A DNA stretch of 57,800 nt from Spirogloea muscicola (taxonomy: Eukaryota > Streptophyta > Zygnematophyceae > Spirogloeales > Spirogloeaceae). This document shows positions 1-57,800 of this stretch, piece after piece. The stretch spans positions 1 through 57,800 of the forward strand of contig WELB01000096.1 of assembly GCA_009602725.1 (NCBI GenBank). The letters are read 5' to 3'. The notes under the pieces are model-generated. The model was not told the DNA's origin and ran no database searches. It worked only from the letters and a program-made list of their open reading frames with translations. Both the position numbers and the translations under genes were made by a program. The number at the start of each line of letters is the position of its first letter. Positions within the stretch are counted from its first letter, which is position 1.

Positions 1-119
1 GGCCGCCGCCCTCGTCGGGCGCGACGCGGAGCGCGGCGGGACTCGCGGCGGGACTCGCGGTGGCAGCGCGGCGGGAATACTGCGGGCGGTGCTTGCCCAG
101 CGACGCAGCCGCAGCATGA

Positions 120-1465
120 ATGGGAGACCGCAGCACCGGGGGCTCAGCAGACCGCGACGCTGCCAACAACCCCGCGGCGGCTGACGAGAGCGCGGAGAAA
201 GTTCGCGCTTCTTCATACTTTTTCCTACGCCTTTATCTTCTCATCTGTTGTCAACCACTAACACATTCTCAAGCTCTTGGCTGCTCCAGCCATGCGACAC
301 GGCTCCCTTTGTCAAGCGCCTTCGACTTGTCAGCTTTGCCAGGCCCCACGCGACATGGCTTTCCTTCGCAAGTGAAGTGTATTGGCCTTGCTAGGAGGGG
401 TGCACTCTTGTCCCGCTTCACTACAGACCGATCTCGCTGGTCAACACTGTGGCAAGCACTCATACGGGCACATTGTAGAGGCCCTTTCTGAGGTCGTCGA
501 GCGCCCTAGGAGTACTTTCCAGGTCAGCTTAAATACTTGCTGTAGTCGAAGAGCAAGCTTCGGACACCTGATACCTTTTCTTTCTCGCTGCCTCTTCCGT
601 GCTTCGAGGGAGCAGATCGAGCTGGAGCTGAAGCTGTTGGAAGCACTGGAGACGTACCCGCCCCTTAAGCTACAAGGTTAGCAGGATGAAGTCAATAGCC
701 GCTCCTGGCAGTCAGCATGTGCGAAGAGCAGCGGAGTTGGCTAAGGATACTTGACTACATACTCGTGTGCATGTGTCGCAAGCTGTTTGCTGGCTCCGCC
801 AGACCTCTGCATCTACTTCAGTTTTAGGTTGCGCAAATGGACTTCATCAGCTTGTGCCCCCATCGTCATAGAAACTCCAGCATGGGCTCGCTCAAGAATG
901 ACTGCGTACAAGTCTTGGCCGAGGGTGTCGCAGGAATGCACCGGGCTTTTGTGCTTTTTGGACTGCGGCACAAGCTAGAGAAAGAGTACACCCATGGCAT
1001 CACTCAGTGTAGTCGACACAAGCCTGCCTAGGATTGCGATGGTGATGTATAGCATCTATGTAGAAAATGACACGGGCTGTTTGACCATAATCCCAGTATC
1101 GTGATCGATGGGGAATAGAATGTTCATGCACCTGACCTTTGCTTCTGGGACACCTCGACCAGGCTCAAGAGGCCGATCCAAGAAGCTGAGGTCTTGGGAC
1201 TCCTGTCCACTTTTTACAACCTGGACAACTTGGTCAGTCATTTGTCTCTGCCTACCGAGCTTCCCTCATCTAGTACTTGTATCCTGTTCCTGCAATAGTT
1301 CCTTCTTGGAAAGTCACTGAAGCACTGTCATTGCTTGACACGGGCTCAACTATTGGTGTACAGAAAGCAGATGACGAGGAGGTGGAGCTTGGGGGCCTGG
1401 ATGACGATTTTGAGTTGCCGTCTTCGATTGTGACACCTGCTGAGGAGGGCGATGATGCACCATGA
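120..1465 (+). CDS. EAF7/MRGBP-like chromatin-modification subunit (CT20 family), 5 exons
   Basis: Proposed exons are 120-200, 616-676, 934-1006, 1163-1232 and 1274-1465; all junctions keep frame and give 158 residues. After an acidic, Ala-rich N-terminus of about 27 residues comes a helical block (LKLLEALETYPPLKLQG), then MHRAFVLFGLRHKLEKE, then EVLGLLSTFYNLDNL. This order (basic residues after a Lys/Gly turn, a conserved His-Arg/Phe, a Leu-rich helix ending in a Tyr-Asn-Leu motif) resembles the Eaf7/MRGBP family of NuA4/TIP60 histone acetyltransferase complexes. The tail is acidic, which is common in this family. An out-of-frame ATG at 116 overlaps the chosen ATG by 4 bases and could act as an upstream ORF. 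The family assignment rests on pattern alone. The gene model is fairly good, the name moderate. Confidence 0.6.
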
Positions 1466-2162
1466 TGCCCCACTGCACAATCTTGTTTCTGCAGAAGGTC
1501 TTTTGGAGCAACGGCTGTGTACATACACATCGGCCTCTTCAGATGAATTGCAGTCGACTGAGTCTCTTGGAGTGCGGGATGTGGTGCTGGGAGCAGAGCT
1601 GGGCGACTCTGAGATGCTTGGTTAGATAGAGATCGTCTTGTTTCTCCTTCCTTCATTCCTTTGGGCAGAAGGACTTTTCCAGTGGAGGGCGATAGCTGTA
1701 CTTGGCCAGCAGAAGAAATAATTGAACAAGCTTTGAGCTGGCCTTTCACAGCCATTGCATTATATTGGAAGAGCTGCTTGATCGGACAGAGACTCGTCCA
1801 GTAGAAAGGAATTGCGTGTATTTGAAACAAATGAAGGCCAAATGGCCAAGTACAAGGGCAAGCACATCTGAAAACCTACAAGCCCTACAGCAGATTGACC
1901 CGCTCAGTAACCACGGGTCAATACATGAAGGTCGCTAAGGGTCCAGTAGAGGGGGACGGCTGTGACTGGCCAGCCCAGATGAAGAGAGAACGTTGAAGGG
2001 GCCAGAAAAAGCCTTCCAAGTATTTGATCGACTTTCCCGCGCATCTTGTGAGGCCAGCTCCAGAGGCGCCACGCGGCAGCTCAAGGCTGGCCGCCGGAAA
2101 GCGCCCGCGCGGCGCGCCGGGCCAGCCGCTGCCCCCGCCGCTCGCGGCGCACTTCGCGGCGG
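1466..2162. other. Intergenic: degraded retroelement tail and hairpin repeats
   Basis: No coding exon is recognisable. A hairpin repeat (GGCTGGC...CAGCC followed by TTGGAAGAGCTG) lies at about 1736-1775 on the + strand. An inverted copy of the hairpin lies at about 1959-1977. Between them, about 1835-1945 resembles the minus-strand tail of the retroelement family seen at 7996-8290, including the CTCAGTAACCACGGGTCA box that encodes its C-terminus in reverse. Confidence 0.5.
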
Positions 2163-2235
2163 CGNAAGCCGAAAGCCGAAAGCCGCAAGCCCGAAGCCGC
2201 AAGCCGAATGCCGAAAGCCGAAAGCCCGAAGCCGA

Positions 2236-2269
<34 letters not shown>

Positions 2270-2270
2270 A

Positions 2271-2304
<34 letters not shown>

Positions 2305-2330
2305 AAAGCCGTAAGCCGAAAGCCCTAAAC
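2163..2330. repeat. 7-bp minisatellite (AGCCGTA/AGCCGAA/AGCCGCA units)
   Basis: About 23 nearly perfect 7-base units run in register, varying mainly at the sixth base. The tract begins just after an undetermined base (2165) and ends in a canonical telomere-like CCCTAAAC string at about 2322. The 7-bp period equals that of plant/green-algal telomere repeats, so an origin as degenerate interstitial telomeric sequence is possible but is inference. Confidence 0.85.
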
Positions 2331-2537
2331 CCGGCTGACGATCGGACGGGCAGGGAGGGGCCCCGGTCGGTCCGGATTGGACGGCCCGGCCCGGGGATTC
2401 TCCAGGCGGCCGGCACGTTGACCGCCGGCAAATTCGACGGGCGGACAGCCCGGATCGAGGGGGGCGGGCGCCCCGGGACCGGACCCGGGCCGTTCGATGG
2501 CCCGGATCGGGTGGTCAACTACAAAATCAGGATCGCA

Positions 2538-2617
2538 TGACACCCACGGGATTTGAACCCGTGCCCTTGCGGACTGAAGCCTACATCCAGCGCCTTAGAC
2601 CACTCGGCCAGAGTGTC
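2538..2617 (-). tRNA. tRNA-Leu (anticodon UAG)
   Basis: The 80-nt minus-strand sequence folds as a class II tRNA. A 7-bp acceptor (GACACTC with GGGTGTC, one G-T pair) and a D-arm containing TGGCCGAGTGGTC are present. The anticodon stem CTGGA/TTCAG encloses the loop TGTAGGC, giving anticodon UAG. There is a short variable arm (TCCGCAAGGGC) and a T-arm ACGGG-TTCAAAT-CCCGT. It is intronless and CCA is not encoded. A TTTT run on the transcribed strand (plus positions 2523-2526), 11 bases past the 3' end, can serve as the RNA polymerase III terminator. It reads CUA leucine codons. Confidence 0.95.
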
Positions 2618-2639
2618 GGGAGACTAATGAGTTGCTTTG

Positions 2640-3862
2640 CAGATACAAGTTAGGTAATCACAGGGTTTCCGTTAAGACTGCTTGACAACGCGAGCTTCTC
2701 ATAACGGGTTCGTTGAACCGGTGACGACGTTGCTGAACAACTTGGGTTGAACAAGTCGCACTCTCGCAGCCACATGACTGAGATGAATTGGCACCATCTC
2801 TTCCTCTCTTTTGTCTAACTTGTTCATGATATGGTCACAGAGCCGACTAGCCAAGGGGTTTGCTGACAACCCCAATCAACTCCTCATCGGTCATGTCGAT
2901 TACAAGCACTGTTGCGGCTGAGTGGTTTCCTCTCGAAAAGGGACGACACGACCCGCGATCTGCGCACGGTTCTACAGCATCCCAGACTCCTCTGTACTGG
3001 AGTAGTACTGTCTTCTTACAATTCCAAATCGTTCACTTCATATGGCGAGATTATTTGGGCTCAGAATATGGAGCAGCTGACGCCCGGTGAGCACGTGACC
3101 TGCAAGTCGTTGTGCTCTGACTGCTTCTGACGTCGCTCCTGTTGCTCACGTCCATTTGTGAACGACAGGAGCAACGTCCAGCAGCCTCCGCTCTTTGTCA
3201 ATTAGGGGCATGACTGACTTCGAACCTCGTTATTGATCTGCTGATGTGTTCATTACTCCAGGATGCACATACTTCCCGGGCTGCCCAATCACAGCTTAAT
3301 GGATTCCTTCTATCGTACTCGCGGTGCCGCTCCTGGTGGGCTCGTAAATTATGCAATGCTCAGCCAAAAGTGAGATTTACGGCTCACCTTCCCAGGCAAC
3401 ACTTTGTCGATCACACCACAAGAGAGAAAGGTGTGCAGTGTGCATATGACAGGAAAAGGTGGCCAATTCGAGCAATGACACTGTCCACGCAAAAGCTAGT
3501 GCAAGATGAAAAGGGTGTGAAACAAGTACGTGAAGAAGTTCGTGTGGGACAGCTAACGGCAATCAGGAATAGCTTTCTCTAATAGGATACAATGCCTTTG
3601 ACATTGGTGGCGGCTATGCATTTTGGTGTTCAAGGATGTCCACATTAAGCAATGGGCTCAGTCAGCTAATTAAAGTGATGACTAAGGAGGCAGTATGCCG
3701 TGGCGTGCTTCAGCTAAGTATGGGCACTGCTATCCAAGATATGTGCCAACATGAACCTGTACTAATATCTCGCTGTTGCGACCTGATTAAAATTCCTTAA
3801 AGGGGTAAATTTCTTGCAAGGGGTAGTTTTCTTGCAAAACCCCTTGCATTGTAATTAGTCAA
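2640..3862. other. Intergenic, nothing recognised
   Basis: This lies between the tRNA and the 3' end of ZDS. Only short open frames of no recognisable family occur. A small direct repeat of the type AAATTCCTTAAAGGGGTA/CTTGCAAGGGGTAG is visible at 3790-3845. Confidence 0.4.
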
Positions 3863-6800
3863 TCATACAGGAACAGCCTCCTTATGTGCTAGGTTACTTT
3901 GTGCCCGCGAAATTTGCTCGGCTATGTCTGGCCCTGCCGCACATATTCTGGCAGCAGCTTGCCTACCAGACAAGGTCGCGCCCTCCATGCTGTCAATGTA
4001 GTCCTGCAAATGCAAGCAACACCAGCATTGGTACCATTGCTCATTTCCCTCTCAAGCTGCTCTCTGATGAGCATGTGCCAACAGCGTCTCACCTGTAGCT
4101 ACCTGTAATTTTCGTTGCCTCAAGCAAGAGATACCTACCTCTTCAACTACAAGCAATGTGAAAAGGTCACACCAATCAAGCGAAAAAAGGCCTCCGTTGA
4201 AGCAAAAGTATAACAGAAAGAGGCAAACTACGTACCTGCTTCGTATATGAGCCAGCAAGGAAGAAGTTGGTCACTGGGGTCTTCTGATCCGGCCGGAAAG
4301 GATCCATGCCAGGAGCCTCCCTGTACAACGACTGCGCAATCTTCACCACCGATGACCACGTCACCTCCAAGCCTCGGGCGGATGGAAAGAGCTCCTGAAT
4401 CTGACCAGATAGGCAGAATAGACATGCAACAAGTGAGATAGACTCACAGCAAGTGCCTTCTGCACAGAAGTGATCCTTATCAGAAGGAATCCATCATTCC
4501 ACGGCCGTACGAGCGCGCTTGAGAAAGGCCTCTAGAACGCACTAAAGGAAGGCGAGATGCTGCAAGAAATTTGCCACTTTGCCTAATCAAGTGCCAAAAG
4601 ACCTCACCTGAGAGTGCACTTTAGCAATAATCTCCTCATTGGGCTTGGGCATGTATGGTCCAGCTGGAGTCAGCACACACCTGCAAACCATTGACATGTA
4701 CCGAGTAGGTATGCAAGGGTGGGCATGGTGTGCCTAGCAAGTAGACCTCCAAGTCGCCTACAACTCTGCCGAACTCAACAAACATCCAAAACTGCCCAGC
4801 AATGCTCAAGAGTAATGCTTCACATACACCATGAGCAGCTGCAGAAGCCATGGCCCTGTGTCACCAACAAAAAGATGAGGGGGAAATGAATCAACATACT
4901 GCATGAGAGATCCTTCGCCTTCCTTGTAATAGTCTCGAGGAGACGTAAGGGCCAAGTCAGCAAAGCAAGAAAAGTCTGCATCGGGGCTGTACAAAAGGTT
5001 GTCCAAGCCCACTGCATGTTGCAGTTGCCTGAGTAAGAGCATCACATTGCATCAGCGATCCTGTGTCGTAAACCATGACCTTGATCACCTCCACAATTGC
5101 AAGCCGGAAATCTGGTAGTAAGAGCACAGAGGGTGGCAAGTATGTCAAGGTGCATATATTTCCATGCAGACTGCTTGTTTATAACTACGTAGCCCTGCAT
5201 CCACGTTGTGAAATATCTGGGCTATACCTGGATCTCTCAATGTCTTCCATCTCAGTGACCCAGCCGTTATATCGGAGTTGCACAGTAATCACTGGCACTC
5301 CCACCAACTCATATATCTTGTTGAAAAAGTCCCAATCCCTCCACTGCTGCGGTAGTAACCTCTTGATACCAGGAACGTCGCAAGCAGCAACATAAGCGTC
5401 TGCTGTCACTACTTGACTATGTCCGGCCTGCATACGACACATGCGGGTGAATCAGCTGTACACAACATAACAGGCCCTGCAGCAACCCTGTGGCTATTAT
5501 GGTGCAGCCCAACAAGACATAGCAGCCCTTTCTGGTAATCAACAACCCAGTCATACCGATTAGAAACACCAGCTTGAACTTGCCTTCGTAAAACGAATAC
5601 CAGTCACACTTGTCTCGCCACTCTCTGTCCTGTCATAAAGAATCTCCTGACAGCCCATTCTAGTGTGAAACCTGGGGCGTGAACATACAATATTGAAATG
5701 TATCATTAACAGTTCGACTAAACAAGGCATAGGGCACCTCAAGTAAAAGCAAGAAACTGCTAGCTGCACTCAACATCAACCTCGCATGATCATCTGCATA
5801 TTACAAGGAGCAAGGATGCTTATAAGTTGACCTGCCTCCCCGGTCTGTGATGTACTTGGCAATCGGCCCACTGAGATAATTATCAGGAGACCCGCTCAGC
5901 ATTCTCAAGACCGAGGCCTCAGTCTTGGTTGCAAAGAAAGCAAAGATGGTGAGCATGCAGCGAGCACTGATGTCATCACAATCCAAAAAACCCAGGGCAT
6001 ATGCTATTGGGTCCCACATCCGCTTGATGCTCTGCCGCGAACCACCGTGGGACTGAAACCACTGGCTGAAACTCACCTGAAATTGAGGAGAAACACAGTA
6101 TGTCAGTCATGGAGAGCACATTGCCCCATCGTCAACATCAGCTAGCTGCAGAATATGTCAAGCCTCAAGGCAGCGTAGGGAGAGCCCTCTGTCGTTGATA
6201 AGTTGGCTGGTAAAAGCCTACAGCTCAAAGAAGTGTGATACTTGATCGTGCTGGCAAGGTGGCAATGGGAGATAGGTAAAGGCCACTCACTGAATCCAGC
6301 TTGCGAATGTCTCTCATGGCACCCTCAGGGTCAACAAGGGCTCGAACAACAGGGCTCGTCCCCAGTGCTAGCGCATTGGCAGCCTTGTCCAGAGTCTGGT
6401 GTGAGTAAGCAAAGCAGCAAGCAAGTTATAAGAGCTGAACAGAAATGAGGAGCTTAACAAGACACCCAGGTTATGGACCAAAACCCTAACCCCCAAAACC
6501 AGCGACAGGTCTCTTTTGCCCTCTGACTTGGCTGCTCTAAGGTAGGCAACACTCAAGACGAGAACTGTGGCACAAGTAGACTACCGATAGTTGGTCGGTG
6601 GTGAAAAAGGCCTTCAATCCATGAAAGGGTGCACCCGTGAAGAACCTAAAGTCCAGCTCTATTCCAAGCAACGCACGTGCCACAGTGTAAGGCTTGCACT
6701 GCTGCCATGTCCAGTGACAAACATTCCTTCACCAAAGACGCAGTTACAAAACATGACAGGGAGACAGGTGAGCATAAGACATGCGTCAAGCACCATACAG

Positions 6801-7879
6801 ATTCTTCTCTTCTAATTGTGTAAGTGAAACATACGTCCAGTGACCCCTTGACTGTTGATGAAGGTGTGCGTGTGCTCTTTCAGCAAGAGATTCTCAATAG
6901 CACCAGACTGTGACAAAGAAATAAGATGGCACAATCACACTGGGCCACCTGGTCAGCATAGCATGGCAGAGACATTGCTGAAACCCAAGTCCTCTCCTTC
7001 AGAGCAGAGCACAAGCACGAGCACGAGCACAGCGACTGCTAGCACTCCAAAGCACATGGCACTGCAAAAGTAGCGTGACCGGTCGATCACAATTCAGAGG
7101 GGCGCAAGCTGCAGCTGCAACTGCGGTGGGGCGACACCAGCACCTTGGCCATCAGGCGGAACAGGTTGTTGTAGCATCCAAAGAAGACGTGAAGACCCAT
7201 CTCGACGTGATTGCCATCCCTGTCCTTGAAGCTCGCCACCTTTCCTCCAATAAAAGGGCGTGCCTCGTAGATGTCCACCTGGTATTCACCTCCGCACCAC
7301 AGCGTAATGAGAGAGGAAGGCTGTGCAATAGCCCCCTCGCCGAGGTGCGACCAGCCGTCACGAGGAGGATAAGCTTCTTCTCTCGGAAAAGGTGCTGCTG
7401 TGGGTGAACACGGCAGACCACGGGCGGGGTGGTTGACGGGCTGGCAGAGTGGCCTTGCTGTGGCCTACCTCGTGTCCCTGGTCAAGCAGCTCAACGGCCG
7501 TGGACATGCCGGCTAGTCCGGCGCCCACAATAGCAACCTTCAGCCTGGGGCCCGTGTACGGCTCCGGTTCGTCGGGGAACAGGCCCTTGGGCGCTGAGCA
7601 AAGAGCAGCGCGGGCCATGTCAGTGGGCCTGCGCAGGAGCCAGCCGCAAGCCTGAGCCTAACGGAGAGCAGCGGCTCCCGCCTCACCTGCTCGGCCCATG
7701 TCAGCAACGTAGGTCATGACAGACGCGCGAACGCTCAGCAACCGCCGGGCAGGTGGAGCAGCCACAGCGCCGTGAGAGGGCAGCGGCGAGGCGTGCAGGC
7801 CGAGCCCGCGCGGCAGGCGGCACGGTGGAGCCAGGCCGGGTGACCAGAGCGACGCGGCGGCGCCCGTCATGGCCGCCAT
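3863..7879 (-). CDS. ZDS: Zeta-carotene desaturase, plastid precursor, 13 exons
   Basis: Exons in gene order (minus): 7879-7687, 7593-7469, 7278-7144, 6907-6845, 6656-6585, 6395-6291, 6076-5832, 5671-5584, 5427-5228, 5028-4900, 4680-4608, 4400-4236, 4003-3863. They sum to 577 residues, normal for the family. ZDS is an FAD-dependent plastid enzyme that desaturates 9,9'-di-cis-zeta-carotene via neurosporene toward lycopene, with plastoquinone as electron acceptor. The first ~64 residues are Ala/Pro/Arg-rich, like a transit peptide. The dinucleotide-binding GAGLAG (about 88-93) is followed by [23 protein letters not shown], and the family signatures [23 protein letters not shown]-like [24 protein letters not shown] and [19 protein letters not shown] are all present. 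The intron after exon 8 has a GC donor (AAG|GCAAGT). The intron after exon 5 holds a CCCTAACCCC telomere-like string. A retroelement 3' end lies ~117 bp upstream of the ATG in the same orientation. Confidence 0.95.
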
Positions 7880-7995
7880 GGCGGAGGATAGGCGACGCTG
7901 CCGCTGGCCGGAGGCGCGTGCTTGTGGGGGGAGACGGAAGTGCTACTTGCTGGCCAGGAAGGTGGGCGACGTGGTCGGATGCTGGGAGAGGAAAT

Positions 7996-8290
7996 GCGTG
8001 TATATTAAGAGATGGGGAGGCCATGTGTGGCCAAGTACAAAGGCAAGCACATTGGACAAATGTACGTCACCTGCTGCTAAGCTGACCCGCTCAGTAACCA
8101 CGAGTCAGCACATAGAGGTCGCTAGCTGACGCTCGAATACCGGACGGCAATTGACTAGCTCTTGTGCCAGCAGCTAAGGCTCGACCAGCTTTCTGATGCA
8201 GAGCATACGCCTGAGCTCGTTGCAGACAGGTTGACACTCGACGTCGCAGAAATGACAGATAGGCTGCCGGCATACCCATCTGGGCTGGGA
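7996..8290 (-). mobile_element. 5'-truncated non-LTR retroelement copy, family D (3' end)
   Basis: The minus strand encodes the last ~65 residues of a retroelement ORF (PAAYLSFLRRRVSTCLQRAQ ... SDLYVLTRGY-stop). A short tail follows, ending at CACGCAT near 7996. It is almost identical to the plus-strand copy at 35790-36080, so the insertion looks recent. Its 3' end faces the ZDS start codon (7879). Confidence 0.8.
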
Positions 8291-11200
8291 GCATATCCTC
8301 GCGTCGTGCATATCCCAGACTCGCTATAATAGAGAGGGGGCCGGGTGGCTTTCTCTTCAGGGTTTGGGATAATCCTAACCCCTAAACCCTACACCTTGTT
8401 TGGGAGAGCCACTTTCTTTGTGGGGGTGCTTGTGCCAATCGAGCCGGCTTGCCTTCTCGCACCACTGAACGCGCACGAGTGCTGGCGCCATCCTTGGCTG
8501 CCAGCCGCTTCTGCTTCTTGCTCGCTCCGTAGGTACTTCAGTCCCCCTTCAGCAGGTTACGTACATTTGGCAATGTGCTTGCCTTTGTGCTTGGCCACAC
8601 ATGGCCCCCCATCTCTTAATACACACGCATTCACCTTCAGCCGACTTCGGCACCGTTACCTCACTAGAGTCCCAGGGGTACGAGAGGCCCCCTTTCAGTT
8701 CATATGTTTGCTTGGTTACCTTAGCCCCTCTTAGACCCCCTTTTACTGTTCTTCTTACACAAACAGTGTACTGGCTTGCTCTTGCCTCTCTCATCCCATG
8801 CACACCGCGCGCCAACCTGCTCTTTCAACCTTTACCCCCCTTAGCATGGGGCTTCGCTCCATTGGAAGAGCTGCTTCTCTTTAAGCATAGGGCTTCATTG
8901 TGGATAGCCCCACTCTTTGCTCTGGCTTTTGGCTGGCAGTATTGGCTGACATTGGCATCCATGCATTTAAGCACGTCGCGTTGCCCTCTTCCTTCTGGCT
9001 GTCTCGCTCTCGCTCTCGCCGTCGAGTCGCCCCACTAGCACATGCCTCAAACCCGGCGCTGCAACTCGACTGTCCCATTGGTTTAGCCAGGGCAACCTTC
9101 GGCCTTCTTTGGCCTCATACAACAACCCTATCTATGCTACATCCTTTACATAGTAGTCGCAGCCCTTCAAGACGTGCACCCATGACATCAGTAAGGGCTT
9201 GACACCCGGAGATGCGGTTGCCTTCGAGAAGCAGGGTCCCTTGACTGAGGTGTTCCACGTTTTGGTGGGAGTTCACCTGGAGGTAGCGTTTGACTCCTCA
9301 TGACGTCATGCTTTGGCAAAGGGGCCGTATTGACTCTGAAATTGGCTCAGGTTGAAGGTGGCCGAGCAAGTCACGACGTTCTTCTGGGACCTTCCAGCAC
9401 CTTACCATCGGCCACTGGCGATGGGCATCCACATATGTCACAGGGGTCAGTAAACCTCGCTGTCCGCGCTGCTGGCCTCTCTACTCTGATCAGCCGCAAA
9501 TGTTTGGCAGTGAACAGCACCCCTTGAGGCTCCGTGCCTCAGGTGTTGTATCATACTACTACTTTCATCTTTCCAAGATGCTGCAACTCGCATTCGCTTG
9601 CGTGCAACACCATGCCCTTCATGCTTTCGCGGCAGCTTTTGACTCGAGCAGAGGATTTCCACTACTTGGAAGCGCTGTTCTTTCTCTATCTCTCCTCAGC
9701 TCGTTGCAACTTTCTTCTCTGACGTGGATATACCACGCGGCCTCTGAGCTCCCTAGTCTGCAGCACCTGCGTGTTGTACGTGTGCTCTTTCTGAAAAGGG
9801 ATGCTAAATGGTTGGAACGTCAGTGCTGTAGGATAGACGGCTTGACAGATTCTTGGAGAGGCTGCTTCCTCAAGAGGTCGACAACCTTAGATTGAAGTTG
9901 TTGATGGGAGGACCCTTCGCAAGAAATCGTTGGATGAAAAGAGAGTCAGCTGGACACCCTTGATGACGGGTACCTGGGGAGTATCTCACATTCCGGGGAA
10001 GGCCGCATAGGATGTGAGCGAGCGGGGGTTTTGATGATTCTTCCCCAACCCTCAGACCCCTGTGAGCTTGACCGTACATGCCGGTCGGCCCCATCCATGC
10101 AATGCCTTCCAACTTTTATTGCTTCGCCGCGTGCTTGGGCTTGACTATCGCTCGTCCTTATCACATAAATGGTGGCTGGCCTTTACAGCCGCCCCTGACT
10201 GTCAATAGCCATTATCCCCCTCCATTGTCTAGTCTTATGCCCTACACATACGTTTGTGATGTACTGAGAAGGCCGCATGACAACGACAGTGAATGACTCC
10301 GGATCATTCCACTTGCTAAGACCTTCCCATCCACCCTTCTCGGGATGGTACCAAATTCATTGTTGTGACAATCTTCCTCATCTTCAACGACCCCATTAAT
10401 CCAGTAAAAATGATTCCTTTGATAGATATGATCTTTAAAGTCAAACCCATCGTTGACCTCCGGCTGCGACTTTTCCGCCTCCCTCAGGGCCCAAGTTCAG
10501 TCTTTCAAGAAGGTGTATGGCAAGGAAGGCCGCTCGTATAGTCGGTGTAATAACAGCCCTTCGTAATTTTCAACATTGGGGGCTAAGGCCACCATTCTGA
10601 GGGGACACTTGCGGTCTTTGTTGACACTCCCAGACTTTGCCTGTTGTGCCGCTTCTATTGTGCACTAATTACATGCCATCGCTGTGGAAGCTCAGCTGGA
10701 CAGCCTATATGGTGTCTTTGCTGTAACGATGTTGCAAGAGATGCCTTGGGGAAGGCGGCCTGATAGGCGCTTGGAGTGGATAGCCACCCCACCGGGCGGG
10801 CGGATGGGACCAACCGTCCGCTTTCCTGGAGTCAGAGAAACACGCTGAAACTGTGGGACACGACGGTGTGGATCTGGTGCAGGAGGCGGCGACGAAAGGC
10901 AACCTTGCGAAGGATTCCATCGCTTGGAGACGTTAGTGCACATAATCGTTGCCTAGCGAGAAAGCTCTTTTACAGATTTGCAATGGCTGTGAAAGGCTAG
11001 CCTAGGAGAGAAAACAAGGTCCAGGGCAGGTTGGCTGGGTGTCGGCCCCAAGGGGCCGAGTGTGCTTTGAGGAGAGGGTCTGCCAAGGAGCATGCAAGCG
11101 CAAATGCAAGAGCTAAGCCCTTGGTTATTGGCCACAGGTACATTCAAGTATGTTGCGACAGCCGTAGCATTGCAAATTTTACATGGACGAAGGCGCGAGT

Positions 11201-14200
11201 GCCTGGCCTTGTGATGGGAACGTGATAGGGTGCTAATGTTGGTGGCTGGAGATCTTTCGATCCACCTGGTTATAGGCTGTCGAAGGGCTGATTTTGCATC
11301 TCAAGTTTCCTCTGTTTTTGCTAAACTCGTCTCAAGCTGCAGAGCTGCCATAAATGCAATGCGTGTATATCGAGTAGAAGAGTTCGGCTTGGCATTAGGA
11401 GATATGGGCTGCTTTGTAGTAATCCACATTCTGTTACGTTAGTTGCTTGTGTGTTTTCATCCTGTACGGCCGCGGTGGAGGAAGATGTTGCTGTTAAGTA
11501 CGTTGTCAACCCTGGATGTACGTTTGCCCAACGTGGGCGTACCAAATGCCAGAGTAGGACCTGCCTTCTCGCAGAGAGGCTGGAACATCAGCAATCAAGC
11601 AGAAAGCTGGACCTGCGACCGGGAGCATCAGAGTGTAAACGTTGTTGATTGAATCGCGCCGCAGACGAGTCGTGCATTTCATACAGACTGGACATTCTGG
11701 CCTAAAGTAGGGCGGAGTTACTGGCCAGCCCGTCGGGAGAGACGAGCGTGACAAACCCGAAAAGGAAAGGTCCTGCAGTGGGGACGTTTCAAGGGCCCGA
11801 GCAAGCCGTAGCCAAGCTTTGGGCCCACGCTTTGGGCCCCCAGCAGTACCGTAGCCACTCTTGCCTTGTCCTATCTTACGAGATCTAGCTGAATTTGCCC
11901 GTCTGCGTCCTCTGGACACGCACTCTAGCACTTGAACATGGGCACTACGGAGGCCCTTCCATCTGCAGCCTATGATGACAGTCAAGCTGGCCTTGAGTCC
12001 CCCATTGCCAGAAGAATCTGAGCACAGATCTTAGTACCAAACACCCTCCCATACTCTCAGCAAGGGTCACTCCGTAGTGAAAGCAGACTGTCAAAAATGG
12101 GGCTCTATATCTCGACTTGTGACAACGGGGTAGGCTTGCGCAAGCGCAAGCAGCAGTGAAAGGTGGGAGGACTTGCATACTTCGGCCAGCGACTTTGATA
12201 AAGCAATGGCACCTCATGGCCTGCGAAGGCTTACCGGCAGAAGGTCTGGAGCAGATTGCATTCGGTAACGGCAGTGTGGACCCACGCGGCCTGACGGCAG
12301 GAGGCGCAAAGGTAGAAGGAAGCAAAAAACAGCCCGCCTCCGGGATTGGTTCAGGTTGACGTTGAACAACCGGGGATTGAAAGTAGAGTTGCCCACCAGC
12401 CGGCTTTCACCACTCCACCTCTCTCATCCCAACCCCCCCACTAAGCTCCACAAGCGCCGGAACCGTCCGGCAAAGGTGGGGGAAAGGCCCTGGCCCCCGT
12501 TATTATCCACCCCTCTTTATTTCCCCATATTGTACGCTTTACTGGGAGTGTGCGCTGACATATTCAGTCACGAAAGTGCACACGTGCCTGGCCCCCGGCC
12601 CGACCTTTCCCACCAGCACCCGCCCCCCCAAGCACCGGCTCCTTGGCTTGCCCTCGCTCGAGCCACCACATTCTCCGGGCCTACTGCCGCCTTGCCTGGC
12701 CCCAACCACCGTCGCCTGCTCACTTGGCTCCCCTGCTCTTGCCCTTCACCCATCTCGCTCGGAGCATGCTCAGCCATGAACGTCCTGTGCAGCCATCCAA
12801 GCCCTTCGCTGTATAATGTAAGTCTCTCGTCTCACATTGTACTCCTGCATGCCCTGGCTGATACTCAATCCTCGCGTTATGGCATGTGCTTCACCACTGC
12901 TTGGAATAGCGTGGTGACCATAAAGTACTGTGCTTCGCCTCCAGCGCAGGTCGTGTCGGGTCTCCCTTAGGCCAACAGTCCTCCACTTCAATATCAATGG
13001 CAATGACGTTCACAACCTGTGTTCGACTGCCGACAGTATATGGGGATGCCATTGTACTTCCCAAATGCCTCAGAAATTGACTGCCCGATCCCTCAATCTG
13101 GTGGCCTCAGGTGCGCTCACGGTAGCAACGCATCCTTGATGTCATCCCTACAATCACCTTCAAGCGCAGTCCACCATCTCGATACGACCACTCAAAAGCT
13201 GCCAAGTCTGAAGATTGTATATTTGTCCATCACCAGACACAGCAGTGAAAGCAGGTCAGCGCTAGCTATGGCCTGCGGAATTGCTGGACTTGATACCCTC
13301 GCAACTTGCAAGCATCGTGTTTTCGTTTCCTCTTGTCAACTTTGCGCAAGCTGCAGCACATGTGCAGCCAAGCTGTGCAGTGTGTCGGTAGGAGCTGGTA
13401 AGTCTTGCTTGATGACGACTGACTGACTGCTTGCCGTGTCGTGCCACGTCCAAGCAGCAACATTGCTAATGCACTGCAGGTGGATGTACTGCTTGATCCT
13501 CATCGCCGCGCCTGTTCTCTCACTTGCAGCTTCACGGGGAGAGGAAGGCATGAGATACAGAGGGCACATAGGCAGAACTCAAGGCCTCGAACATCTTCAT
13601 GCAAATCGCAGCACTGTGTGCAAGCCAGTCTACCAGGCCTTCTCATCTCGTTGCAGAGGCTGTGCATGAGCATCCAGGGAAGACGTCCCCGTATCTCAGA
13701 CGGTGGCATGGACGTGCTAAGAGGAAGGCAAAAGCAACGCAATGGGGCTGCCGATGTTAGTGTGAACGACCAGGGTGGCTCCAGCAGTAGAGCAAGAGAC
13801 GGTTGGGGTTCACCTGAAGAGCGGCGGCAGCAGCAGAAGCGCCCGCCTACAAGATCCAGGAAGCGGTCCTAACAGACGGATTTTAAGACTGCTCATGCTC
13901 ATGTCCTATTCAAGCTCAAGTCGTTCTCGCGCTTGTGGATGCGAGCACAAGTACTTGCGAGCTCCCAGGCATGTTGACCACAGCCGCATGACAATCTAGA
14001 GCTGGTCGACCTACTCGTGGTGTTCGATATGCTGCACAAGGGCAGTGAATCCAAGTGCCCTGCCCTGGCCTTACGGCATGCTCCGGCATGAACGCGTGAA
14101 TGCAACTGCTTCTCACCTTTTACGATACTAGAAAAGCCACACTGCACTCTTCAGCGGGGGTTCCAGAGGACGCCATCTTGCAGCACATTGGCTGCCTGTC

Positions 14201-15152
14201 AAGCTTGCCAGTGTTTAGGCCAGCCCAGCTATGAGCTTGAGGAAGCAAGCATTCATGCATGCTTGCCATGAACCTGTGCAACTCGAGCATTACAAAGCAC
14301 TGCAAGTGTGGACGCTTGTTAAAACTGCAGAGAGTCTCACTTTGCATGCCTTCTCTGTAAGCGAGGCAAGGATAGTTGCTGCTACATTGTGGAATTTCCC
14401 CCAGGCTCACGTCTCACATTCACGCATTCCCGTGCATGCAAGTGTTGCTTAGTGCAGCATATGCTTGTGAGGAGATGCCAATCTGAATTCTGTTGGCAAG
14501 CTCAAGGTTGAGTAGGAGTCATCTTGGAGCAGGCAAGCAAGTCCCCGGAGTAAGATAAAATGTGCTTGAGGGACGAAGGAATGCGGCTGCTAACGGTACA
14601 AGAGCGGCTGGACTTCTAGGGGGGGCCGTACTGTTGGATCGCTGGCTAAGAACCGGTCAGCAATGTGGGTTCTTCAGGTCCCGACGACCCGCCGCGTGGT
14701 CATGCGTGGGGCTTGTGTGCGATGCGGAGGGGGCGGCAGCGAGGCGCTGGAAGCGGGGCGCCGTGGTGGCGGCAAGCAGGGCGAGCGAGCGGAGGCGAGC
14801 GCCGGCGCCGTAGCACTAGGCGCCGGGGCAAGCAGGCTGTCATGCCGCACGAGAGCCTGCAGCGAGAGCACCTGCCGCCCGCAGGCCTGCGGCAGAAGAG
14901 CCTGCAGCTGGCGCACCCACGGGAGGCAAGCCCGCGGCGCGGCGCTTGGGCTGACCCCGGCCGCGAGGCCCCGCCTGCCGTGGGCACGCCTGCCGGAGGG
15001 GCGATGGGGGCCCGTTGACCGCCGCGAGAAGGGACGGGTGCGGCCGTGAGCACGCCTGCCGCCGCGCGTGGTTGCTCCCGGGCGTGGCGCTGGGCCGGGC
15101 NTCACCCCCAACTCTGTGGCAACGCCCGCCCCTCTCCCCGCGGCCCCCCACC
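8291..15152. other. Long intergenic region, no gene recognised
   Basis: It contains a telomere-like string (CCTAACCCCTAAACCCT, about 8372-8390) and a plus-strand family D tail without ORF (about 8548-8636, same CATCTCTTAATACACACGCAT end). A TTGGAAGAGCTGC box lies at about 8862, and isolated hairpin repeats at about 10173-10191 (+) and 10986-11003 (-). The segment 14500-15150 is GC-rich and contains one undetermined base (15101); it probably includes the promoter and 5'UTR of the MYB gene. Open frames up to 204 codons occur, but none shows a family motif or convincing splice-compatible continuation. A Ser/Arg/Gln-rich frame ending near 13872 is the only one with mildly protein-like composition. 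Confidence 0.5.
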
Positions 15153-16510
15153 ATGAAGAGCAGCTGCAGCTCCGACACCGGGTCCTCCGCCAGCCTGCTC
15201 TGCGACGTGGAGTGCGACCTCGACTACGCCAGCCTGGTGGGCCACATCGGGCGACAGGTCGACGCCGCCGGCATCGCCAAGGGCACCTGGCTGCCCGAAG
15301 AGGACCGCATCCTCATTGCCTACGTCGAGCGCCATGGGCCCAAGGACTGGAACGCCCTTCTCACCAAAGGTACCCACTGCATCGTCACACTTTGAAGCGT
15401 TCTTACTCTCCCATTTGCGAACTTCCCTGCTTGAAGCAGAACGCTCGTCTTCGCTTGCCAAGCAAGACGAGGTATCGTCTGGCTATCTTCACCGTGGATT
15501 TGCAATCCAGGGGCGAAGCATTGCTGGTCATGTGTCTGACGATGTCCTCTGATCATATGCCTCGTCTACGTGCAGGCCTTCTTAAGCGAAACGGCAAGAG
15601 CTGCCGACTGCGCTGGGTCAACCAACTCCAACCAGGCCTGCAGCGAGGGCACCATGGCAAAGGCACCAAGCGATTCACCGAGGCAGAGGAGCGGCGGGTC
15701 GTCGAACTGCAGGTGTGCATCAGCCTTAGGATCGCGCTGGCTCGAGCTGTCCACGATCTGGCTTGCAATCGCCTACCTCGCCACTGCTGTTGCTGACGTT
15801 GTCTTACACTTGTGTACTCCAGAATCTCTTCGCCTCAGAGTCATGGTTGCTGATGACAATATTCTGGCGGCCCGCAGGCCACATTCGGAAATCGATGGTC
15901 CCAGATCGCCAAGCACCTGCAAGGCAGGACAGACAACGATGTTAAGAATTTCTGGAACCTCCACCTGAAGAGGATGGGCGTCGTTCGCAGGCCCAAGTCC
16001 TCGTCGGCTAGTAAATCGGCCTCCGCGGATGGCACCAGTGTCTCACGTTGTGCAGTCGATCCAGGGACGACAGCAACTGCGCATGTAGAGGAGTGCAGCC
16101 GTCGGGAATGTCTGCAGAGTGGTGTGGAGCGGCCAGCAGTGCATCCTCAGCATGCTCCCATACTCTGCTCGCAGTGCTGCGCTCCTCAAGCGTCCCCTCC
16201 ATGTGACGCCATTTTGGCATCTCCTAGCACCACAGCACCAGGGCATTGGGAAGTACCAGCCTGCAGCTCGGGCAGCGGGGTTACTACAACTGACAACGAC
16301 ATGCTGGTGCACAATGATTGGGACTACGAAGAGCTCTTGCATTCCCTCGGACTGCAGTACGAGGACACGAAGGTGCCACCCACACCTGGCGCCAACTTTC
16401 CATGCGCCGAGGGGAGGCAAGATCTGCTATGGCAGGAGCTAGAATGCTTAGCAGAGAGCAACTTCGATGTCCTGCCTGTAACGGGCGATTGGCAGAGCAA
16501 ATTCTGCTAA
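15153..16510 (+). CDS. R2R3-MYB transcription factor, 3 exons
   Basis: Exons 15153-15369, 15576-15712 and 15878-16510 join in frame to 328 residues. This is a predicted nuclear DNA-binding regulator. Repeat R2 spans about 43-97 with tryptophans at 46, 66 and 86 (GTWLPEED ... DWNALL ... CRLRWVNQL). Repeat R3 spans about 101-150, with the usual replacement of the first Trp by Phe (RFTEAEE, F106) and tryptophans at 125 and 144 ([23 protein letters not shown]). The DNA-recognition helix core of each repeat is intact. The C-terminal ~180 residues are Ser/Pro/Cys-rich with an acidic stretch ([13 protein letters not shown]) that could be an activation region. Introns lie inside or beside the two repeats, as in plant R2R3-MYBs. 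The target pathway cannot be told from sequence. Confidence 0.92.
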
Positions 16511-18123
16511 CCCCATATTCACCACCTCTGTGTGGTTCTTGCCACGTATTGTGGGCCTTGTCAAGCGACCTTCGCACACACAAGCCAAGCCCGTGGGACA
16601 AACGTGACTCCTGCCGCGCGCCCAGCTAGATACGATAGTGTACCGGTCAATAAATCTCACAAACACGATTGCTTGCTGCCATTTGCGGACATGGAGCTCA
16701 GCCTTCACTCTTCAACGAGCAGTCAGGCTGTTGGGAAAGTCGATATGATTCCTGGCCATCTAGACAACCTCAGCACGTGACTGATCTGATCACCTTACAC
16801 AACCCTGGACCATGATTGTCGTGGGCTCCTCAGTAGAAGTGACATCAATATTACATGGCAGATCATGTATGTGTCGAGAAGATCCAAAACTCAGCCTCAA
16901 AGAGCAGGCTATTCTGAGGCTCATACTCGGTGATGACATGGTTCGTGACCAGTGACAAATGTATCCAGGAATAGTACATAGGACTTGGGGTAGGGCCGTC
17001 GTACTTCTGAAGGTCCCAAGGCTGGCAAAGTCTGTGCATCATGGTCATTAGCCTTCGCACTGGCAGTGTAGACTGCAACATGATAAGTCGCACAGGCGCG
17101 TGAGAATCTTGCAAGCAGGCCAGCTGTGTTGGTCGACATCGAATAAGGCGTGAGCTTGAGAAGCATGGTGAGGCCCATTAAGGTCAGCATGCATCGGGGG
17201 ACAACCTGTGTTCCTGCTTTGTCTGATGTAAGTCAAGGTTCAGGTCAGAAAACACCAATGGTAGCACTTGAGGCCTCCTCAGTGCTCTGATTGTGTGGAC
17301 AGTAGGCAGACTTGGATTTACTGTGGCAAAGACCCATGACCCCTTGACCGTGTGATCTGCAGTTAATCAAATCACAGCATCGAATCATTTACGGAAAGCT
17401 TCAGTTAATAGCGTTGCAATAACTATATCAGTATCTGGTTGTGAACATTGGTTGAAAGTCTGCTTCGGCGGCACAGGGTACTCGCTACGGGCATTACGGG
17501 CTTCCACCACAATGCAAGCGTGATGCAGACGTGCTTGTGAGGCCCACCTCTCGACAAAGGCGTGCTGCAAACATTCATTATCCTAGACACCATGGATTGC
17601 AAATGTGAACGACAGAAAAGAGCTGCTCGAGTATTATTTCTTGCCTAGAAACCGGTGGATACAAGAGCTCGTCCACTAAAAGACAGATCCGAGATGACGA
17701 GTATGTCATTGCACTTGTGATGTCCTCATGCCTTGTACAAACGTGGACAGAGAGATGCCTCTGACCAGTTGACCGGTTGCTGGTGCAGAGGAACTAACAG
17801 TCCGGCTAGGCTGGCGAGGAGGAGTAAGTGCATCCACAATCAGCCCTCAATGTGAGGTGCGAATCGAACCTACTCTTTCAAACAAAACAATTTTCGAAAT
17901 CTAGCAAACAGTAGTGGGAAAAAAAAAATACCTATGTTGGCGCTACTGTGGATGATTGCTAAAGCGATGGAGAGCCATGAGAGCTGGACGTAAAGAGAGT
18001 ATGGGAGAGCAATGGAAACTTCCGCTCTTGCTGGGCCGCAGCTTATATACACGTATGACTAGTAATTGCACCAACTATGTACAGCTGCCGTGTACGTGGC
18101 AGAGGCAAGGGGAGGACCCCAGG
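16511..18123. other. Intergenic, nothing recognised
   Basis: This is the 3' flank of the MYB gene and of PAO (convergent). No exon with family motifs or consistent splice pattern was found. A short A-run lies at about 17920-17929. Confidence 0.4.
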
Positions 18124-20199
18124 TCAATCCTCAATGTGAGCATGGACGTAGTCCACAAAAACGAGTCGTTGCTCTAAGCTCTTCTTGATGTAGTATGCAG
18201 CACCAGCACAGGCAACTGCCAGTCCTGCGATGCAGGCCCTTTGCTGGAGGTCAGCAGGAACAGAAGCAAGCCCTCCAAGCAGGACAGCTGCCCCAGTAAG
18301 TCCTGCTCTCGACTTCCTGAGCCCTTTCAACGCCCCTCGGCACGAGGAACATTTTTCCGTGTGCTGCCCCTCGCGATCCATCATCTGCAACAGCCACTTG
18401 ACATGTTTGGCTTAGCAAGTAGGCAATATGGAGCATGTTTTCAGCCCCGCTGACTCCAAACAAGGCAGGCTGACTTCGGAGTTCTGTACCAACCTCAGGC
18501 TTTGGCAGCGCTACTGCAGCTACCCAGCACACACCAAGTCATAAAACAAAGTCCCCGGGTGGCGAGGATTGTGGAGCTACCTCGCGTTTCGAAAGGGTGG
18601 TGGAAGGCAGGGGCACCCCGGGCAGCTTGGAACCTGGGGCCCACTGGGGCTCGCCACCACCATGCCGGCGTAACCAGTTCCGAAATGCCAGCACAAAGCG
18701 ATCTGCTGCAGTTGGGGTGAACGTCAGCTTGACGTAGTCCTTGCTAATGTCCTTGTCAGCACTGTGCAGCTGCTTCTCCTGCCCCTGGAGCACGATCATA
18801 TCTCCGTCGTATATGAGGTTGCTGGTCATGTGCTCCCACCACCGGGGTACCACCTGGAACCACTTGGGCCCGGGCATAAGCCAGCGAGCAAAATTGCGGT
18901 AACTGATGACGATGCTGCGAGTCTGGCCGGGTGCCATGGGGACGTTGAAGGAGCAAATCCAGATCTGCCATTCCTTCTCCCCCAAGAAGGGCAGCTTCAC
19001 GTTTAGGTCGATTCTGCAGTATGCAACGCAGCACATGTGAGTACGCTGTCTGCTAAGAAGCAGCCCAATTGACAGTGCAGCAGTGCAAAGCGAGCAGTTT
19101 AACTCATCCCAGAAAATCTGCAGAAGCGAGGACGAGCTCACGTGTTGACAAAGTAACAGGGGGCCTGGAAATCAGACGAGATTTTTGGATTGGCGTCAGA
19201 GGTACCCTTGAAGCCCCACGGACCACTCGCCTCAACAACAAATGGTAGGGGCTTCGCCCTGTCACGCCGCCCTGTCACCTGCAGTGCCAGCAACAAGCAC
19301 AACACAAGTGCTTGATGCAGCCATTGTAACGAGCACTACATAAGTGCTTGATGCAGTCAGCCTGACTGCAAGAGGGGTCATTGGAACGTGTGCCATCTTT
19401 GAATGCCAGCAACAACTCCAACAAAGCGCCACTACATTGACATGCAGATTACATTGCAACATGACGGCATAGCAATTACATCTGGATGGGACAGAGAAAT
19501 ATGTTGTAGCTGGCAGGCCTGGATAGACCTGGCAAGGAAGACATGCTAAAACTTCCTGTGCATTTTCCTGCTGACACCGCATGCCAGGAGAAAGATTGCC
19601 GCCAATGGACATCACAGTTGGGTGCTATTCACCAACAAGTGGTAGCACGGGAAGGCTCTCATCCGCCAAGAGGCAGTACCTTGTGATGTGCAAAATCGAT
19701 GTGCGAAGGGTCTGCCACATTCTCCATGAGCGTGTCATAACCATAGTAGAGGTCGCGCTGGATTGACACCGAAGAGAATGCCGGATCATCGACAACATGA
19801 GGCAGTCTGCACCAGTAAAATGAGGAGAACTCATCACCGCGTGCAAAGATGTCCATCCGCAGGCGAGGCAATCTACTCATCAATGCTGTGCCAACTTCGT
19901 CCGACAGAAGCAGCAGTAGCATGCAAGTCAGCAAGGTGGCAAATTTGGTGGTGTGTGACTCACTTTGGGGCCTCAGTCGCTGCAGCTTGGTGCCAACCGG
20001 ACTCATTTGGCCAAACAAAGAGCAGGCCCTGAGAGACTCTGGTGGGAAACGAGATTGTGCAGGCTCTGGGGTTAGCAGCAGCCCTGGCCTCAGGCCCCTC
20101 CTGCGCAGCCTGGGGAATGAGGGCACAGCTGCCATCCCCGCGAAACGACCAGCCGTGGTACGAGCACTGCAGCTGCCCCTTGTCGTCGAGCCTGCCTTC
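18124..20199 (-). CDS. PAO: Pheophorbide a oxygenase (Rieske), 3' part; 5' exons in gap
   Basis: Minus exons 20199-19964, 19806-19680, 19278-19142, 19013-18581 and 18384-18124 give 397 C-terminal residues in continuous frame. PAO is a chloroplast Rieske monooxygenase that opens the chlorin ring of pheophorbide a during chlorophyll breakdown. Seen here: the second half of the Rieske cluster site (CSYHGWSF), the mononuclear iron segment NVADPSHIDFAHHKVTGRRD, then IWICSFNVPMAPGQTRSIV, WEHMTSNLIYDGDMIVLQGQE, LTFTPTAADRFVLAFRNWLRRHG, the redox CxxC (CSSC), a hydrophobic C-terminal pair of segments and DYVHAHIED. The order and wording match plant PAO (ACD1) rather than TIC55, PTC52 or chlorophyllide a oxygenase. 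The Cys-x-His half of the Rieske site and the transit peptide should lie in or beyond the gap at 20336-21086. Confidence 0.92.
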
Positions 20200-20335
20200 C
20201 TGCAGCATGCCCAGAAGCAAGATATCAGAGCAGCGGACTATCAGCCCTGCAAGGTGCCTTCTGATGAAGCAGAAGAGACTGTGAGGCACCCTCAGTGCAT
20301 GCAGCACGAACACAAAGTGCCACGCCCCCCCCCCC

Positions 20336-21086
20336 NNNNNNNNNNNNNNNNNNNNNNNNNNNNNNNNNNNNNNNNNNNNNNNNNNNNNNNNNNNNNNNNN
20401 NNNNNNNNNNNNNNNNNNNNNNNNNNNNNNNNNNNNNNNNNNNNNNNNNNNNNNNNNNNNNNNNNNNNNNNNNNNNNNNNNNNNNNNNNNNNNNNNNNNN
20501 NNNNNNNNNNNNNNNNNNNNNNNNNNNNNNNNNNNNNNNNNNNNNNNNNNNNNNNNNNNNNNNNNNNNNNNNNNNNNNNNNNNNNNNNNNNNNNNNNNNN
20601 NNNNNNNNNNNNNNNNNNNNNNNNNNNNNNNNNNNNNNNNNNNNNNNNNNNNNNNNNNNNNNNNNNNNNNNNNNNNNNNNNNNNNNNNNNNNNNNNNNNN
20701 NNNNNNNNNNNNNNNNNNNNNNNNNNNNNNNNNNNNNNNNNNNNNNNNNNNNNNNNNNNNNNNNNNNNNNNNNNNNNNNNNNNNNNNNNNNNNNNNNNNN
20801 NNNNNNNNNNNNNNNNNNNNNNNNNNNNNNNNNNNNNNNNNNNNNNNNNNNNNNNNNNNNNNNNNNNNNNNNNNNNNNNNNNNNNNNNNNNNNNNNNNNN
20901 NNNNNNNNNNNNNNNNNNNNNNNNNNNNNNNNNNNNNNNNNNNNNNNNNNNNNNNNNNNNNNNNNNNNNNNNNNNNNNNNNNNNNNNNNNNNNNNNNNNN
21001 NNNNNNNNNNNNNNNNNNNNNNNNNNNNNNNNNNNNNNNNNNNNNNNNNNNNNNNNNNNNNNNNNNNNNNNNNNNNNNNNNNNNNN
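20336..21086. other. Assembly gap (751 N)
   Basis: This is a run of undetermined bases between a C-homopolymer and a G-rich tract, so the break probably lies in GC-rich sequence. It hides the 5' end of PAO. Sequence 21087-21330 beyond it is very GC-rich on the same strand and may include its first exon or 5'UTR. Confidence 0.98.
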
Positions 21087-21439
21087 GGGAGGAGGGGGGG
21101 GGAGGGAGCGGACGTGGCGGGGGGGGGGGGCCAGCGCGGACGGGAGGGCGACGGGCAGCGGGCGGGCGGCGGCGTGGGCGGCCACCGCGGGGCCACGCGG
21201 CGGGCGGGAGGGGGGCTTCGGGAAGCGCGAGAGGCGCAGGCAGGCGAGCTGCTGCCTGACGGGCGAGAAGAGGAAGCCGGTTTCCAGGACAGAGGAGTTG
21301 CTCGCCGATCGAACACAAGGGGCTATGAAAGCCAAGAGAGAGAGAGAGAAGGCGCGCGGGGCGCATGAATTGAAAGGGAGGCCAATTCAAGCCAATACAT
21401 TGTTCAGGCAGAGTCGAGTTGCAGACTAAACAATGCTAC

Positions 21440-22300
21440 TAAGGTACCTAAGATGACATTAGTACCCACGGGTGAGCACAAACAAATCTGACAAGCTAAC
21501 TTGGGGAGCTGGAGCGCCGCCAAGGAGATGGCGGTGGCCGGGAGAGGCCAGCCCCGAACATCGCATGGACCCAAGTACGAAGGGGCTAGGGGGGGAAAGC
21601 GCTAACGCCAGCACACATGGCATGCGAAGGAGGGGCGGGGGGGGCTTTGTTCATTCCTTTTTCGGCTGGCTTTTCCAGCCCCTATCCTCAATGGGCGAGC
21701 CCCTTCTGTGAATGGCCAGCCCAGCAAGACTGGACAAGACTCAAGAGCAAGAAGGAACTGCTCGCCCATAGAGAAGAGGGGCTGGCAACGCCAGCCCCTT
21801 TATTTTCGACTTTGGACGATGTCCAAAGCCAAAGAAAGAGGTGCCGACAAGGAAAGCTACACAGCTAGACACGAGACGACATCAGTACCCATGGGTGAGC
21901 AGCAGCAAGTTCTCAGAGGGCCGACAGGCCCTCTGAAAACCACACAGCTGTGCTAGAGGCTACAGCGAGTGGGAGCTGTGTAACCCCGAGTCAGCAGCCG
22001 CAAGCCGGAGTAACTTGCAGCCGGGAAAGAGTCACCTCTGCGAAACTTGGACGCAGCAGCCAGTGCACGGCCTGGCCGCAAGTGCACTGCATGAGACAGG
22101 GCAAGCGGAATTGAGACGGAGAGCAGCATGTGAAGTACCTGGGCAAGCGCCGGTGGAGTTTCAGGCAGGCAGCTCACCTTGCGATCTCTAACAACAAGTG
22201 ATGGCCAGCCGTGCAAGTTGCTGCGAGAGGTCCAGCCACCGGCTAGAGAAGTAAGCTCTCCTAGAGACGGTGAGGGCTGTGAAATTGCTCGCCCACAGAG
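21440..22300 (-). mobile_element. Cluster of decayed retroelement 3' ends (minus)
   Basis: At least three C-terminal remnants lie on the minus strand. About 21440-21500 reads SDLFVLTRGY-stop. About 21740-21925 reads LLLTHGY-stop, followed by a tail with the GGGGCTGGC...GCCAGCCCC hairpin. About 21965-22150 reads HAVHLRPGRALAAASKF ... LRLLTRGY. A plus-strand hairpin is at about 21666-21683. These resemble the C terminus of the copy at 34876-35767. All three point their 3' ends toward the gap and the PAO gene. Confidence 0.6.
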
Positions 22301-22369
22301 GGTAGGGACTGGGTGAAAAGCCACTTCAGAGAGAGTGGACAGGTCCCAAAGGGTCAGAAGGCGCTTGAT

Positions 22370-22730
22370 CAGGAGGAGGCATCAGGGGGAGCGCACCCCT
22401 CCCCCTTCCTATGCGGGGAACGGGGTGCAGCCCTTCCCGGTGGCTCGGTGCCTTTGGGTCTTGTGTCCTGCTACCGTATGCGCTTGTCTATGTCCCTACA
22501 GCGGTCCCAGGCGATTGCTTTGCATCGCCGGGCTGGTCGCGCCCTTGCAGCAGCCTCGGGTTTGCGCAGCGGGGTTGCTCTTCCTCCCCTCAGCTCATCT
22601 GACTTCCTACTGCTGACTCGGGGGTATTGAGGGCGCCCTGTCTGCCTAGCCTTTGGCTCTGTCATGAACACCTGTATGCATCTGGCTGGCAGTCTACAGC
22701 CGAATTTTTAATATCAGCAGCCGCTTTCCT
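22370..22730 (+). mobile_element. 5'-truncated retroelement, family A (3' end)
   Basis: The plus-strand reading MRLSMSLQRSQAIALHRRAG ... SSSDFLLLTRGY-stop is followed by the family A 3' tail: TGAGGGCGCCCTGTCTGCC, a GGCTGGC...CAGCC hairpin at about 22690, and the end ATATCAGCAGCCGC. It is nearly identical over this stretch to the minus copy at 23781-24235, with which it forms a tail-to-tail inverted pair about 1 kb apart. Confidence 0.85.
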
Positions 22731-22949
22731 CCGGTCCTATTCCTCTCTTTCTTTCCCTTTCTCTCTATCCCTAGAAGATGCACGATGTGAGGATGTGCTT
22801 CTGGCCTATATGGGCTTGCCAGTAGCGAACCTTCGCCGTCTGTCAGCCTGTCTGCAGCAGTCTATGCTACTGCACCCGCAAGCAGAGGCGAGCTTCTGGT
22901 TGGTGGCGGAGGAAGACAACAGCTCCTCCAACATAGGGCAGCGGCTGTG

Positions 22950-23600
22950 AACCGGCCCAAAAACAATGAGCAAGGTCCAAAGCGCCGGAAGGAGCTGAAA
23001 CCGCACAAGAAGAAAGAGCTCGCCCATTGAGGATAGGGGCTGGAAAAGCCAGCCCAAAAAAGAATGAAGAAAGGACGAGAAGGGGCCCAGGGGAAGCGCT
23101 AAGGAAGACAAGCACACAAAAAAACGAAGCAGCTACGGATCACTCAGTAACCCTGCTAAGCAGCCATGAGTCAGAGAAGCTAGGCACCACACAGCTACTA
23201 TGCAAGAGACTACAGAATATGGGAGCTTAGTAACCCCGAGTCAGCAGCCGCAAGTCGGAGTAACTTGCAGCTGGAAAAGAGGCTTGCTATCTGCCGGCCG
23301 TCCGCTGAATCTGGCATTGATCGAAGATGTCTACGTGCTGACCTGTTATCACTGAGCAGCAAGTGGCTTAGCCCTTTTGACGTGCTTGTCATTGGTAGAC
23401 CTGTTTCTCTTATCTTCGTACTTGGCCGCTCAGACCCTCCATAAGCAACAGCGCAACCAACTGAAGGCAGGCTGCGGAAGGCCAGCCTAAAAAGAACGGA
23501 TAAGGTCCAATGGGCCGCAGGGCGCCTAAATAACAGCTTGCACGGGACTACAAGAAGAAAGCGCGGCCAGATTGACTGGTGTCTGGGAAAGGCCAGCCCA
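22950..23600 (-). mobile_element. Retroelement tail fragments with hairpins (minus)
   Basis: 23024-23160 is the reverse complement of the tail seen at 34570-34690 and 49100-49230: GGGCTGGCTTTTCCAGCCCC hairpin, a CTTAGCGCTTCCCC box, and the ORF end in GTTACTGAG. About 23228-23270 encodes LRLLTRGY-stop in reverse. Two more hairpins occur at about 23466-23486 and 23583-23600. No intact frame remains. Confidence 0.6.
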
Positions 23601-23780
23601 AAGGAATGGACAAGGTCTGAAGGAGCCGGAGTGCGAAGGACTAGGACTAAGACATCAGCCAGGGAACGCTCAGTAACCTCTTGTCAGGAGATGCGAGTCT
23701 GAGTATCTAGCACAGGACTAGCGGAGGGGAGCTTTTTCCCAGCCACCAGTCAATCTGGCCGCGCTTCCTCACTAGCACAA

Positions 23781-24240
23781 GCGGCTGCTGATATGAAAGA
23801 ATCGGCTGTGAAAGGCCAGCCAGATGCATACAGGTGTTCATGACGGAGCCAAAGGCTAGGCAGACAGGGCGCCCTCAATACCCCCGAGTCAGCAGTAGGA
23901 AGTCAGATGAGCTGAGGGGAGGAAGAGCAACCCCGCTGCGCAAACCAGAGGCTGCTGCAAGGGCGCGACCAGCCCGGCGATGCAAAGCAATCGCCTGGGA
24001 CCGCTGTAGGGACATAGACAAGCGCATACGGTAGCAGGACACAAGACCCAAAGGCACCGAGCCACCGGGAAGGGCTGCACCCCGTTCCCGGCGCCGCTGG
24101 TCAGCTTGAGAGGCCAGCAGCGAAAGTAACGAGGACCACTGACCCCCGTAACACCCGTGGATGTCCATGGCCAGGGGGTAAAAGGTATCACCCGCCGGGT
24201 GGTCCTTGTACTTGTTCAACTTCTTCTGTTCGGCCACCAC
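23781..24240 (-). mobile_element. 5'-truncated retroelement, family A (3' end, minus)
   Basis: The minus strand encodes the C-terminal part of the family A ORF, from VAEQKKLNKYKDHPAGDTFY through MDIHGCYGG to SSSDFLLLTRGY-stop. The frame is broken near 24085-24110 by a base loss where the intact copy reads REQGAALPGG. The 3' tail and hairpin (23803-23821) end at ATATCAGCAGCCGC (23781). Confidence 0.85.
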
Positions 24241-24540
24241 TAGCGGAGGGGAGCTTGGCAACCCCGAGTTAGCAGCAGCAAGCTCCATAACTCAGTCCAC
24301 AGTTCTCCACCTCAGAACCCGCCGCGGCAGAAGAAGGGCTCGCCCATTGAGAATATGGGCTGGAACAGCCAGCCCAAAAAAGAATGAACAGAGTACAAGA
24401 AGAGGGGGGGGGAAGCCAGGCGAAGCCCTAAGGCGAAGCAGCAGAAATGACAAGCACACAAGAAAAAACAAAGCAGCTACTAACCACTCAGTAACCCCTG
24501 CTAAGCAGGCGCAGGTCGGAGCGGCAGAGCCCCCTGGCGA
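24241..24540 (-). mobile_element. Retroelement 3' tail remnant (minus)
   Basis: On the minus strand this holds an ORF end (GTTACTGAG box), the CTTGTCATTTCTGCTGC/CTTAGGG box and a GGGCTGGCTGTTCCAGCCC hairpin at about 24357-24375. It lies ~270 bp upstream of PDCD5, in opposite orientation to that gene. Confidence 0.55.
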
Positions 24541-24796
24541 GTCCCCAGCCCGACTCGGGCCCCTCCCTCGGTGTTCCTTGCCCCCGCCACTGCTGCTCCT
24601 CTCGCCCCTGCCGCGCCTGCGCCTGCCCGTCCCCCCTGCCCTCTGCATGGTGCCCCCCCCGTCCCTCAGCTCGGCCCCGCGATGCCTTGCCTCCGGCCCG
24701 CGCGACCGTCTGGCCGCATGTCCCGCGCCCTGCTCTCTCCCGCCAGCACGCAGTGCGGCCGACAGCCCTTCGCCTACTTGCTACCGTTTCCCCACC

Positions 24797-26510
24797 ATGT
24801 CCTCCGTCTCCTCCCCGGTACCCTCACCCACGCCCTCCTGCTTTGCGGCCCCATCGGCTCTGCCCCAGGATGACCCGGAGCTTCAAGCCCTGCGCCAGAA
24901 GCGTATGCAGGAGCTGCTGGCCCAGCGAGGGGGCGGCAACGCCGTGGGCCAGGCACGACCTCTCACGCCACCCTTGACCTGCTCGCCAAGGACTGCTGCA
25001 GGCGGAGTCGATCCTAGGCCGTACTTAGCAATGATGCTGCCCCGCAATGACCAACCTCCGACAGCTCGCTCGCTGATATTGCCTGTCAAAGTCCCCAACC
25101 AACACTGTCACCTGCTCGTGCCGTCTGACTCTTGCCTCTCATGGGCTTGCTGAGTGATCAGGGGGGCCAGCCACAGTCTCGGGAGGATCAGCTAGCGCAG
25201 GAGGACCAGCGAAGGTTCAGGCTTTCACCCTCCACCTTGACTAGTAGCTGCAGTAGGCAGCCCGATGCACGAGGATCACTGGCATAGATTGCTCAGATTG
25301 TCGGAACTTACAGGTTCCTTGTGCCCAGACCTCTTAAGCCCTGCAGCCTAACGGCCCACCCCAGACGGTAGTGTTGGGGTTAAGGTGAGAATCCATGGTG
25401 ACTGGGAGCAGCCACAGCAGCCACTGTCTGATCAATCTGTGTCGGCACTCACTTCCCAAGAACGCGTTAAGGGTTGTGCAGGTGCACCTGCAACAAGCTG
25501 ACGTGTGTGGTGCTTGTCTGAAGGTCAGGGAGGCAGAGGAGCGGAGGGCGATGATGCTGGCTCGTGTCCTCTCCCCCGCCGCACGAGAACGTCGTGAGCA
25601 ACTCAGTGCCCTGCTCGGTCTCTCAGTCAGCCCTCAGGAGATTGTAGTATGGGTGTTTATGGGATTTGAAAATTCAAGGTTTTAGGGCTTAGCAGGGGTT
25701 TGCCTAAAACCCCCTATATGGCACAGGGCCTAGTGCTTGGGATCAGGCTCAAAGCCAGCTGCCCAAGCGCTGAGACTAGACTATGGAGCTGGTTTGGCAG
25801 AGATGCAATGGATCAAGGCAGCAGTTGATGGATGGAGCAGTCGTACTTTAAATTTCAGAGCATATGTGCAGATGGCCAATGGCATGGGGCGTGATGGACC
25901 CAAGCCTAGGGCTCGACGCTAGATGACTATGTAGAATTGGAGCACTACTGGCACAATCTCCATAAGCTAGCTGCCACAGCTGCAGGGGGCTCACTGTCTA
26001 CCTGGAAGTGAGATGCAGTACTGATACAGCTCTTGCTGATATGCTTCAGTGTTCTCTGTGCTTGTCTGTCTGTGCTAGTGGCACGAATTGCATTGGTGAA
26101 GCCTGACAAGGCTCGGGGAGTTGAGGACCTTATCCTGCGAAGTGCACAGATGGGTCAGATTGCTGAGAAGGTGATACCATGCATGGATGCAGACCATGTG
26201 CTGGCCTGCAGACCCTGGGATCAGTGGTAATTCCATGTGGAGTGAGCCTAGTTGGTCTGAGGCTTGCTCACTCTGATTGCCCATGAGTTCATGACCACAT
26301 AGGTGAGTGAGGAGCGACTGATTTCGCTCTTGGAGCAAATAAACGAGCAAACGCAGCGCACCACGAAAGTGACGGTATGCTGCCCCATGTAACCCCCTTG
26401 GCAGCGTGTCCAGTCTATTCAGCTTAGCAGTCATGCTAGTGCTGGATCTTGCCTCATCACCTACACACGCCTACTTGCAGATACAACGGCGTCGCTTTGA
26501 TGATGATTGA
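24797..26510 (+). CDS. PDCD5: Programmed cell death protein 5 (PDCD5/TFAR19) homolog, 6 exons
   Basis: Exons 24797-24943, 25162-25214, 25529-25593, 26079-26170, 26303-26374 and 26481-26510 join in frame to 152 residues. PDCD5 is a small conserved helical-bundle protein with DNA-binding and chaperonin-associated roles in animals; its role in algae is unknown. The family core is complete: DPELQALRQKRMQELLAQRG, then REAEERRAMMLARVLSPAARERL, ARIALVKPDKARGVEDLILR, SAQMGQIAEKV, SEERLISLLEQINEQTQ and the basic-acidic end IQRRRFDDD. Compared with the usual ~125 residues it has a ~24-residue Ser/Pro-rich N-terminal extension. An in-frame start just before the DPEL motif is absent, so the extension seems real. 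Intron 3 holds a TTTTAGGG-like telomeric string. Retroelement fragments lie on both sides. Confidence 0.9.
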
Positions 26511-27251
26511 AAGCGCAAGGAGGCTTTGAAGCGAGCAAAGACAGAGCCTGGGGCCCACGGATGCAGCCTTTGAAACCAGAGGCCTCTTGGGCGCTCAATG
26601 AGGACTTGACCCTGGCATCCACCGTGGCTAGAGATAGGCAGCCCCATCCGATCACAAGCAACGGTCAGGCGGTTGACATCTCTGTCTAGGTGGCTCTTTG
26701 ACAGCTGGCCCGCTCAGGGATGCCAAGCTTCACATCTGGGGGGCTGGTGTATTTGTCAAGGGAGACCTTACTCTCTCATGGATGTAGCCAGTGGACTGGC
26801 TAATAGTTGGTCAAGGACGGGGGGCCGGGTAGGCCTTTCTGCAGCTGACCGTCTGAGCTCAGGGCAAAGCTGGCCTGTGATCCTGGCGAGAGTGCTCAAT
26901 GTGCACCTCGCAGGTGCTAAGGGTGGGGTGCAGACGCCCCGAGCCTCCACCCTGCTAGTGTCCTGGCAGGTGCGTCAAGCGGCTGCATTCTGCGGTGAGG
27001 CCTGCGCTTGGTGCCTATCGCCGGGTTTTTGTGCTCATGGAAGGAATTTTAAGCCTCAGACCTAAACCGCCTGGCAGAGAGCACGGGTGTAAAGGCGGCG
27101 GAAATGGTGCAGACAAGCGGAAGCGCTTAACCAAAGGACTTGTGAAGGGATGTGAAGTGGCACATCCTTCACCAGACCCGGGGAGGGGGGGGGAGGGGAA
27201 GCGTTATACCAAGAAGAGCATTTGGAAAGTGGAGCAGCCTGAAAAAGGAAT
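26511..27251. other. Intergenic, nothing recognised
   Basis: The 3' flank of PDCD5. A frame of 130 codons (26673-27065) has no recognisable motif and no splice-consistent neighbours. Confidence 0.4.
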
Positions 27252-27480
27252 GCGGCTGCTGATAATAAAGAACCGGCTGTAAACTGCCAGCCAGATGCAT
27301 ACAGGTGTTCATGACGGAGCCAAAGGCTAGGCAGACAGGGCACCCTCAATACCCCCGTGTCAGCAGTAGGAAGTCAGATGAGCTGAGGGGAGGAAGAGAA
27401 ACCCTGCTGCGCCAACCAGAGGCTGCTGCAAGGGCGCGACCAGCCCGGTAATGCAAAGCAATCGCCTGAGACCGAAAAAG
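27252..27480 (-). mobile_element. 5'-truncated retroelement, family A (minus arm of head-to-head pair)
   Basis: The minus-strand copy has the last ~60 codons of family A (RRAGRALAAA-like ... SSSDFLLLTRGY-stop with one Cys-to-Trp type substitution) plus the 3' tail ending in TTATCAGCAGCCGC at 27252. Its truncated 5' end faces the plus-strand copy starting at about 27603. Confidence 0.75.
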
Positions 27481-27602
27481 GAGATGGACTCCGCTTGCCA
27501 TAGTCAAGCAGCAGTCGTGAAGGCCAGCCAAGTGTGAGCGAGCACAGGCGATCAGAAGGAGCTGCTACAGCACTGGAGTCTCAGGCCAGGAATGGCCGCC
27601 CA

Positions 27603-28168
27603 GTACCCCCTTTTGGCGTCCCCCTAGGAGGTGGCAAGCGGCTCCTCATGGACGTCGTCCTAAGCGACAGCTTCCGGACGAAGGGCCCCACTACTTCTGA
27701 GACCGGCTATGCCGTGAAGGTGGCCGAACAGAAGAAGTTGCACAAGTACAAGGACCATCTGGCGGGTGATACCTTTTACCCCCTGGCCAGGGACATCCAT
27801 GGGTGGTACGGGGGTTGGTGGTCCTCGTTACTTTCGCTGCTGGCCTCTCAAGCTGACCAGCGGCGCCGGGACAGGGTGCAGCCCTTCCCGGTGGCTCGGC
27901 GCCTTTGGGTCTTGTTTCCAGATACCGAATGCGTTTATTTATGTGCCTACAGCGGTCCCAGGCGATTGCTTTGCATCGCCGGGCTGGTCGCGCCCTTGCA
28001 GCAGCCTCTGGTTTGCGCACTTCCTCCCCTCAGCTCATCTGACTTCCTACTGCTGACACGGGGGTGTTGAGGGCGCCCTGTCTGCTAGCCTTTGGCTCCG
28101 TCATGAACACCTGTATGCATCTGGCTGGCAATTTACAGCCGACTTTATAATATCAGCAGCCGCTTTGT
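27603..28168 (+). mobile_element. 5'-truncated retroelement, family A (plus arm)
   Basis: It starts inside the endonuclease domain (GVPLGGGKRLLMDVVLSDSF ... GYAVKVAEQKKLHKYKDH) and runs to LLLTRG-stop. A base loss near 27874 shifts the frame and a short deletion lies near 28016. The 3' tail with hairpin (about 28121-28140) ends at ATATCAGCAGCCGC near 28168, about 180 bp before the GLX2 start codon, same orientation. Confidence 0.85.
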
Positions 28169-28348
28169 CAGCAGGAATCCGGAGGCTATGAGAGGAGAAT
28201 GCGGCTGCTGAGAGGGGGGAGCAGAGCAAGGTGTGCGAGAGATGGGTGCTTGATCCCAACCGGCATTGGTTGCAGCAGGCAACGCGAGAGCTTGGCGGCA
28301 CGTGAAGGGCACAGCCGCAGTACCGCGGTGCCAAGTGGCGACTGCGCC

Positions 28349-30226
28349 ATGCCCGCGGCGGCGCCGGGCCTGGCCCTGGGCGCCGGCGCCGCTCGCAGCC
28401 TGCTGCCGANCACCCTCCACCACTACCCCGCCCGCCCGCTGGCGGCGGCCGCTACCGCCGCGCACGCCTCCTCGCCCGGGCCGAGCCCGCTCCAGATCCA
28501 CCTGGTGAGCTGCGCCGCTGGCTGCTCAGCCGCAGGGTGCTGGCCTGCTGCCTGCTGGCGGGGATGACGTACGCTGCAATGCCAGCAAGGTCGCATACCC
28601 GTGACCTCCGACTCACTCGAGACTCGCTGCCCAGCATACCCAGAGTTGCCCCAGCAAGTTGATCGGCGTGCGCCGCTGCAGGTGCCGTGCCTGAGCGACA
28701 ACTACGCCTACCTGCTGCACGACGAGGCGGCAGGCGTGACGGGCATCGTCGACCCCTCCGAGCCAGGGCCTGTGGAGCGCGCTTTGCAGCAGCGCGGCCT
28801 GCCGCTGCACTTCATCCTCAACACGCACCACCACCACGACCACACCGGCGGAAACTTCCACCTCAAGCGCGCACACGGCGCCCAGGTGGGAGGTGCCCAT
28901 CCCGTGCTTGCCTGGTCTCCTCGGCAGACCACCATTGCTGGTCTCCTCCCCTGCCAGCTGCGCCGAGCAGTTGCTCTTCGATGCAGGTCCGGCCTCATAC
29001 TCTGGCCCTCTCAATTTTCCTTCATTCCCGTGGTGCCCTCTGGTGGTTGCCCTCAGGTGGTCGGTCCAGCCGCAGACCGGGGGAGGATACCCGGCATTGA
29101 CATAGCTCTGGCCGAGGGCGATGAATGGCAGTTTGGCAGCCACATGGTGCACGTCTTCGACACGCCGGGCCACACACGCGGTGGGCTGCTATTGCCCCTG
29201 CCACGTTCTTGTTGCGCCTCCTTGCGGCAGCCAGTCTGACTGAGGATGGCAGTGGCTTGCGACCTGCTTCCATGCTCAGCCGAACCTACAGGCACTCACT
29301 GCTACACTTGGGGTGCAGGGCATATAAGCTTCTACTTCCCACATGACAAGGCGGTGTTCACGGGCGACACTCTTTTCTCCCTTGGCTGCGGCCGCCTGTT
29401 TGAAGGCACGCCACAGCAGGTTCGAAATCTGAACACTGATGTGGCCATGCTCCGTCAGCCCCTTGCACATTGTGCGCAGCTCGCTCTGGTCATTGACATA
29501 CTCCTTGATGGGGCCCTACCTTATCTGCTGATGTCTTCTCAATTTGAGCAGATGTGGTCATCGCTGTCGAAGCTGGCAGGCCTGCCAGATGACACACGCA
29601 TCTTCTGTGGTCATGAGTATACCCAGGTTATCTTTCTACAGCTTATGGGAACACAATTACAAACAATCGCCTGCTGTTTCGATTGCTGCTACTGCATGCT
29701 CGATGCTGCCTGGCCCAATCCGGCCTGGACGATGCCCATTCAGATGCGATACGAAGATCGAAAAGAGGCATGTTGATGAATCTTGCCGCTCACCTGACCA
29801 CTAGTATGCACCCTGCTTCTGATTGCTTCTGAGTGTTCATCTCACTGCTGCTAAGACAGTCAAATGCCAAATTCGCCATGGGGTTGGAGCCTGGCAATGA
29901 GGACTTAGTTGCCAGAGTGGGACAGATTAATCATCTCCGAAAGCAAGGCCTACCAACGGTACATCACACCTGGCCCACGCTTCTCTCACATCTTTCTTGA
30001 TGCGGCAAAATATGATATCTGATTGATTATAGTCACAAGCAGCCGAAAGCTCCAAGTGAGCTCACTGTAAGCTCTGCAGATTCCAAGCACTATGGGAGAG
30101 GAGAAGGCAGTCAATCCATTCTTGAGGCCATTCAGCGCCGAAATCAAGCGAGCCCTCTCTCTCTCTCAGACAGCGAGCCATGTGGATGCTTTCGCAGCCG
30201 TGCGTCAAGCCAAAGACAGGGCGTAG
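28349..30226 (+). CDS. GLX2: Hydroxyacylglutathione hydrolase (glyoxalase II), organellar form, 7 exons
   Basis: Exons 28349-28504, 28682-28885, 29057-29180, 29319-29419, 29552-29626, 29860-29958 and 30080-30226 give 301 residues. The enzyme hydrolyses S-lactoylglutathione to lactate and glutathione in methylglyoxal detoxification. The N-terminal ~52 residues (Ala/Pro-rich, one undetermined base at 28410) look like an organelle-targeting peptide. Next come the metallo-beta-lactamase fold signatures: [14 protein letters not shown], the dinuclear metal motif [11 protein letters not shown], the HxxTPGHTRGH histidine, [18 protein letters not shown] with the bridging Asp, and CGHEYT. The C-terminal substrate-binding part ([31 protein letters not shown]) is present. 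For exon 4 the acceptor at 29318 restores the usual spacing; using 29291 would insert nine residues. The gene is convergent with lysA, 238 bp apart. Confidence 0.93.
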
Positions 30227-30464
30227 ATTGGGATCTACTCACTGACTTGTGCCATGAGACAGATCAGCCCCGGCCAAAATGGCTTGTTATTGTCAAACGC
30301 ATATGGCGTTACTAGGCAGAGCACTTTGTGCTGCCCTGCTGAAGAATACATGATGATCTAGATGTTCGCTAACTGAACAATGTGATCATTGAACTCAACT
30401 TCGAGCAGTGAAGTCACTGTTTATCTAAATTACCGGAGAGAACAACCTTCACTGGTTCCGCTGC

Positions 30465-34423
<3,959 letters not shown>

Positions 34424-34439
34424 GGTGCGGCCGCCGGGG

Positions 34440-34735
34440 TTTAAGGGATGGAGAGTGTATTGCGTGATAAAGGGGGGCCAAGTACAGAGGTGCACATCAG
34501 CTGCTGGGGTGGGCAGGGTAGACATAAGAGCGTCTGGTGACGGTAAGGGGCAGCTGTGAAGGCCAGCCAAGTGCCAGCTGCTGTGATTCTTTGTGTGCTT
34601 GTTTTTCTTAGCGCTTTCCCCTGGCCCCCTTCTCGTATTCTGTTCATCTTTTTTGGGCTGGCTTTTCCAGCCCCTATCCTCAATGGCTGGCTTTTTGGCT
34701 GGCTTCTGCCAGCCCCTCTCTTCTATGGGCGAAGA
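34440..34735. mobile_element. Nested retroelement tails upstream of lysA
   Basis: About 34448-34510 resembles the family D tail on the minus strand (GGCCAAGTACAGAGG), ending only about 25-50 bp from the lysA ATG. About 34548-34567 is a minus hairpin. About 34570-34690 is a plus tail (TTTGTGTGCTTGTTTTTCTTAGCGC, CCCCTTCTCGT, GGGCTGGCTTTTCCAGCCCC) matching 49120-49230. Confidence 0.55.
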
Positions 34736-35789
34736 AGGTGCTCGCCCATTGAGAAGAGGGGCTGGCAAAGCCAACCCAAAAAGAATGGACAATGTTCAAA
34801 GCCAAGGAAAGAGGTGCTGAAAAAGGACTACACCACAAAGTGCAAGACGGTGCAGAGGGAGATGCAGATGGCTGCTCAGTTTCCACGTGTGAGCAACAGC
34901 AGATCAGAGTAACTCGGAGCAGGAGAAGCGGCACTTTGCCGAGACCCGGAAGCAGCAGCCATAGCACGGCCAGCCCGCGCGTGGACCGCATGAGCCAAAG
35001 AGCGCTGCAGCGAGACCGCCAGCCTCATCCGAAAGACCTGCGAGAGGGAGCCGGCAGCATTGAAGCCTGGCGAACCCTGCCGCCGCTCGATGGCCTCCCG
35101 GGCAAGCCGCTGGAGGAGAGTCAACCAGCCACTGCCAAAGGCCCCGTGTACGTCAATGGCCAGTGTCGCGAAGGCATCGCCTGGAGGGTGGTCAGAGTAC
35201 TTGCGCTCCTTACTCCGAGCCGCCAGAGCGACCGCGTGCCCGACGAAGGTGCTCGCCCACGAGCGTCGCGGACTTCGCGGGGTTGGCCGAATGAACGCAA
35301 TCGGCAGTTACCACATCAGCGATAATGCGCGGACCTCCTCTGGGCGGGATGGCAACGAGGTCCGCGCGGCGGGTGTGAAGCTGTCCATCGGCGCCCCGCA
35401 GGATGGGCATTATCGTGGAGTTCTCCACTGCCACCTTGTAGCCAGCCTCCAGGAACACACCCTGCATGGCGTCTCGCAGGAGGTCGTGCGAACCTGTCCG
35501 CTCGCCCCCGTGTGCACAGCGGAGCATGTGGGCCGCCAGCGCCACAGGGTCATCGTGGCGGGCACCGCACTCGTACTGTTGGACCGCGATGAGGCAGGGA
35601 GGGAGGAGGCCGAGGAGCCGGTGGGCCGCCGTCCTGAATACCGCGTCTGGAATAGTCAGCGCCGCGTAGATTGGGAGTGCTGATAGCCACGACGCCGCCC
35701 CAGGGGAGGAGGCGGAGAGGAGCCGGGCGCGCCCTCGGGTGTCGTGCGGCGGAAGGAGCTCCACCAACTGGTCGTAGGCCGCTTTGTCC
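34736..35789 (-). mobile_element. Decayed retroelement, family C (RLE domain, minus)
   Basis: On the minus strand 35767-35215 encodes the CCHC knuckle (CGARHDDPVALAAHMLRC), the GSHDLLRDAM motif and the endonuclease core (RRADLVAIPPRGGPRIIADV VT). The frame then shifts near 35215 and continues to 34876 (KYSDHPPGDAF, IDVHGAFGSGW, HAVHARAGRAMAAASGS, SYSDLLLLTRGN). The tail below it carries the GGCTTTGAACATTGTCCATTC box and a GGTTGGCTTTGCCAGCCCC hairpin. One frameshift and the altered last residue suggest an inactive copy. Confidence 0.8.
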
Positions 35790-36376
35790 AGATGGGTATG
35801 CCGGCAGCCTATCTGTCATTTCTGCGACGTCGAGTGTCAACCTGTCCGCAACGAGCTCAGGCGTATGCTCTGCATCAGAAAGCTGGTCGAGCCTTAGCTG
35901 CTGGCACAAGAGCTAGTCAATTGCCGTCCGGTATTCGAGCGTCAGCTAGCGACCTCTATGTGCTGACTCGTGGTTACTGAGCGGGTCAGCTTAGCAGCAG
36001 GTGACGTACATTTGTCCAATGTGCTTGCCTTTGTACTTGGCCACACATGGCCTCCCCATCTCTTAATATACACGCATTTTCTTTGTCCACAGGCGAGCTC
36101 CTTTCTTCAAAGAAGAAAGTGCTCGCCCATTGAGAATAGGGGCTGGAACAACCAGCCCGAAAAAGAATCTTCAATGGGCGAGCACTTTCTTCTCCAGCCC
36201 AGTCCATCGCTCGGTACACCCCGTCGCCCCTGGAGCCTGGAGCCTGGAGCCTGGAGCCTGGAGCCTGGCTTTGTAGTGTAGTCCACTTCCGGCACTTCTT
36301 TCTTTGGCTTTGGACATTGTCCATTCTTTTTGGGTTGGCTTTGCCAGCCCCGCTTCTCTGTGGGCGAGCTCTTCGT
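35790..36376 (+). mobile_element. Family D 3' end plus family C-type tail (plus arm)
   Basis: 35790-35980 encodes MPAAYLSFLRRRVSTCPQRA ... SDLYVLTRGY-stop, nearly identical to 7996-8290. The D tail ends at CACGCAT (36077). It is followed by hairpin fragments in both orientations (36126-36165), and then a family C-type tail (about 36295-36372: CTTTGGACATTGTCCATTC, GGTTGGCTTTGCCAGCCCC). The whole meets family C at 35789/35790 with the two truncated 5' ends abutting. Confidence 0.75.
36229..36270. repeat. Tandem repeat, 7-bp unit CTGGAGC (about 6 copies)
   Basis: Perfect head-to-tail copies lie within the retroelement debris upstream of the 36.5-kb gene. Confidence 0.9.
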
Positions 36377-36478
36377 CCGGCCACAGCCGCCCGCCGCGCT
36401 GCGGCGCCCCGCTCGCCGCCGGCACAGCTCCTCCGCCTCGGTGGCGCCACGCGGGGGGCGGCCCTGCGGCAGCCCCTC

Positions 36479-37852
36479 ATGAGGCCTTCCCATGGCCTGG
36501 CCTGCCACTCTACCGCCCCCCCCGGACGCCTGTGTGGCCACCGGCGTGGCAGCCCGCGCTCCCTCGGCGCCGGCCGAGCAGGTGATAAGAAGGGCTAGCC
36601 TGCCCCTTCCCGCAACAGCTTGGCCATGATATGCATCCCCGTCGAGCCAGCGAGCCACCTTTCGTTTGGCGCAGCTGATTGGTGATGTTTGTATGCCCTG
36701 TGCCTCCTGCAGCCCTGCACCGACGGCCTGGAGGGAGCTGCAACACCAGCCGATGCAGCATGCGACGAAGCCGGCATCGCCTGTCGGCCACCCGACGGCA
36801 CAGCTGGCCTGCCCCTGCTCGACACCCAGCGCAAGGGCCCCACTCTCACGCGCTGGAAGCTGATGGGCGGCGGGCCTTCGACGACCTGGTCGTACAGCGA
36901 CGGTGCGCATCAGCTACCAGACTTGGCAGGGCTCCTGGCGGCCCAGTGATAAAGTGCCAGCAGTCCGCTGATGCGTCTCGATGTAGGCAACGTCTTTTCA
37001 CTCTCCGTGTTCTTAAACCCCCTCTGATGAGAATCAAGAAAACGGCTCTTGCTGCCTGCGGGCGGGAGGCGCTGCAGAGCTGAGCTGCTCAGAGGATGTG
37101 GAAGAGGAGGCTGGCGACGCAGCGCAGGAGGTCGAGCTGGAGGCCAGGATCGTGCACTTGGTCGAGCGAGGGCTATGGGACGAGCTCCGGCCCAATACTG
37201 GCGAGACGGTCTGTGTAGGTGAGCGGTCGTCTGCTTCTTACACAAGGCAGGTGCTGCACTGTGAGGAAAGCCGCACTTTTCTGCCGTCAGCAGGATGGGC
37301 CAGTGGTTTCGAAAATCTATGGCCGTTGTCGTCCTCCAGTTTGAGTGTGGGCTAGGAGATTTCATTGAGCTCAGGCTAAGACCGTTCTAGGGGATGTAGA
37401 CTATTAGTCTAAGCCCGCTGCTGTGCCTCGCTATTCACTGCAGGTGACGCGGTGGTGTGCATCACCTCTCAGCTGCAGCCTGGATCAAGTGATCGACTTT
37501 GGGAGTGGCACGGCCACATCCTGGCACACCTTGATGGACGGGGTTACAGCACAGGTTCCTGCCTCTACACGCATGTAGGAAAACCAAGGGCATGAAGCCG
37601 CAGGGTCCTCAGATAACTCAGTCAGCCGGCATACTGTAGCCTGCCTGGCACAAGTTTGCATCTTATCGCTGTTCTTGGAACAGCAGGACTAGATCTTGCT
37701 TGTGTGAGAACATGTAAGAGACCGGCTCACAGATGTCAGCTGGCTTCAGAGCACTGCCTCTGAAACTTCAGCTACACCAAGGGTTCAAAGAATCTGACAA
37801 CAGGCGCTGATGTGAGTGGAATGCAGAGTATGTCTGTGGAAATTACTATGAG
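36479..37852 (+). CDS. Unrecognised conserved-looking plastid-targeted protein (partial model)
   Basis: Supported exons: 36479-36581 (Arg/Ala/Gly-rich, transit-like), 36713-36902 (phase-compatible, ends EADGRRAFDDLVVQRR), about 37093-37218 (DVEEEAGDAAQEVELEARIVHLVERGLWDELRPNTGETVC), 37444-37554 (GDAVVCITSQ ... DRLWEWHGHILAHLDGRGYST) and 37827-37852 (EYVCGNYYE). The last three junctions are in phase and the segment LWEWHGHI ... EYVxGNYYE looks like a conserved core of plant/algal proteins of unknown function. The link between exon 2 and the 37.1-kb exon is unresolved. A frame at 36903-36945 reading VRISYQTWQGSWRPS would fit after a one-base shift, so either an unrecognised exon or an assembly error exists there. 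The C-terminal end is not determined. I cannot assign a function. Confidence 0.55.
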
Positions 37853-38155
37853 GTGCACAACAGTGATAGGAGCAGGGCGAGATGCATAGAAGGTTCAGCT
37901 ACAGCAGTGGGGACGTCAGAATTGGTGCGAGCTGTGGGAGCCGGGGGGGGCGCAGCCTCGTGCTGGGGCAGAAGCAGACCGCGGCTATGAGATGTGGCGG
38001 GGGAAGCGGCTCTGTGGGCAACGGCCACTCCGCGGGGCCTGTGGGCTGTAGAGCGCCGACGCCGGCTGAGGTGCGGCGTTCAGGCACCGCCCGGCACTGC
38101 GGGCCTCGGCCTGGTGGTGGCCCACCCGGCAGAAAGGTGAGGCCAAGTGTCGCGT
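37853..38155. other. Gene 3' flank, nothing further recognised
   Basis: It possibly contains the end of the preceding gene; there is a GC-rich island at 37940-38150. No motif. Confidence 0.35.
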
Positions 38156-38159
38156 CTGA

Positions 38160-39335
38160 GCCCACCTTTGCACCTGTTTATCCCTTTTGGGTTGGCCTCT
38201 TGCAGCTATCGCCGTACTCTGAAGAGCTGCTTTTTCTTTGCAGCCTGGGGTGGCCGTTCGCTTGGGCGAGGGGCAGGTCGGCCCACCTTGGGTCAGCGGA
38301 GGCGTCGTCAATGCGGAAGCAGCAAGCTGATTGCAATCGGCACGGCCAAGCGCTCACTCCATCGTCACCTGTTGCGCTCTTGTGTCAGGGTTTTCCCCCT
38401 GACCTTGTCCACCTGGTCTTTACAGTTTCCGACTCCTATGGACCTTGCCCACTCTGCTGTGGGCTGGGCTTTTACAGCCCTCGCCCCCTTTGGAAGAGCT
38501 GCTCCTTCTGTCCACCCTCGTGCCCTGGCTGCCGCGTCCGACTAGCGGCAGGGGGACTGCCATCCGTCCTACATTCCCACCTGCTGCAACTCGCGACTTG
38601 CGGCTGCTAACCAGGGCTTACTGAGCACCCATCCTTAGTGATTGCTTGTTTTGCTATGTGTATTCAAAATTTATTCAGGACCTTTGTGTCCCTCTGTGGG
38701 CTGGCCCTTCACAGCCCTCGCCCTCTATGAAGGCGATCATGCCTCTTGTCCACTCTCTTTGGGCTAGCCTGTCACAGCCCGGCTCCTTTGAAGCTTGTTC
38801 TTCTTCGGTGGGCTGGTCTTTCACAGCCCTGGCCCCCTTTTGAAGAGCTTACCCTCTTTGGAAGTACTGCTTCCTTCCCAGCCCTGGATCTTGTCATTCT
38901 TCTTGAAGGGCTGGCTGTCCACAGCCTTCCACAGTTCCTTCAAGACTTCTTTCTGCAGAGCTGCTGCTGCTGCTTTCTTTTTGTAGCCCTCGCCCTTTGA
39001 ACCTTTTACATTCCTTTGGGCTGGCCTCTCACAGCCATTGCCTTACCTTGGAAGAGCTGTTCCCTGTGGGTGTATAGATGTGCTTGCCATCGAACTCGGC
39101 CACTCAGGCCCTCCATCACTCAATACATCACTTCAGAGCTGCAGCTTCTCCGTGAAACTACTTGGAGACTACTTCCACGGACCTGCGGCAGCTCAGCAGG
39201 GGACATTGAGCACCCAGTGGCCACTTGAGTCGCCGTGTGCTTCAGCGCTTTTCTGGCGCCGTCGCACTTCATTCATTCCTTTTTCTGGGCTGGCCAATCA
39301 CAGCCATCACTCTCTACTGGAAGAGACTGTTTGAT
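38160..39335 (+). repeat. Array of hairpin-tail repeats with retroelement C-terminus remnants
   Basis: At least seven copies of a ~45-bp unit lie in the same orientation: GGGCTGGCCTTTCACAGCCC, a C-rich spacer, then TTGGAAGAGCTG. Stem-loops lie at about 38462, 38698, 38761, 38810, 38907, 39018 and 39288. Between them are degenerate ORF ends: about 38588-38622 reads LRLLTRAY-stop and about 39178-39215 reads LRQLSRGH-stop. The spacing is irregular (about 50-270 bp), so this is a pile-up of short 3' ends rather than a satellite. Confidence 0.75.
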
Positions 39336-39384
39336 GGCTTCTTGAAGTGAAAGTGCTTCGCCCGAGTGACACTCCTCCCCCCGC

Positions 39385-39868
39385 CCCATTACTTCTGAGA
39401 CCGGCTATGCCGTGAAGGTGGCCGAACAGAAGAAGTTGAGCAAGTACAAGGACCACCCGGCGGGTGATACCTTTAACCCCCTGGCCATGGACATCCATGG
39501 GTGTTACGGGGGTTGGTGGTCCTCGTTACTCTCGCTGCTGGCCTCTCAAGCTGACCAGCGGCGCCGGGAACAGGGTGCAGCCCTTCCCGGTGGCTCGGTG
39601 CCTGTGGGTCTTGTGTCCTGCTACCGGATGCGTCTGTCCATGTGCCTACAGCGGTCCCAGGCGATTGCTTTGCATCGCCGGGCTGGTCGCGCCCTTGCAG
39701 CAGCCTCTGGTCTGCGCAGTGGGGTTGCTCTTCCTCCCCTCAGCTCATCTGACTTCGTACTGCTGACACGGGGGTATTGAGGGCGCCCTGTCTGCCTAGC
39801 CTTTGGTTCCGTCATGAACACCTGTATGCATCTGGCTGGCAGTTTACTGCCGATTCTTTAATATCAGC
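39385..39868 (+). mobile_element. 5'-truncated retroelement, family A
   Basis: It begins in the endonuclease region (TSETGYAVKVAEQKKLSKYKD) and is open to SSSDFVLLTRGY-stop at 39780. The 3' tail and hairpin (about 39833-39851) end at ATATCAG near 39868. It lies ~105 bp upstream of the CAS start codon in the same orientation. Confidence 0.88.
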
Positions 39869-39972
39869 TTGTTCCCTTTTCTTTTTCCACTGGCTTAGCT
39901 GCAGCCCCCCGCCGCCAAGACCAGCTTCGGCCCCTCCCTCGCTCTCCCCCAGCTCCCCCGCGTCCAGCCGCC

Positions 39973-42794
39973 ATGGCGCACGCGCCCTGCCGCGCCCTCT
40001 CCGCTGCGCCGCCGCGGCCCAGGTGGGTCCCTGCTCGCTGCCCGCCTCCAGCTCCTACGCCCGCCTGCAGCTCCCGCTGCCTGAGCCGCGAACTGAGCCC
40101 GCACTGCCCGCTCTTCGCGAATCCCCCCCCGAATGCCTGTTGCAGGGACCTTGGGCTTCTGAGCAGCTGCCGAGCCAGCCCCTTCCTGGGAGCGCGGCCC
40201 ACGACCATCTGCAGGGTCTCCGTGCGCCGACCAGGTAGCTGTTCCTCGCTCGCCCAGTAGAGTGCGGCAGCCCGCAGCTGTGTAGCCACAGCATGACGGC
40301 TGAGCTGAGCACTGCCAATGAGCACCTGCTTTCCCGGTCACCTGTGTACCTCTGGCCCGCCTCCAAGCTGGCCAGCTACCGGCACGCCAGCCATTTGCAG
40401 CAGCTGTCAGCGTCAAGCATCCCGTTGCTGATAGCAAGGGAGGCCGCGCAAAGTGCTGCTCGCTGCCATGCTTCCCTCAGCAGCCCGGCAGGCCCTACAG
40501 GTGTGAGACAGGCCACATAGATGCTCGGAAGGCCTCTTGCTGAATGCGGTCACGAAGTTGCTTGCCTGCAGCTCGCAGCACTGGCGCTGCAAGACCCCAC
40601 GCACAAGCAAGCCACGACCCGGCACGGCAAGCGGCCAAAGTGGCCACATTGACGGCCGCGCTGGGGCTGGCCGCCATGCCAGCACCTGCATCCGCTGTGG
40701 ATGTTCAGCAAGTCACTGACGCCTTCAACAAGGTCGCTCACGTTCTTTGCCCTGTCGCATGACAGCAGCTCTTATGCAGCCCAGTATTTTGGTATGTCCC
40801 TCACAGAGCCTACATGTCCTTCACTTACCCCTTCCCTTGCCAACTGCCTCGCCTGCCAGGTCCAGGCAACTTACCAACAGGTATCAGGAGTGACAGGGAC
40901 GGCCTTGAGCACTACAACGGCTGTACTTGAACAGCTCCTAGCAGTGCTTCGACCAGCAGTGGACGCAGCCTCACCAGTAGTGCAGGGCGCAGCCCAGATA
41001 GCCATCAAGGCTGCTGGTCCAGTTGCCTCGGGTGTTGCAGGTAAAGCAAGGAGTCAATGACACATAATCACTCAATATACTGGCAGCATCTATGCATCTC
41101 CTCAGTCCTGTCCCCTCTCCAAGGTCACAGAGAACGGATGCTTAGGACGCCCTGTGGTGAGTAGTGAGTCTCGCACACCCTCCGCTGTCCGTTGAAGAGG
41201 TTCCTGCTCTTGCCCTCTTCGATCTTGCAGCTCAAGCACAGAAGCTCTTCTCTAATGCTGGAGTCGACACAAAGCCTGCTCTGGAGGTTGCCAAGGTGCA
41301 ATGCCGTGGGGACTTGTGCAAGCCACGGAGGCAACTCCAAGATGGTAGCATTTACATGTCACTAAGGGCCACTTCTTGTTTGCTTCTGCTCAACAAGTCC
41401 TAAGGACTGAACGCCTCTCTCTCATTCAAGGTATTGTTTCTATTTCATTCCCCTTGTCAAACAGACAGCAGTCGGTGTTGCGGGAACGGCTGCTCAGCAG
41501 TCTGTCAAAGTAGTGGAGGCCGCAGCTCCAGCTGCAGGCTCCGCAGTGTCCAAGGTCCTCTCGGCTGAACCGCTGACATTGGCGGAAGGGGGAGGAGCAC
41601 TTCTGGTGCTCTACTTGCTTGCCCCGTCTCTCACCTCTGCTATAGGCTACAGATTCCGTGGCTTTGGAGGTATTGACTCTATTGCTTGGCCATTTAGCCT
41701 TGTGCACGGAGGAAGGATCATTGTTTGATGACACACAAGCATAGCGCTTCTGGCACCATTTGCTATGCGGATCATGCTGTTACTTAATCGCACTCATGTC
41801 TGGTGCCTGTGATGTCAGGAATTTTGGAGCCGGCACAGGCTCTAGATCTCCTCACAAAGCAAGACTGCTTGCTCGTGGATGTGCGACAAGAAAAGGAGAA
41901 AGCCAAATCTGGCAGTCCCAGCTTGCCAAGGAGTGCAAGGCGGAAGCTTCTTGCTCTCCCGTAAGTGTTCTCTCAATCACTAGCTGATTCTCTAAATGCC
42001 AGTAGCTGACATACTTCACATACAAAATTCCATCACGTTGTGAGGGTCAAGCACTGTGAACGGTGGTGACAGGGTGGAGGAGCTCCCTGGAAAGCTGAGG
42101 GGCCAACTGCGAGATGCAAAGCGGGTGGAGGCCGAGCTTACGGCTATCAAGATATCCTCGCTGAAGAGGGTTACTAAGGGTTCCAAGCTCATCATCATTG
42201 ACTCGTAAGCAAGTCAATAAGCCTTCTATCTGCAATTGTTCCAGCTGCTGCCTTTCAGCATACACAGTGGAGGAGCTTGTATGTCCACCTGCTGATTCCT
42301 TCCAAGTACGTCAAGATTCAAGTGTGACTCTTACAATTGAGACAAAGACGGGTTGCAGCAATGGCAGCATGTCAAAAAAGGTGGCCAAGTCTCTTTCAGC
42401 CTTGGGATACAAGAAGGCATACATTGTGCGAGATGGTGTGGAAGGAGGGAAGGGCTGGATCCAGAGCCGTCTGGAGACTGAGCCATACAACCAGTCATCC
42501 TTTGAAATTCTTTCACCCTCCAGGTTGACTCCTGTCTTTGTGGCTTGTGATGTCGAGCTAGCCAACCTTTTGTGCTGCTACTGCTCTCAGTCTCAGCTTG
42601 GTTATTGTGGGCACTGGCTGCACTGATGCTGAAGACTTTGTGTTTGGTCCTGTCTTGGCAGAGTCATACCTGCAGCAGGTTCTGCTCTTAAGCGACTCGG
42701 TTCAGGCTCAGGGAAAACAAGCGTTGCCGAAGTGGTGGATGTGGTCTCTCGCAACCCTCTCCAGAAGCTCCTCCCGGGCAGCGCGGAAGACTGA
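39973..42794 (+). CDS. CAS: Chloroplast calcium-sensing receptor CAS (thylakoid), 10 exons
   Basis: Exons 39973-40022, 40146-40234, 40572-40732, 40860-41040, 41231-41295, 41465-41669, 41819-41960, 42073-42204, 42368-42523 and 42662-42794 join in perfect phase to 437 residues. CAS is a thylakoid membrane protein that links Ca2+ to photoacclimation; in Chlamydomonas it is needed for the CO2-concentrating mechanism and LHCSR3 induction, and in plants for stomatal signalling. Visible: a stroma/thylakoid targeting N-terminus ending AAMPAPASA|VDVQ, an Ala/Val-rich amphipathic region, and one membrane span (LAEGGGALLVLYLLAPSLTSAIGY). A rhodanese-like C-terminal domain follows (CLLVDVRQEKEKA, EELPGKLRGQLRDAKRVEAELTAIKI, SKLIIIDS, LGYKKAYIVRDGVEGGKGWI, SFEILSPSR). 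A serine in DS(M)SKK sits where rhodaneses have the catalytic Cys, as in other CAS proteins. The exon 3 donor (AAG|GTCGCT) is weak. Confidence 0.95.
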
Positions 42795-43580
42795 AGCACC
42801 AGCTCATTGAATGGATCTTTTGACTCCACGACCAGTCTCAGGTGTCTCAGTTACTTCATAGCATGATCTCTTTACCACTCACCAAGCACTTCTCATAAGG
42901 GATGATTGCAGGTGCAGCTTCGGGCTACTGTATCATGTCACTTGGCACATGCCGCAGCAGATGTCAGTGGGCCTCTCATTCATCCAAGTGAAGGAACCCA
43001 CAGCTGTCCCCAGCTTTGGCACAATGATTGTCTTGAGAAGCAGCTATTGCAAGCCTAAATGGTCCTGCGAGATCATGAGCTTGTCTTGCATTTCTGCTGG
43101 CCAGAGCGAGCACCCTTTCTGCAGGTAGCTTGGATCTTTGGTAGCATTTACTCCCATACATCACTGCGGTGACCTGAGTTGCACCAAAATGGCGTCTCGA
43201 ACTCGACGAAACGCGCGAGAGATGGCCTGAAAAGTGATCAATTGCAAATTTGAGCTGTCAAAGGCTACTGGTCAAGCTTTCACAAGATGCCCTGCACTTC
43301 ATGGTTCATCACAGGCCTGCCATGTAATTGACACAGTCTGCAGGCTCATTGCTGTTGACGTGGAGGCTGTTGAGGTTACTCTCAGGGAAGGCTGGGTGTA
43401 GGGGATGGCAGCTCGGGAATTTTCAACCATGCTTCCAAATGCCAGCGTCAAAGGGTGCAGCTGTTCCTTGTATAAGAGGTACCTGCGCTGGACCTAAAAT
43501 AGCAGCAGCTATACACGGAGTTCAGCTTGACATGATGCTACCATGATGTGTATGCGAGCTAAACATGTATGTAGCTTGCA
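42795..43580. other. Intergenic / CAS 3' region, nothing recognised
   Basis: No exon with family motifs seen. Confidence 0.4.
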
Positions 43581-43582
43581 AC

Positions 43583-45280
43583 TGGAATGAGAAAAGCAGT
43601 GCACCTCCAAGAGCAGGTAATGAAGTTGTGCTTGTGTGTCGTTCTTCACGTGAAACTCCTCAGGCAAATGCTCTACAGAAGCGTATATCTAGTCAGAGGC
43701 GTTCAAACTGCTGGAGTCAGTCAGTTGGTGATTGTGATGTTGATTGCAAAGATGACAAGATCCGAGAAGGTGCACCAGCTGCCAGTCGAGCACATTGGTG
43801 CGGCTTCTTGCCTCACCTCTATTTGCAGGAGTTTCTTGCTGACCAGGAGGAGCTCGATCTCCAGGACTGCAGGTTGTTATCAAGTGCCATGAATAGTGTA
43901 GCTGGGTGATTGTCTACTTCTTCACCTGTAGAAACATCACATCCTGGCGTACTGAATTTTGAGGCTGCAAAGCTTGCCTATCTGCAAATTTCTCCCAGGA
44001 TCTCCTGCGCTGCAGCAAAACATCTATCAACGTCAAGCTGCAAGAGGCCTGCAGCAAGGAATGGGCAGGTGTCATAGCCCTACCAGAGTAGCCCAACTGG
44101 ACCATGACAGTGACTGTAACATTTGCAGGCAATACGTCAGTCACTGCCAGTATGCCAGTCATCAATGCAGCCGGTGGTCATCCTCTTGCTGGGTCGAGTG
44201 GAAGACTTTGCTTTGTGAGAACCTGCAGTGCGTTGATTGCTGGCATTGAGGCAGACAAGGGCCCTGGGCACCCTTCTACGAGGGTCGCCTGGCAAAGCTC
44301 CAGAGATATTTGATAGGGTTGTCAACGACCGGTTGAGGCTGGTGACGCTGGGAAGCATGTTGGACGATGAAGCTCTTGTCAAGCCCCCATTGAAGGCAAC
44401 ATGTGAGTGTCCACTGAGGCGATTGCTTCTGCTGAGACTCGTATGCCTCTTGGGGTCAGCAAGGCTGCTGAGCTTGGAGGTCAGCTGCAAGCTGCTCATG
44501 GGACCCTGCAACGACATCTGCCTTCGCGCCTCCTCCTGCAACTCGACAACAGCAAGTCAGCTGCCTCTGGCCTTAATGACACGCAAAGGTCGATCACCCG
44601 AGTCTGAACCTGCAGGCGTGTGAACCAAGAGCTTCTGGGTTGGGGAAAGTCGAGGAAGGTCGCTGGAATTGGGAGGGTGGAGAGTCCTGCATACCTCGAT
44701 GATGCCCATGCAGCAGGGCCTGGTTGAGCCCCTGGCGGTGGATAATCTGCCTGGCCAAATCAGAGTCACTGCCATGACGGAATGTAGCCACAACAAGCCT
44801 CCTATGGACGTACATGTGCGAGCATGCTTTGCACTCAGGCTTGCGCAGGCTGGCTGGCTTCAGAGAGGCTGCAAAAGGGACGACAGACGGTGGCATCGAG
44901 CTCTATGAGCCTGCTGCAGTGGGATTCTACCTACTCAAAAGGGGTCGAGCTGGTCGGAGTGGAGGTGCAGGTGACGGATACCCTGCATGTGAAGCCCCTC
45001 CTGCTGCAAGGGACTGCTTATCAAGCCTTGATCCTCAGGTAAGTCAAAAGAACCTTACAAGAGTGAAGTGTTGACATTGGCAACCGTCTGAAGATCGCAA
45101 GAGCTTCTCTAGGAGCTGCTGCCGAAAACATTGCCGGACGCGATGGAAATTGGCATGACTGTGAACCTGCCCTGCAAGATCCTCAAATTGCGGCGAGCAA
45201 CCGTTGACAACTTCGGAAGATCCTTAGCCATGACGAGCACCATCGACCCTATTGGGTCCGATAGGAGTTTAAAATGCTAG
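43583..45280 (+). CDS. Unrecognised spliced gene (partial, low-confidence model)
   Basis: Several open segments are bounded by good splice sites: about 43831-43875 (EFLADQEELDLQDC), 44255-44402 (TRALGTLLRGSPGKAPEIFD ... VVNDRLRLVTLGSMLDDEAL), a segment starting at 44616 (RVNQELLGWGKSRKVAGIGRV) and 44864-45038. A terminal segment 45113-45280 reads ELLPKTLPDAMEIGMTVNLP ... ATVDNFGRSLAM to a TAG. The 44864-45038 exon is open in two frames: one reads EAAKGTTDGGIELYEPAAVG and joins the terminal exon in phase; the other contains GVELVGVEVQVTDTLHVKPL. I do not recognise the family and cannot fix the start or complete exon set. Composition and splice signals argue for a real gene on this strand. Confidence 0.4.
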
Positions 45281-46258
45281 CAAGAGCATGGGGGGACCCG
45301 CTCGTGTGCATGATAGGGTGTGTGTACTGTGAGGGAAGCAGACCTGACAAGACTGAGGACCCTCCACTCAAGGGGTCAGCCATGTAGGGGCAGCTCAGGG
45401 GCAGCGGCTGCAAGCTGCTGAGGGATGAGCTTTGGTAAAACGAGGTCAACTGCGACTCCTGCTCGCCCACCATATAGCTGCCTTCGTCCTGTCACCGGAC
45501 CAAAAGTGCCAGTGCATGCTGAGGATCAACCTGTGCGCCACTGGAAGTAAATAGAGCTTCCGATGAGTGCAGCTGAGCTCAGCTGCACTGCTGTCCTTGC
45601 GAGGCTAGTCGTGGCGATTCTCATGGCCAAGCTTCCCTTGTGGAGCAGGGCCGTTTCTTGGCCATCATCTCGGAGAGCAGAGGGAGGCATGGATGCGAAG
45701 GCGCGGGCCATCATACATGGTGGCTGCCAATCTCCTCAGAGGCTGCAGGAGCTGTGGGGCTCATGGGGAAGCCGAGGCCGAGCAGATGCTCCAGGTGGCC
45801 TCTGCCTTCCACCCCTGCGGCACAGCACGGTGTCGCAACCCGTGGGGAAGGTAGGTGGAGGGTGGTGGTGTCGAGGGTCGTGATGCAGCTGACGAGGCAC
45901 AGCACCAGGCGGCAGGCGCGGCATGGCCAGGCGCGGCACGCACCCCAGGGCGACAGCACGGGGGCATCGGTGTCCAGCCAGGCGAGGTCGTCGGGCGGCG
46001 CATCGGCGACCGCAGGCCACGCTCCGTCGTCCAGCGGCTGCTGCGACCGCGGCGCCGCGGCGTCCTCGGCGGACTCGGAAGGCGAACGCGGCGCCAGCAC
46101 CGAGTCCGCCGTCGGCTCGGGCTGCTCGCGGTCGGCGCCGCCGAGGCCCGTGCCGCCGCCGCCGGAGGAGGAGGGCGTGATAGAGGAGCGACGCAGGCGG
46201 CGCTTGCGGGTGGCGGCGGCGAGATGGGCAGCGGCGGCGGCGGCGATGCGGCGGCAAC
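45281..46258. other. Intergenic / GC-rich, nothing recognised
   Basis: 46258 down to about 45700 is open on the minus strand in all three frames because of GC-rich, stop-poor sequence; it may be intron of the helicase gene or later exons not recognised. Residue composition is low-complexity (Ala, Pro, Arg). Confidence 0.35.
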
Positions 46259-46479
46259 CTGGAGGTGGCGGACATGAGGAGGCACTGGCAGGAGCGCGGG
46301 AGCTTGGGCGCGAGCGCCTGGAGGTCGGGCCGGTAGCCGTACGACAGCAGCAGGTCGGCCTCGTCCAGGACCAGCATGGCGAGGCGGCCGGCGTCCAGCA
46401 GGCCGGCGCGCAGGGCGGCCGTGAGGCGGCCGGGCGTGGCCACCAGCAGCTGCGGCGAGCCCGCCACCACGGCGGCCGC
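46259..46479 (-). CDS. DEAD-box RNA helicase exon, DDX56/Dbp9-like (fragment beside gap)
   Basis: The minus-strand exon, flanked by an AG acceptor at 46480 and a GT donor at 46258, encodes about 74 residues: VVAGSPQLLVATPGRL (helicase motif Ib region), LVLDEADLLLSYGY (motif II, DEAD) and CQCLLMSAT (motif III). The DEADLLLSYGY form, followed by a LP-rich stretch, is the pattern of the Dbp9/DDX56 subfamily, nucleolar helicases of 60S ribosome assembly. Motifs Q, I (Walker A) and Ia should lie upstream in the gap at 46637-47132 or beyond. The C-terminal RecA domain (motifs IV-VI) is not found downstream. This is either a gap-damaged gene or a pseudogene fragment. Confidence 0.75.
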
Positions 46480-46489
46480 CTGCCCAGCG

Positions 46490-46636
46490 CGCCAGGGCTC
46501 AGGGTCAGGGTTTGGGGTTTAGGCCGTGAGGCGGGGCGGCAGCGCACAGCCGGAGCGGGGGTTTAAGCCATGAGGCGGGGCGGAGCTGGCGCGGCAAGGG
46601 GGGGAGGGCTGACCATGGCGGCGGCGGGCATGGGGG
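46490..46636. repeat. Degenerate telomere-like tract and short duplication
   Basis: AGGGTTTGGGGTTTAGG at about 46505-46525 is TTTAGGG-like. The 23-bp string GTTTAgGCCgTGAGGCGGGGC (46518) recurs at about 46561 as GTTTAaGCCaTGAGGCGGGGC, about 43 bp apart. Confidence 0.6.
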
Positions 46637-47132
46637 NNNNNNNNNNNNNNNNNNNNNNNNNNNNNNNNNNNNNNNNNNNNNNNNNNNNNNNNNNNNNNNN
46701 NNNNNNNNNNNNNNNNNNNNNNNNNNNNNNNNNNNNNNNNNNNNNNNNNNNNNNNNNNNNNNNNNNNNNNNNNNNNNNNNNNNNNNNNNNNNNNNNNNNN
46801 NNNNNNNNNNNNNNNNNNNNNNNNNNNNNNNNNNNNNNNNNNNNNNNNNNNNNNNNNNNNNNNNNNNNNNNNNNNNNNNNNNNNNNNNNNNNNNNNNNNN
46901 NNNNNNNNNNNNNNNNNNNNNNNNNNNNNNNNNNNNNNNNNNNNNNNNNNNNNNNNNNNNNNNNNNNNNNNNNNNNNNNNNNNNNNNNNNNNNNNNNNNN
47001 NNNNNNNNNNNNNNNNNNNNNNNNNNNNNNNNNNNNNNNNNNNNNNNNNNNNNNNNNNNNNNNNNNNNNNNNNNNNNNNNNNNNNNNNNNNNNNNNNNNN
47101 NNNNNNNNNNNNNNNNNNNNNNNNNNNNNNNN
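46637..47132. other. Assembly gap (496 N)
   Basis: Run of undetermined bases ending directly at a long poly(A) tract. Confidence 0.98.
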
Positions 47133-47257
<125 letters not shown>

Positions 47258-47599
47258 ATCGTCGCCGCCGCCGCCGCCGCCGCCGCCGCCGTCGCCGTCG
47301 CCGTCGCCGTCGCCCTCGCTCCGGCCGCCGCTCACCCGCGCCCGTCACGCCGCCCTGCCCGGCCCTGCTTAACCCCGCCCACCATCATCCTTCAATCACT
47401 CAACCCACACTCCGTTGCCAGCCCCCGCCGCTCGCGCCCCCGGGCCTGCTCGTGCGCCCTCGGCGCCGTGCCCGAGGGACAGGCGCGCTCGCCCGCCTCG
47501 CGCGTCAGCCTGTCGCCTGTCCTCCGCAACCGCTCGACTGGCTGACAGCTCGACTCCACGCTGGCTCGCACTCCGATAAAGGTCACCGAGGTGCGCCAC

Positions 47600-49350
47600 C
47601 GGATCTGTGGCCCGGCTGCAGCCTCCCAGATGGCCATGCACGGGCCAGGACGGATAGCTGGCCAAACGCCTACTACGGCCTACTGCGGTCCGGCTTCCCG
47701 AGCTGGACGATATGCAGCTGTCGTTGGCCATGCTGACCAAGGCCATTGGGCAGCGGCCCCAGTACTTGACGCGGGCCACTCCGCCGCCCCCAGGGGCGTT
47801 GGCGGCGGATTTTGACGCAGGCATGGTGGCGAGCTTGGCAGCCCTGGTCCGCCACCAGGGCTTCCTCCAGTCGCCAGCCGCTATCCACCAGGCGGCGCTA
47901 ACCCTCAGCCACGGTGGTCTCGGCCTGCGCCCGCTCGCCCTTTCCTGCCGGGCTGCATACCTCGGCAGCTGTGCGCAGACGGCCGCCTCCGTGGCCCAGC
48001 GCTTCATGGTCCACGGCCGGCGTGCACTGGAGCAGGCGGTGGTGGAGGTCGACCTGGGCGCGCTGCCGTTCCAGGTGTCGCTTCGCTGCGCCCACCAGGA
48101 GCTGCTCGCGGCGCACCCGGACCTGGCAGGCCAGGCGGTCTCCTTTGCGCACCTCGCGCACACCGCTGACCTGCGCGTCCAAGCGCGCTTCGCGGCCGTG
48201 GTCGACAAGGCCGCCTACACCACCGCCGTGCTGCAGCTCCCCGAGGCCGACCTGCGCGCGCGCGCGAGACTTCAATCGGCCTCCTCCCCGGGGGCGGCGG
48301 CGTGGGTTCAGGCCCTCCCCATCAATGACGCCCTCACTCTCCCCGATGAGGTATTTCGCACTGCCGTCCACCGGCTCCTGGGATTATCGCCTCCATGTCT
48401 TCAGGGCGTGCGTCAGTTTGTATGCGGCGAGCGAGGGGCCGAGTCCGGGGAGCTAGCCGCTCATGCTCTGCGCTGCACCCAGGGCGGCGAGCGGACAGCG
48501 GCCCACGACCGCCTCCGCGATGCGATGCATGGCAGCCTGGTGGAGGCTGGCTTCTCGGTGGCAGCGGAGCACTCCGGCGTCATGCGGCTCCAGGAAAGGG
48601 CCGACGGTCTCCACGCCCGTCGCATAGACCTGGTGGCCACCCCACAGGCCGGCGGGCCACGTCTTCTCCTGGACGCGGTGACTACCGACGCATACGACCG
48701 CTCACACCCAGCCCAGTGTGCCACCAAGGCTGGGTATGCGGTCGCCTGCGCCGCTCGGGCTAAAGAGCTCAAGTACGCCGACCATCCGCGGGAAGACGAG
48801 TTCTTCCCGTTGGCAATTGACACCCATGGGGCGCTGGGCGCTCGGTGGCTCGAGCTGCTCACCCAGCTTTGCCCGTCACACCATCGCCCGTCGCTTCCGT
48901 GGGGAGCCGGTAGACTTTCCTGCGGCCCGGGTCGCTGGCGCGAGTGTACCGTATGCGCCTGGCCGTCTCGCTGCAGAGGTCTATGGCCCGCACGCTGCAC
49001 CTTCGTGCCGGCAGAGCCCTCGCTGCTGCCTCTGGCTCTGGCCAGGGGACCCAATCCAGGAGCCTAGCATTTCTGATCCGCGGCTGCTCAGGAGGGGTTA
49101 CTGAGTGATTCGTGGCTGCTTTGTTTCTTTGTGTGCTTGTTTTTCTTAGCCCTTCCCCTGGCCCCCTTCTCGTCCTTTGTTTGTTTTGGGCTGGCTTTTC
49201 CAGCCCCTATCCTCAATGGGCGAGCACTCGCCTTTCCTATAAGGTGACTATACGTAGTGTTCACAGCCCTCGCCCCCTATTGGAAGAGCTCACGTCTCTG
49301 TACATACCTTTGGGCTGGCCACTCACAGCCATTGCCTCAGATTTGGAAGA
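47600..49350 (+). mobile_element. 5'-truncated non-LTR retroelement, family B, with 451-codon ORF
   Basis: The open frame 47712-49067 contains the reverse transcriptase C-terminal linker (LSHGGLGLRPLALSCRAAYLGS) followed by a CCHC-type knuckle (CGERGAESGELAAHALRC) and AAHDRLRDAMHG. The endonuclease core RRIDLVATPQAGGPRLLLDA and KELKYADHPREDEFFPLAID are followed by a Trp-Leu motif. A frameshift near 48880 separates this from MRLAVSLQRSMARTLHLRAG ... RLLRRGY-stop (49101). The tail carries the CTTAGCCCTTCCCC box and three hairpins (about 49190, 49262, 49313), two of them followed by TTGGAAGAG. The reverse transcriptase palm domain is absent, as in typical 5'-truncated LINE copies. The RLE assignment follows from the CCHC-then-D...D-V-K order known for R2-like elements; the exact clade is not determinable here. 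Confidence 0.8.
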
Positions 49351-51300
49351 GTCCACGAGTGCTTGCCAGTTCGGCATGTTCATACCGGCAACGTCTGCAC
49401 AATGAAGAGCCCGAGATAGCATGATCCAGTACCCAGGTTGACGACTATTGAGAACACAGTAACAAGCTGTGCAGTAGTGATACCGACATCTACCAACCGT
49501 TGGCTGTCCACTCCGCTCCATCTATTGATCGAGAAACGTGTTTAAATCGAACCATAAGTCTGCCAGTAGCTCGAATTTAAGCCCAACATGCTTTGATTAT
49601 ACTCCGTTCTCATTCACGTTGTGTTTGTTGAATAGCACTTTCACTTCTCGATGTTCTGGCCATCACGGCAGCTTCATCTAGTGACTCTTGCCTGCTTGGT
49701 GGATCTTAACACCTGGCTCTATCTTCTCAGGCTCTACCTTCGCTTGTGTGTGCTGCACACAAGCACGTCGCTGCAGCACAAGCCCATTCTTCCTCTAGCA
49801 GCGGGTGCGATGGAAGAGGTTAGCCCCATAAAGCTTCAAGCCGATCCACATAGTAGCGACTCTTTCTTAAGGTGTTCTATCCGTGTTAGTGTCCATGAAT
49901 CTCAGTGCCAGGAGGTGGGCTTAAAAGCAGCCATCCTCAAAACTGGAAGTTCTGGGTCCTGCTTCTACTCCCGCCAAAGACTAGTAGGAAGATGACACCA
50001 CAAGAACAAGTCCAACACAATGATAATATACTGCAATACTAGTCTCTGAAACTGTGCTGCCTTGCTTGTGTTGTAATTTGCCATTGTAGCATATGTGTAA
50101 CTCGGCCCAACTTGGACTTGGACTTGCTTAGCTCTGCAACCTAACACAGCATCTGCATGGCTGGTATGCGTAACTCGTCCCTATCTTTTCGTAGTCGTCA
50201 AGCCTGCCAAGTATCGTATAAAAGTGGAACAGAGCAATTAATCGATCAGATCACCGCATGATTGTGCATCTTCTACATGGCGCCTGTTTGCTGGTGGCAG
50301 GAACCTGCAAATAGGACCTGTGCTGCATTTTTACGAGAGGGGAAATAGCAGACTGCCAACGCTGGCTGGCCTTGTCGCAACTCGTTTTAAGTGGGTCACG
50401 ACTGTCGCCCAGCAAGATGTGCAATCGGATGGGCACGATCCAGGGCTGCAGGCGGAAGGGGCGCAGTACTCAATGCAGTGAATCAGCTGGCGCTGGTCAA
50501 CGTGTCAAAGAGACACCCACCGGCCCAAGCCCACTTATGCACTTTGGATGCTCTCTTACTGCCGCCCATTCGCTGCCGACCCTTCGGGAGAGCTTTGCGT
50601 GCAGCTTTGCGTGAAGTTGTGAATTTTAACCTTGTATTTGAGCAGGCTATCAGCTGCTATGTAACAAAGTCGACAGGAGCTCGACAACAAGCATTGGCAC
50701 AATGCTGGGCGCACCGCAGGCGCACCGCCTGCCGCATGTGGGCATGTATGTTCTAGCTTCTGTTCGCACTCAGGGACTTAAATGTCAGGTCTTTGACGCT
50801 GTTGCGAGCACAGGTACCACCAATAAAGACGATGCATTGTAGATGTGTTGGAGGAGGGGTGGAGCCGTTGGAGGAGCTGTTGTGCCTGCAGCGCGGCGCA
50901 GTATGGGGGAAGGTGTCTTGCACGTAGGGTGGCCACGATGGCCCGGGCAAAGGCAGAGCACGTTCTGCTACTGCGTACACGCCTCCATGCCTGCAGACTG
51001 ACTGGACCTGCAGGCAAGGAGGCGCAGGAGGGGGTCACACAGAATTCGACCATGGAGAGTGGTGGCCCCCTGGACTTGGGCCGGCACTGCAGATGGGGCA
51101 GCTCTCGGAGTAGAGTACATACATGTTGATCGACAAGGTGCTGCCAGGTGGGGGACGAGGAGGAGGGACGTCTATGATCACTCGGTAAGGAGGCAAGGTG
51201 CTCCTTCACGAGAGCTCTTGCCGAAGATGGAGCTCTGGCAGATGCCGGCGAGCGGACAGGGCAAGGATTCCGCATCGCGGCGGAGGTCGTACTGGAAGGC
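49351..51300. other. Intergenic, nothing recognised
   Basis: Short frames only. The GC-rich part 50840-51300 is stop-poor on the minus strand but shows no family motif. Confidence 0.4.
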
Positions 51301-51304
51301 GAGA

Positions 51305-51590
51305 GGATCCGGCTGCTGAGATCAAGGGGTTCGGCTCTGAAAGCCAGCCGAGTGCAAACAGAGGGTGTATGCATGCATCAACACCACGCGCAGCCGCAGG
51401 CTGGGCAACAGGGCCCTAGCAGTACCCCCGTGTCCGCAGTGGGAAGCAAGAGGAGGCGAGGGGAGGAAGAGGAAGGCCGCTGCGCACGGCCAGAGGCGGC
51501 AGCCGGCACGGCGGTGCGAAGCAAGCGGGGGAGAGCGAGGGAGGGTGGCAATGGGGCTCGCGAAGGTGGAACCCCGGTTTTCGGCGAGCC
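51305..51590 (-). mobile_element. Decayed family A 3' end (minus arm of head-to-head pair)
   Basis: It matches 27252-27480 at reduced identity: 3' terminus CAGCAGCCGG, hairpin (about 51330-51349), ORF end in ACACGGGGGTACTG, and the basic/Ala-rich C-terminal region. It is antisense to the first ~80 codons of the open frame that runs 51352-52851 on the plus strand, so those codons are not retroelement protein. Confidence 0.7.
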
Positions 51591-52948
51591 GACGTGGGAA
51601 TCTGGAATTTCTCCGTTGAGCCCCCCAGCAGCACTGGTGCAATGTACGCTGCCCATCCGTCTCGGTGGGCTTGGTTGTCGCCCCTTGGTCCGCTTGTGCA
51701 GACCAGCGTACCTTGGCTGCTGGGCCCAGGTGGCTTCGTCCATATCTGGACGATTCCTCCTTGGGCAACAACGTGTGTTGGCGCCTCACATCAGTACCGT
51801 GGTTCAGGGGAGTCTGCCTTTCCAAGTGACTCTCAAAGCATGCCAACAGGACCTCTTTGCCGCATACCCGCCTCTGGTAAATGAGCCTGTTAGTTTTGCT
51901 GCCTGGGCTGACGTTTCTGATGTCAAGGCTCAATCGCGGTTTACCCGTGCTGCAGACGAGCAACCACTGGAGCATCTCCGGAGTCTCCTCCAAGGAGATG
52001 CTCGAGGCCAGGCTCGGCTCCTATCTGTTTCGTCTCTGGGAGCGTCTGAGTGGCTCCGCGCTTTGCCTTTGCATGCGGGCTTGCGGATGGAGAATGCTTT
52101 GTTTTGCGATGCTATGCGCCGCCGTCTTGGCTTGCCATCCCTGTGCTTGGCAGGGGTGACCCAATGTGAATGTGGGCTTATTGAGCATGATGCATTGCTC
52201 ATGGGTGACCACATGCTCAGGTGTGCCAAAGGCAGTGAGCGCACGGGCTCCCACAACCTCCTACGTGACGCCATGTATGGCATCGTCAAGGAGGCGGGAT
52301 ATCAAGTGGCGTTGGAGAGCACTGGGGTGATGCCCATCCTCCTCCGCAATGGGGTCCCTCGGACGAGGCGTGTCGATCTGGTCGGCGTCCCCCTGGGAGG
52401 TGGCAAGCGGCTCCTCATGGACGTTGTCCTCACCGACAGCTTCCGGACGAAGGGCCCCATTACTTCTGAGACCGGCTACGCTGTGAAGGTAGCCGAACGG
52501 AAGAAGCTGCACAAGTACAAGGACCACCCGGCGGGTGATACCTTTTACCCCCTGGCCATGGACATCCATGGGTGTTACGGGGGTCGGTGGTCCTCGTTAC
52601 TTTCGCTGCTGGCCTCTCAAGCTGACCAGCGGCGCCGGGAGCAGGGTGCTGCCCTTCCCGGTGGCTCGGTGCCTTTGGGTCTGGTGTCCTGCTACCGTAT
52701 GCGACTGTCTATGTCCCTGCAGCGCTCCCAAGCGCTTGCTTTGCACCGCCGCGCTGGTCGCGCCCTTGCAGCAGCCTCTGGCTTGCGCAGCGGGGTTGCT
52801 CTTCCTCCCCTCAGCTCATCTGACTTCCTACTGCTGACACGGGGGTATTGAGGGCGCCCTGTCTGCCTAGCCTTTGGCTCCGTCATGAACACCTGTATGC
52901 ATCTGGCTGGCATTTCACAGCCGATTCTTTCATATCAGCAGCCGCTTT
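51591..52948 (+). mobile_element. 5'-truncated non-LTR retroelement, family A (longest copy, RLE ORF intact)
   Basis: This is the longest family A copy; its frame is open from the junction to the stop at 52851 (about 415 codons). Order: RT C-terminal linker (LPIRLGGLGCRPLVRLCRPA), a spacer, CCHC knuckle (CECGLIEHDALLMGDHMLRC, Cx1Cx12Hx3C), GSHNLLRDAMYG, endonuclease core (RRVDLVGVPLGGGKRLLMDV V), Lys-containing helix (AVKVAERKKLHKYKDHPAGD), DIHGCYGGRWSSLL, basic helix (MRLSMSLQRSQALALHRRAG) and SSDFLLLTRGY-stop. The 3' tail has a hairpin at about 52902-52921 and ends at ATATCAGCAGCCGC, about 95 bp before the MTN start codon. RT palm and any N-terminal domain are missing. Confidence 0.88.
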
Positions 52949-53040
52949 CTCTGTTGAGCCTCTGACGTGAGCCACCTCCCCAGGGGCCAGCCCCCGCAGC
53001 CGCCGCCGCCGCCGCCGCCGCCGCCACTGCAGCAAGTGGC

Positions 53041-55110
53041 ATGGCGGATGCGGAGGCGCCGCCAGGCGCGGGCGTGCCCGTGGAGGCCGTGACGCCCGGC
53101 GGCGACGACCGCCCCATCTCCCGCATCGTCGTGCTCTACGGTGAGAGGGGCGCCCCCCGCCACCTCCCAGCGAGCTGAGCATGGAGCCACAGCCGAGCTC
53201 GCGACCGCCGCTGGCCCCGGCTTGTGCGCCGCCCGTTCCCGGCGCGCTGATCCGCCCGGCGCGCGGCCGCTGCGGGCAGCCATGGACCAGGAGGCGCTGC
53301 CGCTGGTGGAGCACCTCCAGCTGCAGGAGGACCCCCCTGGCCAGTGGGCAGCCTGACCTCCACCCCCTCCCCAGCTCGCTGCTCTGTCCCCTCCGCCAGG
53401 CAGCCCGGCTGGCCGCGTCGAGACACAGAGCACGGCCGGCATTGCGCGTCAGGCGCGGTTCTCAGCAGCTCACCCGCAGCCGCACAGGGGCTACCAGTCG
53501 CCTTGCTGCTGCACGGTAGACAGGCTTGGGCTCGATCGGAGCTCGTCCCACGAGCACAAGACTGTCTCGGGGTACTCGCCATTCCCAGCCGCTCAGATGC
53601 GGGCTTCGTTTGCCAGGTTCCCAAAGGGCGCGCCGTGGGTGTCATACTCCGGCCAGCACGAGGGCACCGAAGTGACCGTCGTCATCCCTGGCAAGGACAA
53701 GAGCATGGGTGAGCGCCTGTCACGTGTCAAAGGGGCAGTGACGCCACTCGAGTTGGGCTGATGCTGCTTCATATGGGTTGCTGCACGTGCCTCGGAGGCG
53801 AATGGCTGGCCAAATCCCGCCGCTCTTTCGAAGCCTCGACCACGTGGCCAGCAAGGAAGGGGCGGCGCAATGTTCTTGGTGGCCTCCAATGAGGCCCTGA
53901 GCCAAACAATCAAGTCACTTACGAACGAAGTGAAGTTGCCGATGCTCCACTTTCAGGAGTTCCAAATGTAGGGACTGTCCCAGCAGCCATTCTCGCCTAT
54001 GCTGCCATTGAGGTCTTCAAGCCAGACCTCCTCATCAATGCTGGTACAGCAGGGGGCTTCAAGGTGATCCAGGCAGGCTAGCTCTCCTCTCGCTTGTAAA
54101 GCAGGTGCAGGAAGTACTGGCCTGCTCGTTTGTCAAGAGAGTTGCTGAAAAGGCCTCCTCCCTCTCTGTAAGAGTGGAAACACTCTGCTTGCTCGGTGTT
54201 CTTTGTGCAGGCTAAGGGGGCTGGCATTGGAGACATTTATGTCGCTACTTATGCTGCGTATCACGACCGAAGGATTCCCCTCCCTGTCAGTATTGATCCC
54301 CTTGCACACGGGCCACGATGGGCTATCCTAGGCCATGAAAGTGTTCAGCTTGTCCTTGGCCCACTCGTCCGCAGAGCAATAAGAGCTGCAGGAGTGGCAT
54401 CACCCTCTGCCATGTGACTGCCGCAGGAGAGAGAGGTACTTGGTGTCGGCTCATCCGACTCAAAGATTGGCTGTCCTTCAGGGATTTGACGTCTATGGAA
54501 TCGGCAAGAAGATCTGTACCCCTACTCCACAGCTTGTAAAAGCGCTGGGTCTGAAGGTAGGTGCTTCTGCTGAGCAGGTGAAGCAGCCAGCCTTGCAGCC
54601 AACCACAACATTCATCCAGAAGCTTCTGCTCTTCGCTTGACACTTGTCATAGTTCGCTAACCTTTGTTGACAGGAAGGTTCAGTATCATCGGGAAATTCC
54701 TTTGACATGACAGACAAGGATCTCGAGTACATAAAAAACAACGACGCAACTGTGAAGGACATGGAGGTCAGTCACATTGCCCTTAAGTCACAGCCTTTGA
54801 CATGCGCAAGGACAGGCCTTGACCAACATGTGCAGACTGCTGTCTCTGGCTTTGTCTGTGCTTACATGTCAGCTTCTGATATGGATGCCTGTGCTGTCTT
54901 CATGACTCGCAGTGCGCTGCAATAGCATGGGTGGCACAGACACTCTCTGTGGCATTTGTTGCCATAAAGTCTATTACGGACATAGTGGATGGCGATCGGC
55001 CAACAAGCGAGGAGTTCCTTGAGAATCTGGGAGCAGCCGCTGCTTCTTTGCAGGCAGTTGTTCCACAAGTGATCGGCTTTGTTGGGGGGAAGCGTCGCAA
55101 TGACTTATAG
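53041..55110 (+). CDS. MTN: 5'-methylthioadenosine nucleosidase, 8 exons
   Basis: Exons 53041-53140, 53280-53343, 53617-53708, 53957-54063, 54211-54285, 54482-54556, 54674-54766 and 54913-55110 join in phase to 267 residues, the usual plant length. The enzyme cleaves methylthioadenosine (in bacteria also S-adenosylhomocysteine) to adenine and methylthioribose, the entry to the methionine salvage cycle; it is cytosolic. Key parts: RPISRIVVLYAMDQEALPL with the catalytic-site Glu (38), VTVVIPGKD, VGTVPAAILAYAAIEVFKPD, the purine-nucleoside phosphorylase family signature LINAGTAGGF, DVYGIGKKICTPTPQLVKAL, SSGNSFDMTD, VKDMECAAIAWVA with the ribose-binding Met-Glu, and SITDIVDGDRPTSEEF with the proton-donor Asp. 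A (CCG)n run in the 5' leader (about 52995-53025) sits next to a retroelement 3' end. Confidence 0.96.
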
Positions 55111-55770
55111 GCTCTACATCTTCTCCCCACGAGTGGGCTAGTGGCAGGGTACTAATGTCCTTAACATCTGTTTCTCCTCCATGTCACTTCTTCAATCATT
55201 AGTATGAGCTTATTGCTACACGCTAACAGAGGTATGTCAATTGTCGAGGACCCACGACAGTGACACGAACGCACTTTTTGGGGCGTGCCATTGCCTTAAC
55301 GTACCACATAGAAACTAACACAGTCGCACAGCCGCTACGCTGTCCACCTTGCTGTGCTACTTTGCTAGCTTCTAGGCTGTGCATGAAGCTGGCAGCAAGT
55401 GATTCTGGATCGGTGACCATCAAGTGATCAAATACATCTGTGGTCTGAGATCCACTGACTAAGAACCTCCGTTGGAAGTGGCTGTCACAGCAGTGTCACC
55501 TGACAGGTGCCTTTTGCACATTGGATTTGCTTCATGAGGATGCAGATCTGTTGTCCACAAGCGTATCAAGCTTGAGATTGGCCTGTGCGAGGGGTGTTCA
55601 TTCAGCTGCATGGGAATGAGCAGCTGAGGCCTAGCAACGTTGAGGGGAGGGGACAGCAAGACGCAGGGCAGAGCGTGGGGAGGGCGGTGGTGGAGCTAAG
55701 AGATTGAGCAGCTTCAGCTTGTAGAGCAAGATAGTGCATGTGTCGGCTGTCACCGGCTCCAACTTGCCAG
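55111..55770. other. Intergenic between convergent MTN and the CBM20 gene
   Basis: No coding segment recognised. Confidence 0.45.
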
Positions 55771-57236
55771 TCAGTCCGCGCTATTACGCCGAGCTTCCTC
55801 TTCATCCATGAGTGGGGTCCGGCCCCACCCCCTGACAAGCACGGCCCAGGCTTTCTCACCCCATGATGTGCCCTTTGCCTGCTCCCTTGCAGCCCCTTGC
55901 CCGTTCTCCAGAGAGGGGCTGCCAGGGGGGGTCTCATCCATCATCTGCAAACAGAAGCACGCAACTTCAGCAGTCGCCTCAGTGGCTTCAGTCGATCCGC
56001 ATGCAACCCCTGCCAGCAACCTGCACAGATGACACGTGGTGAGGCGCCCTCAAGGAGGCCGACCCAGAAAACTGCCGGCCAGCGTCTCCACTGGCCGAGC
56101 CGTTCCCTGGCTCACATGTCAGGGGCTTCAAGCATCTCCGTGCTGTGTAGAAAGGCCCTTCATCCTGCTTGCAGCCGAACTTCGCGACCGGCTGAACAGC
56201 CACTCGGCTGAGCCCGACCTGGTGCTACTCACTAGGTTCGAGTGTGACACTGCGATGACCCCTGAGACTCAGACCTTGAAACTGTTGGCTGCCAGTCTCA
56301 CCTCTGCTAGAGCAGAGAGCGCAATCGCGCCCGGGATCGGGATTTCTGGGGCCTCTGGCTCCTCGTCACTACCAAAGGTATTGTCAGAAGCGGCCTGTGT
56401 GACGCCCTCCGCCGCGTCCTCAAACGCCTGCTCAGCATTGCCTTGTTTCCTCTTGCCTGCACTCTCCCCTGCCTCTTCCTGGCCGCCGGCTGTGGATGCC
56501 TTCTCCTCAGCTTCTTCCTCTCTCCGCGTGGTCACACCCGCCTTGTCGATGGCTGGCTCTGTGCTGCTTGGCGCGGCCAAGGTCTCCTCTACCGTTGACT
56601 CGACAACCTCTGACATGGGATCATCGCTACTGCTACCCCGGCTCACCTCCGCACTGACCACTCCCAGCTCCTCGGATTGCCAAGGCTCCGAGACCTCCAT
56701 CGTCGGCTGCCCAGAGCTGGTGTCCAGCTTGTGGTCGGAACCAGGCTGCCACACGACCTCGCCCGCCCTCCCCTTAAGCACATACTTCCACGCCGTCGAC
56801 AGCCCTGCTGGAACATCCTGTGAGGAGAGCGCGGCCAGGACCTCCAGTAAGACTCCCACAACCAGAGCGTACAGCCAGGGCGATGATGGCATCCTCCCTC
56901 TGCACAGACTTACACCTTCCTCGAGTGCAGCAAGTCGCAGACTTTTTGCACTACAGAGGGTGTCTCAGTCTCAGGAGGGTCCCAGTCTCAGTCTCAGTCT
57001 CAGGAGGGTGTCTCAGTCTCAGCTGTCCCTGTCAGAGGGGCCGATGGTGAAGCTGTAGGTCTCCTGCAGCGATGTGCTCACCAGCTCGGTCGTCCAGAAG
57101 TGGCCCTCGGACCAGGTCAGCGGCACTGCCGCATCCACGTCCCAGGACCCCAGGCTCTCGGTCTCGCCAACAATGTAGAACCCCTGGCCATAGTCGCACT
57201 GGCGCTGCAGCCGGAACTCCACCTTCACGCTCGGCT
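55771..57236 (-). CDS. CBM20 starch-binding-domain protein (5' end unresolved)
   Basis: Minus exons 57236-57082, 56817-56302 and 55944-55771 join in phase. The first two form a CBM20 domain: VKVEFRLQRQCDYGQGFYIV, VGETESLGSWDVDAAVPLTW, FWTTEL|DVPAGLSTAWKYVLKG and VVWQPGSDHKL, including the two Trp of starch-binding site 1 (GSWD and VVWQPG). A ~140-residue Ser/Glu/Ala-rich acidic linker follows, then a short end (KAWAVLVRGWGRTPLMDEEEA). No catalytic domain is seen, so it may be a starch-granule-binding scaffold rather than an enzyme. The N-terminus lies in GC-rich sequence 57237-57800, open on the minus strand, probably a plastid transit peptide; the start codon cannot be fixed and may lie outside the window. 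An exon between 56302 and 55944 cannot be excluded. Confidence 0.75.
56960..57022. repeat. Hexamer repeat (TCTCAG)n with AGGAGGG(T) interruptions
   Basis: A microsatellite-like tract inside the first recognised intron of the CBM20 gene. Confidence 0.85.
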
Positions 57237-57800
57237 CTGCACCAGAGGCGCAGTCGCTGACGGAGTGGGTCGGCGGAGTGCAGCCAGTGAGGCGAGATGC
57301 AGGCAGGAGCTCGGGGGGCGGTCGGGCGGCGGGCCACGGCCGACGACCAGCCGCCACACGGCAATGGCTCTGAGGGGACCGATGCAAAGGTACAAGACAG
57401 CCCGGGAGTAGCTGGACCAGATGAGGCCCCCGGCGAGGCTGGCAAGCCCCAGAGCCAGGCCCCCCCGGGGTGGCGCATTCTGACGACTCGACTGGGAGCG
57501 GGACGGGAGCCTCGGGGAGGCGCTCGACGCTACCCGAGGCCCCGGCCAGGTGCAGAGTGCGCAACTCGTACCTGTGGCTGTGGCAGGGGCGCTCTGCGGC
57601 AGGCGAGAAGGGCACAAGGAGCAAGGCCGTCAGTCGCGAGCAGTGGCCAAGGGCAGGGGTGACGGCCACAAGCCACCCTCCACTGGCCAAGCACAAGGCT
57701 TTGCCGGCTCGGGCGGGGCGGGGGCGAGCTCGTGGCGCCGGCGGGAGCACCTGGGTGCCGGCGGCGGCAGCGGCGGCGGCGACCGGGCCGCAGCGGAGGC

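Follow-up and report, generated by a model that had tools for sequence, protein, structure and literature searches.

Non-LTR retrotransposons of the RLE type are mostly target-specific, with microsatellites among their targets, and the targets named for them, at least in excerpts of the relevant survey, are multicopy or repetitive: rRNA, snRNA, tRNA, spliced leader and microsatellites (PMC4640811). In the gene-dense genome of Dictyostelium, the non-LTR element TRE5 is described, in the sections of the source available here, as lying about 50 bp upstream of genes, at a preferred distance (PMC5006619). Plant promoters harbor the Y patch, which extracts of its description present as C/T hexamers that are sensitive to direction (TTCTTC, CTCTTC and CTCCTC, for example) and that, in Arabidopsis and rice, sit between -100 and -1 relative to the TSS (PMC1832190).

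The window analysed here is a stretch of 57,800 nt of Spirogloea muscicola contig WELB01000096.1 (GCA_009602725.1). The initial annotation reported retroelement 3' ends just upstream of most of its genes, on the same strand, and proposed either that an RLE-type element integrates at promoters or leaders with fixed polarity, or that its tails have been co-opted. The target of these elements is a strand-specific pyrimidine tract, as seen at junctions, at duplicated sites and at one empty homeologous site. Element tails probably gather at gene starts, often in the direction of the gene, by way of tracts found mostly on the sense strand.

Genes and element ends in the window

Eight gene starts were used. 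The identities of PAO and GLX2 are backed by Pfam matches, and the names ZDS, CAS, MTN, PDCD5, MYB and lysA are putative, being assigned from reading of the sequence; the MYB and lysA ORFs were tried and gave no Pfam match. The host is taken as photosynthetic because LHC, ZDS and PAO genes are present.

Element 3' ends were mapped with six tail probes, which left 33 ends after filters (main features in Table 1). A same-strand end lies at most 200 bp upstream of 5 of the 8 genes (ZDS, GLX2, the 36.5-kb gene, CAS and MTN), and an opposite-strand end at this distance is found at none of the 8. When the whole set of ends was rotated, 0.41 genes on average had such a same-strand end (p = 0.0008), and independent placement gave p = 5e-5; both tests are post hoc, because the window itself came from the finding. 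For the five genes, the distances first noted (about 117, 180, 105, 105 and 95 bp, respectively) agree with those mapped (114, 186, 109, 99 and 97 bp).

At the other genes the first reading stood only in part. At lysA, where a tail had been placed 25-50 bp upstream, there is a weak and doubtful family B remnant (a 24-bp alignment with a score of 27, where 500 shuffles reached 25 at most), and the clear ends lie farther off: two C ends in antisense, at 271 and 313 bp, and one in sense, at 315 bp. Minus-strand ends had been noted near 21440 for PAO, and family G minus-strand tails do occur at about 21.3-21.4 kb; no distance to PAO can be given because the gene begins inside an N gap or close to one. 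PDCD5 and MYB have no same-strand end within 200 bp, as described: the C end at PDCD5 is antisense and lies 461 bp from the ATG, and no mapped end of the window lies within 800 bp of MYB. The antisense element at PDCD5 is a counter-example to fixed polarity.

Table 1. Coordinates of gene starts, element copies and target duplications in the window
Feature	Position	Strand	Remark
ZDS start	ATG 7879	minus	
ZDS insertion, 3' copy of 6-bp target duplication	7986..7991	-	CCTCTC
Family B copy before ZDS	7993..8327	-	5'-truncated, 3' end toward ZDS; 114 bp to ATG 7879
ZDS insertion, 5' copy of 6-bp target duplication	8332..8337	-	CCTCTC
Family G tail, then CT run, then C-like tail	21330..21480	-	PAO strand
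C-type element antisense to PDCD5	24336..24520	-	end 461 bp from ATG
Family A copy before GLX2	27613..28165	+	3' end 186 bp before ATG 28349
GLX2 start	ATG 28349		
lysA start	ATG 34423		
Doubtful B-tail remnant before lysA	34447..34500	-	score 27 vs shuffle maximum 25
Family B copy about 400 bp before 36.5-kb gene	35788..36078	+	9-bp target repeat
C/D-type tail before 36.5-kb gene	36290..36371	+	109 bp before ATG 36479
36.5-kb gene start	ATG 36479		product without name
Family A copy before CAS	39383..39868	+	3' end about 100 bp before ATG 39973, then CT-rich stretch
CAS start	ATG 39973		
MTN insertion, 5' copy of 15-bp target duplication	51608..51622	+	one mismatch; pyrimidine-rich start
Family A copy before MTN	51623..52945	+	3' end about 97 bp before ATG 53041
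MTN insertion, 3' copy of 15-bp target duplication	52946..52960	+	
MTN start	ATG 53041		

Element type and mode of insertion

The proteins of families A and B are about 40% identical and share a C/H and a D...K..KY pattern, which we take to be a zinc knuckle and a PD-(D/E)XK endonuclease; the family A copy before MTN encodes this C-terminal part. Sequence searches with the element protein, Pfam included, gave no match. A weak model of the C-terminal domain (mean pLDDT 52.7) has the order a-b-b-b-a-b, and its top four PDB folds are R2 retrotransposon proteins (prob 0.97-1.00, E 2.2e-3 to 3.1e-2), the best hit, at 2.2e-3, falling short of E 0.001. By this low-confidence model, the elements look like RLE-type elements with a PD-(D/E)XK endonuclease and a zinc knuckle at the C-terminus, in line with the type first proposed. 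The C/D and G tails probably belong to related RLE-encoding families.

The marks of target-primed reverse transcription are present: A and B copies have a precise, fixed 3' end and a variable 5' truncation, and target duplications of at least 6 nt flank 18 of 45 copies (shuffles gave 4.2 on average and 10 at most). The GLX2 copy shows no clear duplication, and a 6-nt duplication was looked for at the CAS copy and not found. Fixed 5' ends were also considered, but the match start shared by hits to the ZDS and MTN queries most simply reflects where the query copy itself was truncated.

The ZDS and MTN copies are nearly identical to others in the genome. The 328 bp of the ZDS copy are matched at 39 other places with equal score (printed as 100%) and at one more with a slightly lower score, and the MTN copy is matched at 100% (rounded) in 16 places. 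A DNA search for an allelic MTN promoter with a 4.8-kb query returned the query itself and short matches only. The longest of these, 75 bp, is in C1, in GCC-rich DNA, and no MTN gene was found in the 3 kb read around it.

These copies bear on the proposal that the tails are putative core promoters, sense copies being kept because they drive the gene. The A tail carries TTTAATATC and the B tail CTTAATATAC, both judged TATA-like by eye. The young copies have cut ZDS and MTN off from their former upstream DNA, so that their transcription must either begin within or downstream of the tail or read through it. Nevertheless, near-identical copies are too young to give evidence of long retention, and the C-type tail has no TATA-like motif; we consider co-option an unlikely cause of the pattern.

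The pyrimidine target

A pyrimidine signal lies at the 5' junctions of A and B copies, whose flanks are never element DNA. The 10 nt before 46 such junctions are 75% pyrimidine, against a background of 50%. The fraction is 0.77 in the last 5 nt, 0.74 in the next 5, and 0.52-0.58 beyond 15 nt; over the last 15 nt it reaches 0.697, compared with 0.501 at random (sd 0.023, maximum 0.575 in 2,000 draws). Pyrimidines also follow the 3' ends, at 0.80 (positions 1-5) and 0.74 (6-10) for 42 A ends and 0.87 and 0.60 for 12 B ends. The first 10 nt after 43 C-type and 18 G-type ends give 0.85 and 0.91, values that are partly element tail. That the 3' run derives wholly from the target was rejected, given three T's that precede the duplicated target in the LHC insertion L065 and the very uniform C-type tail ACTTTCTTC; the argument is therefore carried by the 5' flanks.

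Random insertion would not be expected to leave a junction bias or target duplications. Both observations speak, as does the rotation p of 0.0008, against a scenario of random insertion with loss of genic copies and the window as an extreme draw. Even though the window was picked for its own pattern, and polarity is weak elsewhere, we regard such a lucky draw as very unlikely.

Such tracts are unevenly distributed upstream of genes. Within 150 bp upstream of the 8 window genes, 13 lie on the sense and 5 on the antisense strand (about 2.6-fold), with 18 nt after element ends masked; unmasked, the counts are 14 and 5. These numbers are small and uneven: on the sense strand, PDCD5 supplies 5 of the 13, and at GLX2 there are no sense and 3 antisense tracts, yet its family A copy is in sense. 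For 12 LHC genes, the same distance holds 39 sense and 11 antisense tracts (3.5-fold). This enrichment would explain why insertions lie near promoters, and much of their polarity, with no need for a dedicated means of recognising promoters.

LHC promoters and polarity

Outside the window, the LHC genes examined have two or three diverged copies, about 81-92% identical in long alignments, so that the same promoter exists both with and without an insertion. One insertion was seen directly, the LHC gene of C293 (L065) being filled and its homeolog in C33 (L064) empty, with a pyrimidine tract at the empty site. For the antisense insertion in L060, the homeologous site has no clear tract. Closeness to gene starts is thus seen again outside the window, but with mixed polarity: of the 13 LHC genes whose ATG could be read, 2 have sense tails within 300 bp and 3 have antisense elements, one gene having both.

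A mechanical search that used ATG context and ORF length to find gene starts had little power: its strong setting gave hits in 9 of 55 sense-side and 4 of 45 antisense-side flanks (and in 6.4-12.5% of random places), and its loose setting, with many chance ORFs, in 14 of 55 and 8 of 45 (21-27% at random). Polarity is a bias at most, since LHC genes carry antisense insertions as well. Integration at promoters or leaders, as initially proposed, is right in effect, through the pyrimidine target; polarity is not fixed, and orientation is mixed at the LHC genes.

An active mechanism can also be envisaged, in which the protein or RNA of the element is directed to the pol II initiation complex, to open promoter chromatin or to R-loops, polarity follows transcription, and the tract is a correlate or the last local choice. 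Tract density predicts an enrichment of about threefold, below the window excess (5 genes against a mean of 0.41), and at one LHC promoter two of three homeologs were hit independently. Antisense insertions at LHC promoters argue against such guidance. In addition, 32 of 54 sampled A and B ends run into repeats (one of them, L065, flagged through its own homeologs) and most are not at genes, and pooling all flanks still yields the pyrimidine signal. We consider active recognition improbable.

Proposed mechanism

The explanation that we consider likely is that the RLE-encoding families (A and B, probably C/D and G) use target-primed reverse transcription to insert at short pyrimidine tracts, about 10 nt long. 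The element sense strand would lie on the pyrimidine strand, with the first nick in the purine-rich strand. Because these tracts appear to cluster on the sense strand within the last 150-200 bp before start codons, like the plant Y patch, new copies would land there, and in most cases their 3' end would face the gene. Elements would land in one another's CT-rich tails too, which leads to stacking; the loss, by selection, of copies that land in genes would make the pattern sharper, and a sense bias is expected genome-wide.

A further and doubtful step is that the elements use the core promoter as a niche, reading the pyrimidine patch and perhaps promoter opening, inserting with their 3' end toward the gene, and bringing a TATA-like tail as a new core promoter. 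Insertion beside essential genes would then be tolerated, and expression rewired in a different way for each homeolog. The filled and empty promoter pairs make the effect of insertion on transcription start and expression directly testable.

Comparison with known systems

No report of the combination found here (RLE element, oriented promoter-proximal insertion, pyrimidine tract) was found in searches of an open-access library. The TRE5 elements of Dictyostelium are likewise non-LTR elements at a preferred distance upstream of genes; TRE elements, however, have an APE nuclease and tRNA genes as their target (PMC5006619), whereas those of Spirogloea would combine an RLE with protein-coding genes. 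The single tRNA of the window (2538-2617) has no mapped element end within 500 bp, the nearest 3' end being at 1779, more than 700 bp away; TRE-like placement at a fixed distance from tRNA genes was thus not found at this one tRNA. The Y patch resembles the tracts described here in that both favor the sense strand just upstream (for the tracts, 13 versus 5 and 39 versus 11), but it is a promoter feature with no mobile element, and our positions are relative to the ATG rather than to the TSS.

The most similar known elements are the RLE non-LTR elements of the CRE, R2, R4, NeSL/Utopia and HERO clades, with which those of Spirogloea share a predicted R2-like C-terminal fold, 5' truncation, a precise 3' end and a preferred target. 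The Spirogloea elements differ in that their targets are short, degenerate pyrimidine tracts, often just before single protein-coding genes, whose promoters are a class absent among the targets named in the consulted part of PMC4640811. Should the pattern hold across the genome, oriented insertion near the promoters of single protein-coding genes would follow from a simple preference of an RLE nuclease for a certain sequence.

Element 3' ends upstream of window genes

Within 200 bp upstream of the eight gene starts measured in the window, retroelement 3' ends lie on the same strand at five genes and on the opposite strand at none; at a limit of 300 bp the counts become 5 and 1. At lysA, outside these five, the candidate end is a doubtful remnant. 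The initial annotation had reported such ends before most window genes, and this arrangement is real and unlikely by chance. Rotation of the 33 ends gave means of 0.41 at 200 bp (p = 0.0008) and 0.59 at 300 bp (p = 0.00135), and independent placement gave 5e-5 and 1e-4, respectively, all of these being post hoc statistics that do not include PAO among the measured starts. The identities of GLX2 and PAO are backed by Pfam; ZDS, CAS, MTN, PDCD5, MYB, and lysA were named by reading, and the gene at 36.5 kb was counted without a name. Repeats in the window, which spans the first 57.8 kb of contig C96, were mapped by self-comparison, about 42 kb of sequence was read, and the genome searched comprised 153 Mb in 471 contigs.

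Coordinates of features in the window and in stretches read elsewhere in the genome (L-numbers)
Feature	Location	Orientation	Observation
tRNA gene	window 2538-2617	-	sole window hit to reach the Rfam gathering threshold
Family A copies, about 504-553 bp	window 27613; L014, L017, L021, L022, L025, L028, L030, L032, L033		nearly identical 5' point
Two diverged C-terminal element ORFs	window 34942-35788 and 48204-49039	inverse	about 65% DNA identity; akin to family A yet distinct from it
Long pure A or T runs	window 47134-47256; L042, L045, L046		adjoin N gaps
MTN leader and start codon, 75 bp	window 52990-53063; L074:1501-1575 (contig C1)		97% identical
Element ORFs of 578-631 aa	L015:3-1895; L023:3-1895; L005:1595-3328		reach element stop and run off read end

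Nature and age of the elements

The families were told apart by their 3' ends. Family A terminates in ...TATCAGC(AGCCGC), with 2,044 candidates genome-wide at first pass, of which 40 were scored, and family B in ...TTAATATACACGCATT; two further types of tail, C/D (...GGGCGAGC) and G (...CCGCGCGCC), were delimited by eye. Between A and B, the C-terminal ORFs show about 40% identity, with a common C/H cluster and a common D...K..KY block. Sequence searches returned no match. Assignment to the RLE type, the endonuclease type of non-LTR retrotransposons such as R2, gains support from an AlphaFold2 model of the C-terminal domain, itself weak (mean pLDDT 52.7), for which the top four PDB hits all come from R2 retrotransposons (probability 0.97-1.00, E 2.2e-3 to 3.1e-2, TM 0.28-0.34 by query), unrelated folds scoring far lower.

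Copies have a common 3' end and differ in their 5' truncation points. About ten A copies start within some 20 bp of one another and are perhaps a short non-autonomous subfamily, and the 486-bp query may have favoured them. Target duplications of at least 6 nt flank 18 of 45 copies (4.2 in shuffled pairs, maximum 10), and the MTN copy has one of 15 bp with one mismatch. Over 328 bp, the ZDS copy (family B) is matched at equal score and a printed 100% identity by at least 39 other places, and the MTN copy (family A) has at least 16 at printed 100% identity, the window itself not counted; both look very young. The long element ORFs are consistent with recently active families. Around the C1 copy of the MTN leader, no MTN gene was found in the 3 kb read.

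A pyrimidine target

In each of the four groups, pyrimidines strongly predominate among the bases following the 3' ends, part of this signal being element tail. The 5' flank is the cleaner test of the target because it holds no element DNA. In 46 A/B flanks the pyrimidine fraction is 0.75 over the last 10 nt, falling to 0.52-0.58 beyond 15 nt; over the last 15 nt it is 0.697, against 0.501 at random (sd 0.023, maximum 0.575 in 2,000 draws). The sense strand of inserted A and B copies is therefore the one that carries the pyrimidine tract, a conclusion that covers these two families, the evidence for C and G coming from the 3' side.

Surroundings of element ends elsewhere in the genome

Enough flank was available for 54 distinct A/B ends. 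Repeats follow 32 of them, among these L065, where the repeat call stems from its own homeologs, and other DNA follows the remaining 22. Outside the window, three recognised genes lie in sense just downstream of such ends: a xylulose kinase (L005; ATG at 122 bp, later exon matching PDB 4bc2 at 3.4e-35), an RRM-type gene at 246 bp (L024; Pfam 8.4e-4, just under the cut-off), and an LHC gene on contig C293, located via the gene. The L013 end lies ahead of an ORF of copia-like type, whose rve match of 6.5e-6 falls under the cut-off. By eye, gene starts seem to lie downstream in L014, L020, L026, and L030, and Pfam gave no match in the stretches submitted from these four. Among the 43 C ends, one sits 56 bp ahead of an F-box-like sequence in L003, whose two halves read in different frames and whose Pfam value of 0.0085 misses the cut-off; another sits 277 bp ahead of the LHC gene in L068. 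The antisense side, which was read less closely, yielded one recognised gene (LHC, L063, located via the gene) from 46 distinct 5' flanks; here the flanks of selected loci were listed, as against full translation of the downstream sides of 12 loci. A mechanical scan flagged candidate gene starts at 9/55 on the sense side versus 4/45 on the antisense side (random 6.4-12.5%), a difference that falls short of establishing polarity.

LHC homeologs and polarity

Gene copies are diverged, with two or three per gene (UBC up to four; LHC loci L039-L068), a pattern suggestive of hybrid or polyploid origin. Letter-by-letter comparison covered the LHC copies; in ten groups of these loci, long alignments that take in introns show about 81-92% identity. 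The C293 gene (L065) carries a sense A copy of 84-87 bp flanked by CTCCTCC, its 3' end about 155 bp ahead of the ATG, and in the homeolog on C33 (L064) the CT-rich promoter is uninterrupted at this site. The third homeolog (L060, on C63) was hit independently, by an antisense insertion lying about 60-290 bp ahead of the ATG, and the matching C33 site is not clearly pyrimidine-rich.

Thirteen LHC genes had a readable ATG, loci without a clear one being omitted; they are not independent, because they are homeologs of about six loci. Within 300 bp, sense tails occur in two (L065, L068) and antisense elements in three (L060, L063, L068); left out of this count are the sense C end of L063, at about 330 bp, and an internal A fragment of L066, which is weak. 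The claim of fixed polarity is thus too strong.

Pyrimidine tracts upstream of genes

Tracts were defined as at least 9/10 pyrimidines, with element DNA and 18 nt past element ends masked. Up to 150 bp upstream of the eight window genes there are 13 sense and 5 antisense tracts (14 and 5 without the extra 18-nt masking), or 14.9 per kb in sense and 5.7 in antisense, the window-wide density being 5.5 on each strand. They are uneven among genes: PDCD5 has 5 of the 13 sense tracts, MTN none, and GLX2 no sense and three antisense. The A or T runs beside N gaps, probably gap-filling artefacts of assembly, can skew base counts close to gene starts. Twelve LHC genes, a set independent of the window finding but homeologous among themselves, have 39 sense versus 11 antisense tracts in 1,696 bp (L052 excluded for an N/T run).

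From these counts, target choice alone predicts a bias towards the sense strand of about threefold. The excess seen in the window is greater, and there must be a further contribution from accessibility, selection, or the way the window was chosen. What the evidence best supports as the cause is a pyrimidine target of the RLE elements that is specific to one strand and coincides with the sense-strand tracts upstream of genes. The sense-biased tracts before window and LHC genes resemble the Y patch, a direction-sensitive core-promoter element described in Arabidopsis and rice (PMC1832190).
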